64,000 nt of DNA, taken from positions 62,001-126,000 of the forward strand of contig JBAIAA010000786.1 of assembly GCA_037893245.1 (NCBI GenBank), read 5' to 3'. The notes beneath the pieces were generated by a model. That model was not told the DNA's origin and searched no databases. It saw only the letters and a list, made by a program, of their open reading frames with translations. Every line of letters starts with the position of its first letter. Position 1 is the first letter of the stretch. Shown here piece by piece: positions 1 through 64,000 of this stretch. Source of the stretch: Crossaster papposus. Its lineage: Eukaryota; Echinodermata; Asteroidea; Velatida; Solasteridae. Position numbers and translations under genes: made by a program.

Positions 1-16
1 GTCGTGACTGGTTTAC

Positions 17-98
17 CTTGAGATTTTCTCCTTTTGGTAACGATGTCGTCCATTCCTTCTGATTGTCCCATGATGCAAAGTGATAGCAAACCAATTGG
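17..98 (-). CDS. WDHD1: WDHD1 coding exon 11
   Basis: 82 nt, completing the split Ser codon and encoding QLVCYHFASWDNQKEW to LPKGENLK, equivalent to H-F-S-S-W-D-S-S-K-E-W in vertebrates. It ends in phase 0 at a GTAAAC donor (plus 15-16). The following exon is outside the window. Confidence 0.88.
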
Positions 99-3000
99 CT
101 GTTAAATGAAAATAACCATGACACTTTTAATACATGAATTATTGAAACTTGTAAAATCATGAATTATTCCAGGACAGGGATGTCATGTCAGTAGGGTTTT
201 GACCCAGGACTGGAGTCAGGTTGACGTAGCGATTCTTTCCTCGCCTTCCATTGCTGCGACCCGGGTTGGATTCCATCCTGGTAGTCAGGTTGGCATAGTT
301 CCTCGCTTTCCACCGCTGCGACCCAGGTTGGAATCCCGCCTGGGCCAATATGTGGATTGGGTTTTCAGTCCTGCCCCGACTCCTGGTTTTCTCCAGGATA
401 TTCTTTTAGGGTTTTCCTCCCACCTCTAAAACCGTACATTCTTCTCTCTACAGGTTTCTTCAAGCTTACAAGCTGCAGTGACTAGGGTGCTTTTGAGGAA
501 ACCTTGGTTTCAAGAATTAATAATAATAATATATCTGCAACTATCGCAAAACACAATACATATAATATATACTCACATCACAATACCACAATGTTGACAA
601 TGAATGTGCAATGCATTATTTGTGTAACATGCTAGCATGATTACATCATGCAGCGGCGCATGCACAAGGGTCCGAGACACAAACCATCAATCCAAATGAT
701 CATCTCACCTCGATACATCTCCATCGGACTCGCTTCCTAACAGCACAGCTTCACTTGAGAGATCTGCCATTGTGCGATTCAGCTGGTTGTCAAAATGGAT
801 GGCATGATGAACGGACGTGTCATGGAATTCAACATCAATAGAAGATTCATCTTCAGTGTCATAGCAACGGACGATTCCAATGGAATTCCACTTCTGTAAT
901 TCAGAAAACAAAAATTGCGGCAAATGATAGCTAAGGGCTATCATAAGTTTTCCAGCAAACAAAAATGCGAGGCAATCTAAAAAGAAGAGACAAAACTTGA
1001 AACAGGTGGTAGCACAACAAATGCAAAACCCAGTGGGAAGATTTCTTTTTAGATTTTCAGATTTATTGAGATACGTAATCTTTTATATGCTTACATGAAC
1101 TACACGTATTTTAAATAAATAGTATAAAAATCAGTAAGTAAAAGTAGTAAGGAATATGTAATTCTGTTATTTCCATGACTCCTGAACAGGCACAATTTTG
1201 CCAATGGCTGTCAACTCTGGTGTTAGCATGTGACAATCATCATTCATTCATTTCACAAGACGGCACTGTTTATATGTGTTCAGGACTGAATTTAAAGCTT
1301 AAACTGCCTTTTTATTTGAGCTATGACCTGAAAAATACCCAGCCTTTGATAACAGAAAGCATGTCAGATTTAATTTTAGCACTGTTATTTACATGTTATT
1401 TACAACATTCTGTCGTCTATGGCATTTTGTTCTCTCTGCATTCAGTGCGTTATATCAAGTCATTTACTACACGCCATAAAATCTAAAGCATGTGTAGAGG
1501 TCAGTAGTGAAACTACACAGGGCCGGGGACAATTGTACGCGGTGAAACCTATACGTGTATGCAAATATTTGCAAGTCACGCTGAAAAGAACCCTGTATTG
1601 GGACAATAACCTCTAACCATGAATCTACTGGACAGGTGTACTGGGAGAATAACCTCTTACCATGAATCTACTGGACAGGTGTACTGGGACAATAACCACT
1701 TACCATGAATCTACTGGACAGATGTAGTGGGAGAATAACCTCTTACCATGAATCTACTGGACAGATGAACTGGGACAATAACCACTTACCATGAATCTAC
1801 TGGACAGATGTACTGGGATAATAACCTCTTACCATGAATCTACTGGACAGGTGTACTGGGACAATAACCTCTTACCATGAATCTACTGGACAGATGAACT
1901 GGGACAATAACCACTTACCATGAATCTACCGGACAGGTGTACTGGGACAATAACCACTTACCATGAATCTACTGGACAGGTGTACTGGGACAATAACCAC
2001 TTACCATGAATCTACTGGACAGATGTACTGGGACAATAACCTCTTACCATGAATCTACTGGACAGGTGTACTGGGACAATAACCACTTACCATGAATCTA
2101 CTGGACAGATGTAGTGGGAGAATAACCTCTTACCATGAATCTACTGGACAGATGAACTGGGACAATAACCTCTTACCATGAATCTACTGGACAGGTGTAC
2201 TGGGATAATAACCTCTTACCATGAATCTACTGGACAGGTGTACTGGGACAATAACCTCTTACCATGAATCTACTGGACAGGTGTACTGGGAGAATAACCT
2301 CTTACCATGAATCTACTGGACAGGTGTACTGGGACAATAACCTCTTACCATGAATCTACTGGACAGGTGTACTGGGACAATAACCTCTTACCATGAATCT
2401 ACTGGACAGGTGTACTGGGACAATAACCTCTTACCATGAATCTACTGGACAGGTGTACTGGGACAATAACCTCTTACCATGAATCTACTGGACAGATGAA
2501 CTGGGACAATAACCTCTTACCATGAATCTACCGGACAGGTGTACTGGGATAATAACCTCTTACCATGAATCTACTGGACAGGTGAACTGGGACAATAACC
2601 TCTTACCATGAATCTACTGGACAGGTGTACTGGGACAATAACCTCTTACCATGAATCTACTGGACAGGTGTACTGGGATAATAACCTCTTACCATGAATC
2701 TACTGGACAGGTGTACTGGGACAATAACCTCTTACCATGAATCTACCGGACAGGTGTACTGGGATAATAACCTCTTACCATGAATCTACTGGACAGGTGT
2801 ACTGGGACAATAACCTCTTACCATGAATCTACTGGACAGGTGTACTGGGACAATAACCTCTTACCATGAATCTACCGGACAGGTGTACTGGGATAATAAC
2901 CTCTTACCATGAATCTACTGGACAGGTGTACTGGGACAATAACCTCTTACCATGAATCTACTGGACAGGTGTACTGGGACAATAACCTCTTACCATGAAT

Positions 3001-6000
3001 CTACTGGACAGGTGTACTGGGACAATAACCTCTTACCATGAATCTACTGGACAGGTGTACTGGGATAATAACCTCTTACCATAAATCTACTGGACAGGTG
3101 TACTGGGACAATAACCTCTTACCATGAATCTACTGGACAGGTGTACTGGGACAATAACCTCTTACCATGAATCTACTGGACAGGTGTACTGGGATAATAA
3201 CCTCTTACCATGAATCTACTGGACAGATGAACTGGGACAATAACCTCTTACCATGAATCTACTGGACAGGTGTACTGGGACAATAACCTCTTACCATGAA
3301 TCTACTGGACAGGTGTACTGGGACAATAACCTCTTACCATGAATCTACTGGACAGGTGTACTGGGATAATAACCTCTTACCATGAATCTACTGGACAGAT
3401 GAACTGGGACAATAACCTCTTACCATGAATCTACTGGACAGGTGTACTGGGACAATAACCTCTTACCATGAATCTACTGGACAGGTGTACTGGGACAATA
3501 ACCTCTTACCATGAATCTACTGGACAGGTGTACTGGGACAATAACCACTTACCATGAATCTACTGGACAGGTGTACTGGGAGAATAACCTCTTACCATAA
3601 ATCTACTGGACAGGTGTACTGGGGTAGCAGCAGAAATGAACGGTTTCTGTAGGGGTGTAGGTTGAGGTCCTTGATAATTAGTCTGTTGAGGTACCACGGC
3701 ATCAGTGACACCAGACATGATACTTGCACCATCATCACCGGCACGACAACTACCATCTAAGGAAACAAATTAAGCATTGAATTCATTAAAAAGTTCACTA
3801 AAAAATATATAATTCATCCAATCATTCTTGAACTTCTTACACGTATTTACAAAGATGTCGGTTGAGTCTTCCAGCTGGAAGTATTAAGGACAAGAAGCAT
3901 CTATATTACTAATACAGATGATTCTATTAACTAAGCATCGTCGATATTATAATTTGCAATACAGTAATCAATATATTAGATTTCCAAAGGTTTTTCATTA
4001 AGAGAGACCACAAATTCCAATCAAAGCAACAGATGATTTTGTTTTATATCATTTCTTAATATCGAAATCTTCGATATTTTGATATGGTTACAAAATTGCT
4101 ATCGGCAATATCGATATCAAAATAATATTAAGGGTGTGCGTTTACGGGTAGTACGGGACCCGGGTACCCTATTCCCGTCACGGTCGGGTACCCAGGTACC
4201 CGTGACTATTATTAGAATCATAACAAAAACCCAGAAGTATACACCGCGACAGCACGTGCATGTACATCCCCGCTCACTCCACTAGCAAGCTGCCACGCGA
4301 CTGCCGCGCGGCTGCCGCGCGACTGCCGCGCGACTGCCGCACGACTGCCGCACTGGCATGGCGTGCTTACTTCCATTGCATTCTGCAACTAAACAAATGC
4401 ACGGGCCTACTTTGCAACTCCGGGTTCGACGCAAACAAATTATGGTCACTCAAAACAGCGGCAGTCTAGTCAAAACCCTTTTCTAAGTAGTCTGGCGGTC
4501 CAGTGAAAAAAAAAAAAAAGATAAGTTAAGTGCGCGGTTTTCAGAGCCAGATTGTCAACAGCGATCCCGTATTGCGTGGAGTTTACTCTCAGCTTGTAAT
4601 AAATGTTTGTAAATAAATTGACTTGCCGCTCCCCATAATTGCACGTCTACAGTGGCACGTCTTTTTCCAAAATAAATAAGGTTCAATGAACTAAATCCTT
4701 TGAGTGAGCCGACACGAAATGTAGCAAAAAAGCCGACCGCAGATCTGCCCGGCTGGTCGCAGAGTTGATACAATAGAACCAAATACCTCTCCTGCAGTAT
4801 CAGGTTTCAAAACCACATTCCAGGTACGGGTCCGTGGGATCGTGAATTAATTCAGCACATTTTCCAAAAAGTAAACCTCGGAAAAACTTACTCAAAGGAC
4901 AACTGTAACAAAACACTGATACAATGTCAGCCGCAAGTCATAGCAGCTGTCAGAATTGTCGGTAAATAGACTTCAAAGGCATTTTTTTATCACAATGACT
5001 ACAAAGAAAGCTCAATCATCCGTTAGGCTGCTATCTAGACATCGGGAAATTTTCGGTAAAGACGTTTTACTCAGATGTTTTCTAACAATTTATCGCACGC
5101 AATGAACATAAAAGACGCTTGCCTTTCTGAAATAACGTGTCAACATTTACAAAGGCAGTTTCGGGTAATAAAATCAATAAATTGGAGCCGGGTACCCGCA
5201 ATCAGCGGTCGGGTTACAGGTACCCGGGTACCCGGCACGGCCTTAAATAATATCAAATAATTGAGTAATATCAATATATTGACAGTGCTTATTATTAACC
5301 TGCAAGCTACATTATGTGTATTATATCAGCTCGTTGTTATCTGTAACTTTTAGCTGATGTTTTGAGACCCAACTTTTGTGTTTTATCCTCTACTTTGAAG
5401 CATTCCATGCTGCATGTCAGTAATTCTGGAGATTTATTTCATACATGGAATTTGCATTGGAAGATGTAAATATAATACTAGATTGTTGCCCTTCACCAAA
5501 GTGTACACTACAAACTCAATGTTGTCCCGAGAGATACTTTTGAAAAAAATCACCGACTCGGGTGAGAATCGAACCCACAACCTCCTGATGTGGAGATGTA
5601 GTTGCTGTGCTAGACACCTTAACAAATCTGAGGGAGTGTTTTGTGTTTTGATCTTAATAGTAGGAAGTGAATTATAACTACAATTATACAATTGACTCCA
5701 TATGTATGCAAAAAGTTTGATTTTCTTACCATTTGAATTGTCATCGTCTTGTATCTGCATGATGCGTGTATGTTGCGTCGTAGGTATGATGTCATCAACG
5801 TCCTCTCCCTCATTGGTCGATTTACTCCCAACGTTCTCAACTTCTGCTTGAGTGACAGCATCAAGAAAATCTTCATCAACTGCATCATCATCAAACAAAT
5901 CAGCAGACTGCTTGGAGACTGCAACCTGATGGAGAAATGACAAGAATACAAGCATCTAGGAAATATACAGAGATATGACTCTCATGAAGTTTGCTTGAAG

Positions 6001-9000
6001 ATTGGAACCTGGTTGAGAAATGACAGGAATACAAGCATCTAATTATTAGAACTACAGAGATGTGACTCGTGAAGTTTGCTTGAAGATTACAACTTGGTTA
6101 AGATTAGACAGGAATACGAGCATCTAAGAACTATACAGAGAGGAGACTCTCATGAAGTTTGCTTGAAGATTGGAACCTGGTTAAGAAATGACAGAAATAT
6201 GACGTCGATTACAGAAGTAATCGACGTCAAGTATGGCGGTGTTAGCATGGGGTGCCCAAAAAACCGATACACCTCCATGCTTTCAAGTTCGAGGTACAGG
6301 CACGGTTCAGGTCCCCCCCCCCTAAGCCTAAGGACAGAAGCACAATAGACAAAGAACAGATCCTTTCAGTCCTGTAGCGTTCGTCTTTTGTTCAATTTTG
6401 TTCTGTCGGTAATGTGTACGATAAGTGAATTGAGTTAGGTTACAGAACAGGAACAAAGGTAAACAACAGGGGATCCTTGGTCGTTGTGTAAAACACGACT
6501 GTGTGTGGTACATGTGTATACTGTATACATGAGTTAGTCTTGCATACGCACTGTGGACCTCCGAACAATATAGGTCCACACGATGCGGGAAGAGGTTACG
6601 GTGTGTGGACTTGCACACGTCCACAATCCGTTTTTCAGTTTCCGAAAAAGAGCGCTAGAGGAAAAACGGGTTAGGGTTATATATAGAAAAGATAGAAGGG
6701 ACAGCTGAGAGGCCCATAATCCTAATTTGAGGGTAAATTTGTTTTGGGGAAGCAAGAAAAATGAGTATTTAGTCAAAGTTTGTTAACTACACGAATACAA
6801 AGGAATGTCCACGTATGTAAGGTAAAGCTGTGTGTGTATACATGTGTATACTGTATACATGTGTATACCAGGCCTCGAAATAGTACTAGCCCGACGTACA
6901 AAGTCTAGCGAAAACTGCTCCGGGCTACCCAGAACCACTTCCTTGGTTGCCCGGTGGGCTAGTGAAAAATTCAGTAACCTACCTGTAAAAGTTTACATGT
7001 TAAATTTGCTATTTTTTTTTCTGTATTAAATAAATATCGGATCAAAATAAACTGAGTATAAACTGTCTTTTGATTGTGTTTTTCGGCATGATTATCGATA
7101 GCCTGTGGCAGTGGGAGCGCTCGATCCACGCGTGCATGCAATGCACTGCGATCTCACGAACAGAGTAGACTGGTGGGCTTCAGTGAGATTAGTACAGTAT
7201 AAACTACGGCGCAGGGTACCGCACATATGTGTGCTATTCTCTTTCACATCGTTCAGCCTTTCTTACCATAACGGCCCACTGCGTAGCTGTATAGTACACT
7301 GGCGTTCTGCCGTGTCACTAGTAGTAGCGTCTGATAAAGAGTCCGTTCAGAACAGCGCCCTCTGTGTAAGTTACTATGGATGTACGTACATGTACGTGCG
7401 CGCGCCGAACGAATAGTTTTGTGCATTGTGCATTATTACGGGCTAGCAAAAATGTAAACGGGCTAGTAAAATCTGCAGTTTGCTAGCCCGGTGGGCTACC
7501 CAGGAAAAAAAGTTAGCGCAAGGCCTGTATACTGTATACATGTGTATACTGTGTACATGTGTACATGTATGTAGGTTGCAAGAATGGGTGGGAAAACTTT
7601 GAGTGTCGATTTGCTTTTGTAGAAATCTTCGTTGGTTAATGAAAACAGTCCAGTTGGGTGCTGGCATGATACTTGACAGACTGTTGGTAAAATGAACACA
7701 ACTAGAAACACAGGGCAGACTTACTGTTGCCAATGTAACCAACCTCGGTAGATAGAGGTAATTGTAATTAAGTATCTTGGCCAACGACACAAACACCATG
7801 TTCCTGGCCGGGTTCAAACTCGCGCACCATGGTACATGAGTCAAACATCCCAACCTTTGGGCCATGGCATTACGAGTTATGGTCAGGTTACCTGTTTTGT
7901 AGTTTTCCTGTCTTGAGGTATCACATTATCTAGCACACCCACTTGCCCCATGACGTCAGTATACACAATCTCGTTCTTATTGGCAGGATGCCAAGCCATG
8001 CCACATATGGATAGCCCTTTGTTGTGTTTGGTTCTGAAAGAAACAATAGAGATATCTGAAATACCAACTGCTGTCTTGAGAACGCAAGCATATCTCTGCC
8101 TAATTGGACTAAAGTGAAATTTACCCAGATACATCTTCCGCAATATCAATTTTTTTACTTATAATTTGTGATTGGCTACTTAGTACTGACTCATTTATAA
8201 ATTTGTGGGCATTCATACTTGACCATTTAGTTCCAAGACAATTGGCAAATACCTTGAGACACTTCACAAACTATGCAAGGATGTATTCCTGAACCACGTG
8301 TCTCGTCTATTTTCGCGACCACCTTACAACTTGACCTTATATAACCTTTAACCTCAATGTGTAACCTTCAACATTACCATCACATGCAAGTTTTTATATT
8401 GCACCTTTGACCAAGATTTATTGCAATTGGTTTTCAACTGAGACAAATTTTACAATTCCAGCCTGATTTACAACTTGACTTCAAATGACCTTGTGAAGTT
8501 TACAATATTGCATCCATGACTCAAGTTTATTTAGATTTTGTCTAAACTTTAACCCAAATGATGACACATACAGACGGACTGACTACGGATAAACTACGGA
8601 CAGATTAACTACAGAAAGAGTGATTTGCATAGTCTCTGAACTTCATTCAGACAAAACATAAATGTCAGCATATGCCTACCTATCTATGCATTCTCTGGTG
8701 TTGACGTCCCATATACAGATATGTCCATCAGTGTTACCTGAAGCCAGGAACTGACCACAAGGTGACCAGGTAGTAACCGAGATAAAACCATTAACGTCTG
8801 GAGGTGTCAATGTGAAGGCTACATCCCAGGAATCTCGCTCATATAGTTGGATTTCTTTTTCTATGGGAACGGCCAGGAACTGACATGAAAAAAAGAAACA
8901 AGTTATTATTATTATTATTAATTCTTTCTGGTAATGAAACTAAGAATCCCTCAAAGGCGCCCTATAGGCACTGTAGCTCGTAAGCCCGAAGAAACCTGTA

Positions 9001-12000
9001 GAGAGAAGACAATGAGAAGAAGGTACAGTTTTAGAGGTGGGAGAAAAACCCCAGAAGAATATCCTGAAGAAAGCCACAGAGTCCGGCAGGTACTGAAAAC
9101 CCAATCTACATATTGGCCCAGGAGGGATTCGAACCAGAGTCTCAGCGGTGGAAGGCGAGGAAAGAACCGCTACGCCAACCTAATTCCCCCATGTCCAGTG
9201 AAGCCGATACCAGAACACAGAATTCTATTCCATCGACAGACAATGGCTATTCACTGCATGTAGCCTGCACCCAGCAGCAGATTTAGCCCAGTCATTGGTT
9301 TGATTCCTGCCAAGGAGTCAGGTTGGCGTAGTGGTTCTTTCCTCGCCTTCCACCACTGTGACCCGGGTTGGATTCCTGCCTAGGAGTCGGGTTGGCATAG
9401 CGGTTCCTCGCCTTTCACCACTGTGACCCGGGTTGGATTCCTGCCTAGGATTCAGGTTGGCGTAGGGGTTCCTCGCCTTTCACCACTGTGACCCGGGTTG
9501 GATTCCTGCCTAGGAGTCAGGTTGGCGTAGGGGTTCCTCGCCTTCCACTGCTGTGACTTGATTTCCAATCCTGCCTGGGCCAATATGTGAATTGGGTTTT
9601 CAGTCTCTTCCCGATTCCGTGGCTTTTCTTTCGCTGCCTGATTTCGTGGGTTTCGCCAGAATTTCTTCTGGGGTTTTCTTCCCACCTCTAAAACTGTACC
9701 TTCTTCTCACTGTCACAGGTTTACGAGCTACAGTGCCTAGGGGATCCTTGATGGATCCTTGGTTTTATTACAAAGGCGAGGTCCATTACCAGCGGTCATC
9801 CCCCAACCCGGTCATTTTCAAGCAGTAATGACCGGGTCCTCGCAATGTTATTCCCTTTAATAAATACTTTTTTAACAAGAACAATTGTGAAAATGCTCCA
9901 AATTTCGTGACTTTTCTTTCGGCGCTTATGCATGGTACCCTGTTTCTTCAATATGTGTTATTATTACCCATACTTTGAGACCAGACTAGCTGACTACTGA
10001 TGCCCACCGTGCATAGCAACGCGCTAGCGTTAACAGACGACACGTGCATTTAAAAAAAATGCTGCGCGTATAGATACAAACGTTCTACGCGTACATTTAT
10101 AGCGCGCAGTATCAAGATTTGACGCGTCCATGTTACAAGTTACCGTAAAACTGTTGCATTCGGCCAATCATTGGCTTACATGATGCTTGATTAATGCTGG
10201 TTCAGGGGACATTTATTCGCTTCTTCTGGAAAGCCGGGCAATTACTACAAAATAATGCCCTCCATGTGATCGAGTCTCGACCAATCAGAAGCCATCAATT
10301 CTCCTAGGTATTTATTAATCAAAAATAATAATAATTAAATTGATGACATCATGAAATTCACTTCGCATTAACATAAAGTATGGACTGGGAATAACCAACA
10401 AACTAAAATACAACCTCCCAAACCAATCTATAAAAACATGCAACATTTACTGTTTTGTAAAGACTTCTTGAAATGTCATTTTTGAACATACGATTATATT
10501 TTATAAAGCAATCGTCTAGCTACTCTTTTTTTCGTTTCTCGGGCACACATATGTTCCAAAGAGATTTTCATCTTGACACTGAAACTCACCTTACCAGACT
10601 GTGGTTTCCATGACAACCTACAAAGTGTTTTTGACAGGCTGGGAAGAGACAAGATAAGACATTGATGTTTTTTTTGTGAATGGTAATGATTGGAGGAAAC
10701 AATAAACACGTGCTAACACAATCGCAATGTTCAGCTTTTCATTAATGAAATTTAAATGATCTATCTAGAACAGCCGGAAATATTAGGCACACTTATTGTA
10801 TTTTTGAGAAACTTGACTTTGATGTAATCCTTTTTTTACTCAGCCTATACTTTGTTCCTACAAAATATAAATTTGGTAGATGTGAGTAGCAAGGCGGGGG
10901 TACCTAGAGAGATTGGTGAATTACAGTACTTTGCTGCCACCTTGGATGCTTACACTCTTAAAATACTCCAGAGACACCCCCCTTCCATAATTATACAAGT
11001 GCCAAACCCTTTCCCCTTTAGGGGTGAAAAGACACATTTCCAAGAGCTGGCTCCCAGACTCCTAATGATTCTGACGAATTCAGTTCAAAAATCAATTGAG
11101 GTCAATCTGTCCTTTCATTGGCTACATTCCCTCTCAGGCTCTTATGAGTAAGTCACACCGCCCTCTGCCGTTAATGCACTAAGCATATACCTACCTGACA
11201 TCACTGCATTTAGGAATGAGGGTTACTGATTTCTCCCAGGATTGGTCCGCAATGCTCCAAATCTTGAGGGTCCCATCACAACTTGAAGATGCCTAGATAA
11301 AAACAAATATCCAGTTTTAATGCAATGCAACATATCTGCAACATTCAGTCTGTTTACAATAGGACTTTTGGAGAAGGTTTGAGAAAGATTCAACTACACA
11401 GAGCAGTGAAAAAGAGAATAAATCGGTATGGAATTGTTGCAACACTGAAAACAGCTGTGAAGCAAGCATTGCTGACACCTCTATAAAAAAAAAAACCTAA
11501 CAATAAACCTGTTTAACTAGTTCGCGTCGGATGCCATCTATACACGCAAAGTTTTTCCGGGATTCAAAACAGCAAAGCCGAAATGTTGGTCAGCAACATG
11601 CTCGCAGCGAGCGAGGCCAAAAACATTAGTGTGTGCTACCCAGAGATGCCAGCCTGAACTAAACTCAGATCAAGGTTCCTGAAAAACTATTTCGCGCCTG
11701 AGCCCAGTCAATGTCACATTAAACCCAGTGCAAACTGGTTAAAATTAGCATTATTTTGTCCTCCGTTCATTTCTTCCTACCTGATGGAGCTATTAACCCT
11801 CACCCTACCAGACACAGCGCAGTGCATCAGGTATAGTCTGGTGCACTTTGATGCATTTAGCTGTCAACAACAGTGCAAAAACGAACCCTGTCTAAAGACT
11901 ATGAGAGCTAATCCCCATTGAACAATGACAAAGATGGCTCCTGCTGTGTTCTGTGATCACAGACTCTGAAGCAGTTTGACCTAGAGATTTCTGACCTGAT

Positions 12001-15000
12001 GGATCTCACTGCACTCTGCCGCTAAGTAAGCTTGGGCGGTTCCTTCAGTTACCCGGTTCTCCCCGGTTCCAAAAATCGGTCGATTTCAAAAGACCGAGTC
12101 CCAATCACAAAGACCGAGTCCCAATCACCAAGACCGAGTCCCAACTGCTCTGTGGACCCGGTCTCAGGACCGCGCGCTAACCGAAGCCGACTCTGTAAAT
12201 TGAGTCCCGACGTTGTAAGCATTGACCGCAGACATAGTGAAGATAAGAAGGTGTATCAAATAACGCGAAAGAATCATCGCCTATTGACAACATAGCTCAC
12301 AGCCATTGCAACATTTTGGTGGTGTGCCAGCCAATGAACTCGGCTACAGGAGTAGTGACCCCTAACATGATTAAATATGGCACATGCAATGCTGCTGCTG
12401 ATCCTAGGATCAGCAGCGGCATTGCATGTGCCATATTTATTCATGTTGGGGGGCCACTACTACTGCCAATCACTGTCCCTGGGCGGCGTACAAAGCAAAA
12501 ATGTAGACGTCTTATTCTTCCCTAAAACGTGTAATGGAGTGGTCCAAATTTCCAGGTCGCCGACACCGACCATGTGTGCGTGGTGGCAAGCTAGTACAGG
12601 GTATTGTTTGTGTGCAACCGGAGAATCCTCGCTCAGTCACGGTCTCAGCCAGCCGGTTAAAATAGGTTGGCTCATTTGTGTGTGTACGCTCGGGACCGGG
12701 ATTGGGACCACTTATGTTTTTTATTGAACTTAATGGAACCGGGTCCGACTCAGAACCGAGTCTTTTTTTCTGAAACGAAAACCAAGTCCGAAATTTCTGG
12801 AACCGCCCAAGCTTACCGCCAAGTCACTTTGACAAACGACGCAATCTGATGCCTTTGGCAAGGTTTCTAGCCAAAATACCCTGGAGGGTTAGGGTTAATT
12901 GCATACATATGCACATTAAAAACATTATTTGTAATAAATTCACAACATAATTAGGATCAAAGTCAGTGTTTAATTAGGTCATTAACAGATCTATAATTTC
13001 TCAAAGGACAAAACTGCACTTTTTTCCCTAGATGTTTCAAATATACAGTTTAACCTAACATCCTAGGCATTCATTTGTGTTACAGTACACTGTACTATAA
13101 AATACTACACGATTCTCATAGGCCAGTGTAGTAAGAGTAATGCATTCTACAGTTTACTCGTGTAGTATTTTGTGACGTTACGTTGAAACCATACGTTTAA
13201 AATGTATAGTATGATTTATGAATTAACAAACATTTCTTACAATGTACTCATTTTTGGGGTCGATGGCCACACTGAGGATTGGTGCATTGTGCCCATGAAA
13301 TGACTTCGGATTAGTGCCTTCAATGTCAACGTACTTCATGGTGAAATCACTAAAACAAAATCAAACAAAGCAATAAAATTAATATATTTCACCTTGGTAA
13401 AAGCTGAATAATATGAATAATTAATAAATACCTAGGAGAGTTGATGGCTTCTGATTGGTCGAGACTCGATCACGTGGAGTGGGTTATCAGGTAGTAATAT
13501 CATGGGCTTTCAAGAAGAAACGAATAAATATTCCCTAAACCAGCATTGATCAAGCATCAAGTAAGCCAATGATTGGCCAAATGCAACAGTTCTACGGTAA
13601 CTTGTAACATGGACGCGTCAAATCTTGATACTGCGCGCTATAAATGTACGCATAGAACGTTTGTATAGTTATACGCGCGGCATTTTTCAAAATGCGCGTG
13701 TCGTCTGTTAACGCTAGCGCGTTGCTATGCACGGTGGGCATCAGTGGTCAGCTAGTCTGGTCTCAAAGTATGGGTTATAATAACAACACATATTGAAGAG
13801 ACAGGGTACCATGCATAAGCTAAAACATGGCCCCTAAACATGAACACAAAACGCTGGAAATATCGCTGAAAGGAAAGTCACGTAATTTTGAGCATTTTGA
13901 CCATTTGTCTCGTTAAAAAGGCCTTCGGCTCGATCCATTACCAGCGGTCATCCCCCAACCCGGTCATTATCACGCAGTAATAACCGGGTCTTCGCACTGT
14001 TTTTACCTATTTAATGTGCATTGTACATTATCAAGGCAAAGCTAGGAGTGTACATCAGGACCAGATACCTGCCCGTTAATGTCAGAAACCAGTCTCAGAT
14101 TATAGAATCAAGTACCTGTTGCCAATTCTACAAACTACGTGATGTAACTTTTCAGAAGATGAACGCAAAGGGTTTGGAATGTCATTTGTTGGGAACATTG
14201 GAAGTGAAACCAGGCTGCATAGGAAAGTATAATTCAAATTGATGACGCTCACGAATTTGCAGTTTACACCTTAAAGCAAAGCTCATTGTAAACACTTCTA
14301 TCTTGCTGCAATAGCACACCGATCTTTATGAACAAGCTGAAAAGGAACTTCAGAGATTTAAGTTTTAGGAATAACAAGTGCCTGTGTTTTTTGTAATCGG
14401 GTACCCGGTTCCAAAATTACCCGTAAATACACACCCCTACTTTCAACAGAACTTTATACGTATGTTAAAACAGTTGACAATTTTACCATATTATGGCTTA
14501 TGTGAAGGAAGTCATTTTGATTAAATGTGATGCGATCAAGCAAAATCAGTCGGAACTCGGCAATTCTTGTTTTGAGATCGGGCCAAAATACGTTCGTAGG
14601 GGTGAAAAAAAATCAAAATTGACTTTTTTTACAAAAACAGAAGGGGAAAATATTTTTCTTTTACATGAAAATACTCTTTTAACCAAATTCAGAAGGGGAG
14701 TGATACAAAAACATGATTTTCTCAGTTTCTTTATTATTTACGTGCTGGTGTTCAAATGGTTGTAATTTTTTAACCAAAGGTCGTATTCACATGGGGTTTT
14801 CACTGAAATGGAGCCTGAAGTACGCTACACAAGAATATGTAAAAATCTCAAAAATGACCAAGGCCTACATGTACTTCAGACTGATTTTGCTTGATCGCAT
14901 CACAAATGAGCTGTTCAAAAAAAGGGTTTGCCGTTGACCCGGTTATGCGAGGCTGGATTTCAGGATTTGGCTGCATGCAAGTATAGAGGTTCTTTCTTTT

Positions 15001-17179
15001 AGAATTGTCCTGCCAAACTGTAGACTTTAACAGGCCAGATTGGACTACAGATGAAACATGGAAATTAGGGTAGAGGTGTCACTTTTTATCAATTTGTAAA
15101 ATTATAACAAATCTCTATTTACATGTAAAGACAAAAAGGGAGCTGCGTAGCACTATAACAATATAACGTGAAGATTTTAGATAAATAAAGTGCTCACCCG
15201 TATTATTGGCAGGGGCCAAATTTTCGGACGTGGCGTCCTTCGGGAACATAGCAACAATTGCCCCGAAGAAGGACGCCACGTCCGACAATTCGGCCTCCGC
15301 CAATAATACGGGTGAGCATTTTATTTATCTAAAATCTTCACGTTCTATTTACATGTATATGTGATTTAAAAAACATTAACTAGAACCTCCAATTCCTTCT
15401 ACAAGAACTATCCAATGCACAAAGACCACTATTGCTCTGAGTTTACCTGGCACCTGCGAGTAATTTGTCTCCGTCCTCACTCAGACAGAAGTGAGTAACA
15501 GGGGACGTGAATCGTATCACAATTCCATCTGGGCCTCCCTCTGGAAATGTATGAGCCTGGATTGTGTTGGCTTCTGAGGCAGTGTACAGTCTATTGTTCT
15601 GTTGACAAAAAAAAATTCAACTATGTAAAGAACAAATGGACTTGATTCAGAATTTGATTATGAATAAATTTTCAAACATCTGGGTGTGTATTTGTAAACC
15701 TACAATTCAATTTAGACTTAAACATGTACATTGTACCTGTATTTAACCCTAACCCTGCTAAATCCAACAGGATCCAACTATTTGACATTTCTGTTGGGCC
15801 CTGTTGAATTTAGTCATTTTACATATTCCAAAAAGCATTCAGAATCGCATTCTAGTCTGTTGGGTTACTAGTAAATAACGCCAAGTTAAACTCTGTTGGA
15901 TCCAACAGCAAACAACAATAAATAAGACAGTTGGATGCTAATGGATTAAGCAGGCAAGTCATTTGATATGTTCAGGGGGTGCATTAGTGACCGGGGAACA
16001 TAGGGACCTTAGAACATAGGGACCGGGGAACGTAGGGACCGGGAAACGTAGGGACCGGGAAACGTAGGGACCGGGAAACGTAGGGACCGGGGAACATAGG
16101 GACCGGGGAACATAGGGACCGGGGAACATAGGGACCGGGAAACATAGGGACCGGGGAAACATAGGGACCGGGGAAACATAGGGACCGGGGAAACGTAGGG
16201 ACCGGGGAAACGTAGGGAACAGGGAAACGTAGGGAACGGGGAGCGTAGGGATCAAGATACGTAGGGACCAGGGAACGTGGGGACCGGGGAACGTGGGGAC
16301 CGGGGACCGTGGGGACCGGGGAACGTGTGAAACGGGGACCGTGGGGACCGGAGAACGTGGGAAACGGGGAACGTGGGGACCGGGGAACGTGGGGACCGGG
16401 GAACGTGGGGACCGGGGAACGTGGGGACCGGGGAACGTGGGGACCGGGGAACGTGGGGACCGGGGAACATGGGGACCGGGGAACGTGGGGACGGGGAACG
16501 TGGGGACCGGGGAACGTGGGGACCGGGGAACATGGGGACCGGGGAACGTGGGGACCGGGGAACATGGGGACCGGGGAACATGGGGACCGGGGAACATGGG
16601 GACCGGGGAACATGGGGACCGGGGAACATGGGGACCGGGGAACATGGGGACCGGGGAACATGGGGACCGGGGAACATGGGGACCGGGGAACATGGGGACC
16701 GGGGAACATGGGGACCGGGGAACATGGGGACCGGGGAACATGGGGACCGGGGAACATGGGGACCGGGGAACATGGGGACCGGGGAACATGGGGACCGGGG
16801 AACATAGAAATCAAGATACATAGGGATTGGGGAGCATAGGGACTAGGTAATGTAGGGACCGGGGAACATAGGGACCGGGGAACATAGGGATTCTATTGGC
16901 AGAGATCAAGCTACAACAGGAGCAGAAGTCTTTGAAAAATGTTCTCTCTCTGCCTAGATACCTTGATTGCAATAGCGAATGCAGCTTCACCGACACTAAT
17001 AGACTCAGGATCATCATCATCCATACTCTTCCATATTCGGACGTCTCCGTCACTCCCGCATGTCAAGATACGAGTCCCTGTCTCCTCATAACAGACATCC
17101 GTTTGTCCCTCGCTATGTCCCATCCGCATTTCTTGTTTGTTCATTGGCATCTCGAAGGATTGGTGGATGACAAACTATC
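17..17179 (-). CDS. WDHD1: WDHD1/AND-1 (Ctf4 homologue), 5' half, 11 coding exons
   Basis: Replisome adaptor that links the CMG helicase to DNA polymerase alpha in the nucleus. I joined eleven minus-strand exons: 16962-17150, 15447-15598, 13241-13349, 11195-11292, 10590-10638, 8680-8879, 7892-8033, 5730-5925, 3596-3756, 709-893 and 17-98. All borders are GT/AG and every phase matches; the sum is 1563 nt (521 codons). The order of segments follows vertebrate WDHD1 as I remember it: WD40 repeats, acidic linker, a PTPLQKPF-like motif, then WNSIGIVRCYD opening the second propeller. Vertebrate WDHD1 is about 1,130 residues with a C-terminal HMG box, so the second half lies beyond the left edge. 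The start MPMNKQEMRMGH aligns with the usual N-terminus and is preceded by a probable 5'UTR acceptor at 17180-17181. No stop or frameshift interrupts the reading frame. Identity is from recalled family sequence, not a search. Confidence 0.93.
99..708 (-). repeat. Intron 10 with tRNA-headed SINE-like copy (two heads)
   Basis: The 610-bp intron is mostly one SINE-like copy in plus orientation, about 180-530. It has two tandem tRNA-like heads (box-A-like GGTTGACGTAGCG near 216 and GGTTGGCATAG near 288), each followed by a degenerate box B such as GGGTTGGATTCC. The body then ends in a segment shared with the copies near 9 kb (CCACCTCTAAAACCGTAC, near 420). The remainder is AT-rich with no recognised feature. 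Confidence 0.6.
709..893 (-). CDS. WDHD1: WDHD1 coding exon 10 (start of second propeller)
   Basis: 185 nt, phase 0 in, two bases out. It encodes KWNSIGIVRCYD then SIDVEFHDTSVHHAIH and MADLSSEAVLLGSES, very close to the SepB-like propeller of vertebrate WDHD1. Donor GTGAGA, acceptor TTTTCTGAATTACAG. Confidence 0.94.
894..1587 (-). other. Distal part of intron 9, no recognised element
   Basis: About 690 bp of AT-rich intron between the exon 10 acceptor and the minisatellite. Short open frames are present on the plus strand, but I see no domain, repeat or RNA feature. Confidence 0.6.
1588..3635 (-). repeat. 43-bp minisatellite carrying copies of the WDHD1 exon 9 splice donor
   Basis: About 47 tandem copies: the core GAATCTACTGG recurs from 1621 to 3599, which is 46 steps of exactly 43 bp. 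Read on the gene strand, each unit is the last ~27 nt of exon 9 (CCAGTACACCTGTCCAGTAG, then ATTCATG) followed by GTAAGAGG and 8-10 nt of intron. The proximal copy (3596-3635) is the true exon end. Seven units, mostly distal, carry GTAAGTGG, a better U1 match. Units differ by a few substitutions (ACAGATGAACTGG, GGGATAATAACC). Confidence 0.93.
3596..3756 (-). CDS. WDHD1: WDHD1 coding exon 9 (PTPLQKPF motif)
   Basis: 161 nt, completing the split Gly/Asp codon and ending in phase 0 with RFM at a GTAAGAGG donor. It encodes QGPQPTPLQKPFISAATPVH, matching the P-T-P-R-Q-K-P-F segment before the second propeller. The last 27 or so bases plus the donor are the seed of the 43-bp minisatellite that begins immediately downstream. 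Confidence 0.9.
4129..5245. mobile_element. Non-autonomous hAT-like element (1.1 kb) with 8-bp target duplication
   Basis: Flanked by identical AATAATAT copies (4121-4128 and 5246-5253). The termini are imperfect inverted repeats: TAAGGGTGTGC at the left, TAAGGCCGTGCC as the complement of the right end. Both subterminal regions are rich in GGGTACCC motifs, and similar GGGTACCCG sequence recurs at 14398-14440. No transposase is recognisable inside; a poly-A run lies near 4507. It sits in intron 8. Confidence 0.72.
5440..5630 (-). mobile_element. tRNA-derived SINE candidate
   Basis: On the minus strand, 5625 to 5555 reads as a tRNA-like head: box-A-like TAGCACAGCAACTA and a perfect box B GGGTTCGATTCTCACC. 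A non-tRNA body then runs down to about 5440 (AGTTTGTAGTGTACACTTTGG). It lies in intron 8, downstream of exon 8 in the direction of transcription. The cloverleaf is degenerate, so it is not called a tRNA gene. Confidence 0.55.
5730..5925 (-). CDS. WDHD1: WDHD1 coding exon 8 (acidic linker)
   Basis: 196 nt, phase 0 in, one base out. It encodes a serine/acidic linker with SADLFDDDAVDEDFLDA, corresponding to the D-L-F-D-G-D-D region after the propeller in vertebrates. The acceptor region (plus 5926-5950) is repeated upstream as part of an 83-bp tandem repeat, so extra acceptor-like sites precede this exon. Confidence 0.88.
5926..6200 (-). repeat. 83-bp tandem repeat containing exon 8 acceptor-like sites
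   Basis: Four copies with period 83-85 bp (GAGAAATGACA-type core at 5932, 6015, 6100, 6183). On the gene strand each unit has TGTCATTTCTC..AACCAG followed by GTTCCAATCTTCAAGCA. This resembles the true exon 8 border, CATCAG then GTTGCAGTCTCCAAGCA. Acceptor-like AGs lie at plus 6009-6010, 6093-6094 and 6177-6178. The intronic side is nearly identical between units and the exonic side more diverged. Confidence 0.75.
6201..6228. repeat. Perfect 12-bp stem / 4-nt loop inverted repeat
   Basis: GACGTCGATTAC and its exact complement flank AGAA. It is too small to assign; it may mark the tip of a degraded element at the edge of the 83-bp repeat. A C9 run follows at 6312. Confidence 0.6.
6869..7529. 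mobile_element. MITE-like element with CAGGCCT termini in GTATAC microsatellite
   Basis: The ends CAGGCCTCG and (complement of the right end) CAGGCCTTGCGC are inverted, and the subterminal GGGCTAGC and GGGCTACCCAG motifs also recur in inverted orientation. Both flanks are GTATACTGTATACATG-type simple repeat, which hides the target duplication (TATAC is shared). About 660 bp with no transposase. Superfamily uncertain, possibly hAT-like. Confidence 0.5.
7735..7872 (-). mobile_element. SINE-like element, tRNA-type head, minus strand
   Basis: Reading down from about 7867: TGGCCCAAAGG (box-A-like), then AGTTTGAACCCGG (box B with CpG decay), then GTGTCGTTGGCCAAGATACT. That last motif resembles the TTGGGCAAG-type cores of widespread metazoan SINEs. 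It ends about 20 bp from the exon 7 donor. Family assignment is from memory only. Confidence 0.45.
7892..8033 (-). CDS. WDHD1: WDHD1 coding exon 7 (end of first propeller)
   Basis: 142 nt, ending in phase 0. It encodes GLSICGMAWHPANKNE then YTDVMGQVGVLDNV, the highly recognisable last blade of the WDHD1 N-terminal propeller. Donor GTAACC, acceptor TTGTTTCTTTCAG. Confidence 0.94.
8034..8679 (-). other. Intron 6, no recognised element
   Basis: 646 bp, AT-rich, with loosely repeated GACC/TTGACCTT motifs around 8220-8540 but no clear period, inverted ends or RNA feature. Confidence 0.6.
8680..8879 (-). CDS. WDHD1: WDHD1 coding exon 6
   Basis: 200 nt, phase 0 in, two bases out. It encodes FLAVPIEKEIQLYERDSW followed by TWSPCGQFLASGNTDG and ICIWDV, covering the next WD40 blades. 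Donor GTAGGC, acceptor TTTTTTTCATGTCAG. Confidence 0.93.
8925..9185 (-). mobile_element. tRNA-headed SINE-like copy, one head, minus strand
   Basis: Inverted relative to the copies at 180-530 and 9300-9765. Read on the minus strand it has AGGTTGGCGTAGCGGTTC, CCTCGCCTTCCACCGC, a good box B (CTGGTTCGAATCC), then the shared body ending in the TACAGTGCC region. This copy keeps the CpG of box B that the others have lost, so it may be closest to the source sequence. Confidence 0.65.
9300..9765 (+). mobile_element. tRNA-headed SINE-like copy with four tandem heads
   Basis: Four consecutive ~66-bp tRNA-like modules start near 9313, 9382, 9447 and 9513. Each has GGTTGGCGTAG (box-A-like), a CCTCGCCTT..CCAC middle and GGGTTGGATTCC (box-B-like). 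They are followed by one body (AATATGTGAATTGGGTTTTC to CCTAGGGGATCC). The head number differs between copies (4, 2, 1). Confidence 0.68.
9782..10320 (+). repeat. Interspersed repeat, copy A of an inverted pair
   Basis: Matches the reverse complement of 13420-14005 over most of its length, for example CCATGTTACAAGTTACCGTA and GTGATCGAGTCTCGACCAAT. The left end holds a small hairpin (AACCCGGTCATT with AATGACCGGGT). No coding capacity seen. Located in intron 5. Class unknown. Confidence 0.7.
10590..10638 (-). CDS. WDHD1: WDHD1 coding exon 5 (49-nt microexon-like)
   Basis: A short exon encoding LCRLSWKPQSGK, equivalent to the C-R-L-A-W-x-P-x-S-G-K segment of vertebrate WDHD1. One base completes the split codon and 16 codons follow, ending in phase 0. 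Donor GTGAGT, acceptor TGTCTCTTCCCAG. Confidence 0.9.
10639..11194 (-). other. Intron 4, no recognised element
   Basis: 556 bp with a plus-strand open stretch at 10852-11151 that resembles no family I know. Treated as intron. Confidence 0.6.
11195..11292 (-). CDS. WDHD1: WDHD1 coding exon 4
   Basis: 98 nt, phase 0 in, two bases carried out. It encodes ASSSCDGTLKIWSIADQSW, the D-G-x-x-K-I-W end of a WD40 blade. Donor GTAGGT, acceptor TTTTTATCTAG. Confidence 0.92.
12027..12815. mobile_element. hAT-like non-autonomous element (789 bp)
   Basis: Perfect 17-bp terminal inverted repeats TAAGCTTGGGCGGTTCC, flanked by 8-bp near-identical duplications CCGCTAAG (12019-12026) and CCGCCAAG (12816-12823). 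The interior repeats AAGACCGAGTCCCAATCAC and holds a long palindrome. No transposase remnant is identifiable. Confidence 0.75.
12351..12460. repeat. Near-perfect 110-bp palindrome inside the hAT-like element
   Basis: The centre is CCTAGG at 12403-12408; arms of about 55 bp match with few differences (ATGGCACATGCAATGCTGCT versus its complement). There is essentially no loop, so the DNA could extrude a cruciform and RNA could fold into a long hairpin. Confidence 0.8.
13241..13349 (-). CDS. WDHD1: WDHD1 coding exon 3
   Basis: 109 nt, completing the split Ser codon and ending in phase 0. It encodes SFHGHNAPILSVAIDP, a classic WD-repeat GH-x-APIL-S motif. Donor GTAAGA, acceptor GATTTTGTTTTAG. Confidence 0.92.
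13420..14005 (-). repeat. Interspersed repeat, copy B of an inverted pair
   Basis: Inverted partner of 9782-10320, separated by about 3.1 kb. In a WDHD1 pre-mRNA the two copies could pair, bracketing exons 3-5. It shares the AACCCGGTCATT..AATAACCGGGT hairpin at its right end. Located in intron 2. Confidence 0.7.
14522..14908. mobile_element. MITE-like element with ~28-bp inverted termini
   Basis: TGTGATGCGATCAAGCAAAA at the left recurs inverted near 14880-14906. About 385 bp, AT-rich, non-coding. Target duplication not clear, family unknown. A GGGTACCCGG motif just left of it (14398-14415) resembles the end of the element at 4129-5245. Confidence 0.5.
15165..15343. repeat. Foldback element, ~80-bp arms and 16-nt loop
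   Basis: The arm 15165-15244 (ACGTGAAGATTTTAGATAAA through GGACGTGGCGTCCTTCGGG) is repeated inverted at 15261-15343 with few mismatches. The pair is flanked by direct repeats of TCTATTTACATGTA (about 15112-15125 and 15344-15357), which could be a target-site duplication. Non-coding. Confidence 0.75.
15447..15598 (-). CDS. WDHD1: WDHD1 coding exon 2
   Basis: 152 nt, entering in phase 0 and leaving two bases of a split codon. It encodes NTIQAHTFPEGGPDG, matching the family's first-blade to second-blade connection. Acceptor TTTTTTTTGTCAACAG, donor GTAAAC. Confidence 0.92.
15743..15949. mobile_element. piggyBac-type MITE, ~200 bp
   Basis: The left end TTAACCCTAACCCTG matches the other TTAA-flanked copies; the right end is decayed (GGATTAAG). 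The interior has inverted GGATCCAAC / GTTGGATCC motifs. It abuts the G-rich minisatellite. Confidence 0.5.
15985..16890 (+). repeat. 16-bp G-rich minisatellite (G-quadruplex-prone) in WDHD1 intron 1
   Basis: About 56 units of GGGGACCGGGGAACAT. The left third is diverged (AACATAGG, AAACGTAGG), the middle is mostly AACGTGGGGACCGGGG, and the right third is homogeneous AACATGGGGACCGGGG. GGGG runs alternate with 3- and 5-nt loops, fitting intramolecular G4 formation on the plus strand, the WDHD1 template strand. Open frames in all phases (MFPGPHVPRSPCS-type and GTGERGDRG-type) are by-products of the repeat. Confidence 0.95.
16962..17179 (-). CDS. WDHD1: WDHD1 coding exon 1 (start codon at 17150-17148)
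   Basis: Codons 1-63, ending in phase 0 at a GTATCT donor (plus 16960-16961). It contains TCGSDGDVRIW, the first WD40 blade, followed by an acidic DDDDPE stretch, as in vertebrate WDHD1. The 29 nt before the ATG (17151-17179) are 5'UTR, behind a strong pyrimidine-tract acceptor (TTTTTTCTTTAG). This implies at least one upstream non-coding exon. Confidence 0.92.
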
Positions 17180-17865
17180 CTAAAGAAAAAAGCAATCACA
17201 ATGTGAAATGCTGCTTTCTAACTTAGTTTGACAAGGACATACAAATTATATCAGTATTAAACTTGTGTTACTGAAAAAGATATTTCAATTCCTTTCATTT
17301 GAAAGTGTCCTCAGATCATACTGTGCAGTGTCAATTAAGGTTATTCAGTGCAAAAATGTTGAAAAGACTTGAATCTGGGACTGAGAAACATTTCCAATTT
17401 TGTTAAGAAATTTTCTTGACTCTAGATACCTTTTTCAATCAACCGCTCAAGTAGTGTCAGGCTACTACATGCCAAGGCCAGTCCTCGCGAAAGCGAATGC
17501 AACATGAATTTGACGACACAAAGCGTTCACCCAAAAAGATTGATGACGCTGTGGGTTCGAATTCACTTTTATATTTATTTATTTGTATATATTTTTATTA
17601 CAATTGTTCTCTTTTAAAAGAAGGTTTCCAGATTTTTAGAAAATTTTTGCTAATAATTTGTGGTTTGAGTTGTTATTTAAAGGGAAAATATAATCTGAAA
17701 AATGAGAAATATGAATGGCTCATTGACGATGTACAATTTGCATGTTGCCAAAAAAAACAGTTGTGGCGCTGCGAGGCAGTATGTAGACTAGACTTGAGAT
17801 GCCTCGTGGGTGCTATGCATCACGAATGCATCGTTATCAAACAATAAAAAGTGTACATGTACATA

Positions 17866-18080
17866 TGTGACCTGTCATCACAAAATGATCGTAAAGTCGC
17901 TCTCATAATCTCTGTATTAAGACTCCAGACTAACAAATAAAAATAAAAAAATATTGAGTATCAACTATCAAACCTCCAAGTGATACCATTGGAAAGCTCC
18001 GTTTCCACAGAATTTTGAAATACCCATATCTCAATTTTGATTTTGCCGACTTTACGCTCATTTTGTGACGACAGGTCACA
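17866..18080. mobile_element. TA-flanked MITE with ~34-bp inverted termini
   Basis: TGTGACCTGTCATCACAAAA at the left and its inverted counterpart at the right (complement TGTGACCTGTCGTCACAAAA), followed by GATCGTAAAGTCG / GAGCGTAAAGTCG. TA lies on each side, which is typical of Tc1/mariner-derived MITEs. 215 bp, non-coding. Confidence 0.75.
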
Positions 18081-18561
18081 TATTACAATGTACTAGGCGT
18101 GGTTACTAGATGATATGCATGCACAAGGCAGCAACCACGATTGTAGTGAGAATTTGGTAATATCATAAACGCTTCACGAGTTGTGCTATACATGTCGGTC
18201 TCCGAATCGGTTTTGCGGCGTAAGTTTCAAAATGAACTCAGAAACGTGTTCAACTTTTGGGCATTTGCAGCGCCAAATTAAATAGTGCGGTTATAGAAAA
18301 AGATATCACTTTTTATCCATAACAATTTGAATCTGAGAAGCGTTACTGCAGTGACGTTTCTCAGAGTGTGTATTCCAATGCAGATTGTTCTTCCTGCGTG
18401 GACAAAACCGCTCCAGAATTTTGGCAATATCTCAAAATCGCTACCACCTTTGGAAATGCATTTTTTACAGTTTAGTTTTATGGTATATATGTATAACTAT
18501 ATTTTATATAGGATTAAAACAAACAATGGGTTCCAATTACCAAACGTATAGTACGATCCCT

Positions 18562-18728
18562 TTAACCTTAACCCTTCCACACGCAACAAAGTGCAGCATG
18601 GGGACCTGATGGATCTCTCACACCGAGCATGGAAGAGCAGACTGAGTAAGGTTGACTCTTTGACAATTAATACAATCTGATGAGTTTGGAAGGGAAGTCA
18701 CAGAATACCCCTTGGGGGTTAGGGTTAA
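18562..18728. mobile_element. piggyBac-type MITE, ~165 bp
   Basis: TTAACCTTAACCCTTCC at the left and GGGGGTTAGGGTTAA at the right, with TTAA on both sides. The interior GACCTGATGGATCTC matches the copy at 11793-12898. Confidence 0.65.
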
Positions 18729-18798
18729 AAGAAGTATTCAGCATTTTCGAAAAAGTTATTTGGAAAAAACAAAACTCTTGCTTTATTATATTTTCGAA

Positions 18799-18917
18799 CC
18801 CCCCCCCCCCCCCCCCAACCCACCCCCCCCCCCCCCCCCCCCCCACCCCACCCCACCCCACCCCACCCAACCCCCACCCCACCCCACCCAACCCCCACCC
18901 CACCCCACCCAACCCCC
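18799..18917. repeat. Poly-C / CCCCA tract
   Basis: Long C runs followed by CCCCA and CCCCACCCAA repeats. The minus strand is G4-prone. The exact length is likely polymorphic or assembly-sensitive. Confidence 0.9.
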
Positions 18918-19069
18918 TTTTGTAAGCACATGCCATGGTACGTGTTCTTATTCCTTCATGGTCTAGCATATGTCTAGTCTAGCCTAGCCCCGACTAGCCT
19001 AGGGTCCAGTAACTCACACTAAACCCTACTGAACATGCTGAAGTTTAGCCAGGGCCGCCTGACTAACGT

Positions 19070-19854
19070 AAATATCTGTATCTGTATCTGTATACGCTAC
19101 TGCACAACCGCCACCATCTGGGCTATCACGTGCAGGTTACGCTGTCACAGCTGCTGGTTGCAAACTAAATTTTAAAGTGCGCAAGCTTAGTAAGGCGGTT
19201 GATGTCAACTTTGTCTAGCTGGGTCTTGAAAGAGCCTAAGGTCAGGGCACATCTGGCACTGTCGGGAAGAAGATTCCACTCAGGAATGGTCCATGGATAT
19301 AGGGACTGGAGATAACAGTTTTTGTTTGTCTGGAATCTACTGTAGATGAAGTGGCCTGAAGATTGTCTGGTCTGTATAGTTGAAGTCTGAGCCTGGAGAA
19401 GATGAGCTATGTTGTTGGGGATGAGTTGATTTGTTTCCTTATAAATGGTACAAAGGCGGGCCTTGGTTCGCCTTGATTCCAAAGGTTCCCATTCAAGTTG
19501 ATTTAGCATCTCAGATACGCTAGATGTTCTGGCATAGTCATGTGATACAAATCGGGCTGCTCGTCGCTGGATCTTGTTGATATTATCAATGTTGTTCTTT
19601 TGATGTGGGTCCCAAATGGTTTGGCAATATTCAAGAAGGGGGCGTACCAATGCTTTGTACGTTATCGCTTTAGTAGATTTGTCACAGCTAGAAAGGTTTC
19701 GCTTGAGGAGGCCCAAAATTCTGTTTGCTTTTATGGTAATTTGATTTATATGTCTATTCCAGGAGAGATCAGATGCCAGTTCAACTCCTAAGTAGGGGTA
19801 GTGATCTACTCTACTAGTACTAGTACTAAAGCTCATGACAATTGACATTGTCAT
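19070..19854 (-). pseudogene. 5'-truncated LINE: reverse transcriptase C-terminal region
   Basis: An intact frame 19854-19165 (229 codons) encodes the region after the RT catalytic core of non-LTR elements: YLGVELASDLSWNRHI, ILGLLKRNL, ALVRPLLEYCQTIWDP, IQRRAARFV and W-N-L-L-P motifs, as in CR1/Jockey-type ORF2. The catalytic YADD region and endonuclease are absent, so it is a dead 5' truncation. A short 3' region ends in ACAGAT repeats (19075-19092), typical of such LINE tails. The 3' end is complete, which suggests truncation on insertion rather than later decay. Confidence 0.8.
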
Positions 19855-19945
19855 TGGGAGATTTAAACGGCGAATCTCCCAATTTCACTGTCGATGTCAT
19901 TAGAGCTGGAATTTTCAAGGTGTAGCTAATATTATTAATATTTAC

Positions 19946-20044
19946 CTTCTCTAAACTTTTTAAACAGCCCGACACCTCTGACCAAAGATCGAGATTCTAA
20001 CGAACGTTCGGACTAAATTTCACCGTTTCTTGAAGTTGTCAACA
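19946..20044 (-). promoter_or_regulatory. WDHD1: Candidate WDHD1 5' non-coding exon and E2F-type promoter element
   Basis: On the minus strand, TTTCGCGGGAAA (plus 20045-20056) is a perfect palindromic E2F-type site, as expected for a replication gene. About 100 bp downstream, AGAGAAG is followed by GTAAATAT (donor at plus 19944-19945). This could splice to the 5'UTR acceptor at 17180-17181. The exon start is not defined by sequence. A second candidate first exon is listed at 20355. The promoter role is inference. Confidence 0.4.
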
Positions 20045-20354
20045 TTTCCCGCGAAACCAAAATAAATGGCGCGTCAAACTAAAACAAATCTCGGCGATAG
20101 AGGGCGGCACGTTATGGCCACTATCTCTATCTACGGCTCTGGCCACTATATGGGTGCACCAGCCTAATTCAAGTCCCATTGAAAACAGTGTAAAATCAAC
20201 AATGTTCACGACCAAGTTTCATGCACACCGACATCACTGGGGTTTCTCAAACAACAATCAGATTATTGTCTTGGTCTTTATCTTTCCATTTCTTTTCAAT
20301 TTTTAGTAGGTTAGCCAATTACATTTTTTAATATTCACACTAAAAGAAACTCAC

Positions 20355-20410
20355 CTCCCGAAAAGTGATACTTCCCGAGCCTGCAAGCAGCCATTTTACA
20401 AATGGCAACC
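20355..20410 (-). other. Alternative first-exon candidate with YY1-like motif and GTGAGT donor
   Basis: The minus strand reads AAAATGGCTGC (YY1-like), then an open stretch MAACRLGKYHFSGG ending at a strong GTGAGT donor (plus 20349-20354). Spliced to the acceptor at 17180, the frame would stop within two codons, so it would act as a short upstream ORF rather than an N-terminal extension. It may be an alternative WDHD1 leader exon or belong to another transcript. Confidence 0.3.
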
Positions 20411-20699
20411 CTCCACATTCTAGGGCAATTAGGACCGGCAACCGTAATTTTGTCAAGTCTGCCCTCAGATTGAAGCTCAAAAACCAGGGAGTTCATCCTA
20501 TGCTATATTTACACAATCCCACCATTTCTTTCACCAAACGGCATCCGTTTTCAAAAGAAATTGAGGGGGGGGGGGGCACATTTCATGCAAATGAGCTCGC
20601 GTAGAAATTCTCCTTTCAATTAGGGTGGTGCACCCATATGGCCTTTTCGAATCCCTCGCTTCGTCTTTGGTGAGGATAATTCAAACTAAGTTCCCAATT

Positions 20700-20935
20700 T
20701 CGGGAACTCCACCCAGCAAGCAAAACAAAACAATTGGGACCCAGTTGGGTTTTCACTGGGCCAAATGGGTCCCAGTTTTCACAAATGGGTCCAAAGTGGG
20801 CACGAACTGGGCAAATATGGGCAATACATTGTTGTTGTGACTGGGACCCACCTGGGCACAAGTTGGGCAACTTGGTCAAATTGTGCTCGCATCTTCTTAA
20901 TTGAGTCCCAAGTGGGACCCAGTCTGATTGTAAAT
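20700..20935. repeat. TGGGACCCAGTTGGG-type repeat between WDHD1 and the tRNA array
   Basis: CAATTGGGACCCAGTTGGG near the left and CCCAAGTGGGACCCAGTC near the right, with many TGGGC/TGGGTCC motifs between. It resembles the ends of a MITE, but I cannot fix termini or a target duplication. It is the last non-array sequence before 20984. Confidence 0.4.
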
Positions 20936-20983
20936 TATTGGCATGTACTTTTAGGTCTAAGTGCATTTCACATTCTATTAATT

Positions 20984-21022
20984 GCGTGGCAGGCGAGAAT
21001 TCTACCACTGAACCACCGATGC
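20984..21022 (-). pseudogene. tRNA-Gly 5'-half fragment at the array boundary
   Basis: Only tRNA positions 1 to about 40 are present (acceptor 5' strand, D arm, anticodon loop with GCC). The sequence changes to unrelated CATTCTATTAATT at 20983. The T arm and terminator are missing, so box B is lost and it should not be transcribed by Pol III. Confidence 0.85.
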
Positions 21023-21092
21023 TTCGCACGATTTCCTAAACACTCATTTCAGTTGAAAATACAATATTTAGAAAAATACATGTTAACAAAAT

Positions 21093-23002
21093 TGCACCGG
21101 CCGGGAATCGAACCAGGGCCTCCCGCGTGGCAGGCGAGAATTCTACCACTGAACCACTGATGCTTCGCACGATTTCCTAAACACTCATTTCAGTTGAAAA
21201 TACAATAGGCCTATTTAGAAAAATACATGTTAACAAAATTGCACCGGCCGGGAATCGAACCCGGGCCTCCCGCGTGGCAGGCGAGAATTCTACCACTGAA
21301 CCACCGATGCTCCGCACGATTTCCTAAACACTCATTTCAGTTGAAAATACAATATTTAGAAAAATACATGTTAACAAAATTGCTCCGGCCGGGAATCGAA
21401 CCCGGGCCTCCCGCGTGGCAGGCGAGAATTCTACCACTGAACCACCGATGCTTCGCACGATTTCCTAAACACTCATTTCAGTTGAAAATAAAATATTTAG
21501 AAAAATACATGTTAACAAAATTGCACAGGCCGGGAATCGAACCCGGGCCTCCCGCGTGGCAGGCGAGAATTCTACCACTGAACCACCGATGCTCCGCACG
21601 ATTTCCTAAACACTCATTTCAGTTGAAAATACAATATTTAGAAAAATACATGTTAACAAAATTGCACCGGCCGGGAATCGAACCCGGGCCTCCCGCGTGG
21701 CAGGCGAGAATTCTACCACTGAACCACCGATGCTCCGCACGATTTCCTAAACACTCATTTCAGTTGAAAATATTATATTTAGAAAAATACATGTTAACAA
21801 AATTGCACCGGCCGGGAATCGAACCCGGGCCTCCCGCGTGGCAGGCGAGAATTCTACCACTGAACCACCGATGCTTCGCACGATTTCCTAAACACTCATT
21901 TCAGTTGAAAATACAATATTTAGAAAAATACATGTTAACAAAATTGCACCGGCCGGGAATCGAACCCGGGCCTCACGCGGGGCAGGCGAGAATTCTACCA
22001 CTGAACCACCGATGCTTCGCACTATTTCCTAAACACTCATTTCAGTTGAAAATACAATATTTAGAAAAATACATTTTAACAAAATTGCAATGGCCGGGAA
22101 TCGAACCCGGGCCTCCCGCGTGGCAGGCGAGAATTCTACCACTGAACCACCGATGCTCTGCACGATTTCCTAAACACTCAATTCAGTTGAAAATACAATA
22201 TTTACAAAAATACATGTTAACAAAATTGCACCGGCCGGGAATCGAACCCGGGCCTACCGCGTGGCAGGCGAGAATTCTACCACTGAACCACCGATGCTTC
22301 GCACGATTTCCTAAACACTCATTTCAGTTGAAAATACAATATTTAGAAAAATACATGTTAACAAAATTGCACCGGCCGGGTATCGAACCCGGGCCTCCCG
22401 CGAGGCAGGCGAGAATTCTACCACTGAACCACCGATGCTTCGCACGATTTCCTAAACACTCATTTCAGTTGAAAATACAATATTTAGAAAAATACATGTT
22501 AACAAAATTGCACCGGCCGGGAATCGAACCCGGGCCTCCCGCGTGGCAGGCGAGAATTCTACCACTGAACCACCGATGCTCCGCACGATTTCCTAAACAC
22601 TCATTTCAGTTGAAAATACAATATTTAGAAAAATACATTTTAACAAAATTGCAATGGCCGGGAATCGAACCCGGGCCTCCCGCGTGGCAGGCGAGAATTC
22701 TACCACTGAACCACCGATGCTCCGCACGATTTCCTAAACACTCAATTCAGTTGAAAATACAATATTTACAAAAATACATGTTAACAAAATTGCACCGGCC
22801 GGGAATCGAACCCGGGCCTACCGCGTGGCAGGCGAGAATTCTACCACTGAACCACCGATGCTTCGCACGATTTCCTAAACACTCATTTCAGTTGAAAATA
22901 CAATATTTAGAAAAATACATGTTAACAAAATTGCACCGGCCGGGTATCGAACCCGGGCCTCCCGCGTGGCAGGCGAGAATTCTACCACTGAACCACTGAT
23001 GC
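21093..23002 (-). tRNA. tRNA-Gly block 1: 14 genes
   Basis: Genes start (low coordinate) at 21093 and then at 21240 + 141n for n = 0-12, each 71 nt. The acceptor is GCATCGG with U4-G69 wobble. The first gene has a T-stem change (AACCAGGG on plus) and an ACTGATGC acceptor change. The gene at 21945 has C37 (CGGGGCAGG), the one at 22368 has U37, and several have ATGGCC instead of ACCGGCC at the 3' acceptor strand (22086, 22650), which breaks two pairs. An AGGCCT insertion precedes 21240. Confidence 0.93.
21164..21239 (-). terminator. Representative spacer: Pol III terminator and AT-rich 5' element (AGGCCT variant)
   Basis: Just 3' of each tRNA on the minus strand comes ATTTTG (T4 two bases after the discriminator), then GTTAACATG, then a second run TTTTT about 16 bp further on. 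Next, towards the following gene, is CTAAATATTGTATTTTC, which sits at about -33 to -50 relative to that gene and could act as an upstream AT element. The array repeats this arrangement about 300 times. This spacer carries the extra AGGCCT. Confidence 0.7.
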
Positions 23003-25898
23003 TTCGCACGATTTCCTAAACACTCATTTCAGTTGAAAATACAATAGGCCTATTTAGAAAAATACATGTTAACAAAATTGCACCGGCCGGGAATCGAACC
23101 CGGGCCTCCCGCGTGGCAGGCGAGAATTCTACCACTGAACCACCGATGCTCCGCACGATTTCCTAAACACTCATTTCAGTTGAAAATACAATATTTAGAA
23201 AAATACATGTTAACAAAATTGCTCCGGCCGGGAATCGAACCCGGGCCTCCCGCGTGGCAGGCGAGAATTCTACCACTGAACCACCGATGCTTCGCACGAT
23301 TTCCTAAACACTCATTTCAGTTGAAAATAAAATATTTAGAAAAATACATGTTAACAAAATTGCACCGGCCGGGAATCGAACCCGGGCCTCCCGCGTGGCA
23401 GGCGAGAATTCTACCACTGAACCACCGATGCTCCGCACGATTTCCTAAACACTCATTTCAGTTGAAAATACAATATTTAGAAAAATACATGTTAACAAAA
23501 TTGCACCGGCCGGGAATCGAACCCGGGCCTCCCGCGTGGCAGGCGAGAATTCTACCACTGAACCACCGATGCTCCGCACGATTTCCTAAACACTCATTTC
23601 AGTTGAAAATATTATATTTAGAAAAATACATGTTAACAAAATTGCACCGGCCGGGAATCGAACCCGGGCCTCCCGGGTGGCAGGCGAGAATTCTACCACT
23701 GAACCACCGATGCTTCGCACGATTTCCTAAACACTCATTTCAGTTGAAAATACAATATTTAGAAAAATACATGTTAACAAAATTGCACCGGCCGGGAATC
23801 GAACCCGGGCCTCCCGCGTGGCAGGCGAGAATTCTACCACTGAACCACCGATGCTTCGCACTATTTCCTAAACACTCATTTCAGTTGAAAATACAATATT
23901 TAGAAAAATACATTTTAACAAAATTGCAATGGCCGGAAATCGAACCCGGGCCTCCCGCGTGGCAGGCGAGAATTCTACCACTGAACCACCGATGCTCCGC
24001 ACGATTTCCTAAACACTCAATTCAGTTGAAAATACAATATTTACAAAAATACATGTTAACAAAATTGCAATGGCCGGGAATCGAACCCGGGCCTCCCGCG
24101 TGGCAGGCGAGAATTCTACCACTGAACCACCGATGCTCCGCACGATTTCCTAAACACTCATTTCAGTTGAAAATACAATATTTAGAAAAATACATGTTAA
24201 CAAAATTGCACCGGCCGGGAATCGAACCCGGGCCTCCCGCGTGGCAGGCGAGAATTCTACCACTGAACCACCGATGCTCCGCACGATTTCCTAAACACTC
24301 ATTTCAGTTGAAAATATTATATTTAGAAAAATACATGTTAACAAAATTGCACCGGCCGGGAATCGAACCCGGGCCTCCCGGGTGGCAGGCGAGAATTCTA
24401 CCACTGAACCACCGATGCTTCGCACGATTTCCTAAACACTCATTTCAGTTGAAAATACAATATTTAGAAAAATACATGTTAACAAAATTGCACCGGCCGG
24501 GAATCGAACCCGGGCCTCCCGCGTGGCAGGCGAGAATTCTACCACTGAACCACCGATGCTTCGCACTATTTCCTAAACACTCATTTCAGTTGAAAATACA
24601 ATATTTAGAAAAATACATTTTAACAAAATTGCAATGGCCGGAAATCGAACCCGGGCCTCCCGCGTGGCAGGCGAGAATTCTACCACTGAACCACCGATGC
24701 TCCGCACGATTTCCTAAATACTCAATTCAGTTGAAAATACAATATTTACAAAAATACATGTTAACAAAATTGCACCGGCCGGGAATCGAACCCGGGCCTA
24801 CCGCGTGGCAGGCGAGAATTCTACCACTGAACCACCGATGCTTCGCACGATTTCCTAAACACTCATTTCAGTTGAAAATACAATATTTAGAAAAATACAT
24901 GTTAACAAAATTGCACCGGCCGGGTATCGAACCCGGGCCTCCCGCGAGGCAGGCGAGAATTCTACCACTGAACCACCGATGCTTCGCACGATTTCCTAAA
25001 CACTCATTTCAGTTGAAAATACAATATTTAGAAAAATACATGTTAACAAAATTGCACCGGCCGGGAATCGAACCCGGGCCTCCCGCGTGGCAGGCGAGAA
25101 TTCTACCACTGAACCACCGATGCTTCGCACGATTTCCTAAACACTCCTTTCAGTTGAAAATACAATATTTAGAAAAATACATGTTAACAAAATTGCACCG
25201 GCCGGGAATCGAACCCGGGCCTCCCGCGTGGCAGGCGAGAATTCTACCACTGAACCACCGATGCTTCGCACGATTTCCTAAACACTCATTTAAGTTGAAA
25301 ATACAATATTTACAAAAATACATGTTAACAAAATTGCACCGGCCGGGAATCCAACCCGGGCCTCCCGCGTGGCAGGCGAGAATTCTACCACTGAACCACC
25401 GATGCTTCGCACGATTTCCTAAACACTCATTTCAGTTGAAAATATAATATTTAGAAAAATACATGTTAACAAAATTGCACCGGCCGGGAATCGAACCCGG
25501 GCCTCCCGCGTGGCAGGCGAGAATTCTACCACTGAACCACCGATGCTTCGCACGATTTCCTAAACACTCATTTCAGTTGAAAATACAATATTTAGAAAAA
25601 TACATGTTAACAAAATTGCACCGGCCGGGAATCGAACCCGGGCCTCCCGCGTGGCAGGCGAGAATTCTACCACTGAACCACCGATGCTTCGCACGATTTC
25701 CTAAACACTCATTTCAGTTGAAAATACAATATTTAGAAAAATACATGTTAACAAAATTGCACCGGCCGGGAATAGAACCCGGGCCTCCCGCGTGGCAGGC
25801 GAGAATTCTACCACTGAACCACCGATGCTCCGCACGATTTCCTAAACACTCCTTTTAGTTGAAAATACAATATTTAGAAAAATACATGTGAACAAAAT

Positions 25899-25969
25899 TG
25901 CACCGGCCGGGAATCGAACCCGGGACTCCCGCGTGGCGGGCGAGAATTCTACCACTGAACCACCGATGC
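25899..25969 (-). pseudogene. tRNA-Gly with C33 in place of U33
   Basis: The plus strand has GTGGCGGGCG, so the loop reads CCGCCAC. U33 is nearly universal in elongator tRNAs and makes the U-turn. The spacer also reads ATGTGAAC instead of ATGTTAAC. Likely inactive in translation even if transcribed. Confidence 0.65.
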
Positions 25970-27731
25970 TCCGCACGATTTCCTAAACACTCATTTCAGT
26001 TGAAAATATAATATTTAGAAAAATACATGTTAACAAAATTGCACCGGCCGGGAATCGAACCCGGGCCTCCCGCGTGGCAGGCCAGAATTCTACCACTGAA
26101 CCACCGATGCTTCGCACGATTTCCTAAACACTCATTTCAGTTGAAAATACAATATTTAGAAAAATACATGTTAACAAAATTGCACCGGCCGGGAATCGAA
26201 CCCGGGCCTCCCGCGTGGCAGGCGAGAATTCTACCACTGAACCACCGATGCTTCGCACGATTTCCTAAACACTCATTTCAGTTGAAAATACAATATTTAG
26301 AAAAATACATGTTAACAAAATTGCACCGGCGGGGAATCGAACCCGGGCCTCCCGCGTGGCAGGCGAGAATTCTACCACTGAACCACCGATGCTTCGCACG
26401 ATTTCCTAAACACTCATTTCAGTTGAAAATACAATATTTAGAAAAATACATGTTAACAAAATTGTACCGGCCGGGAATCGAACCCGGGCCTCCCGCGAGG
26501 CAGGCGAGAATTCTACCACTGAACCACCGATGCTTCGCACGATTTTCTTAACACTCATTTCAGTTGAAAATACAATATTAAGAAAAATACATGTTAACAA
26601 AATTGCACAGGCCGGGAATTGAACCCGGGCCTCCCGCGTGGCAGGCGAGAATTCTACCACTGAACCACCGATGCTTCGCACGATTTCCTAAACACTCATT
26701 TCAGTTGAAAATACAATATTTAGAAAAATACATGTTAACAAAATTGCACCGGCCGGGAATCGAACCCGGGCCTACCGCGTGGCAGGCGAGAATTCTACCA
26801 CTGAACCACCGATGCTTCGCACGATTTCCTAAACACTCATTTCAGTTGAAAATACAATATTTAGAAAAATACATGTTAACAAAATTGCACAGGCCGGGAA
26901 TCGAACCCGGGCCTCCCGCGTGGCAGGCGAGAATTCTACCACTGAACCACCGATGCTTCGCACGATTTTCTTAACACTCATTTCAGTTGAAAATACAATA
27001 TTTAGAAAAATACATGTTAACAAAATTGCACCGGCCGGGAATCGAACCCGGGCCTCCCGCGTGGCAGGCGAGAATTCTACCACTGAACCACCGATGCTTC
27101 GCACGATTTCCTAAACACTCATTTCAGTTGAAAATACAATATTTAGAAAAATACATGTTAACAAAATTGCACCGGCCGGGAATCGAACCCGGGCCTCCCG
27201 CGTGGCAGGCGAGAATTCTACCACTGAACCACCGATGCTTCGCACGATTTCCTAAACACTCATTTCAGTTGAAAATATAATATTTAGAAAAATACATGTT
27301 AACAAAATTGCACCGGCCGGGAATCGAACCCGGGCCTCCCGCGAGGCAGGCGAGAATTCTACCACTGAACCACCGATGCTTCGCACGATTTTCTTAACAC
27401 TCATTTCAGTTGAAAATACAATATTTAGAAAAATACATGTTAACAAAATTGCACCGGCCGGGAATCGAACCCGGGCCTACCGCGTGGCAGGCGAGAATTC
27501 GACCACTGAACCACCGATGCTTCGCACGATTTCCTAAACACTCATTTCAGTTGAAAATACAATATTTAGAAAAATACATGTTAACAAAATTGCACCGGCC
27601 GGGAATAGAACCCGGGCCTCCCGCGTGGCAGGCGAGAATTCTACCACTGAACCACCGATGCTTCGCACGATTTCCTAAACACTCATTTCAGTTGAAAATA
27701 CAATATTTAGAAAAATACATGTTAACAAAAT

Positions 27732-27802
27732 TGCACCGGCCGGGAATAGAACCCGGGACTCCCGCGTGTCAGGCGAGAATTCTACCACTGAACCACCGAT
27801 GC
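27732..27802 (-). tRNA. Gly-body tRNA with GAC (valine) anticodon, copy 1
   Basis: The plus strand has GTGTCAGGCG, so the loop reads CTGACAC: C35A converts GCC to GAC. It also has U57 in the T loop (GGAATAGAACC on plus) and a change in the variable region (GGGACTCCC). Because C35 is a known glycyl-tRNA synthetase determinant, charging with glycine would be weakened; if charged, it would place glycine at valine codons. It may be a pseudogene. Confidence 0.75.
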
Positions 27803-28718
27803 TCCGCACGATTTCCTAAACACTCATTTTAGTTGAAAATACAATATTTAGAAAAATACATGTTAACAAAATTGCACCGGCCGGGAATCGAACCCGGGAC
27901 TCCCGCGTGGCAGGCGAGAATTCTACCACTGAACCACCGATGCTCCGCACGATTTCCTAAACACTCATTTCAGTTGAAAATATAATATTTAGAAAAATAC
28001 ATGTTAACAAAATTGCACCGGCCGGGAATCGAACCCGGGCCTACCGCGTGGCAGGCGAGAATTCTACCACTGAACCACCGATGCTCCGCACGATTTCCTA
28101 AACACTCATTTTAGTTGAAAATACAATATTTAGAAAAATACATGTTAACAAAATTGCACCGGCCGGGAATCGAACCCGGGCCTCCCGCGTGGCAGGCGAG
28201 AATTCTACCACTGAACCACCGATGCTTCGCACGATTTCCTAAACACTCATTTCAGTTGAAAATATAATATTTAGAAAAATACATGTTAACAAAATTGCAC
28301 CGGCCGGGAATCGAACCCGGGCCTCCCGCGTGGCAGGCGAGAATTCTACCACTGAACCACCGATGCTTCGCACGATTTCCTAAACACTCATTTCAGTTGA
28401 AAATACAATATTTAGAAAAATACATGTTAACAAAATTGCACCGGCCGGGAATCGAACCCGGGCCTCCCGCGTGGCAGGCGAGAATTCTACCACTGAACCA
28501 CCGGTGCTTCGCACGATTTCCTAAACACTCATTTCAGTTGAAAATACAATATTTGGAAAAATACATGTTAACAAAATTGCACCGGCCGGGAATCGAACCC
28601 GGGCCTCCCGCGTGGCAGGCGAGAATTCTACCACTGAACCACCGGTGCTTCGCACGATTTCCTAAACACTCATTTCAGTTGAAAATACAATATTTAGAAA
28701 AATACATGTTAACAAAAT

Positions 28719-28789
28719 TGCACCGGCCGGGAATCGAACCCGGGCCTCCCGCGTGGCGGGCGAAAATTCTACCACTGAACCACCGGTGC
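28719..28789 (-). pseudogene. tRNA-Gly with C33 and U27
   Basis: GTGGCGGGCG with GCGAAAATTC on plus: C33 plus a changed 27-43 pair. Confidence 0.65.
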
Positions 28790-29282
28790 TTCGCACGATT
28801 TCCTAAACACTCATTTCAGTTGAAAATACAATATTTAGAAAAATACATGTTAACAAAATTGCACCGGCCGGGAATCGAACCCGGGCCTCCCGCGTGGCAG
28901 GCGAGAATTCTACCACTGAACCACCGGTGCTTCGCACGATTTCCTAAACACTCATTTCAGTTGAAAATACAATATTTGGAAAAATACATGTTAACAAAAT
29001 TGCACCGGCCGGGAATCGAACCCGGGCCTCCCGCGTGGCAGGCGAGAATTCTACCACTGAACCACCGATGCTTCGCACGATTTCCTAAACACTCATTTCA
29101 GTTGAAAATACAATATTTAGAAAAATACATGCTAACAAAATTGCACCGGCCGGGAATCGAACCCGGGCCTGCCGCGTGGCAGGCGAGAATTCTACCCCTG
29201 AACCACCGATGCTTCGCACGATTTCCTAAACACTCATTTCAGTTGAAAATACAATATTTGGAAAAATACATGTTAACAAAAT

Positions 29283-29353
29283 TGCACCGGCCGGGAATCG
29301 AACCCGGGCCTCCCGCGTGGCGGGCGAGAATTCTACCACTGAACCACCGGTGC
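29283..29353 (-). pseudogene. tRNA-Gly with C33
   Basis: C33 only; stems intact. Adjacent to another C33 copy. Confidence 0.65.
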
Positions 29354-29423
29354 TTCGCACGATTTCCTAAACACTCATTTCAGTTGAAAATACAATATTT
29401 AGAAAAATACATGTTAACAAAAT

Positions 29424-29494
29424 TGCACCGGCCGGGAATCGAACCCGGGCCTCCCGCGTGGCGGGCGAAAATTCTACCACTGAACCACCGGTGC
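29424..29494 (-). pseudogene. tRNA-Gly with C33 and U27
   Basis: Same combination as 28719-28789, 705 bp (five units) away. Confidence 0.65.
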
Positions 29495-31256
29495 TTCGCA
29501 CGATTTCCTAAACACTCATTTCAGTTGAAAATACAATATTTAGAAAAATACATGTTAACAAAATTGCACCGGCCGGGAATCGAACCCGGGCCTCCCGCGT
29601 GGCAGGCGAGAATTCTACCACTGAACCACCGATGCTTCGCACTATTACCTAAACACTCATTTCAGTTGAAAATACAATATTTGGAAAAATACATGTTAAC
29701 AAAATTGCACCGGCCGGGAATCGAACCCGGGCCTCCCGCGTGGCAGGCGAGAATTCTACCACTGAACCACCGATGCTTCGCACGATTTCCTAAACACTCA
29801 TTTCAGTTGAAAATACAATATTTAGAAAAATACATGCTAACAAAATTGCACCGGCCGGGAATCGAACCCGGGCCTGCCGCGTGGCAGGCGAGAATTCTAC
29901 CCCTGAACCACCGATGCTTCGCACGATTTCCTAAACACTCATTTCAGTTGAAAATACAATATTTAGAAAAATACATGTTAACACAATTGCACCGGCCAGG
30001 AATCGAACCCGGGCCTCCCGCGTGGCAGGCGAGAATTCTACCACTGAACCACCGATGCTTCGCACGATTTCCTAAACACTCATTTCAGTTGAAAATACAA
30101 TATTTAGAAAAATGCATGTTAACAAAATTGCACCGGCCGGGAATCGAACCCGGGCCTCCCGCGTGGCAGGCGAGAATTCTACCACTGAACCACCGATGCT
30201 TCGCACGATTTCCTAAACACTCATTTCAGTTGAAAATATAATATTTAGAAAAATACATGTTAACAAAATTGCACCGGCCGGGAATCGAACCCGGGCCTAC
30301 CGCGTGGCAGGCGAGAATTCTACCACTGAACCACCGATGCTCCGCACGATTTCCTAAACACTCATTTTAGTTGAAAATACAATATTTAGAAAAATACATG
30401 TTAACAAAATTGCACCGGCCGGGAATCGAACCCGGGCCTCCCGCGTGGCAGGCGAGAATTCTACCACTGAACCACCGATGCTTCGCACGATTTCCTAAAC
30501 ACTCATTTCAGTTGAAAATATAATATTTAGAAAAATACATGTTAACAAAATTGCACCGGCCGGGAATCGAACCCGGGCCTCCCGCGTGGCAGGCGAGAAT
30601 TCTACCACTGAACCACCGATGCTTCGCACGATTTCCTAAACACTCATTTCAGTTGAAAATACAATATTTAGAAAAATACATGTTAACAAAATTGCACCGG
30701 CCGGGAATCGAACCCGGGCCTCCCGCGTGGCAGGCGAGAATTCTACCACTGAACCACCGGTGCTTCGCACGATTTCCTAAACACTCATTTCAGTTGAAAA
30801 TACAATATTTGGAAAAATACATGTTAACAAAATTGCACCGGCCGGAAATCGAACCCGGGCCTCCCGCGTGGCAGGCGAGAATTCTACCACTGAACCACCG
30901 GTGCTTCGCACGATTTCCTAAACACTCATTTCAGTTGAAAATACAATATTTAGAAAAATACATGTTAACAAAATTGCACCGGCCGGGAATCGAACCCGGG
31001 CCTCCCGCGTGGCAGGCGAGAATTCTACCACTGAACCACCGATGCTTCGCACGATTTCTTAAACACTCATTTCAGTTGAAAATACAATATTTAGAAAAAT
31101 ACATGTTAACAAAATTGCACCGGCCGGGAATCGAACGAGGGCCTCCCGCGTGGCAGGCGAGAATTCTACCACTGAACCACCGATGCTTCGCACAATTTCT
31201 TAAACACTCATTTCAGTTGAAAATACAATATTTAGAAAAATACATGTTAACAAAAT

Positions 31257-31327
31257 TGCACCGGCCGGGAATAGAACCCGGGCCTCCCGCGTGTCAGGCG
31301 AGAATTCTACCACTGAACCACCGATGC
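31257..31327 (-). tRNA. Gly-body tRNA with GAC (valine) anticodon, copy 2
   Basis: Same C35A and U57 changes as the copy 25 units to the left, but with a normal variable region (GGGCCTCCC). The acceptor is GCATCGG. Confidence 0.75.
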
Positions 31328-32102
31328 TTCGCACGATTTCCTAAACACTCATTTCAGTTGAAAATACAATATTTAGAAAAATACATGTTAACAAAATTGC
31401 ACCGGCCGGGAATCGAACCCGGGCCTCCCGCGTGGCAGGCGAGAATTCTACCACTGAACCACCGATGCTTCGCACGATTTCCTTAACACTCATTTCAGTT
31501 GAAAATACAATATTTAGAAAAATACATGTTAACAAAATTGCACCGGCCGGAAATCGAACCCATGCCTCCCGCGTGGCAGGCGAGAATTCTACCACTGAAC
31601 CACCGATGCTTCGCACGATTTCCTAAACACTCATTTTAGTTGAAAATACAATATTTAGAAAAATACATGTTAACAAAATTGCACCGGCCGGGAATCGAAC
31701 CCGGGCCTCCCGCGTGGCAGGCGAGAATTCTACCACTGAACCACCGGTGCTTCGCACGATTTCCTAAACACTCATTTCAGTTGAAAATACAATATTTAGA
31801 AAAATACATGTTAACAAAAGTGCACCGGCCGGGAATCGAACCCGGGCCTCCCGCGTGGCAGGCGAGAATTCTACCACTGAACCACCGATGCTTCGCACGA
31901 TTTCCTAAACACTCATTTCAGTTGAAAATACAATATTTAGAAAAATACATGTTAACAAAATTGCACCGGCCGGGAATCAAACCCGGGCCTCCCGCGTGGC
32001 AGGCGAGAATTCTACCACTGAACCACCGATGCTTCGCACGATTTCCTAAACACTCATTTCAGTTGAAAATACAATATTTAGAAAAATACATGTTAACAAA
32101 AT

Positions 32103-32186
32103 TGCACCGGCCGGGAATCGAACCCGGGCATCGAACCCGGGCCTCCCGCGTGGCAGGCGAGAATTCTACCACTGAACCACCGATGC
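32103..32186 (-). pseudogene. tRNA-Gly with 13-bp T-arm duplication
   Basis: A second copy of CATCGAACCCGGG is inserted, making an 84-nt gene with a doubled T-loop/box B segment. It cannot fold as a standard tRNA. The duplicated box B could still bind TFIIIC. Confidence 0.85.
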
Positions 32187-33948
32187 TTCGCACGATTTCT
32201 TAAACACTCATTTCAGTTGAAAATACAATATTCAGAAAAATACATGTTAACAAAATTGCACCGGCCGGGAATCGAACCCGGGCCTCCCGCGTGGCAGGCG
32301 AGAATTCTACCACTGAACCACCGATGCTTCGCACGATTTCCTAAACACTCATTTCAGTTGAAAATACAATATTTAGAAAAATACATGTTAACAAAATTGC
32401 ACCGGCCGGGAATCGAACCCGGGCCTCCCGCGTGGCAGGCGAGAATTCTACCACTGAACCACCGATGCTCCGCACGATTTCCTAAACACTCATTTCAGTT
32501 GAAAATATAATATTTAGAAAAATACATGTTAACAAAATTGCACCGGCCGGGAATCGAACCCGGGCCTCCCGCGTGGCAGGCGAGAATTCTACCACTGAAC
32601 CACCGATGCTTCGCACGATTTCCTAAACACTCATTTCAGTTGAAAATACAATATTTAGAAAAATACATGTTAACAAAATTGCACCGGCCGGGAGTAGAAC
32701 CCGGGCCTCCCGAGTGGCAGGCGAGAATTCTACTACTGAACCACCGATGCTTCGCACGATTTCCTAAACACTCATTTCAGTTGAAAATACAATATTTAGA
32801 AAAATACATGTTAACAAAATTGCACCGGCCGGGAATCGAACCCGGGCCTCCCGCGTGGCAGGCGAGAATTCTACCACTGAACAACCGATGCTTCGCACGA
32901 TTTCCTAAACACTCATTTCAGATGAAAATATAATATTTAGAAAAATACATGTTAACAAAATTGCACCGGCCGGGAATCGAACCCGGGCCTCCCGCCTGGC
33001 AGGCGAGAATTCTACCACTGTACCACCGATGCTTCGCACGATTTCCTAAACACTCATTTCAGTTGAAAATACAATATTTAGAAAAATACATGTTAACAAA
33101 ATTGCACCGGCCGGGAATCGAACCCGGGCCTCCCGCGTGGCAGGCGAGAATTCTACCACTGAACCACCGATGCTTCGCACGATTTCCTAAACACTCATTT
33201 CAGTTGAAAATACAATATTTAGAAAAATACATGCTAACAAAATTGCACCGGCCGGGAATCGAACACGGGCCTCCCGCGTGGCAGGCGAGAATTCTACCCC
33301 TGAACCACCGATGCTTCGCACGATTTCCTAAACACTCATTTCAGTTGAAAATACAATATTTAGAAAAATACATGTTAACAAAATTGCACCGGCCGGGAAT
33401 CGAACCCGGGCCTCCCGCGTGGCAGGCGAGAATTCTACCACTTAACCACCGATGCTTCGCACGATTTCCTAAACACTCATTTCAGTTGAAAATATAATAT
33501 TTAGAAAAATACATGTTAACAAAATTGCACCGGCCGGGAATCGAACCCGGGCCTCCTGCGTGGCAGGCGAGAATTCTACCACTGAACCACCGATGCTTCG
33601 CACGATTTCCTAAACACTCATTTCAGTTGAAAATACAATATTTAGAAAAATACATGTTAACAAAATTGCACCGGCCGGGAATCGAACCCGGGCCTCCCGC
33701 GTGGCAGGCGAGAATTCTACCACTGAACCACCGGTGCTTCGCACGATTTCCTAAACACTCATTTCAGTTGAAAATACAATATTTGGAAAAATACATGTTA
33801 ACAAAATTGCACCGGCCGGGAATCGAACACGGGCCTCCCGCGTGGCAGGCGAGAATTCTACCACTGAACCACCGGTGCTTCGCACGATTTCCTAAACACT
33901 CATTTCAGTTGAAAATACAATATTTAGAAAAATACATGTTAACAAAAT

Positions 33949-34019
33949 TGCACCGGCCGGGAATCGAACCCGGGCCTCCCGCGTGGCGGGCGAAAATTCT
34001 ACCACTGAACCACCGGTGC
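33949..34019 (-). pseudogene. tRNA-Gly with C33 and U27 (distal copy)
   Basis: Same combination again, about 4.5 kb from the others, pointing to segmental copying. Confidence 0.65.
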
Positions 34020-35499
34020 TTCGCACGATTTCCTAAACACTCATTTCAGTTGAAAATACAATATTTAGAAAAATACATGTTAACAAAATTGCACCGGCCG
34101 GGAATCGAACGCGGGCCTCCCGCGGGGCAGGCGAGAATTCTACCACTGAACCACCGGTGCTTCGCACGATTTCCTAAACACTCATTCCAGTTGAAAATAC
34201 AATATTTAGAAAAATACATGTTAACAAAATTGCACCGGCCGGGAATCGAACCCGGGCCTCCCGCGTGGCAGGCGAGAATTCTACCACTGAACCACCGGTG
34301 CTTCGCACGATTTCCTAAACACTCATTTCAGTTGAAAATACAATATTTAGAAAAATACATGTTAACAAAATTGCACCGGCCGGGAATCGAACCCGGGCCT
34401 CCCGCGTGGCAGGCGAGATTTATACCACTGAACCACCGGTGCTTCGCACGATTTCCTAAACACTCATTCCAGTTGAAAATACAATATTTAGAAAAATACA
34501 TGTTAACAAAATTGCACCGGCCGGGAATCGAACCCGGGCCTCCCGCGTGGCAGGCGAGAATTCTACCACTGAACCACCGGTGCTTCGCACGATTTACTAA
34601 ACACTCATTTCAGTTGAAAATGCAATATTTAGAAAAATACATGTTAACAAAATTGCACCGGCCAGGAATTGAACCCGGGCCTCTCGCGTGGCAGGCGAGA
34701 ATTCTACCACTGAACCACCGGTGCTTCGCACGATTTCTTAAACACTCATTTCAGTTGAAAATACAATATTTAGAAAAATACATGTTAACAAAATTGCACC
34801 GGCCGGGAATCGAACCCGGGCCTCCCGCGTGGCAGGCGAGAATTCTACCACTGAACCACCGGTGCTTCGCACGATTTCCTAAACACTCATTCCAGTTGAA
34901 AATACAATATTTAGAAAAATACATGTTAACAAAATTGCACCGGCCGGGAATCGAACCCGGGCCTCCCGCGTGGCAGGCGAGAATTCTACCACTGAACCAC
35001 CGGTGCTTCGCACGATTTCCTAAACACTCATTCCAGTTGAAAATACAATATTTAGAAAAACACATGTTAACAAAATTGCACCGGCCGGGAATCGAACCCG
35101 GGCCTCCCGAGTGGCAGGCGAGAATTCTACCACTGAACCACCGGTGCTTCGCACGATTTACTAAACACTCATTTCAGTTGAAAATGCAATATTTAGAAAA
35201 ATACATGTTAACAAAATTGCACCGGCCGGGAATCGAACCCGGGCCTCCCGCGTGGCAGGCGAGAATTCTACCACTGAACCACCGGTGCTTCGCACGATTT
35301 CCTAAACACTCATTCCTGTTGAAAATACAATATTTAGAAAAATACATGTTAACAAAATTGCACCGGCCGGGAATCGAACCCGGGCCTACCGCGTGGCAGG
35401 CGAAAATTCTACCACTGAACCACCGGTGCTTCGCACGATTTCCTAAACACTCATTCCAGTTGAAAATACAATATTTAGAAAAATACATGTTAACAAAAT

Positions 35500-35569
35500 T
35501 GAACCGGCCGGGAATCGAACCCGGGCCTCCGCGTGGCAGGCGAGAATTCTACCACTGAACCACCGGTGC
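35500..35569 (-). pseudogene. tRNA-Gly with anticodon-stem deletion, copy 1
   Basis: CCTCCGCG replaces CCTCCCGCG on plus: one base of the 3' anticodon-stem strand is missing. U71 (TTGAACCGG on plus) breaks the C2-G71 pair as well. Five copies share both lesions. Confidence 0.8.
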
Positions 35570-36626
35570 TTCGCACGATTTCCTAAACACTCATGCCAGT
35601 TAAATATACAATATTTAGAAAAATACATGTTAACAAAATTGCACCGGCCGGGAATCGAACCCGGGCCTCCCGCGTGGCAGGCGAGAATTCTACCACTGAA
35701 CCACCGGTGCTTCGCACGATTTCCTAAACACTCATTCCAGTTGAAAATACAATATTTAGAAAAATACATGTTAACAAAATTGCACCGGCCGGGAATCGAA
35801 CCCGGGCCTCCCGCGTGGCAGGCGAGAATGCTACCACTGAACCACCGGTGCTTCGCACGATTTCCTAAACACTCATTTCAGTTGAAAATACAATATTTAG
35901 AAAAATACATGTTAACAAAATATCACCGGCCGGGAATCGAACCCGGGCCTCCCGCGTGGCAGGCGACAATTCTACCACTGAACCACCGGTGCTTCGCACG
36001 ATTTCCTAAACACTCATTCCAGTTGAAAATACAATATTTAGAAAAATACATGTTAACAAAATTGCACCGGCCGGGAATCGAACCCGGGCCTCCGGCGTGG
36101 CAGGCGAGAATTCTACCACTGAACCACCGGTGCTTCGCACGATTTCCTAAACACTCATGCCAGTTGAAAATACAATATTTAGAAAAATACATGTTAACAA
36201 AATTGCACCGGCCGGGAATCGAACCCGGGCCTCCCGCGTGGCAGGCGAGAATTCTACCACTGAACCACCGGTGCTTCGCACGATTTCCTAAACACTCATT
36301 CCATTTGAAAATACAATATTTAGAAAAATACATGTTAACAAAATTGCACCGGCCGGGAATCGAACCCGGGCCTCCCGCGTGGCAGGCGAGAATTCTACCA
36401 CTGAACCACCGGTGCTTCGTACGATTTCCTAAACACTCCTTTCAGTTGAAAATACAATATTTAGAAAAATACATGTTAACAAAATTGCACCGGCCGGGAA
36501 TCGAACCCGGGCCTCCCGCGTGGCAGGCGAGAATTCTACCACTGAACCACCGGTGATTCGCACGATTTCCTAAACACTCATTTCAGTTGAAAATACAATA
36601 TTTAGAAAAATACATGTTAACAAAAT

Positions 36627-36697
36627 TGCACCGGCCGGGAATCGAACCCGGGCCTCCCGCGTGGGAGGCGAGAATTCTACCACTGAACCACCGGTGC
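36627..36697 (-). tRNA. tRNA-Gly(CCC), copy 1
   Basis: The plus strand has GTGGGAGGCG where neighbours have GTGGCAGGCG. The anticodon loop therefore reads CTCCCAC instead of CTGCCAC: a single G34C change that gives anticodon CCC (reads GGG). All other determinants are unchanged and the cloverleaf is intact. As I recall, CCC-type glycine tRNAs in vertebrates differ from GCC-type mainly at this base, so the product is plausibly functional. Confidence 0.88.
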
Positions 36698-37613
36698 TTC
36701 GCACGATTTCCTAAACACTCATTTCAGTTGAAAATACAATATTTAGAAAAATACATGTTAACAAAATTGCACCGGCCGGGAATCGAACCCGGGCCTCCCG
36801 CGTGGCAGGCGAGAATTATACCACTGAACCACCGGTGCTTCGCACGATTTCCTAAACACTCATTTCAGTTGAAAATACAATATTTAGAAAAATACATGTT
36901 AACAAAATTGCACCGGCCGGGAATCGAACCCGGGCCTACCGCGTGGCAGGCGAAAATTCTACCACTGAACCACCGATGCTTCGCACGATTTCCTAAACAC
37001 TCATTCCAGTTGAAAATACAATATTTAGAAAAATACATGTTAACAAAATTGCACCGGCCGGGAATTGAACCCGGGCCTCCCGCGTGGCAGGCGAGAATTC
37101 TACCACTGAACCACCGGTGCTTCGCACGATTTCCTAAACACTCATTTCAGTTGAAAATACAATATTTAGAAAAATACATGTTAACAAAATTGCACCGGCC
37201 GGGAATCGAACCCGGGCCTCCCGCGTGGCAGGCGAGAATTCTACCACTGAACCACCGGTGCTTCGCACGATTTCCTAAACACTCATTCCAGTTGAAAATA
37301 CAATATTTAGAAAAATACATGTTAACAAAATTGCACCGGCCGGGAATCGAACCCGGGCCTCCCGCGTGGCAGGCGAGAATTCTACCACTGAACCACCGGT
37401 GCTTCGCACGATTTCCTAAACACTCATTTCAGTTGAAAATACAATATTTAGAAAAATACATGTTAACAAAATTGCACCGGCCGGGAATCGAACCCGGGCC
37501 TCCCGCGTGGCAGGCGAGAATTATACCACTGAACCACCGGTGCTTCGCACGATTTCCTAAACACTCATTCCAGTTGAAAATACAATATTTAGAAAAATAC
37601 ATGTTAACAAAAT

Positions 37614-37631
37614 TGCACATGTTAACAAAAT
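37614..37631 (-). repeat. 18-bp terminator duplication, first of 17
   Basis: TGCACATGTTAACAAAAT is repeated next to the tRNA 3' end, so the gene is followed by two TGCAATTTTG blocks. Others end just before the genes starting at 46391, 48382, 48823, 49969, 50833, 51414, 51855, 52155, 52314, 52755, 53619, 54059, 54500, 54800, 54959 and 55541. Eight of these read CACATTTTAAC instead of CACATGTTAAC. Confidence 0.88.
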
Positions 37632-38900
37632 TGCACCGGCCGGGAATCGAACCCGGACCTCCCGCGTGGCAGGCGAGAATTCTACCACTGAACCACCGGT
37701 GCTTCGCACGATTTCCTAAACACTCATTCCAGTTTAAAATACAATATTTAGAAAAATACATGTTAACAAAATTGCACCGGCCGGGAATCGAACCCGGGCC
37801 TCCCGCGTGGCAGGCGAGAATTCTACAACTGAACCACCTGTGCTTCGCACGATTTCCTAAACACTCATTTCAGTTGAAAATACAATATTTAGAAAAATAC
37901 ATGTCAACAAAATTGCACCGGCCGGGAATCGAACCCGGGCCTACCGCGTGGCAGGCGAGAATTCTACCACTGAACCACCGGTGCTTCGCACGATTTCCTA
38001 AACACTCATGCCAGTTAAATATACAATATTTAGAAAAATACATGTTAACAAAATTGCACCGGCCGGGAATCGAACCCGGCCCTCCCGCGTGGCAGGCGAG
38101 AATGCTACCACTGAACCACCGGTGCTTCGCACGATTTCCTAAACACTCATTTCAGTTGAAAATACAATATTTAGACAAATACATGTTAACAAAATATCAC
38201 CGGCCGGGAATCGAACCCGGGCCTCCCGCGTGGCAGGCGAGAATTCTACCACTGAACCACCGGTGCTTCGCACGATTTCCTAAACACTCATTCCAGTTGA
38301 AAATACAATATTTAGAAAAATACATGTTAACAAAATTGCACCGGCCGGGAATCGAACCCGGGCCTCCCGCGTGGCAGGCGAGAATTCTACCACTGAACCA
38401 CCGGTGCTTCGCACGATTTCCTAAACACTCATGCCAGTTGAAAATACAATATTTAGAAAAATACATGTTAACAAAATTGCACCGGCCGGGAATCGAACCC
38501 GGGCCTCCCGCGTGGCAGGCGAGAATTCTACCACTGAACCACCGGTGCTTCGCACGATTTCCTAAACACTCATTCCAGTTGAAAATACAATATTTAGAAA
38601 AATACATGTTAACAAAATTGCACCGGCCGGGAATCGAACCCGGGCCTCCCGCGTGGCAGGCGAGAATTCTACCACTGAACCACCGGTGCTTCGCACGATT
38701 TCCTAAACACTCATTTCAGTTGAAAATACAATATTTAGAAAAATACATGTTAACAAAATTGCACCGGCCGGGAATCGAACCCGGGCCTCCCGCGTGGCAG
38801 GCGAGAATTCTACCACTGAACCACCGGTGCTTCGCACGATTTCCTAAACACTCATTTCAGTTGAAAATACAATATTTAGAAAAATACATGTTAACAAAAT

Positions 38901-38971
38901 TGCACCGGCCGGGAATCGAACCCGGGCCTCCCGCGTGGGAGGCGAGAATTCTACCACTGAACCACCGGTGC
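38901..38971 (-). tRNA. tRNA-Gly(CCC), copy 2
   Basis: Same G34C change, otherwise consensus. It lies in a multi-unit segment that resembles the surroundings of copy 1 (preceded and followed by the same variant spacers). Confidence 0.88.
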
Positions 38972-40028
38972 TTCGCACGATTTCCTAAACACTCATTTCA
39001 GTTGAAAATACAATATTTAGAAAAATACATGTTAACAAAATTGCACCGGCCGGGAATCGAACCCGGGCCTCCCGCGTGGCAGGCGGGAATTATACCACTG
39101 AACCACCGGTGCTTCGCACGATTTCCTAAACACTCATTTCAGTTGAAAATACAATATTTAGAAAAATACATGTTAACAAAATTGCACCGGCCGGGAATCG
39201 AACCCGGGCCTACCGCGTGGCAGGCGAAAATTCTACCACTGAACCACCGATGCTTCGCACGATTTCCTAAACACTCATTCCAGTTGAAAATACAATATTT
39301 AGAAAAATACATGTTAACAAAATTGCACCGGCCGGGAATTGAACCCGGGCCTCCCGCGTGGCAGGCGAGAATTCTACCACTGAACCACCGGTGCTTCGCA
39401 CGATTTCCTAAACACTCATTTCAGTTAAAAATACAATATTTAGAAAAATACATGTTAACAAAATTGCACCGGCCGGGAATCGAACCCGGGCCTCCCGCGT
39501 GGCAGGCGAGAGTTCTACCACTGAACCACCGGTGCTTCGCACGATTTCCTAAACACTCATTCCAGTTGAAAATACAATATTTAGAAAAATACATGTTAAC
39601 AAAATTGCACCGGCCGGGAATCGAACCCGGGCCTCCCGCGTGGCAGGCGAGAATTCTACCACTGAACCACCGGTGCTTCGCACGATTTCCTAAACACTCA
39701 TTTCAGTTGAAAATACAATATTTAGAAAAATACATGTTAACAAAATTGCACCGGCCGGGAATCGAACCCGGGCCTCCCGCGTGGCAGGCGAGAATTATAC
39801 CACTGAACCACCGGTGCTTCGCACGATTTCCTAAACACTCATTCCAGTTGAAAATACAATATTTAGAAAAACACATGTTAACAAAATTGCACCGGCCGGG
39901 AATCGAACCCGGGCCTCCCGCGTGGCAGGCGAGAATTCTACCACTGAACCACCGGTGCTTCGCACGATTTACTAAACACTCATTTCAGTTGAAAATGCAA
40001 TATTTAGAAAAATACATGTTAACAAAAT

Positions 40029-40099
40029 TGCACCGGCCGGGAATTGAACCCGGGCCTCCCGCGTGGTAGGCGAGAATTCTACCACTGAACCACCGGTGC
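40029..40099 (-). tRNA. tRNA-Gly with ACC anticodon
   Basis: The plus strand has GTGGTAGGCG, so the loop reads CTACCAC (G34A). A34 would be a candidate for inosine modification. T loop A57, otherwise intact. ACC glycine tRNAs are essentially absent from animal genomes, so this is either a private mutation or a pseudogene. Confidence 0.75.
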
Positions 40100-41155
40100 T
40101 TCGCACGATTTCCTAAAGACTCATTTCAGTTGAAAATACAATATTTAGAAAAATACATGTTAACAAAATTGCACCGGCCGGGAATCGAACCCGGGCCTCC
40201 CGCGTGGCAGGCGAGAATTCTACCACTGAACCACCGGTGCTTCGCACGATTTCCTAAACACTCATTCCAGTTGAAAATACAATATTTAGAAAAATACATG
40301 TTAACAAAATTGCACCGGCCGGGAATCGAACCCGGACCTCCCGCGTGGCAGGCGAGAATTCTACCACTGAACCACCGGTGCTTCGCACGATTTCCTAAAC
40401 ACTCATTCCAGTTGAAAATACAATATTTAGAAAAATACATGTTAACAAAATTGCACCGGCCGGGAATCGAACCCGGGCCTCCCGCGTGGCAGGCGAGAAT
40501 TCTACCACTGAACCACCGGTGCTTCGCACGATTTCATAAACACTCATTCCAGTTGAAAATACAATATTTAGAAAAATACATGTTAACAAAATTGCACCGG
40601 CCGGGAATCGAACCCGGGCCTCCCGCGTGGCAGGCGAGAATTCTACCACTGAACCACCGGTGCTTCGCACGATTTCCTAAACACTCATTTCAGTTGAAAA
40701 TACAATATTTAGAAAAATACATGTTAACAAAATTGCACCGGCCGGGAATCGAACACGGGCCTCCCGCGTGGCAGGCGAGAATTCTATCACTGAACAACCG
40801 GTGCTTCGCACGATTTCCTAAAGACTCATTTCAGTTGAAAATACAATATTTAGAAAAATACATGTTAACAAAATTGCACCGGCCGGGAATCGAACCCGGG
40901 CCTCCCGCGTGGCAGGCGAAAATTCTACCACTGAACCACCGATGCTTCGCACGATTTCCTAAACACTCATTTCAGTTGAAAATACAATATTTAGAAAAAT
41001 ACATGTTAACAAAATTGCACCGGCCGGGAATCGAACCCGGGCCTCCCGCGTGGCAGGCGAGAATTCCTTACTGAACAACCGGTGCTTCGCACGATTTCCT
41101 AAAGACTCATTTCAGTTGAAAATACAATATTTAGAAAAATACATGTTAACAAAAT

Positions 41156-42353
41156 TGCACCGGCCGGGAATCGAACCCGGGCCTCCCGCGTGGCAGGCGA
41201 GAATTCTACCACTGAACCACCGGTGCTTCGCACGATTTCCTAAACACTCATTCCAGTTGAAAATACAATATTTAGAAAAATACATGTTAACAAAATTGCA
41301 CCGGCCGGGAATCGAACCCGGGCCTCCCGCGTGGCAGGCGAGAATTCTACCACTGAACCACCGGTGCTTCGCACGATTTCCTAAACACTCATTTCAGTTG
41401 AAAATACAATATTTAGAAAAATACATGTTAACAAAATTGCACCGGCCGGGAATCGAACCCGGGCCTCCCGCGTGGCAGGCGAGAATTATACCACTGAACC
41501 ACCGGTGCTTCGCACGATTTCCTAAACACTCATTCCAGTTGAAAATACAATATTTAGAAAAATACATGTTAACAAAATTGCACCGGCCGGGAATCGAACC
41601 CGGGCCTCCCGCGTGGCAGGCGAGAATTCTACCACTGAACCACCGGTGCTTCGCACGATTTACTAAACACTCATTTCAGTTGAAAATGCAATATTTAGAA
41701 AAATACATGTTAACAAAATTGCACCGGCCAGGAATTGAACCCGGGCCTCCCGCGTGGCAGGCGAGAATTCTACCACTGAACCACCGGTGCTTCGCACGAT
41801 TTCTTAAACACTCATTTCAGTTGAAAATACAATATTTAGAAAAATACATGTTAACAAAATTGCACCGGCCGGGAATTGAACCCGGGCCTCCCGCGTGGCA
41901 GGCGAGAATTCTACCACTGAACCACCGGTGCTTCGCACGATTTCTTAAACACTCATTTCAGTTGAAAATACAATATTTAGAAAAATACATGTTAACAAAA
42001 TTGCACCGGCCGGGAATCGAACCCGGGCCTCCCGCGTGGCAGGCGAGAATTCTACCACTGAACCACCGGTGCTTCGCACGATTTCCTAAACACTCATTCC
42101 TGTTGAAAATACAATATTTAGAAAAATACATGTTAACAAAATTGCACCGGCCGGGAATCGAACCCGGGCCTACCGCGTGGCAGGCGAAAATTCTACCACT
42201 GAACCACCGGTGCTTCGCACGATTTCCTAAACACTCATTCCAGTTGAAAATACAATATTTAGAAAAATACATGTTAACAAAATTGAACCGGCCGGGAATC
42301 GAACCCGGGCCTCCGCGTGGCAGGCGAGAATTCTACCACTGAACCACCGGTGC
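41156..42353 (-). tRNA. tRNA-Gly block 5: 9 genes
   Basis: Starts at 41156 + 141n, n = 0-8. Mostly intact GCC genes; several have A57 in the T loop (GGAATTGAACC on plus), which is tolerated as a purine. The final gene (42284-42353) carries the anticodon-stem deletion. Confidence 0.93.
42284..42353 (-). pseudogene. tRNA-Gly with anticodon-stem deletion, copy 2
   Basis: Same two lesions, 6,784 bp from copy 1 and inside the large duplicated segment. Confidence 0.8.
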
Positions 42354-43128
42354 TTCGCACGATTTCCTAAACACTCATGCCAGTTAAATATACAATATTT
42401 AGAAAAATACATGTTAACAAAATTGCACCGGCCGGGAATCGAACCCGGGCCTCCCGCGTGGCAGGCGAGAATTCTACCACTGAACCACCGGTGCTTCGCA
42501 CGATTTCCTAAACACTCATTCCAGTTGAAAATACAATATTTAGAAAAATACATGTTAACAAAATTGCACCGGCCGGGAATCGAACCCGGGCCTCCCGCGT
42601 GGCAGGCGAGAATGCTACCACTGAACCACCGGTGCTTCGCACGATTTCCTAAACACTCATTTCAGTTGAAAATACAATATTTAGAAAAATACATGTTAAC
42701 AAAATATCACCGGCCGGGAATCGAACCCGGGCCTCCCGCGTGGCAGGCGACAATTCTACCACTGAACCACCGGTGCTTCGCACGATTTCCTAAACACTCA
42801 TTCCAGTTGAAAATACAATATTTAGAAAAATACATGTTAACAAAATTGCACCGGCCGGGAATCGAACCCGGGCCTCCCGCGTGGCAGGCGAGAATTCTAC
42901 CACTGAACCACCGGTGCTTCGCACGATTTCCTAAACACTCATGCCAGTTGAAAATACAATATTTAGAAAAATACATGTTAACAAAATTGCACCGGCCGGG
43001 AATCGAACCCGGGCCTCCCGCGTGGCAGGCGAGAATTCTACCACTGAACCACCGGTGCTTCGCACGATTTCCTAAACACTCATTCCATTTGAAAATACAA
43101 TATTTAGAAAAATACATGTTAACAAAAT

Positions 43129-43199
43129 TGCACCGGCCGGGAATCGAACCCGGGCCTCCCGCGTGGGAGGCGAGAATTCTACCACTGAACCACCGGTGC
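43129..43199 (-). tRNA. tRNA-Gly(CCC), copy 3
   Basis: G34C, otherwise consensus. The preceding spacer has the CATTCCATTTG variant. Confidence 0.88.
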
Positions 43200-45385
43200 T
43201 TCGCACGATTTCCTAAACACTCATTTCAGTTGAAAATACAATATTTAGAAAAATACATGTTAACAAAATTGCACCGGCCGGGAATCGAACCCGGGCCTCC
43301 CGCGTGGCAGGCGAGAATTATACCACTAAACCACCGGTGCTTCGCACGATTTCCTAAACACTCATTTCAGTTGAAAATACAATATTTAGAAAAATACATG
43401 TTAACAAAATTGCACCGGCCGGGAATCGAACCCGGGCCTACCGCGTGGCAGGCGAAAATTCTACCACTGAACCACCGGTGCTTCGCACGATTTCCTAAAC
43501 ACTCATTTCAGTTGAAAATACAATATTTAGAAAAATACATGTTAACAAAATTGCACCGGCCGGGAATCGAACCCGGGCCTCCCGCGTGGCAGGCGAGAAT
43601 TCTACCACTGAACCACCGATGCTTCGCACGATTTCCTAAACACTCATTCCAGTTGAAAATACAATATTTAGAAAAATACATGTTAACAAAATTGCACCGG
43701 CCGGGAATTGAACCCGGGCCTCCCGCGTGGCAAGCGAGAATTCTACCACTGAACCACCGGTGCTTCGCACGATTTCCTAAACACTCATTTCAGTTGAAAA
43801 TACAATATTTAGAAAAATACATGTTAACAAAATTGCACCGGCCGGGAATTGAACCCGGGCCTCCCGCGTGGCAGGCGAGAATTCTACCACTGAACCACCG
43901 GTGCTTCGCACGATTTCTTAAACACTCATTTCAGTTGAAAATACAATATTTAGAAAAATACATGTTAACAAAATTGCACCGGCCGGGAATCGAACCCGGG
44001 CCTCCCGCGTGGCAGGCGAGAATTCTACCACTGAACCACCGGTGCTTCGCACGATTTCCTAAACACTCATTCCTGTTGAAAATACAATATTTAGAAAAAT
44101 ACATGTTAACAAAATTGCACCGGCCGGGAATCGAACCCGGGCCTACCGCGTGGCAGGCGAAAATTCTACCACTGAACCACCGGTGCTTCGCACGATTTCC
44201 TAAACACTCATTCCAGTTGAAAATACAATATTTAGAAAAATACATGTTAACAAAATTGAACCGGCCGGGAATCGAACCCGGGCCTCCCGCGTGGCAGGCG
44301 AGAATTCTACCACTGAACCACCGGTGCTTCGCACGATTTCCTAAACACTCATGCCAGTTAAATATACAATATTTAGAAAAATACATGTTAACAAAATTGC
44401 ACCGGCCGGGAATCGAACCCGGGCCTCCCGCGTGGCAGGCGAGAATTCTACCACTGAACCACCGGTGCTTCGCACGATTTCCTAAACACTCATTCCAGTT
44501 GAAAATACAATATTTAGAAAAATACATGTTAACAAAATTGCACCGGCCGGGAATCGAACACGGGCCTCCCGCGTGGCAGGCGAGAATGCTACCACTGAAC
44601 CACCGGTGCTTCGCACGATTTCCTAAACACTCATTTCAGTTGAAAATACAATATTTAGAAAAATACATGTTAACAAAATATCACCGGCCGGGAATTGAAC
44701 CCGGGCCTCCCGCGTGGCATGCGACAATTCTACCACTGAACCACCGGTGCTTCGCACGATTTCCTAAACACTCATTCCAGTTGAAAATACAATATTTAGA
44801 AAAATACATGTTAACAAAATTGCACCGGCCGGGAATCGAACCCGGGCCTCCCGCGTGGCAGGCGAGAATTCTACCACTGAACCACCGGTGCTTCGCACGA
44901 TTTCCTAAACACTCATGCCAGTTGAAAATACAATATTTAGAAAAATACATGTTAACAAAATTGCACCGGCCGGGAATCGAACCCGGGCCTCCCGCGTGGC
45001 AGGCGAGAATTCTACCACTGAACCACCGGTGCTTCGCACGATTTCCTAAACACTCATTCCATTTGAAAATACAATATTTAGAAAAATACATGTTAACAAA
45101 ATTGCACCGGCCGGGGAATCGAACCCGGGCCTCCCGCGTGGCAGGCGAGAATTCTACCACTGAACCACCGGTGCTTCGCACGATTTCCTAAACACTCCTT
45201 TCAGTTGAAAATACAATATTTAGAAAAATACATGTTAACAAAATTGCACCGGCCGGGAATCGAACCCGGGCCTCCCGCGTGGCAGGCGAGAATTCTACCA
45301 CTGAACCACCGGTGATTCGCACGATTTCCTAAACACTCATTTCAGTTGAAAATACAATATTTAGAAAAATACATGTTAACAAAAT

Positions 45386-45456
45386 TGCACCGGCCGGGAA
45401 TCGAACCCGGGCCTCCCGCGTGGGAGGCGAGAATTCTACCACTGAACCACTGGTGC
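45386..45456 (-). tRNA. tRNA-Gly(CCC), copy 4, with acceptor mismatch
   Basis: G34C plus A6 in the acceptor (ACTGGTGC on plus), producing an A6-C67 mismatch. Probably less stable than the other CCC copies. Confidence 0.82.
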
Positions 45457-46813
45457 TTCGCACGATTTCCTAAACACTCATTTCAGTTGAAAATACAATA
45501 TTTAGAAAAATACATGTTAACAAAATTGCACCGGCCGGGAATCGAACCCGGGCCTCCCGCGTGGCAGGCGAGAATTATACCACTAAACCACCGGTGCTTC
45601 GCACGATTTCCTAAACACTCATTTCAGTTGAAAATACAATATTTAGAAAAATACATGTTAACAAAATTGCACCGGCCGGGAATCGAACCCGGGCCTACCG
45701 CGTGGCAGGCGAAAATTCTACCACTGAACCACCGATGCTTCGCACGATTTCCTAAACACTCATTCCAGTTGAAAATACAATATTTAGAAAAATACATGTT
45801 AACAAAATTGCACCGGCCGGGAATTGAACCCGGGCCTACCGCGTGGCAGGCGAGAATTCTACCACTGAACCACCGGTGCTTCGCACGATTTCCTAAACAC
45901 TCATTTCAGTTGAAAATACAATATTTAGAAAAATACATGTTAACAAAATTGCACCGGCCGGGAATCGAACCCGGGCCTCCCGCGTGGCAGGCGAGAATTC
46001 TACCACTGAACCACCGGTGCTTCGCACGATTTCCTAAACACTCATTTCAGTTGAAAATACAATATTTAGAAAAATACATGTTAACAAAATTGCACCGGCC
46101 GGGAATCGAACCCGGGCCTCCCGCGTGGCAAGCGAGAATTCTACCACTGAACCACCGGTGCTTCGCACGATTTCCTAAACACTCATTTCAGTTGAAAATA
46201 CAATATTTAGAAAAATACATGTTAACAAAATTGCACCGGCCGGGAATCGAACCCGGGCCTCCCGCGTGGCAGGCGAGAATTATACCACTGAACCACCGGT
46301 GCTTCGCACGATTTCCTAAACACTCATTCCATTTGAAAATACAATATTTAGAAAAATACATGTTAACAAAATTGCACATGTTAACAAAATTGCACCGGCC
46401 GGGAATCGAACCCGGACCTCCCGCGTGGCAGGCGAGAATTCTACCACTGAACCACCGGTGCTTCGCACGATTTCCTAAACACTCATTCCAGTTGAAAATA
46501 CAATATTTAGAAAAATACATGTTAACAAAATTGCACCGGCCGGGAATCGAACCCGGGCCTCCCGCGTGGCAGGCGAGAATTATACCACTGAACCACCGGT
46601 GCTTCGCACGATTTCGTAAACACTCATTTCAGTTGAAAATACAATATTTAGAAAAATACATGTTAACAAAATTGCACCGGCCGGGAATCGAACCCGGGCC
46701 TACCGCGTGGCAGGCGAAAATTCTACCACTGAACCACCGGTGCTTCGCACGATTTCCTAAACACTCATTCCAGTTGAAAATACAATATTTAGAAAAATAC
46801 ATGTTAACAAAAT

Positions 46814-46883
46814 TGAACCGGCCGGGAATCGAACCCGGGCCTCCGCGTGGCAGGCGAGAATTCTACCACTGAACCACCGGTGC
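46814..46883 (-). pseudogene. tRNA-Gly with anticodon-stem deletion, copy 3
   Basis: Same two lesions; the 5' flank also has TTCGAACG instead of TTCGCACG. Confidence 0.8.
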
Positions 46884-49800
46884 TTCGAACGATTTCCTAA
46901 ACACTCATGCCAGTTAAATATACAATATTTAGAAAAATACATGTTAACAAAATTGCACCGGCCGGGAATCGAACCCGGGCCTCCCGCGTGGCAGGCGAGA
47001 ATTCTACCACTGAACCACCGGTGCTTCGCACGATTTCCTAAACACTCATTCCAGTTGAAAATACAATATTTAGAAAAATACATGTTAACAAAATTGCACC
47101 GGCCGGGAATCGAACCCGGGCCTCCCGCGTGGCAGGCGACAATTCTACCACTGAACCACCGGTGCTTCGCACGATTTCCTAAACACTCATTCCAGTTGAA
47201 AATACAATATTTAGAAAAATACATGTTAACAAAATTGCACCGGCCGGGAATCGAACCCGGGCCTCCCGCGTGGCAGGCGAGAATTCTACCACTGAACCAC
47301 CGGTGCTTCGCACGATTTCCTAAACACTCATGCCAGTTGAAAATACAATATTTAGAAAAATACATGTTAACAAAATTGCACCGGCCGGGAATCGAACCCG
47401 GGCCTCCCGCGTGGCAGGCGAGAATTCTACCACTGAACCACCGGTGCTTCGCACGATTTCCTAAACACTCATTCCATTTGAAAATACAATATTTAGAAAA
47501 ATACATGTTAACAAAATTGCACCGGCCGGGAATCGAACCCGGGCCTCCCGCGTGGCAGGCGAGAATTCTACCACTGAACCACCGGTGCTTCGCACGATTT
47601 CCTAAACCCTCATTCCAGTTGAAAATACAATATTTAGAAAAATACATGTTAACAAAATTGCAACGGCCGGGAATCGAACCCGGACCTCCCGCGTGGCAGG
47701 CGAGAATTCTACCACTGAACCACCGGTGCTTGGCACGATTTCCTAAACACTCATTTCAGTTGAAAATACAATATTTAGAAAAATACATGTTAACAAAATT
47801 GCACCGGCCGGGAATCGAACCCGGGCCTCCCGCGTGGCAGGCGAGAATTATACCACTGAACCACCGGTGCTTCGCACGATTTCCTAAACACTCATTTCAG
47901 TTTAAAATACAATATTTAGAAAAATACATGTTAACAAAATTGCACCGGCCGGGAATCGAACCCGGGCCTACCGCGTGGCAGGCGAAAATTCTACCACTGA
48001 ACCACCGATGCTTCGCACGATTTCCTAAACACTCATTCCAGTTGAAAATACAATATTTAGAAAAATACATGTTAACAAAATTGCACCGGCCGGGAATTGA
48101 ACCCGGGCCTCCCGCGTGGCAGGCGAGAATTCTACCACTGAACCACCGGTGCTTCGCACGATTTCCTAAACACTCATTTCAGTTAAAAATACAATATTTA
48201 GAAAAATACATGTTAACAAAATTGCACCGGCCGGGAATCGAACCCGGGCCTCCCGCGTGGCAGGCGAGAATTCTACCACTGAACCACCGGTGCTTCGCAC
48301 GATTTCCTAAACACTCATTCCAGTTGAAAATACAATATTTAGAAAAATACATGTTAACAAAATTGCACATGTTAACAAAATTGCACCGGCCGGGAATCTA
48401 ACCCGGACCTCCCGCGTGGCAGGCGAGAATTCTACCACTGAACCACCGGTGCTTCGCACGATTTCCTAAACACTCATTCCAGTTGAAAATACAATATTTA
48501 GAAAAATACATGTTAACAAAATTGCACCGGCCGGGAATCGAACCCGGGCCTCCCGCGTGGCAGGCGAGAATTCTACCACTGAACCACCGGTGCTTCGCAC
48601 GATTTCCTAAACACTCATTTCAGTTGAAAATACAATATTTAGAAAAATACATGTTAACAAAATTGCACCGGCCGGAAATCGAACCCGGGCCTCCCGCGTG
48701 GCAGGCGAGAATTATACCACTGAACCACCGGTGCTTCGCACGATTTCCTAAACACTCATTCCAGTTGAAAATACAATATTTAGAAAAATACATGTTAACA
48801 AAATTGCACATTTTAACAAAATTGCACCGGCCGGGAATCGAACCCGGACCTCCCGCGTGGCAGGCGAGAATTCTACCACTGAACCACCGGTGCTTCGCAC
48901 GATTTCCTAAACACTCATTCCAGTTGAAAATACAATATTTAGAAAAATACATGTTAACAAAATTGCACCGGCCGGGAATCGAACCCGGGCCTCCCGCGTG
49001 GCAGGCGAGAATTCTACCACTGAACCACCGGTGCTTCGCACGATTTCATAAACACTCATTCCAGTTGAAAATACAATATTTAGAAAAATACATGTTAACA
49101 AAATTGCACCGGCCGGGAATCGAACCCGGGCCTCCCGCGTGGCAGGCGAGAATGCTACCACTGAACCACCGGTGCTTCGCACGATTTCCTAAACACTCAT
49201 TTCAGTCGAAAATACAATATTTAGAAAAATACATGTTAACAAAATTTCACCGGCCGGGAATCGAACCCGGGCCTCCCGCGTGGCAGGCGAGAATTCTACC
49301 ACTGAACCACCGGTGCTTCGCACGATTTCCTAAACACTCATTCCAGATGAAAATACAATATTTAGAAAAATACATGTTAACAAAATTGCACCGGCCGGGA
49401 ATCGAACCCGGGCCTCCCGCGTGGCAGGCGAGAATTCTACCACTGAACCACCGGTGCTTCGCACGATTTCCTAAACACTCATGCCAGTTGAAAATACAAT
49501 ATTTAGAAAAATACATGTTAACAAAATTGCACCGGCCGGGAATCGAACCCGGGCCTCCCGCGTGGCAGGCGGGAATTCTACCACTGAACCACCGGTGCTT
49601 CGCACGACTTCCTAAACACTCATTCCAGTTGAAAATACAATATTTAGAAAAATACATGTTAACAAAATTGCACCGGCCGGGAATCGAACCCGGGCCTCCC
49701 GCGTGGCAGGCGAGAATTCTACCACTGAACCACCGGTGCTTCGCACGATTTCCTAAACACTCATTTCAGTTGAAAATACAATATTTAGAAAAATACATGT

Positions 49801-51255
49801 TAACAAAATTGCACCGGCCGGGAATCGAACCCGGGCCTCCCGCGTGGCAGGCGAGAATTCTACCACTGAACCACCGGTGCTTCGCACGATTTCCTAAACA
49901 CTCATTCCAGTTCAAAATACAATATTTAGAAAAATACATGTTAACAAAATTGCACATGTTAACAAAATTGCACCGGCCGGGAATCGAACCCGGACCTCCC
50001 GCGTGGCAGGCGAGAATTCTACCACTGAACCACCGGTGCTTCGCACGATTTCCTAAACACTCATTCCAGTTGAAAATACAATATTTAGAAAAATACATGT
50101 TAACAAAATTGCACCGGCCGGGAATCGAACCCGGGCCTCCCGCGTGGCAGGCGAGAATTCTACCACTGAACCACCGGTGCTTCGCACGATTTCCTAAACA
50201 CTCATTCCAGATGAAAATACAATATTTAGAAAAATACATGTTAACAAAATTGCACCGGCCGGGAATCGAACCCGGGCCTCCCGCGTGGCAGGCGAGAATT
50301 CTACCACTGAACCACCGGTGCTTCGCACGATTTCCTAAACACTCATGCCAGTTGAAAATACAATATTTAGAAAAATACATGTTAACAAAATTGCACCGGC
50401 CGGGAATCGAACCCGGGCCTCCCGCGTGGCAGGCGGGAATTCTACCACTGAACCACCGGTGCTTCGCACGACTTCCTAAACACTCATTCCAGTTGAAAAT
50501 ACAATATTTAGAAAAATACATGTTAACAAAATTGCACCGGCCGGGAATCGAACCCGGGCCTCCCGCGTGGCAGGCGAGAATTCTACCACTGAACCACCGG
50601 TGCTTCGCACGATTTCCTAAACACTCATTTCAGTTGAAAATACAATATTTAGAAAAATACATGTTAACAAAATTGCACCGGCCGGGAATCGAACCCGGGC
50701 CTCCCGCGTGGCAGGCGAGAATTCTACCACTGAACCACCGGTGCTTCGCACGATTTCCTAAACACTCATTCCAGTTCAAAATACAATATTTAGAAAAATA
50801 CATGTTAACAAAATTGCACATGTTAACAAAATTGCACCGGCCGGGAATCGAACCCGGACCTCCCGCGTGGCAGGCGAGAATTCTACCACTGAACCACCGG
50901 TGCTTCGCACGATTTCCTAAACACTCATTCCAGTTGAAAATACAATATTTAGAAAAATACATGTTAACAAAATTGCACCGGCCGGGAATCGAACCCGGGC
51001 CTCCCGCGTGGCAGGCGAGAATTCTACCACTGAACCACCGGTGCTTCGCACGATTTCGTAAACACTCATTTCAGTTGAAAATACAATATTTAGAAAAATA
51101 CATGTTAACAAAATTGCACCGGCCGGGAATCGAACCCGGGCCTACCGCGTGGCAGGCGAAAATTCTACCACTGAACCACCGGTGCTTCGCACGATTTCCT
51201 AAACACTCATTCCAGTTGAAAATACAATATTTAGAAAAATACATGTTAACAAAAT

Positions 51256-51325
51256 TGAACCGGCCGGGAATCGAACCCGGGCCTCCGCGTGGCAGGCGAG
51301 AATTCTACCACTGAACCACCGGTGC
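51256..51325 (-). pseudogene. tRNA-Gly with anticodon-stem deletion, copy 4
   Basis: Same two lesions, followed by a duplicated-terminator spacer. Confidence 0.8.
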
Positions 51326-51413
51326 TTCGCACGATTTCCTAAACACTCATGCCAGTTAAATATACAATATTTAGAAAAATACATGTTAACAAAATTGCAC
51401 ATGTTAACAAAAT

Positions 51414-54400
51414 TGCACCGGCCGGGAATCGAACCCGGACCTCCCGCGTGGCAGGCGAGAATTCTACCACTGAACCACCGGTGCTTCGCACGATTTCCTA
51501 AACACTCATTCCAGTTGAAAATACAATATTTAGAAAAATACATGTTAACAAAATTGCACCGGCCGGGAATCGAACCCGGGCCTCCCGCGTGGCAGGCGAG
51601 AATTCTACCACTGAACCACCGGTGCTTCGCACGATTTCCTAAACACTCATTTCAGTTGAAAATACAATATTTAGAAAAATACATGTTAACAAAATTGCAC
51701 CGGCCGGAAATCGAACCCGGGCCTCCCGCGTGGCAGGCGAGAATTATACCACTGAACCACCGGTGCTTCGCACGATTTCCTAAACACTCATTCCAGTTGA
51801 AAACCCAATATTTAGAAAAATACATGTTAACAAAATTGCACATTTTAACAAAATTGCACCGGCCGGGAATCGAACCCGGACCTCCCGCGTGGCAGGCGAG
51901 AATTCTACCACTGAACCACCGGTGCTTCGCACGATTTCCTAAACACTCATTCCAGTTGAAAATACAATATTTAGAAAAATACATGTTAACAAAATTGCAC
52001 CGGCCGGGAATCGAACCCGGGCCTCCCGCGTGGCAGGCGAGAATTCTACCACTGAACCACCGGTGCTTCGCACGATTTCATAAACACTCATTCCAGTTGA
52101 AAATACAATATTTAGAAAAATACATGTTAACAAAATTGCACATTTTAACAAAATTGCACCGGCCGGGAATCGAACCCGGACCTCCCGCGTGGCAGGCGAG
52201 AATTCTACCACTGAACCACCGGTGCTTCGCACGTTTTCCTAAACACTCATTCCAGTTGAAAATACAATATTTAGAAAAATACATGTTAACAAAATTGCAC
52301 ATTTTAACAAAATTGCACCGGCCGGGAATCGAACCCGGACCTCCCGCGTGGCAGGCGAGAATTCTACCACTGAACCACCGGTGCTTCGCACGATTTCCTA
52401 AACACTCATTCCAGTTGAAAATACAATATTTAGAAAAATACATGTTAACAAAATTGCACCGGCCGGGAATCGAACCCGGGCCTCCCGCGTGGCAGGCGAG
52501 AATTCTACCACTGAACCACCGGTGCTTCGCACGATTTCCTAAACACTCATTCCAGTTGAAAATACAATATTTAGAAAAATACATGTTAACAAAATTGCAC
52601 CGGCCGGGAATCGAACCCGGGCCTCCCGCGTGGCAGGCGAGAATTCTACCACTGAACCACCGGTGCTTCGCACGATTTCCTAAACACTCATTCCAGTTCA
52701 AAATACAATATTTAGAAAAATACATGTTAACAAAATTGCACATGTTAACAAAATTGCACCGGCCGGGAATCGAACCCGGACCTCCCGCGTGGCAGGCGAG
52801 AATTCTACCACTGAACCACCGGTGCTTCGCACGATTTCCTAAACACTCATTCCAGTTGAAAATACAATATTTAGAAAAATACATGTTAACAAAATTGCAC
52901 CGGCCGGGAATCGAACCCGGGCCTCCCGCGTGGCAGGCGAGAATTCTACCACTGAACCACCGGTGCTTCGCACGATTTCCTAAACACTCATTCCAGATGA
53001 AAATACAATATTTAGAAAAATACATGTTAACAAAATTGCACCGGCCGGGAATCGAACCCGGGCCTCCCGCGTGGCAGGCGAGAATTCTACCACTGAACCA
53101 CCGGTGCTTCGCACGATTTCCTAAACACTCATGCCAGTTGAAAATACAATATTTAGAAAAATACATGTTAACAAAATTGCACCGGCCGGGAATCGAACCC
53201 GGGCCTCCCGCGTGGCAGGCGGGAATTCTACCACTGAACCACCGGTGCTTCGCACGACTTCCTAAACACTCATTCCAGTTGAAAATACAATATTTAGAAA
53301 AATACATGTTAACAAAATTGCACCGGCCGGGAATCGAACCCGGGCCTCCCGCGTGGCAGGCGAGAATTCTACCACTGAACCACCGGTGCTTCGCACGATT
53401 TCCTAAACACTCATTTCAGTTGAAAATACAATATTTAGAAAAATACATGTTAACAAAATTGCACCGGCCGGGAATCGAACCCGGGCCTCCCGCGTGGCAG
53501 GCGAGAATTCTACCACTGAACAACCGGTGCTTCGCACGATTTCCTAAACACTCATTCCAGTTCAAAATACAATATTTAGAAAAATACATGTTAACAAAAT
53601 TGCACATGTTAACAAAATTGCACCGGCCGGGAATCGAACCCGGACCTCCCGCGTGGCAGGCGAGAATTCTACCACTGAACCACCGGTGCTTCGCACGATT
53701 TCCTAAACACTCATTCCAGTTGAAAATACAATATTTAGAAAAATACATGTTAACAAAATTGCACCGGCCGGGAATCGAACCCGGGCCTACCGCGTGGCAG
53801 GCGAAAATTCTACCACTGAACCACCGGTGCTTCGCACGATTTCCTAAACACTCATTCCAGTTGAAAATACAATATTTAGAAAAATACATGTTAACAAAAT
53901 TGAACCGGCCGGGAATCGAACCCGGGCCTCCGCGTGGCAGGCGAGAATTCTACCACTGAACCACCGGTGCTTCGCACGATTTCCTAAACACTCATGCCAG
54001 TTAAATATACAATATTTAGAAAAATACATGTTAACAAAATTGCACATGTTAACAAAATTGCACCGGCCGGGAATCGAACCCGGACCTCCCGCGTGGCAGG
54101 CGAGAATTCTACCACTGAACCACCGGTGCTTCGCACGATTTCCTAAACACTCATTCCAGTTGAAAATACAATATTTAGAAAAATACATGTTAACAAAATT
54201 GCACCGGCCGGGAATCGAACCCGGGCCTCCCGCGTGGCAGGCGAGAATTCTACCACTGAACCACCGGTGCTTCGCACGATTTCCTAAACACTCATTTCAG
54301 TTGAAAATACAATATTTAGAAAAATACATGTTAACAAAATTGCACCGGCCGGAAATCGAACCCGGGCCTCCCGCGTGGCAGGCGAGAATTATACCACTGA

Positions 54401-55452
54401 ACCACCGGTGCTTCGCACGATTTCCTAAACACTCATTCCAGTTGAAAATACAATATTTAGAAAAATACATGTTAACAAAATTGCACATTTTAACAAAATT
54501 GCACCGGCCGGGAATCGAACCCGGACCTCCCGCGTGGCAGGCGAGAATTCTACCACTGAACCACCGGTGCTTTGCACGATTTCCTAAACACTCATTCCAG
54601 TTGAAAATACAATATTTAGAAAAATACATGTTAACAAAATTGCACCGGCCGGGAATCGAACCCGGGCCTCCCGCGTGGCAGGCGAGAATTCTACCACTGA
54701 ACCACCGGTGCTTCGCACGATTTCATAAACACTCATTCCAGTTGAAAATACAATATTTAGAAAAATACATGTTAACAAAATTGCACATTTTAACAAAATT
54801 GCACCGGCCGGGAATCGAACCCGGACCTCCCGCGTGGCAGGCGAGAATTCTACCACTGAACCACCGGTGCTTCGCACGATTTCCTAAACACTCATTCCAG
54901 TTGAAAATACAATATTTAGAAAAATACATGTTAACAAAATTGCACATTTTAACAAAATTGCACCGGCCGGGAATCGAACCCGGACCTCCCGCGTGGCAGG
55001 CGAGAATTCTACCACTGAACCACCGGTGCTTCGCACGATTTCCTAAACACTCATTCCAGTTGAAAATACAATATTTAGAAAAATACATGTTAACAAAATT
55101 GCACCGGCCGGGAATCGAACCCGGGCCTCCCGCGTGGCAGGCGAGAATTCTACCACTGAACCACCGGTGCTTCGCACGATTTCCTAAACACTCATTCCAG
55201 TTGAAAATACAATATTTAGAAAAATACATGTTAACAAAATTGCACCGGCCGGGAATCGAACCCGGGCCTCCCGCGTGGCAGGCGAGAATTCTACCACTGA
55301 ACCACCGGTGCTTCGCACGATTTCCTAAACACTCATGCCAGTTGAAAATACAATATTTAGAAAAATACATGTTAACAAAATTGCACCGGCCGGAAATCGA
55401 ACCCGGGCCTCCCGCGTGGCAGGCGAGAATTATACCACTGAACCACCGGTGC
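51414..55452 (-). tRNA. tRNA-Gly block 8: 28 genes, dense in 18-bp terminator duplications
   Basis: Starts at 51414+141n (0-2), 51855+141n (0-1), 52155, 52314+141n (0-2), 52755+141n (0-5), 53619+141n (0-2), 54059+141n (0-2), 54500+141n (0-1), 54800 and 54959+141n (0-3). Ten of the 17 duplicated-terminator spacers in the window fall at or next to this block. All anticodons I read are GCC. The gene at 53901 has the anticodon-stem deletion. Confidence 0.92.
53901..53970 (-). pseudogene. tRNA-Gly with anticodon-stem deletion, copy 5
   Basis: Same two lesions, 2,645 bp from copy 4 with the same following spacer, so a segmental duplicate of it. Confidence 0.8.
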
Positions 55453-58400
55453 TTCGCACGATTTCCTAAACACTCATTCCAGTTGAAAATACAATATTTA
55501 GAAAAATACATGTTAACAAAATTGCACATTTTAACAAAATTGCACCGGCCGGGAATCGAACCCGGACCTCCCGCGTGGCAGGCGAGAATTCTACCACTGA
55601 ACCACCGGTGCTTCGCACGATTTCCTAAACACTCATTCCAGTTGAAAATACAATATTTAGAAAAATACATGTTAACAAAATTGCACCGGCCGGGAATCGA
55701 ACCCGGGCCTCCCGCGTGGCAGGCGAGAATTCTACCACTGAACCACCGGTGCTTCGCACGATTTCATAAACACTCATTCCAGTTGAAAATACAATATTTA
55801 GAAAAATACATGTTAACAAAATTGCACCGGCCGGGAATCGAACGCGGGCCTCCCGCGTGGCAGGCGAGAATTCTACCACTGAACCACCGGTGCTTCGCAC
55901 GATTTCCTAAACACTCATTTCAGTTGAAAATACAATATTTAGAAAAATACATGTTAACAAAATTGCACCGGCCGGGAATCGAACCCGGGCCTCCCGCGTG
56001 GCAGGCGAGAATTATACCACTGAACCACCGGTGCTTCGCACGATTTCCTAAACACTCATTTCAGTTGAAAATACAATATTTAGAAAAATACATGTTAACA
56101 AAATTGCACCGGCCGGGAATCGAACCCGGGCCTCCCGCGTGGCAGGCGAGAATTCTACCACTGAACCACCGGTGCATCGCACGATTTCCTAAACACTCAT
56201 TCCAGTTGAAAATACAATATTTAGAAAAATACATGTTAACAAAATTGCACCGGCCGGGAATCGAACCCGGGCCTCCCGCGTGGCAGGCGAGAATTCTACC
56301 ACTGAACCACCGGTGCTTCGCACGATTTCCTAAACACTCATGCCAGTTAAATATACAATATTTAGAAAAATACATGTTAACAAAATTGCACCGGCCGGGA
56401 ATCGAACCCGGGCCTCCCGCGTGGCAGGCGAGAATTCTACCACTGAACCACCGGTGCTTCGCACGATTTCCTAAACACTCATTCCAGTTGAAAATACAAT
56501 ATTTAGAAAAATACATGTTAACAAAATTGCACCGGCCGGGAATCGAACCCGGGCCTCCCGCGTGGCAGGCGAGAATGCTACCACTGAACCACCGGTGCTT
56601 CGCACGATTTCCTAAACACTCATTTCAGTCGAAAATACAATATTTAGAAAAATACATGTTAACAAAATTTCACCGGCCGGGAATCGAACCCGGGCCTCCC
56701 GCGTGGCAGGCGAGAATTCTACCACTGAACCACCGGTGCTTCGCACGATTTCCTAAACACTCATTCCAGATGAAAATACAATATTTAGAAAAATACATGT
56801 TAACAAAATTGCACCGGCCGGGAATCGAACCCGGGCCTCCCGCGTGGCAGGCGAGAATTCTACCACTGAACCACCGGTGCTTCGCACGATTTCCTAAACA
56901 CTCATGCCAGTTGAAAATACAATATTTAGAAAAATACATGTTAACAAAATTGCACCGGCCGGGAATCGAACCCGGGCCTCCCGCGTGGCAGGCGAGAATT
57001 ATACCACTGAACCACCGGTGCTTCGCACGATTTCCTAAACACTCATTTCAGTTGAAAATACAATATTTAGAAAAATACATGTTAACAAAATTGCACCGGC
57101 CGGGAATCGAACCCGGGCCTCCCGCGTGGCAGGCGAGAATTCTACCACTGAACCACCGGTGCATCGCACGATTTCCTAAACACTCATTCCAGTTGAAAAT
57201 ACAATATTTAGAAAAATACATGTTAACAAAATTGCACCGGCCGGGAATCGAACCCGGGCCTCCCGCGTGGCAGGCGAGAATTCTACCACTGAACCACCGG
57301 TGCTTCGCACGATTTCCTAAACACTCATGCCAGTTAAATATACAATATTTAGAAAAATACATGTTAACAAAATTGCACCGGCCGGGAATCGAACCCGGGC
57401 CTCCCGCGTGGCAGGCGAGAATTCTACCACTGAACCACCGGTGCTTCGCACGATTTCCTAAACACTCATTCCAGTTGAAAATACAATATTTAGAAAAATA
57501 CATGTTAACAAAATTGCACCGGCCGGGAATCGAACCCGGGCCTCCCGCGTGGCAGGCGAGAATGCTACCACTGAACCACCGGTGCTTCGCACGATTTCCT
57601 AAACACTCATTTCAGTCGAAAATACAATATTTAGAAAAATACATGTTAACAAAATTTCACCGGCCGGGAATCGAACCCGGGCCTCCCGCGTGGCAGGCGA
57701 GAATTCTACCACTGAACCACCGGTGCTTCGCACGATTTCCTAAACACTCATTCCAGATGAAAATACAATATTTAGAAAAATACATGTTAACAAAATTGCA
57801 CCGGCCGGGAATCGAACCCGGGACTCCCGCGTGGCAGGCGAGAATTCTACCACTGAACCACCGGTGCTTCGCACGATTTCCTAAACACTCATGCCAGTTG
57901 AAAATACAATATTTAGAAAAATACATGTTAACAAAATTGCACCGGCCGGGAATCGAACCCGGGCCTCCCGCGTGGCAGGCGGGAATTCTACCACTGAACC
58001 ACCGGTGCTTCGCACGACTTCCTAAACACTCATTCCAGTTGAAAATACAATATTTAGAAAAATACATGTTAACAAAATTGCACCGGCCGGGAATCGAACC
58101 CGGGCCTCCCGCGTGGCAGGCGAGAATTCTACCACTGAACCACCGGTGCTTCGCACGATTTCCTAAACACTCATTTCAGTTGAAAATACAATATTTAGAA
58201 AAATACATGTTAACAAAATTGCACCGGCCGGGAATCGAACCCGGGCCTCCCGCGTGGCAGGCGAGAATTCTACCACTGAACCACCGGTGCTTCGCACGAT
58301 TTCCTAAACACTCATTTCAGTTGAAAATACAATATTTAGAAAAATACATGTTAACAAAATTGCACCGGCCGGGAATCGAACCCGGGCCTCCCGCGTGGCA

Positions 58401-61400
58401 GGCGAGAATTCTACCACTGACAAACCGGTGCTTCGCACGATTTCCTAAACACTCATTCCAGTTCAAAATACAATATTTAGAAAAATACATGTTAACAAAA
58501 TTGCACCGGCCGGGAATCGAACCCGGGCCTCCCGCGTGGCAGGCGAGAATTCTACCACTGAACCACCGGTGCTTCGCACGATTTCCTAAACACTCATTCC
58601 AGTTGAAAATACAATATTTAGAAAAATACATGTTAACAAAATTGCACCGGCCGGGAATCGAACCCGGGCCTCCCGCGTGGCAGCCGAGAATTCTACCACT
58701 GAACCACCGGTGCTTCGCACGATTTCCTAAACACTCATTCCAGTTGAAAATACAATATTTAGAAAAATACATGTTAACAAAATTGCACCGGCAGGGAATC
58801 GAACCCGGGCCTCCCGCGTGGCAGGCGAGAATTCTACCACTGAACCACCGGTGCTTCGCACGATTTCCTAAACACTCATTCCAGTTGAAAATACAATATT
58901 TAGAAAAATACATGTTAACAAAATTGCACCGGCCGGGAATCGAACCCGGGCCTCCCGCGTGGCAGGCGAGAATTCTACCACTGAACCACCGGTGCTTCGC
59001 ACGATTTCCTAAACACTCATGCCAGTTAAATATACAATATTTAGAAAAATACATGTTAACAAAATTGCACCGGCCGGGAATCGAACCCGGGCCTCCCGCG
59101 TGGCAGGCGGGAATTCTACCACTGAACCACCGGTGCTTCGCACGACTTCCTAAACACTCATTCCAGTTGAAAATACAATATTTAGAAAAATACATGTTAA
59201 CAAAATTGCACCGGCCGGGAATCGAACCCGGGCCTCCCGCGTGGCAGGCGAGAATTCTACCACTGAACCACCGGTGCTTCGCACGATTTCCTAAACACTC
59301 ATTTCAGTTGAAAATACAATATTTAGAAAAATACATGTTAACAAAATTGCACCGGCCGGGAATCGAACCCGGGCCTCCCGCGTGGCAGGCGAGAATTCTA
59401 CCACTGAACCACCGGTGCTTCGCACGATTTCCTAAACACTCATTTCAGTTGAAAATACAATATTTAGAAAAATACATGTTAACAAAATTGCACCGGCCGG
59501 GAATCGAACCCGGGCCTCCCGCGTGGCAGGCGAGAATTCTACCACTGACAAACCGGTGCTTCGCACGATTTCCTAAACACTCATTCCAGTTCAAAATACA
59601 ATATTTAGAAAAATACATGTTAACAAAATTGCACCGGCCGGGAATCGAACCCGGGCCTCCCGCGTGGCAGGCGAAAATTCTACCACTGAACCACCGGTGC
59701 TTCGCACGATTTCCTAAACACTCATTCCAGTTGAAAATACAATATTTAGAAAAATACATGTTAACAAAATTGCACCGGCCGGGAATCGAACCCGGGCCTC
59801 CCGCGTGGCAGCCGAGAATTCTACCACTGAACCACCGGTGCTTCGCACGATTTCCTAAACACTCATTCCAGTTGAAAATACAATATTTAGAAAAATACAT
59901 GTTAACAAAATTGCACCGGCCGGGAATCGAACCCGGGCCTCCCGCGTGGCAGGCGAGAATTCTACCACTGAACCACCGGTGCTTCGCACGATTTCCTAAA
60001 CACTCATTCCAGTTGAAAATACAATATTTAGAAAAATACATGTTAACAAAATTGCACCGGCCGGGAATCGAACCCGGGCCTCCCGCGTGGCAGGCGAGAA
60101 TTCTACCACTGAACCACCGGTGCTTCGCACGATTTCCTAAACACTCATGCCAGTTAAATATACAATATTTAGAAAAATACATGTTAACAAATTTGCACCG
60201 GCCGGGAATCGAACCCGGGCCTCCCGCGTGGCAGGCGAGAATTCTACCACTGAACCACCGGTGCTTCGCACGATTTCCTAAACACTCATTCCAGTTGAAA
60301 ATACAATATTTAGAAAAATACATGTTAACAAAATTGCACCGGCCGGGAATCGAACCCGGGCCTCCCGCGTGGCAGGCGAGAATGCTACCACTGAACCACC
60401 GGTGCTTCGCACGATTTCCTAAACACTCATTTCAGTTGAAAATACAATATTTAGAAAAATACATGTTAACAAAATTTCACCGGCCGGGAATCGAACCCGG
60501 GCCTCCCGCGTGGCAGGCGAGAATTCTACCACTGAACCACCGGTGCTTCGCACGATTTCCTAAACACTCATTCCAGATGAAAATACAATATTTAGAAAAA
60601 TACATGTTAACAAAATTGCACCGGCCGGGAATCGAACCCGGGCCTCCCGCGTGGCAGGCGAGAATTCTACCACTGAACCACCGGTGCTTCGCACGATTTC
60701 CTAAACACTCATGCCAGTTGAAAATACAATATTTAGAAAAATACATGTTAACAAAATTGCACCGGCCGGGAATCGAACCCGGGCCTCCCGCGTGGCAGGC
60801 GAAAATTCTACCACTGAACCACCGGTGCTACGCACGACTTCCTAAACACTCATTCCAGTTGAAAATACAATATTTAGAAAAATACATGTTAACAAAACTG
60901 CACCGGCCGGGAATCGAACCCGGGCCTCCCGCGTGGCAGGCGAGAATTCTACCACTGAACCACCGGTGCTTCGCACGATTTCCTAAACACTCATTCCAGT
61001 TGAAAATACAATATTTAGAAAAATACATGTTAACAAAATTGCACCGGCCGGGAATCGAACCCGGGCCTCCCGCGTGGCAGGCGAGAATGCTACCACTGAA
61101 CCACCGGTGCTTCGCACGATTTCCTAAACACTCATTTCAGTTGAAAATACAATATTTAGAAAAATACATGTTAACAAAATTTCACCGGCCGGGAATCGAA
61201 CCCGGGCCTCCCGCGTGGCAGGCGAGAATTCTACCACTGAACCACCGGTGCTTCGCACGATTTCCTAAACACTCATTCCAGATGAAAATACAATATTTAG
61301 AAAAATACATGTTAACAAAATTGCACCGGCCGGGAATCGAACCCGGGCCTCCCGCGTGGCAGGCGAGAATTCTACCACTGAACCACCGGTGCTTCGCACG

Positions 61401-61885
61401 ATTTCCTAAACACTCATGCCAGTTGAAAATACAATATTTAGAAAAATACATGTTAACAAAATTGCACCGGCCGGGAATCGAACCCGGGCCTCCCGCGTGG
61501 CAGGCGAAAATTCTACCACTGAACCACCGGTGCTACGCACGACTTCCTAAACACTCATTCCAGTTGAAAATACAATATTTAGAAAAATACATGTTAACAA
61601 AACTGCACCGGCCGGGAATCGAACCCGGGCCTCCCGCGTGGCAGGCGAGAATTCTACCACTGAACCACCGGTGCTTCGCACGATTTCCTAAACACTCATT
61701 TCAGTTGAAAATACAATATTTAGAAAAATACATGTTAACAAAATTGCACCGGCCGGGAATCGAACCCGGGCCTCCCGCGTGGCAGGCGAGAATTCTACCA
61801 CTGAACCGCCGGTGCTTCGCACGATTTCCTAAACACTCATTTCAGTTGAAAATACAATATTTAGAAAAATACATGTTAACAAAAT

Positions 61886-61956
61886 TGCACCGGCCGGGAA
61901 TCGAACCCGGGCCTCCCGCGTGGGAGGCGAGAATTCTACCACTGAACCACCGGTGC
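61886..61956 (-). tRNA. tRNA-Gly(CCC), copy 5
   Basis: G34C, otherwise consensus. First of two adjacent CCC genes. Confidence 0.88.
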
Positions 61957-62026
61957 TTCGCACGATTTCCTAAACACTCATTACAGTTGAAAATACAATA
62001 TTTAGAAACATACATGTTAACAAAAT

Positions 62027-62097
62027 TGCACCGGCCGGGAATCGAACCCGGGCCTCCCGCGTGGGAGGCGAGAATTCTACCACTGAACCACCGGTGC
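62027..62097 (-). tRNA. tRNA-Gly(CCC), copy 6
   Basis: G34C, otherwise consensus, directly next to copy 5. The spacer just left of it has unique changes (CATTACAG, AGAAACATAC). Confidence 0.88.
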
Positions 62098-62449
62098 TTC
62101 GCACGATTTCCTAAACACTCATTTCAGTTGAAAATACAATATTTAGAAAAATACATGTTAACAAAATTGCACCGGCCGGGAATCGAACCCGGGCCTACCG
62201 CGTGGCAGGCGAAAATTCTACCACTGAACCACCGGTGCTTCGCACGATTTCCTAAACACTCATTTCAGTTGAAAATACAATATTTAGAAAAATAAATGTT
62301 AACAAAATTGCACCGGCCGGGAATCGAACCCGGGCCTCCCGCGTGGCAGGCGAGAATTCTACCACTGAACCACCGGTGCTTCGCACGATTTCCTAAACAC
62401 TCATTTCAGTTGAAAATACAATATTTAGAAAAATACATGTTAACAAAAT

Positions 62450-62520
62450 TGCACCGGCCGGGAATCGAATCCGGGCCTCCCGCGTGGGAGGCGAGAATTC
62501 TACCACTGAACCACCGGTGC
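62450..62520 (-). tRNA. tRNA-Gly(CCC), copy 7, box B altered
   Basis: G34C together with G53A (CGAATCCGGG on plus), which changes GGTTCGA to GATTCGA in box B and breaks the G53-C61 pair. Reduced Pol III transcription is likely. Confidence 0.8.
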
Positions 62521-62590
62521 TTCGCACGATTTCCTAAACACTCATTTCAGTTGAAAATACAATATTTAGAAAAATACATGTTAACAAAAT

Positions 62591-62661
62591 TGCACCGGCC
62601 GGGAATCGAACCCGGGCCTCCCGCGTGGGAGGCGAGAATTCTACCACTGAACCACCGGTGC
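62591..62661 (-). tRNA. tRNA-Gly(CCC), copy 8
   Basis: G34C, otherwise consensus; paired with copy 7. Confidence 0.88.
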
Positions 62662-63295
62662 TTCGCACGATTTCCTAAACACTCATTTCAGTTGAAAATA
62701 CAATATTTAGAAAAATACATGTTAACAAAATTGCACCGGCCGGGAATCGAACCCGGGCCTACCGCGTGGCAGGCGAAAATTCTACCACTGAACCACCGGT
62801 GCTTCGCACGATTTCCTAAACACTCATTTCAGTTGAAAATACAATATTTAGAAAAATACATGTTAACAAAATTGCACCGGCCGGGAATCGAACCCGGGCC
62901 TCCCGCGTGGCAGGCGAGAATTCTACCACTGAACCACCGGTGCTTCGCACGATTTCCTAAACACTCATTCCAGTTGAAAATACAATATTTAGAAAAATAC
63001 ATGTTAACAAAATTGCACCGGCCGGGAATCGAACCCGGGCCTCCCGCGTGGCAGGCGAGAATGCTACCACTGAACCACCGGTGCTTCGCACGATTTCCTA
63101 AACACTCATTTCAGTTGAAAATACAATATTTAGAAAAATACATGTTAACAAAATTTCACCGGCCGGGAATCGAACCCGGGCCTCCCGCGTGGCAGGCGAG
63201 AATTCTACCACTGAACCACCGGTGCTTCGCACGATTTCCTAAACACTCATTCCAGTTGAAAAAAAAATATTTAGAAAAATACATGTTAACAAAAT

Positions 63296-63366
63296 TGCAC
63301 CGGCCGGGAATCGAATCCGGGCCTCCCGCGTGGGAGGCGAGAATTCTACCACTGAACCACCGGTGC
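63296..63366 (-). tRNA. tRNA-Gly(CCC), copy 9, box B altered
   Basis: Same G34C + G53A combination as copy 7, exactly 846 bp (six units) away, so it is a segmental duplicate. Confidence 0.8.
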
Positions 63367-63436
63367 TTCGCACGATTTCCTAAACACTCATTTCAGTTGA
63401 AAATACAATATTTAGAAAAATACATGTTAACAAAAT

Positions 63437-63507
63437 TGCACCGGCCGGGAATCGAACCCGGGCCTCCCGCGTGGGAGGCGAGAATTCTACCACTGAACCA
63501 CCGGTGC
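63437..63507 (-). tRNA. tRNA-Gly(CCC), copy 10
   Basis: G34C, otherwise consensus; the six-unit duplicate of copy 8. Confidence 0.88.
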
Positions 63508-64000
63508 TTCGCACGATTTCCTAAACACTCATTTCAGTTGAAAATACAATATTTAGAAAAATACATGTTAACAAAATTGCACCGGCCGGGAATCGAACCC
63601 GGGCCTACCGCGTGGCAGGCGAAAATTCTACCACTGAACCACCGGTGCTTCGCACGATTTCCTAAACACTCATTTCAGTTGAAAATACAATATTTAGAAA
63701 AATACATGTTAACAAAATTGCACCGGCCGGGAATCGAACCCGGGCCTCCCGCGTGGCAGGCGAGAATTCTACCACTGAACCACCGGTGCTTCGCACGATT
63801 TCCTAAACACTCATTCCAGTTGAAAATACAATATTTAGAAAAATACATGTTAACAAAATTGCACCGGCCGGGAATCGAACCCGGGCCTCCCGCGTGGCAG
63901 GCGAGAATGCTACCACTGAACCACCGGTGCTTCGCACGATTTCCTAAACACTCATTTCAGTTGAAAATACAATATTTAGAAAAATACATGTTAACAAAAT

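What the first reader, a model, noticed from the sequence alone, without database searches (positions are those of the whole stretch)
20984..64000. At least 302 tandem tRNA-Gly genes in one 43-kb array
Seen directly: each 141-bp unit holds a 71-nt glycine tRNA with box A, box B and a close TTTT terminator. Register arithmetic from the first (21093) to last gene (63860) closes exactly at 302 units after subtracting visible indels. Known: animal tRNA genes are usually dispersed or in small mixed clusters, though tandem tRNA repeats exist (e.g. Xenopus). A single-isoacceptor array of this size in 43 kb, continuing past the edge, is exceptional. Inference: it may be a satellite seeded by a tRNA gene, a high-output Gly-tRNA locus for a glycine-rich product, or a source of tRNA-Gly fragments.
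Basis: partly seen in the sequence, partly recalled or inferred. Interest (0 to 1): 0.88.

Follow-up and report, generated by a model that had tools for sequence, protein, structure and literature searches.

The report
Satellite array of tRNA-Gly genes
A 43-kb stretch of what looks like an animal genome consists of over 300 head-to-tail copies of one glycine tRNA gene, more than half of them intact by sequence, but their mutations show no sign that the cell needs each copy, so it behaves like a young satellite repeat built from a tRNA gene.

Summary
ARAGORN finds 302 tRNA genes at 21,093-63,930, all on the minus strand; 302 of 302 pass Rfam's tRNA threshold at 44.8-70.1 bits; the 141-bp array starts at 20,984 and runs off the window. 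Anticodon GCC in 289 of 302. Of 301 units, 299 have TTTT just downstream and 163 meet all my integrity criteria on raw sequence.

New here is how the copies vary. Mutation types fall on the gene as often as base composition predicts (73 observed, 73.2 expected), break cloverleaf pairs as often as chance (35 against 36.3), and none of the three pairs seen doubly changed is compensatory. Sequence domains and multi-unit duplications, absent from shuffled order, show local spread. It lies about 3.8 kb upstream of the start codon of a WDHD1-like gene, same strand.

Best reading: a tRNA-Gly-seeded satellite, young or continually homogenised, largely still competent for RNA polymerase III by sequence, with no detectable selection copy by copy. 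Expression, full copy number and species are unknown. Tandem tRNA arrays are known; this is an extreme variant.

The parts
20984..64000 (-). Tandem array of a 141-bp unit, each with one 71-nt tRNA-Gly(GCC) gene plus about 70 bp spacer; runs off the right edge of the window
   Evidence: TRF period 141, 302.8 copies, 94% match; 302 ARAGORN genes; 302 RF00005 hits
20984..21022 (-). Truncated last unit at the 3' end of the array: tRNA positions 1-39 (5' half) joined to unique flank
   Evidence: Read directly from the sequence
21093..21163 (-). First complete tRNA-Gly(GCC) gene (3'-most in transcription direction)
   Evidence: ARAGORN, RF00005 50.8 bits
63860..63930 (-). Last complete tRNA-Gly(GCC) gene in the window
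   Evidence: ARAGORN, RF00005 57.2 bits
21240..32538 (-). Left sequence domain: U4 variant of the tRNA (T4 in 70-100% of units per 20-unit bin); spacer position 115 is A in 80 of 80 units
35359..63930 (-). Right sequence domain: C4 variant (T4 in 0-10% of units per bin); spacer G115 in 30-100% of units per bin
49387..50180 (-). Six-unit block repeated without a difference at gene starts 50251-50974: recent multi-unit duplication
   Evidence: no such run of 6 in 20 local shuffles
35640..37702 (-). Fifteen-unit block repeated at gene starts 44398-46391 with 11 differences: larger, older duplication
   Evidence: no block reaching the score threshold in 20 local shuffles
16923..17150 (-). First coding exon of a WDHD1/AND-1-like gene; same strand as the tRNA genes, its start codon about 3.8 kb downstream of the array end
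   Evidence: Pfam PF24817 (WDHD1 first WD40 domain), E 6.2e-23, profile 1-56 of 291, 81.8 bits (below the whole-domain cutoff 109.9, as expected of one exon); frame

Best explanation
A functional tRNA-Gly(GCC) gene with about 70 bp of flank was tandemly duplicated and grew, by unequal exchange or replication-based block duplication, into a satellite-like array of over 300 copies. Shown: the array, its intact tRNA consensus, the block duplications and domains, and mutations that ignore gene, promoter boxes and cloverleaf. Inferred: the seed was a working gene; copies stay tRNA-like because the array is young and homogenised, not because each is selected; many copies can probably still be transcribed by RNA polymerase III, perhaps silenced or expressed only in some tissues.
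For: Distinct mutation types in gene 73 against 73.2 (sd 4.2) expected by base-matched placement; variable sites 52 of 71 gene, 41 of 70 spacer; diversity 0.0306 and 0.0273; singletons 28 of 73 gene and 24 of 59 spacer types, P 0.86; pair-breaking types 35 against 36.3 (sd 3.0), and weighted by copies 130 against 126.7; the three pairs seen changed on both sides are all T-T mismatches, none compensatory; box A 11 types vs 10.8 expected, box B 11 vs 10.4, anticodon 3 vs 3.4, TTTT 2 vs 2.4. Eight block duplications of 6 to 15 units with 0 to 11 differences and eight exact runs of 4 to 6 units, against no block and one exact run in all of 20 shuffles within 30-unit windows. Left/right domains. 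159 distinct units of 301, 92 distinct genes of 302.
Against: With over 300 redundant copies, selection on any one copy would be weak even if the array mattered, so neutrality of copies does not exclude function of the whole. The test has power 0.82 for removal of 30% of gene mutations but 0.47 for 20% and 0.17 for 10%. The consensus is a complete tRNA and 163 of 301 copies meet all integrity criteria. Box A changes are few by copies (23 copies over 11 sites; the 42 gene sites outside the boxes and anticodon loop have 268, of which 85 are C4T), although not by types.
Confidence: 0.66

Rival explanations
1. Dosage locus: the array is kept because it supplies large amounts of tRNA-Gly(GCC) in a tissue making a glycine-rich product, as the Arabidopsis SYY tRNA cluster supports a Ser/Tyr-rich glycoprotein in root cap and silkworm silk glands raise Gly, Ala and Ser tRNAs.
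For: 299 of 301 units have a TTTT stop, 294 a box A and 273 a box B fitting my patterns, 288 anticodon GCC; 163 meet all criteria. Precedent in passages of PMC12308677.
Against: No excess conservation of gene over spacer; pair-breaking changes as common as chance by types and by copies. No glycine-rich gene was identified nearby: the ORF list has glycine-rich frames at 16233-16839 and 18667-18978, but these are readings of a 16-bp minisatellite and a C-rich simple repeat. The rest of the genome could not be searched.
Confidence: 0.16
2. Chromatin element: hundreds of TFIIIC-binding B boxes act as a barrier or insulator beside the WDHD1-like gene, as proposed for the human 1q23.3 tRNA repeat.
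For: Array ends about 3.8 kb upstream of the WDHD1-like start codon; the human repeat is said to have barrier activity in vitro and to lie at a topological domain boundary (passages of PMC4041453).
Against: Box B is not conserved beyond chance (11 types vs 10.4 expected). No chromatin data. A CTCF-like motif was not looked for.
Confidence: 0.1
3. Assembly artefact: copy number or order is inflated or scrambled by the assembler.
For: Read depth could not be tested (no genome held); tandem arrays are hard to assemble.
Against: 159 distinct units of 301, coherent left and right domains, and duplicated blocks that differ by private changes (seven of eight blocks) look like real sequence; no N in the window. 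The one block repeated without a difference (49387/50251) could be an assembly duplication.
Confidence: 0.08

Closest known systems
Human/mouse 1q23.3 tRNA VNTR (Darrow and Chadwick 2014, PMC4041453; abstract and passages seen)
   Same: Tandem repeat made of tRNA genes including tRNA-Gly; copy-number variable; near-identical units (98%)
   Different: 7.3-kb unit with five tRNA genes for four amino acids on both strands, under 6% of the unit; 9-43 units; here a 141-bp unit, one gene, half of the unit is tRNA, one strand
Arabidopsis SYY and plant tRNA clusters (PMC12308677, passages; PMC12652284, passages)
   Same: Tandem tRNA arrays with a major sequence and many minor variants; SYY silent in most tissues, active in root cap
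   Different: 54 clustered tRNA-Tyr genes beside tRNA-Ser genes in SYY; plant clusters of 2 to 110 genes; here at least 302 of one isoacceptor, in what is inferred to be an animal
Clustered tRNA genes across eukaryotes, incl. Entamoeba arrays (Bermudez-Santana 2010, PMC2888827, abstract and passages)
   Same: Large tDNA clusters arising independently many times; most neighbours in the same direction; homogeneous pairs in Tetrahymena, Monosiga and drosophilids
   Different: Zebrafish, clawed frog and Nematostella show mostly heterogeneous pairs; no 300-gene single-isoacceptor cluster in the passages I saw (supplements not seen)
Xenopus tDNA tandem repeats and polymerase-III-transcribed satellites (recalled; tRNA gene repeats in Xenopus are also mentioned in a passage of PMC12308677)
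   Same: Tandem DNA with tRNA-type promoters in an animal
   Different: Recalled unit lengths are kilobases or about 0.7 kb; not compared here

Membership tests
Eukaryotic cytosolic tRNA-Gly(GCC) gene | Fits the tRNA covariance model | tested here: met
   302 of 302 above RF00005 gathering score
Eukaryotic cytosolic tRNA-Gly(GCC) gene | Anticodon GCC | tested here: met
   289 of 302; 10 CCC, 1 ACC, 2 GAC
Eukaryotic cytosolic tRNA-Gly(GCC) gene | Internal box A and box B and a T-run terminator | tested here: met
   Patterns (recalled consensus) met by 294, 273 and 299 of 301
Eukaryotic cytosolic tRNA-Gly(GCC) gene | Transcribed, processed and charged | not testable with these tools
   No expression data held
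Satellite DNA array | Head-to-tail, near-identical units over tens of kb | tested here: met
   302.8 copies of 141 bp, 94% match
Satellite DNA array | Local homogenisation and multi-unit duplication | tested here: met
   shuffle control
Satellite DNA array | No strong constraint on the unit's content | tested here: met
   73 types in gene vs 73.2 expected; 30% removal would be seen with power 0.82, 20% with 0.47
Satellite DNA array | Heterochromatic state, other chromosomal sites | not testable with these tools
   No genome held
SINE retroposon | Dispersed copies elsewhere | tested here: inconclusive
   No credible match of the unit in window 1-20983 (best 12 bp exact, E 0.28; 15-bp box-B-like matches, E 1.1); only this flank was available

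The most novel reading that the evidence does not exclude
An animal counterpart of the Arabidopsis SYY cluster: a mostly silent, satellite-like bank of over 300 tRNA-Gly genes that is switched on in one tissue or stage (gland, embryo, germ line) to supply glycine tRNA, or Gly-GCC 5' fragments, in bulk, with selection acting on total output and not on single copies.
Probability: 0.15. Interest if true: 0.82.

Novelty: new variant of a known kind. Interest (0 to 1): 0.52.

Why it matters
It gives a countable case for an open question: do eukaryotes keep huge tandem tRNA arrays for output, or do tRNA genes simply make good satellites? Here 163 of 301 copies remain intact while mutations ignore the gene, which separates 'looks functional' from 'is selected'. 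It also warns that tRNA-gene counts in a genome annotation can be inflated by hundreds through one locus. The private variants (C4 or U4, CCC and GAC anticodons) are ready-made tags for testing expression.

Tried and rejected
Mobile SINE origin: not supported, no related copy in the 21-kb flank, but only that flank could be searched. In the same call ARAGORN at a relaxed threshold listed 117 low-scoring items in the flank, which I take as noise. Transcription-associated mutation as a sign of activity: the A-to-G over T-to-C excess on the tRNA strand in the spacer (10 of 22 vs 3 of 30 sites, P 0.008) and G-to-T over C-to-A in the gene (16 of 26 vs 7 of 22, P 0.049) are suggestive, but they are 2 of 12 uncorrected tests, polarised by the consensus only, and not shared by gene and spacer; not used. 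CpG decay as a sign of methylation: CpG sites are no more mutated (9 transition types over 20 sites) than other C/G sites (20 over 46), so no sign of germline methylation. RNA minimum-energy fold of a majority-type copy is not a cloverleaf; usual for unmodified tRNA (recalled), and the covariance model was preferred. Relatives in public collections: no exact 37-nt spacer match in viral contigs, no exact 57-nt gene-core match in viral contigs or prokaryote genomes; uninformative for an animal. Species: not identified; animal origin is inferred from the WDHD1-like gene and from resemblance to the human tRNA-Gly-GCC sequence (recalled). Literature: ten searches; searches returned nothing; some searches listed 30 of 116, 25 of 403 and 8 of 18 papers. 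I saw no report of this array in those listings or in the passages of the five papers opened (PMC2888827, PMC4041453, PMC8167085, PMC12652284, PMC12308677; PMC8167085 was not relevant), which proves little.

Corrections made on checking: the intact count was 165 of 301 on the alignment and is 163 of 301 on raw genes, with 7 indel genes counted as not intact; the latter is used. A shuffle control for the block duplications was added.
Full report
What is there. From 20,984 to the right edge the window is one tandem array of a 141-bp unit. ARAGORN tRNA genes, all on the minus strand, at 21,093-63,930, and Rfam's tRNA model accepts 302 of 302 at 44.8 to 70.1 bits against a cutoff of 29. Of the 301 start-to-start units 262 are exactly 141 bp; 17 are 159 bp, carrying an 18-bp duplication just after the gene. 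The left end is a broken unit: tRNA positions 1-39 joined to unique DNA (by eye). The right end is not in the window, so 302 is a minimum.

Do the copies look able to work? The commonest gene (85 of 302) and its U4 form (32 of 302) are complete tRNA-Gly(GCC) genes. Of 301 aligned units, 294 fit box A, 273 box B, 288 have GCC, 299 have TTTT one base after the gene, 189 have no mismatched pair, 94 have one and 18 two (box patterns recalled). On raw sequence 163 of 301 pass everything, 7 indel genes counting as failures. Of all 302, ten have CCC, one ACC, two GAC.

Are they kept by selection? I compared where mutations fall. Against the majority sequence there are 73 distinct changes in the 71-bp gene and 59 in the 70-bp spacer. 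Placing the 132 changes at random on sites of the same base gives 73.2 (sd 4.2) in the gene. Promoter boxes, anticodon and terminator are hit as often as expected. In the cloverleaf 35 types break a pair, 36.3 (sd 3.0) expected; weighted by copies 130 against 126.7. Three pairs are seen changed on both sides (4:67 in 5 copies, 13:21 in 2, 26:42 in 14); all are T-T mismatches, none is compensatory. Rare-variant share is equal, 28 of 73 and 24 of 59. A simulated 30% removal of gene mutations would be detected with power 0.82, 20% with 0.47, 10% with 0.17. So strong copy-level constraint is unlikely and weak constraint is not excluded. Redundancy among 300 copies would itself make copy-level selection weak, so the array as a whole may still matter.

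How did it grow? Units are 159 distinct of 301, mean pairwise difference 4.15 of 141 sites. Units at 21-32.5 kb are mostly T4, those beyond 35.3 kb nearly all C4, with a mixed zone between. Eight blocks of 6 to 15 neighbouring units recur with 0 to 11 differences and eight runs of 4 to 6 units recur exactly. In 20 shuffles of unit order within 30-unit windows no block reached the same score, and one run of 4 arose in total. This is what unequal exchange or replication-based block duplication leaves behind (established knowledge of tandem repeats); rolling-circle insertion is not excluded. Neighbours are only slightly more alike (3.57 differences) than random pairs (4.15), so single-unit slippage is not the main process.

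Where is it? A WDHD1/AND-1-like gene lies on the same strand: four exons hit Pfam PF24817 in the right order (profile 1-56, 53-105, 192-259 and 258-291; each below the whole-domain cutoff, as single exons would be), with a start codon near 17,150. The array ends about 3.8 kb upstream. The flank holds no other recognisable copy of the unit.

What is known. Passages seen in PMC2888827 say large tDNA clusters arise independently in many eukaryotes, with mostly heterogeneous pairs in zebrafish, clawed frog and Nematostella. PMC4041453 (passages) describes a human 7.3-kb tRNA repeat of 9-43 units with boundary features. PMC12652284 (passages) gives plant clusters of 2 to 110 genes. PMC12308677 (passages) shows a normally silent Ser/Tyr array active in root-cap cells, cites tandem silk-gland tRNA-Ala genes in silkworm, and suggests that animal secretory systems may do the same. 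The kind is therefore known; a Gly-GCC, 141-bp, 300-plus array is an extreme variant. I did not establish that it is unreported.

Verdict. Observation confirmed; best read as a tRNA-Gly-seeded satellite, still largely competent by sequence. Whether it is expressed is the open question.

Noticed in passing
7883-17150: WDHD1/AND-1-like gene on the minus strand; four exons hit Pfam PF24817 in order. 5434-5955 looks like a further exon by eye but has no WDHD1 hit.
   Followed up: partly
1594-3623: 43-bp minisatellite, 47 copies, 95% match.
   Followed up: no
15985-16890: 16-bp minisatellite (TAGGGACCGGGGAACA), 56 copies, lying between the first two WDHD1-like coding exons found; strong strand skew.
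   Followed up: no
19165-19884: 239-codon open frame on the minus strand resembling the end of a LINE reverse transcriptase (by eye); no Pfam hit.
   Followed up: partly
192-520, 8930-9180, 9297-9760: Related tRNA-like, SINE-like stretches with box-B-like motifs, by eye; not called by ARAGORN at default threshold or by Rfam.
   Followed up: no
27732-27802 and 31257-31327: Two copies carry a GAC (valine) anticodon in a glycine tRNA body; if expressed and charged with glycine they would misread valine codons.
   Followed up: no
37543-55545: 17 units carry the same 18-bp duplication after the gene, in two forms (9 and 8 copies), a marker seen only in this part of the array.
   Followed up: partly
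20984-21022: The array's end falls in the anticodon stem, leaving a 5' tRNA half (positions 1-39) next to unique DNA; possibly coincidence.
   Followed up: no
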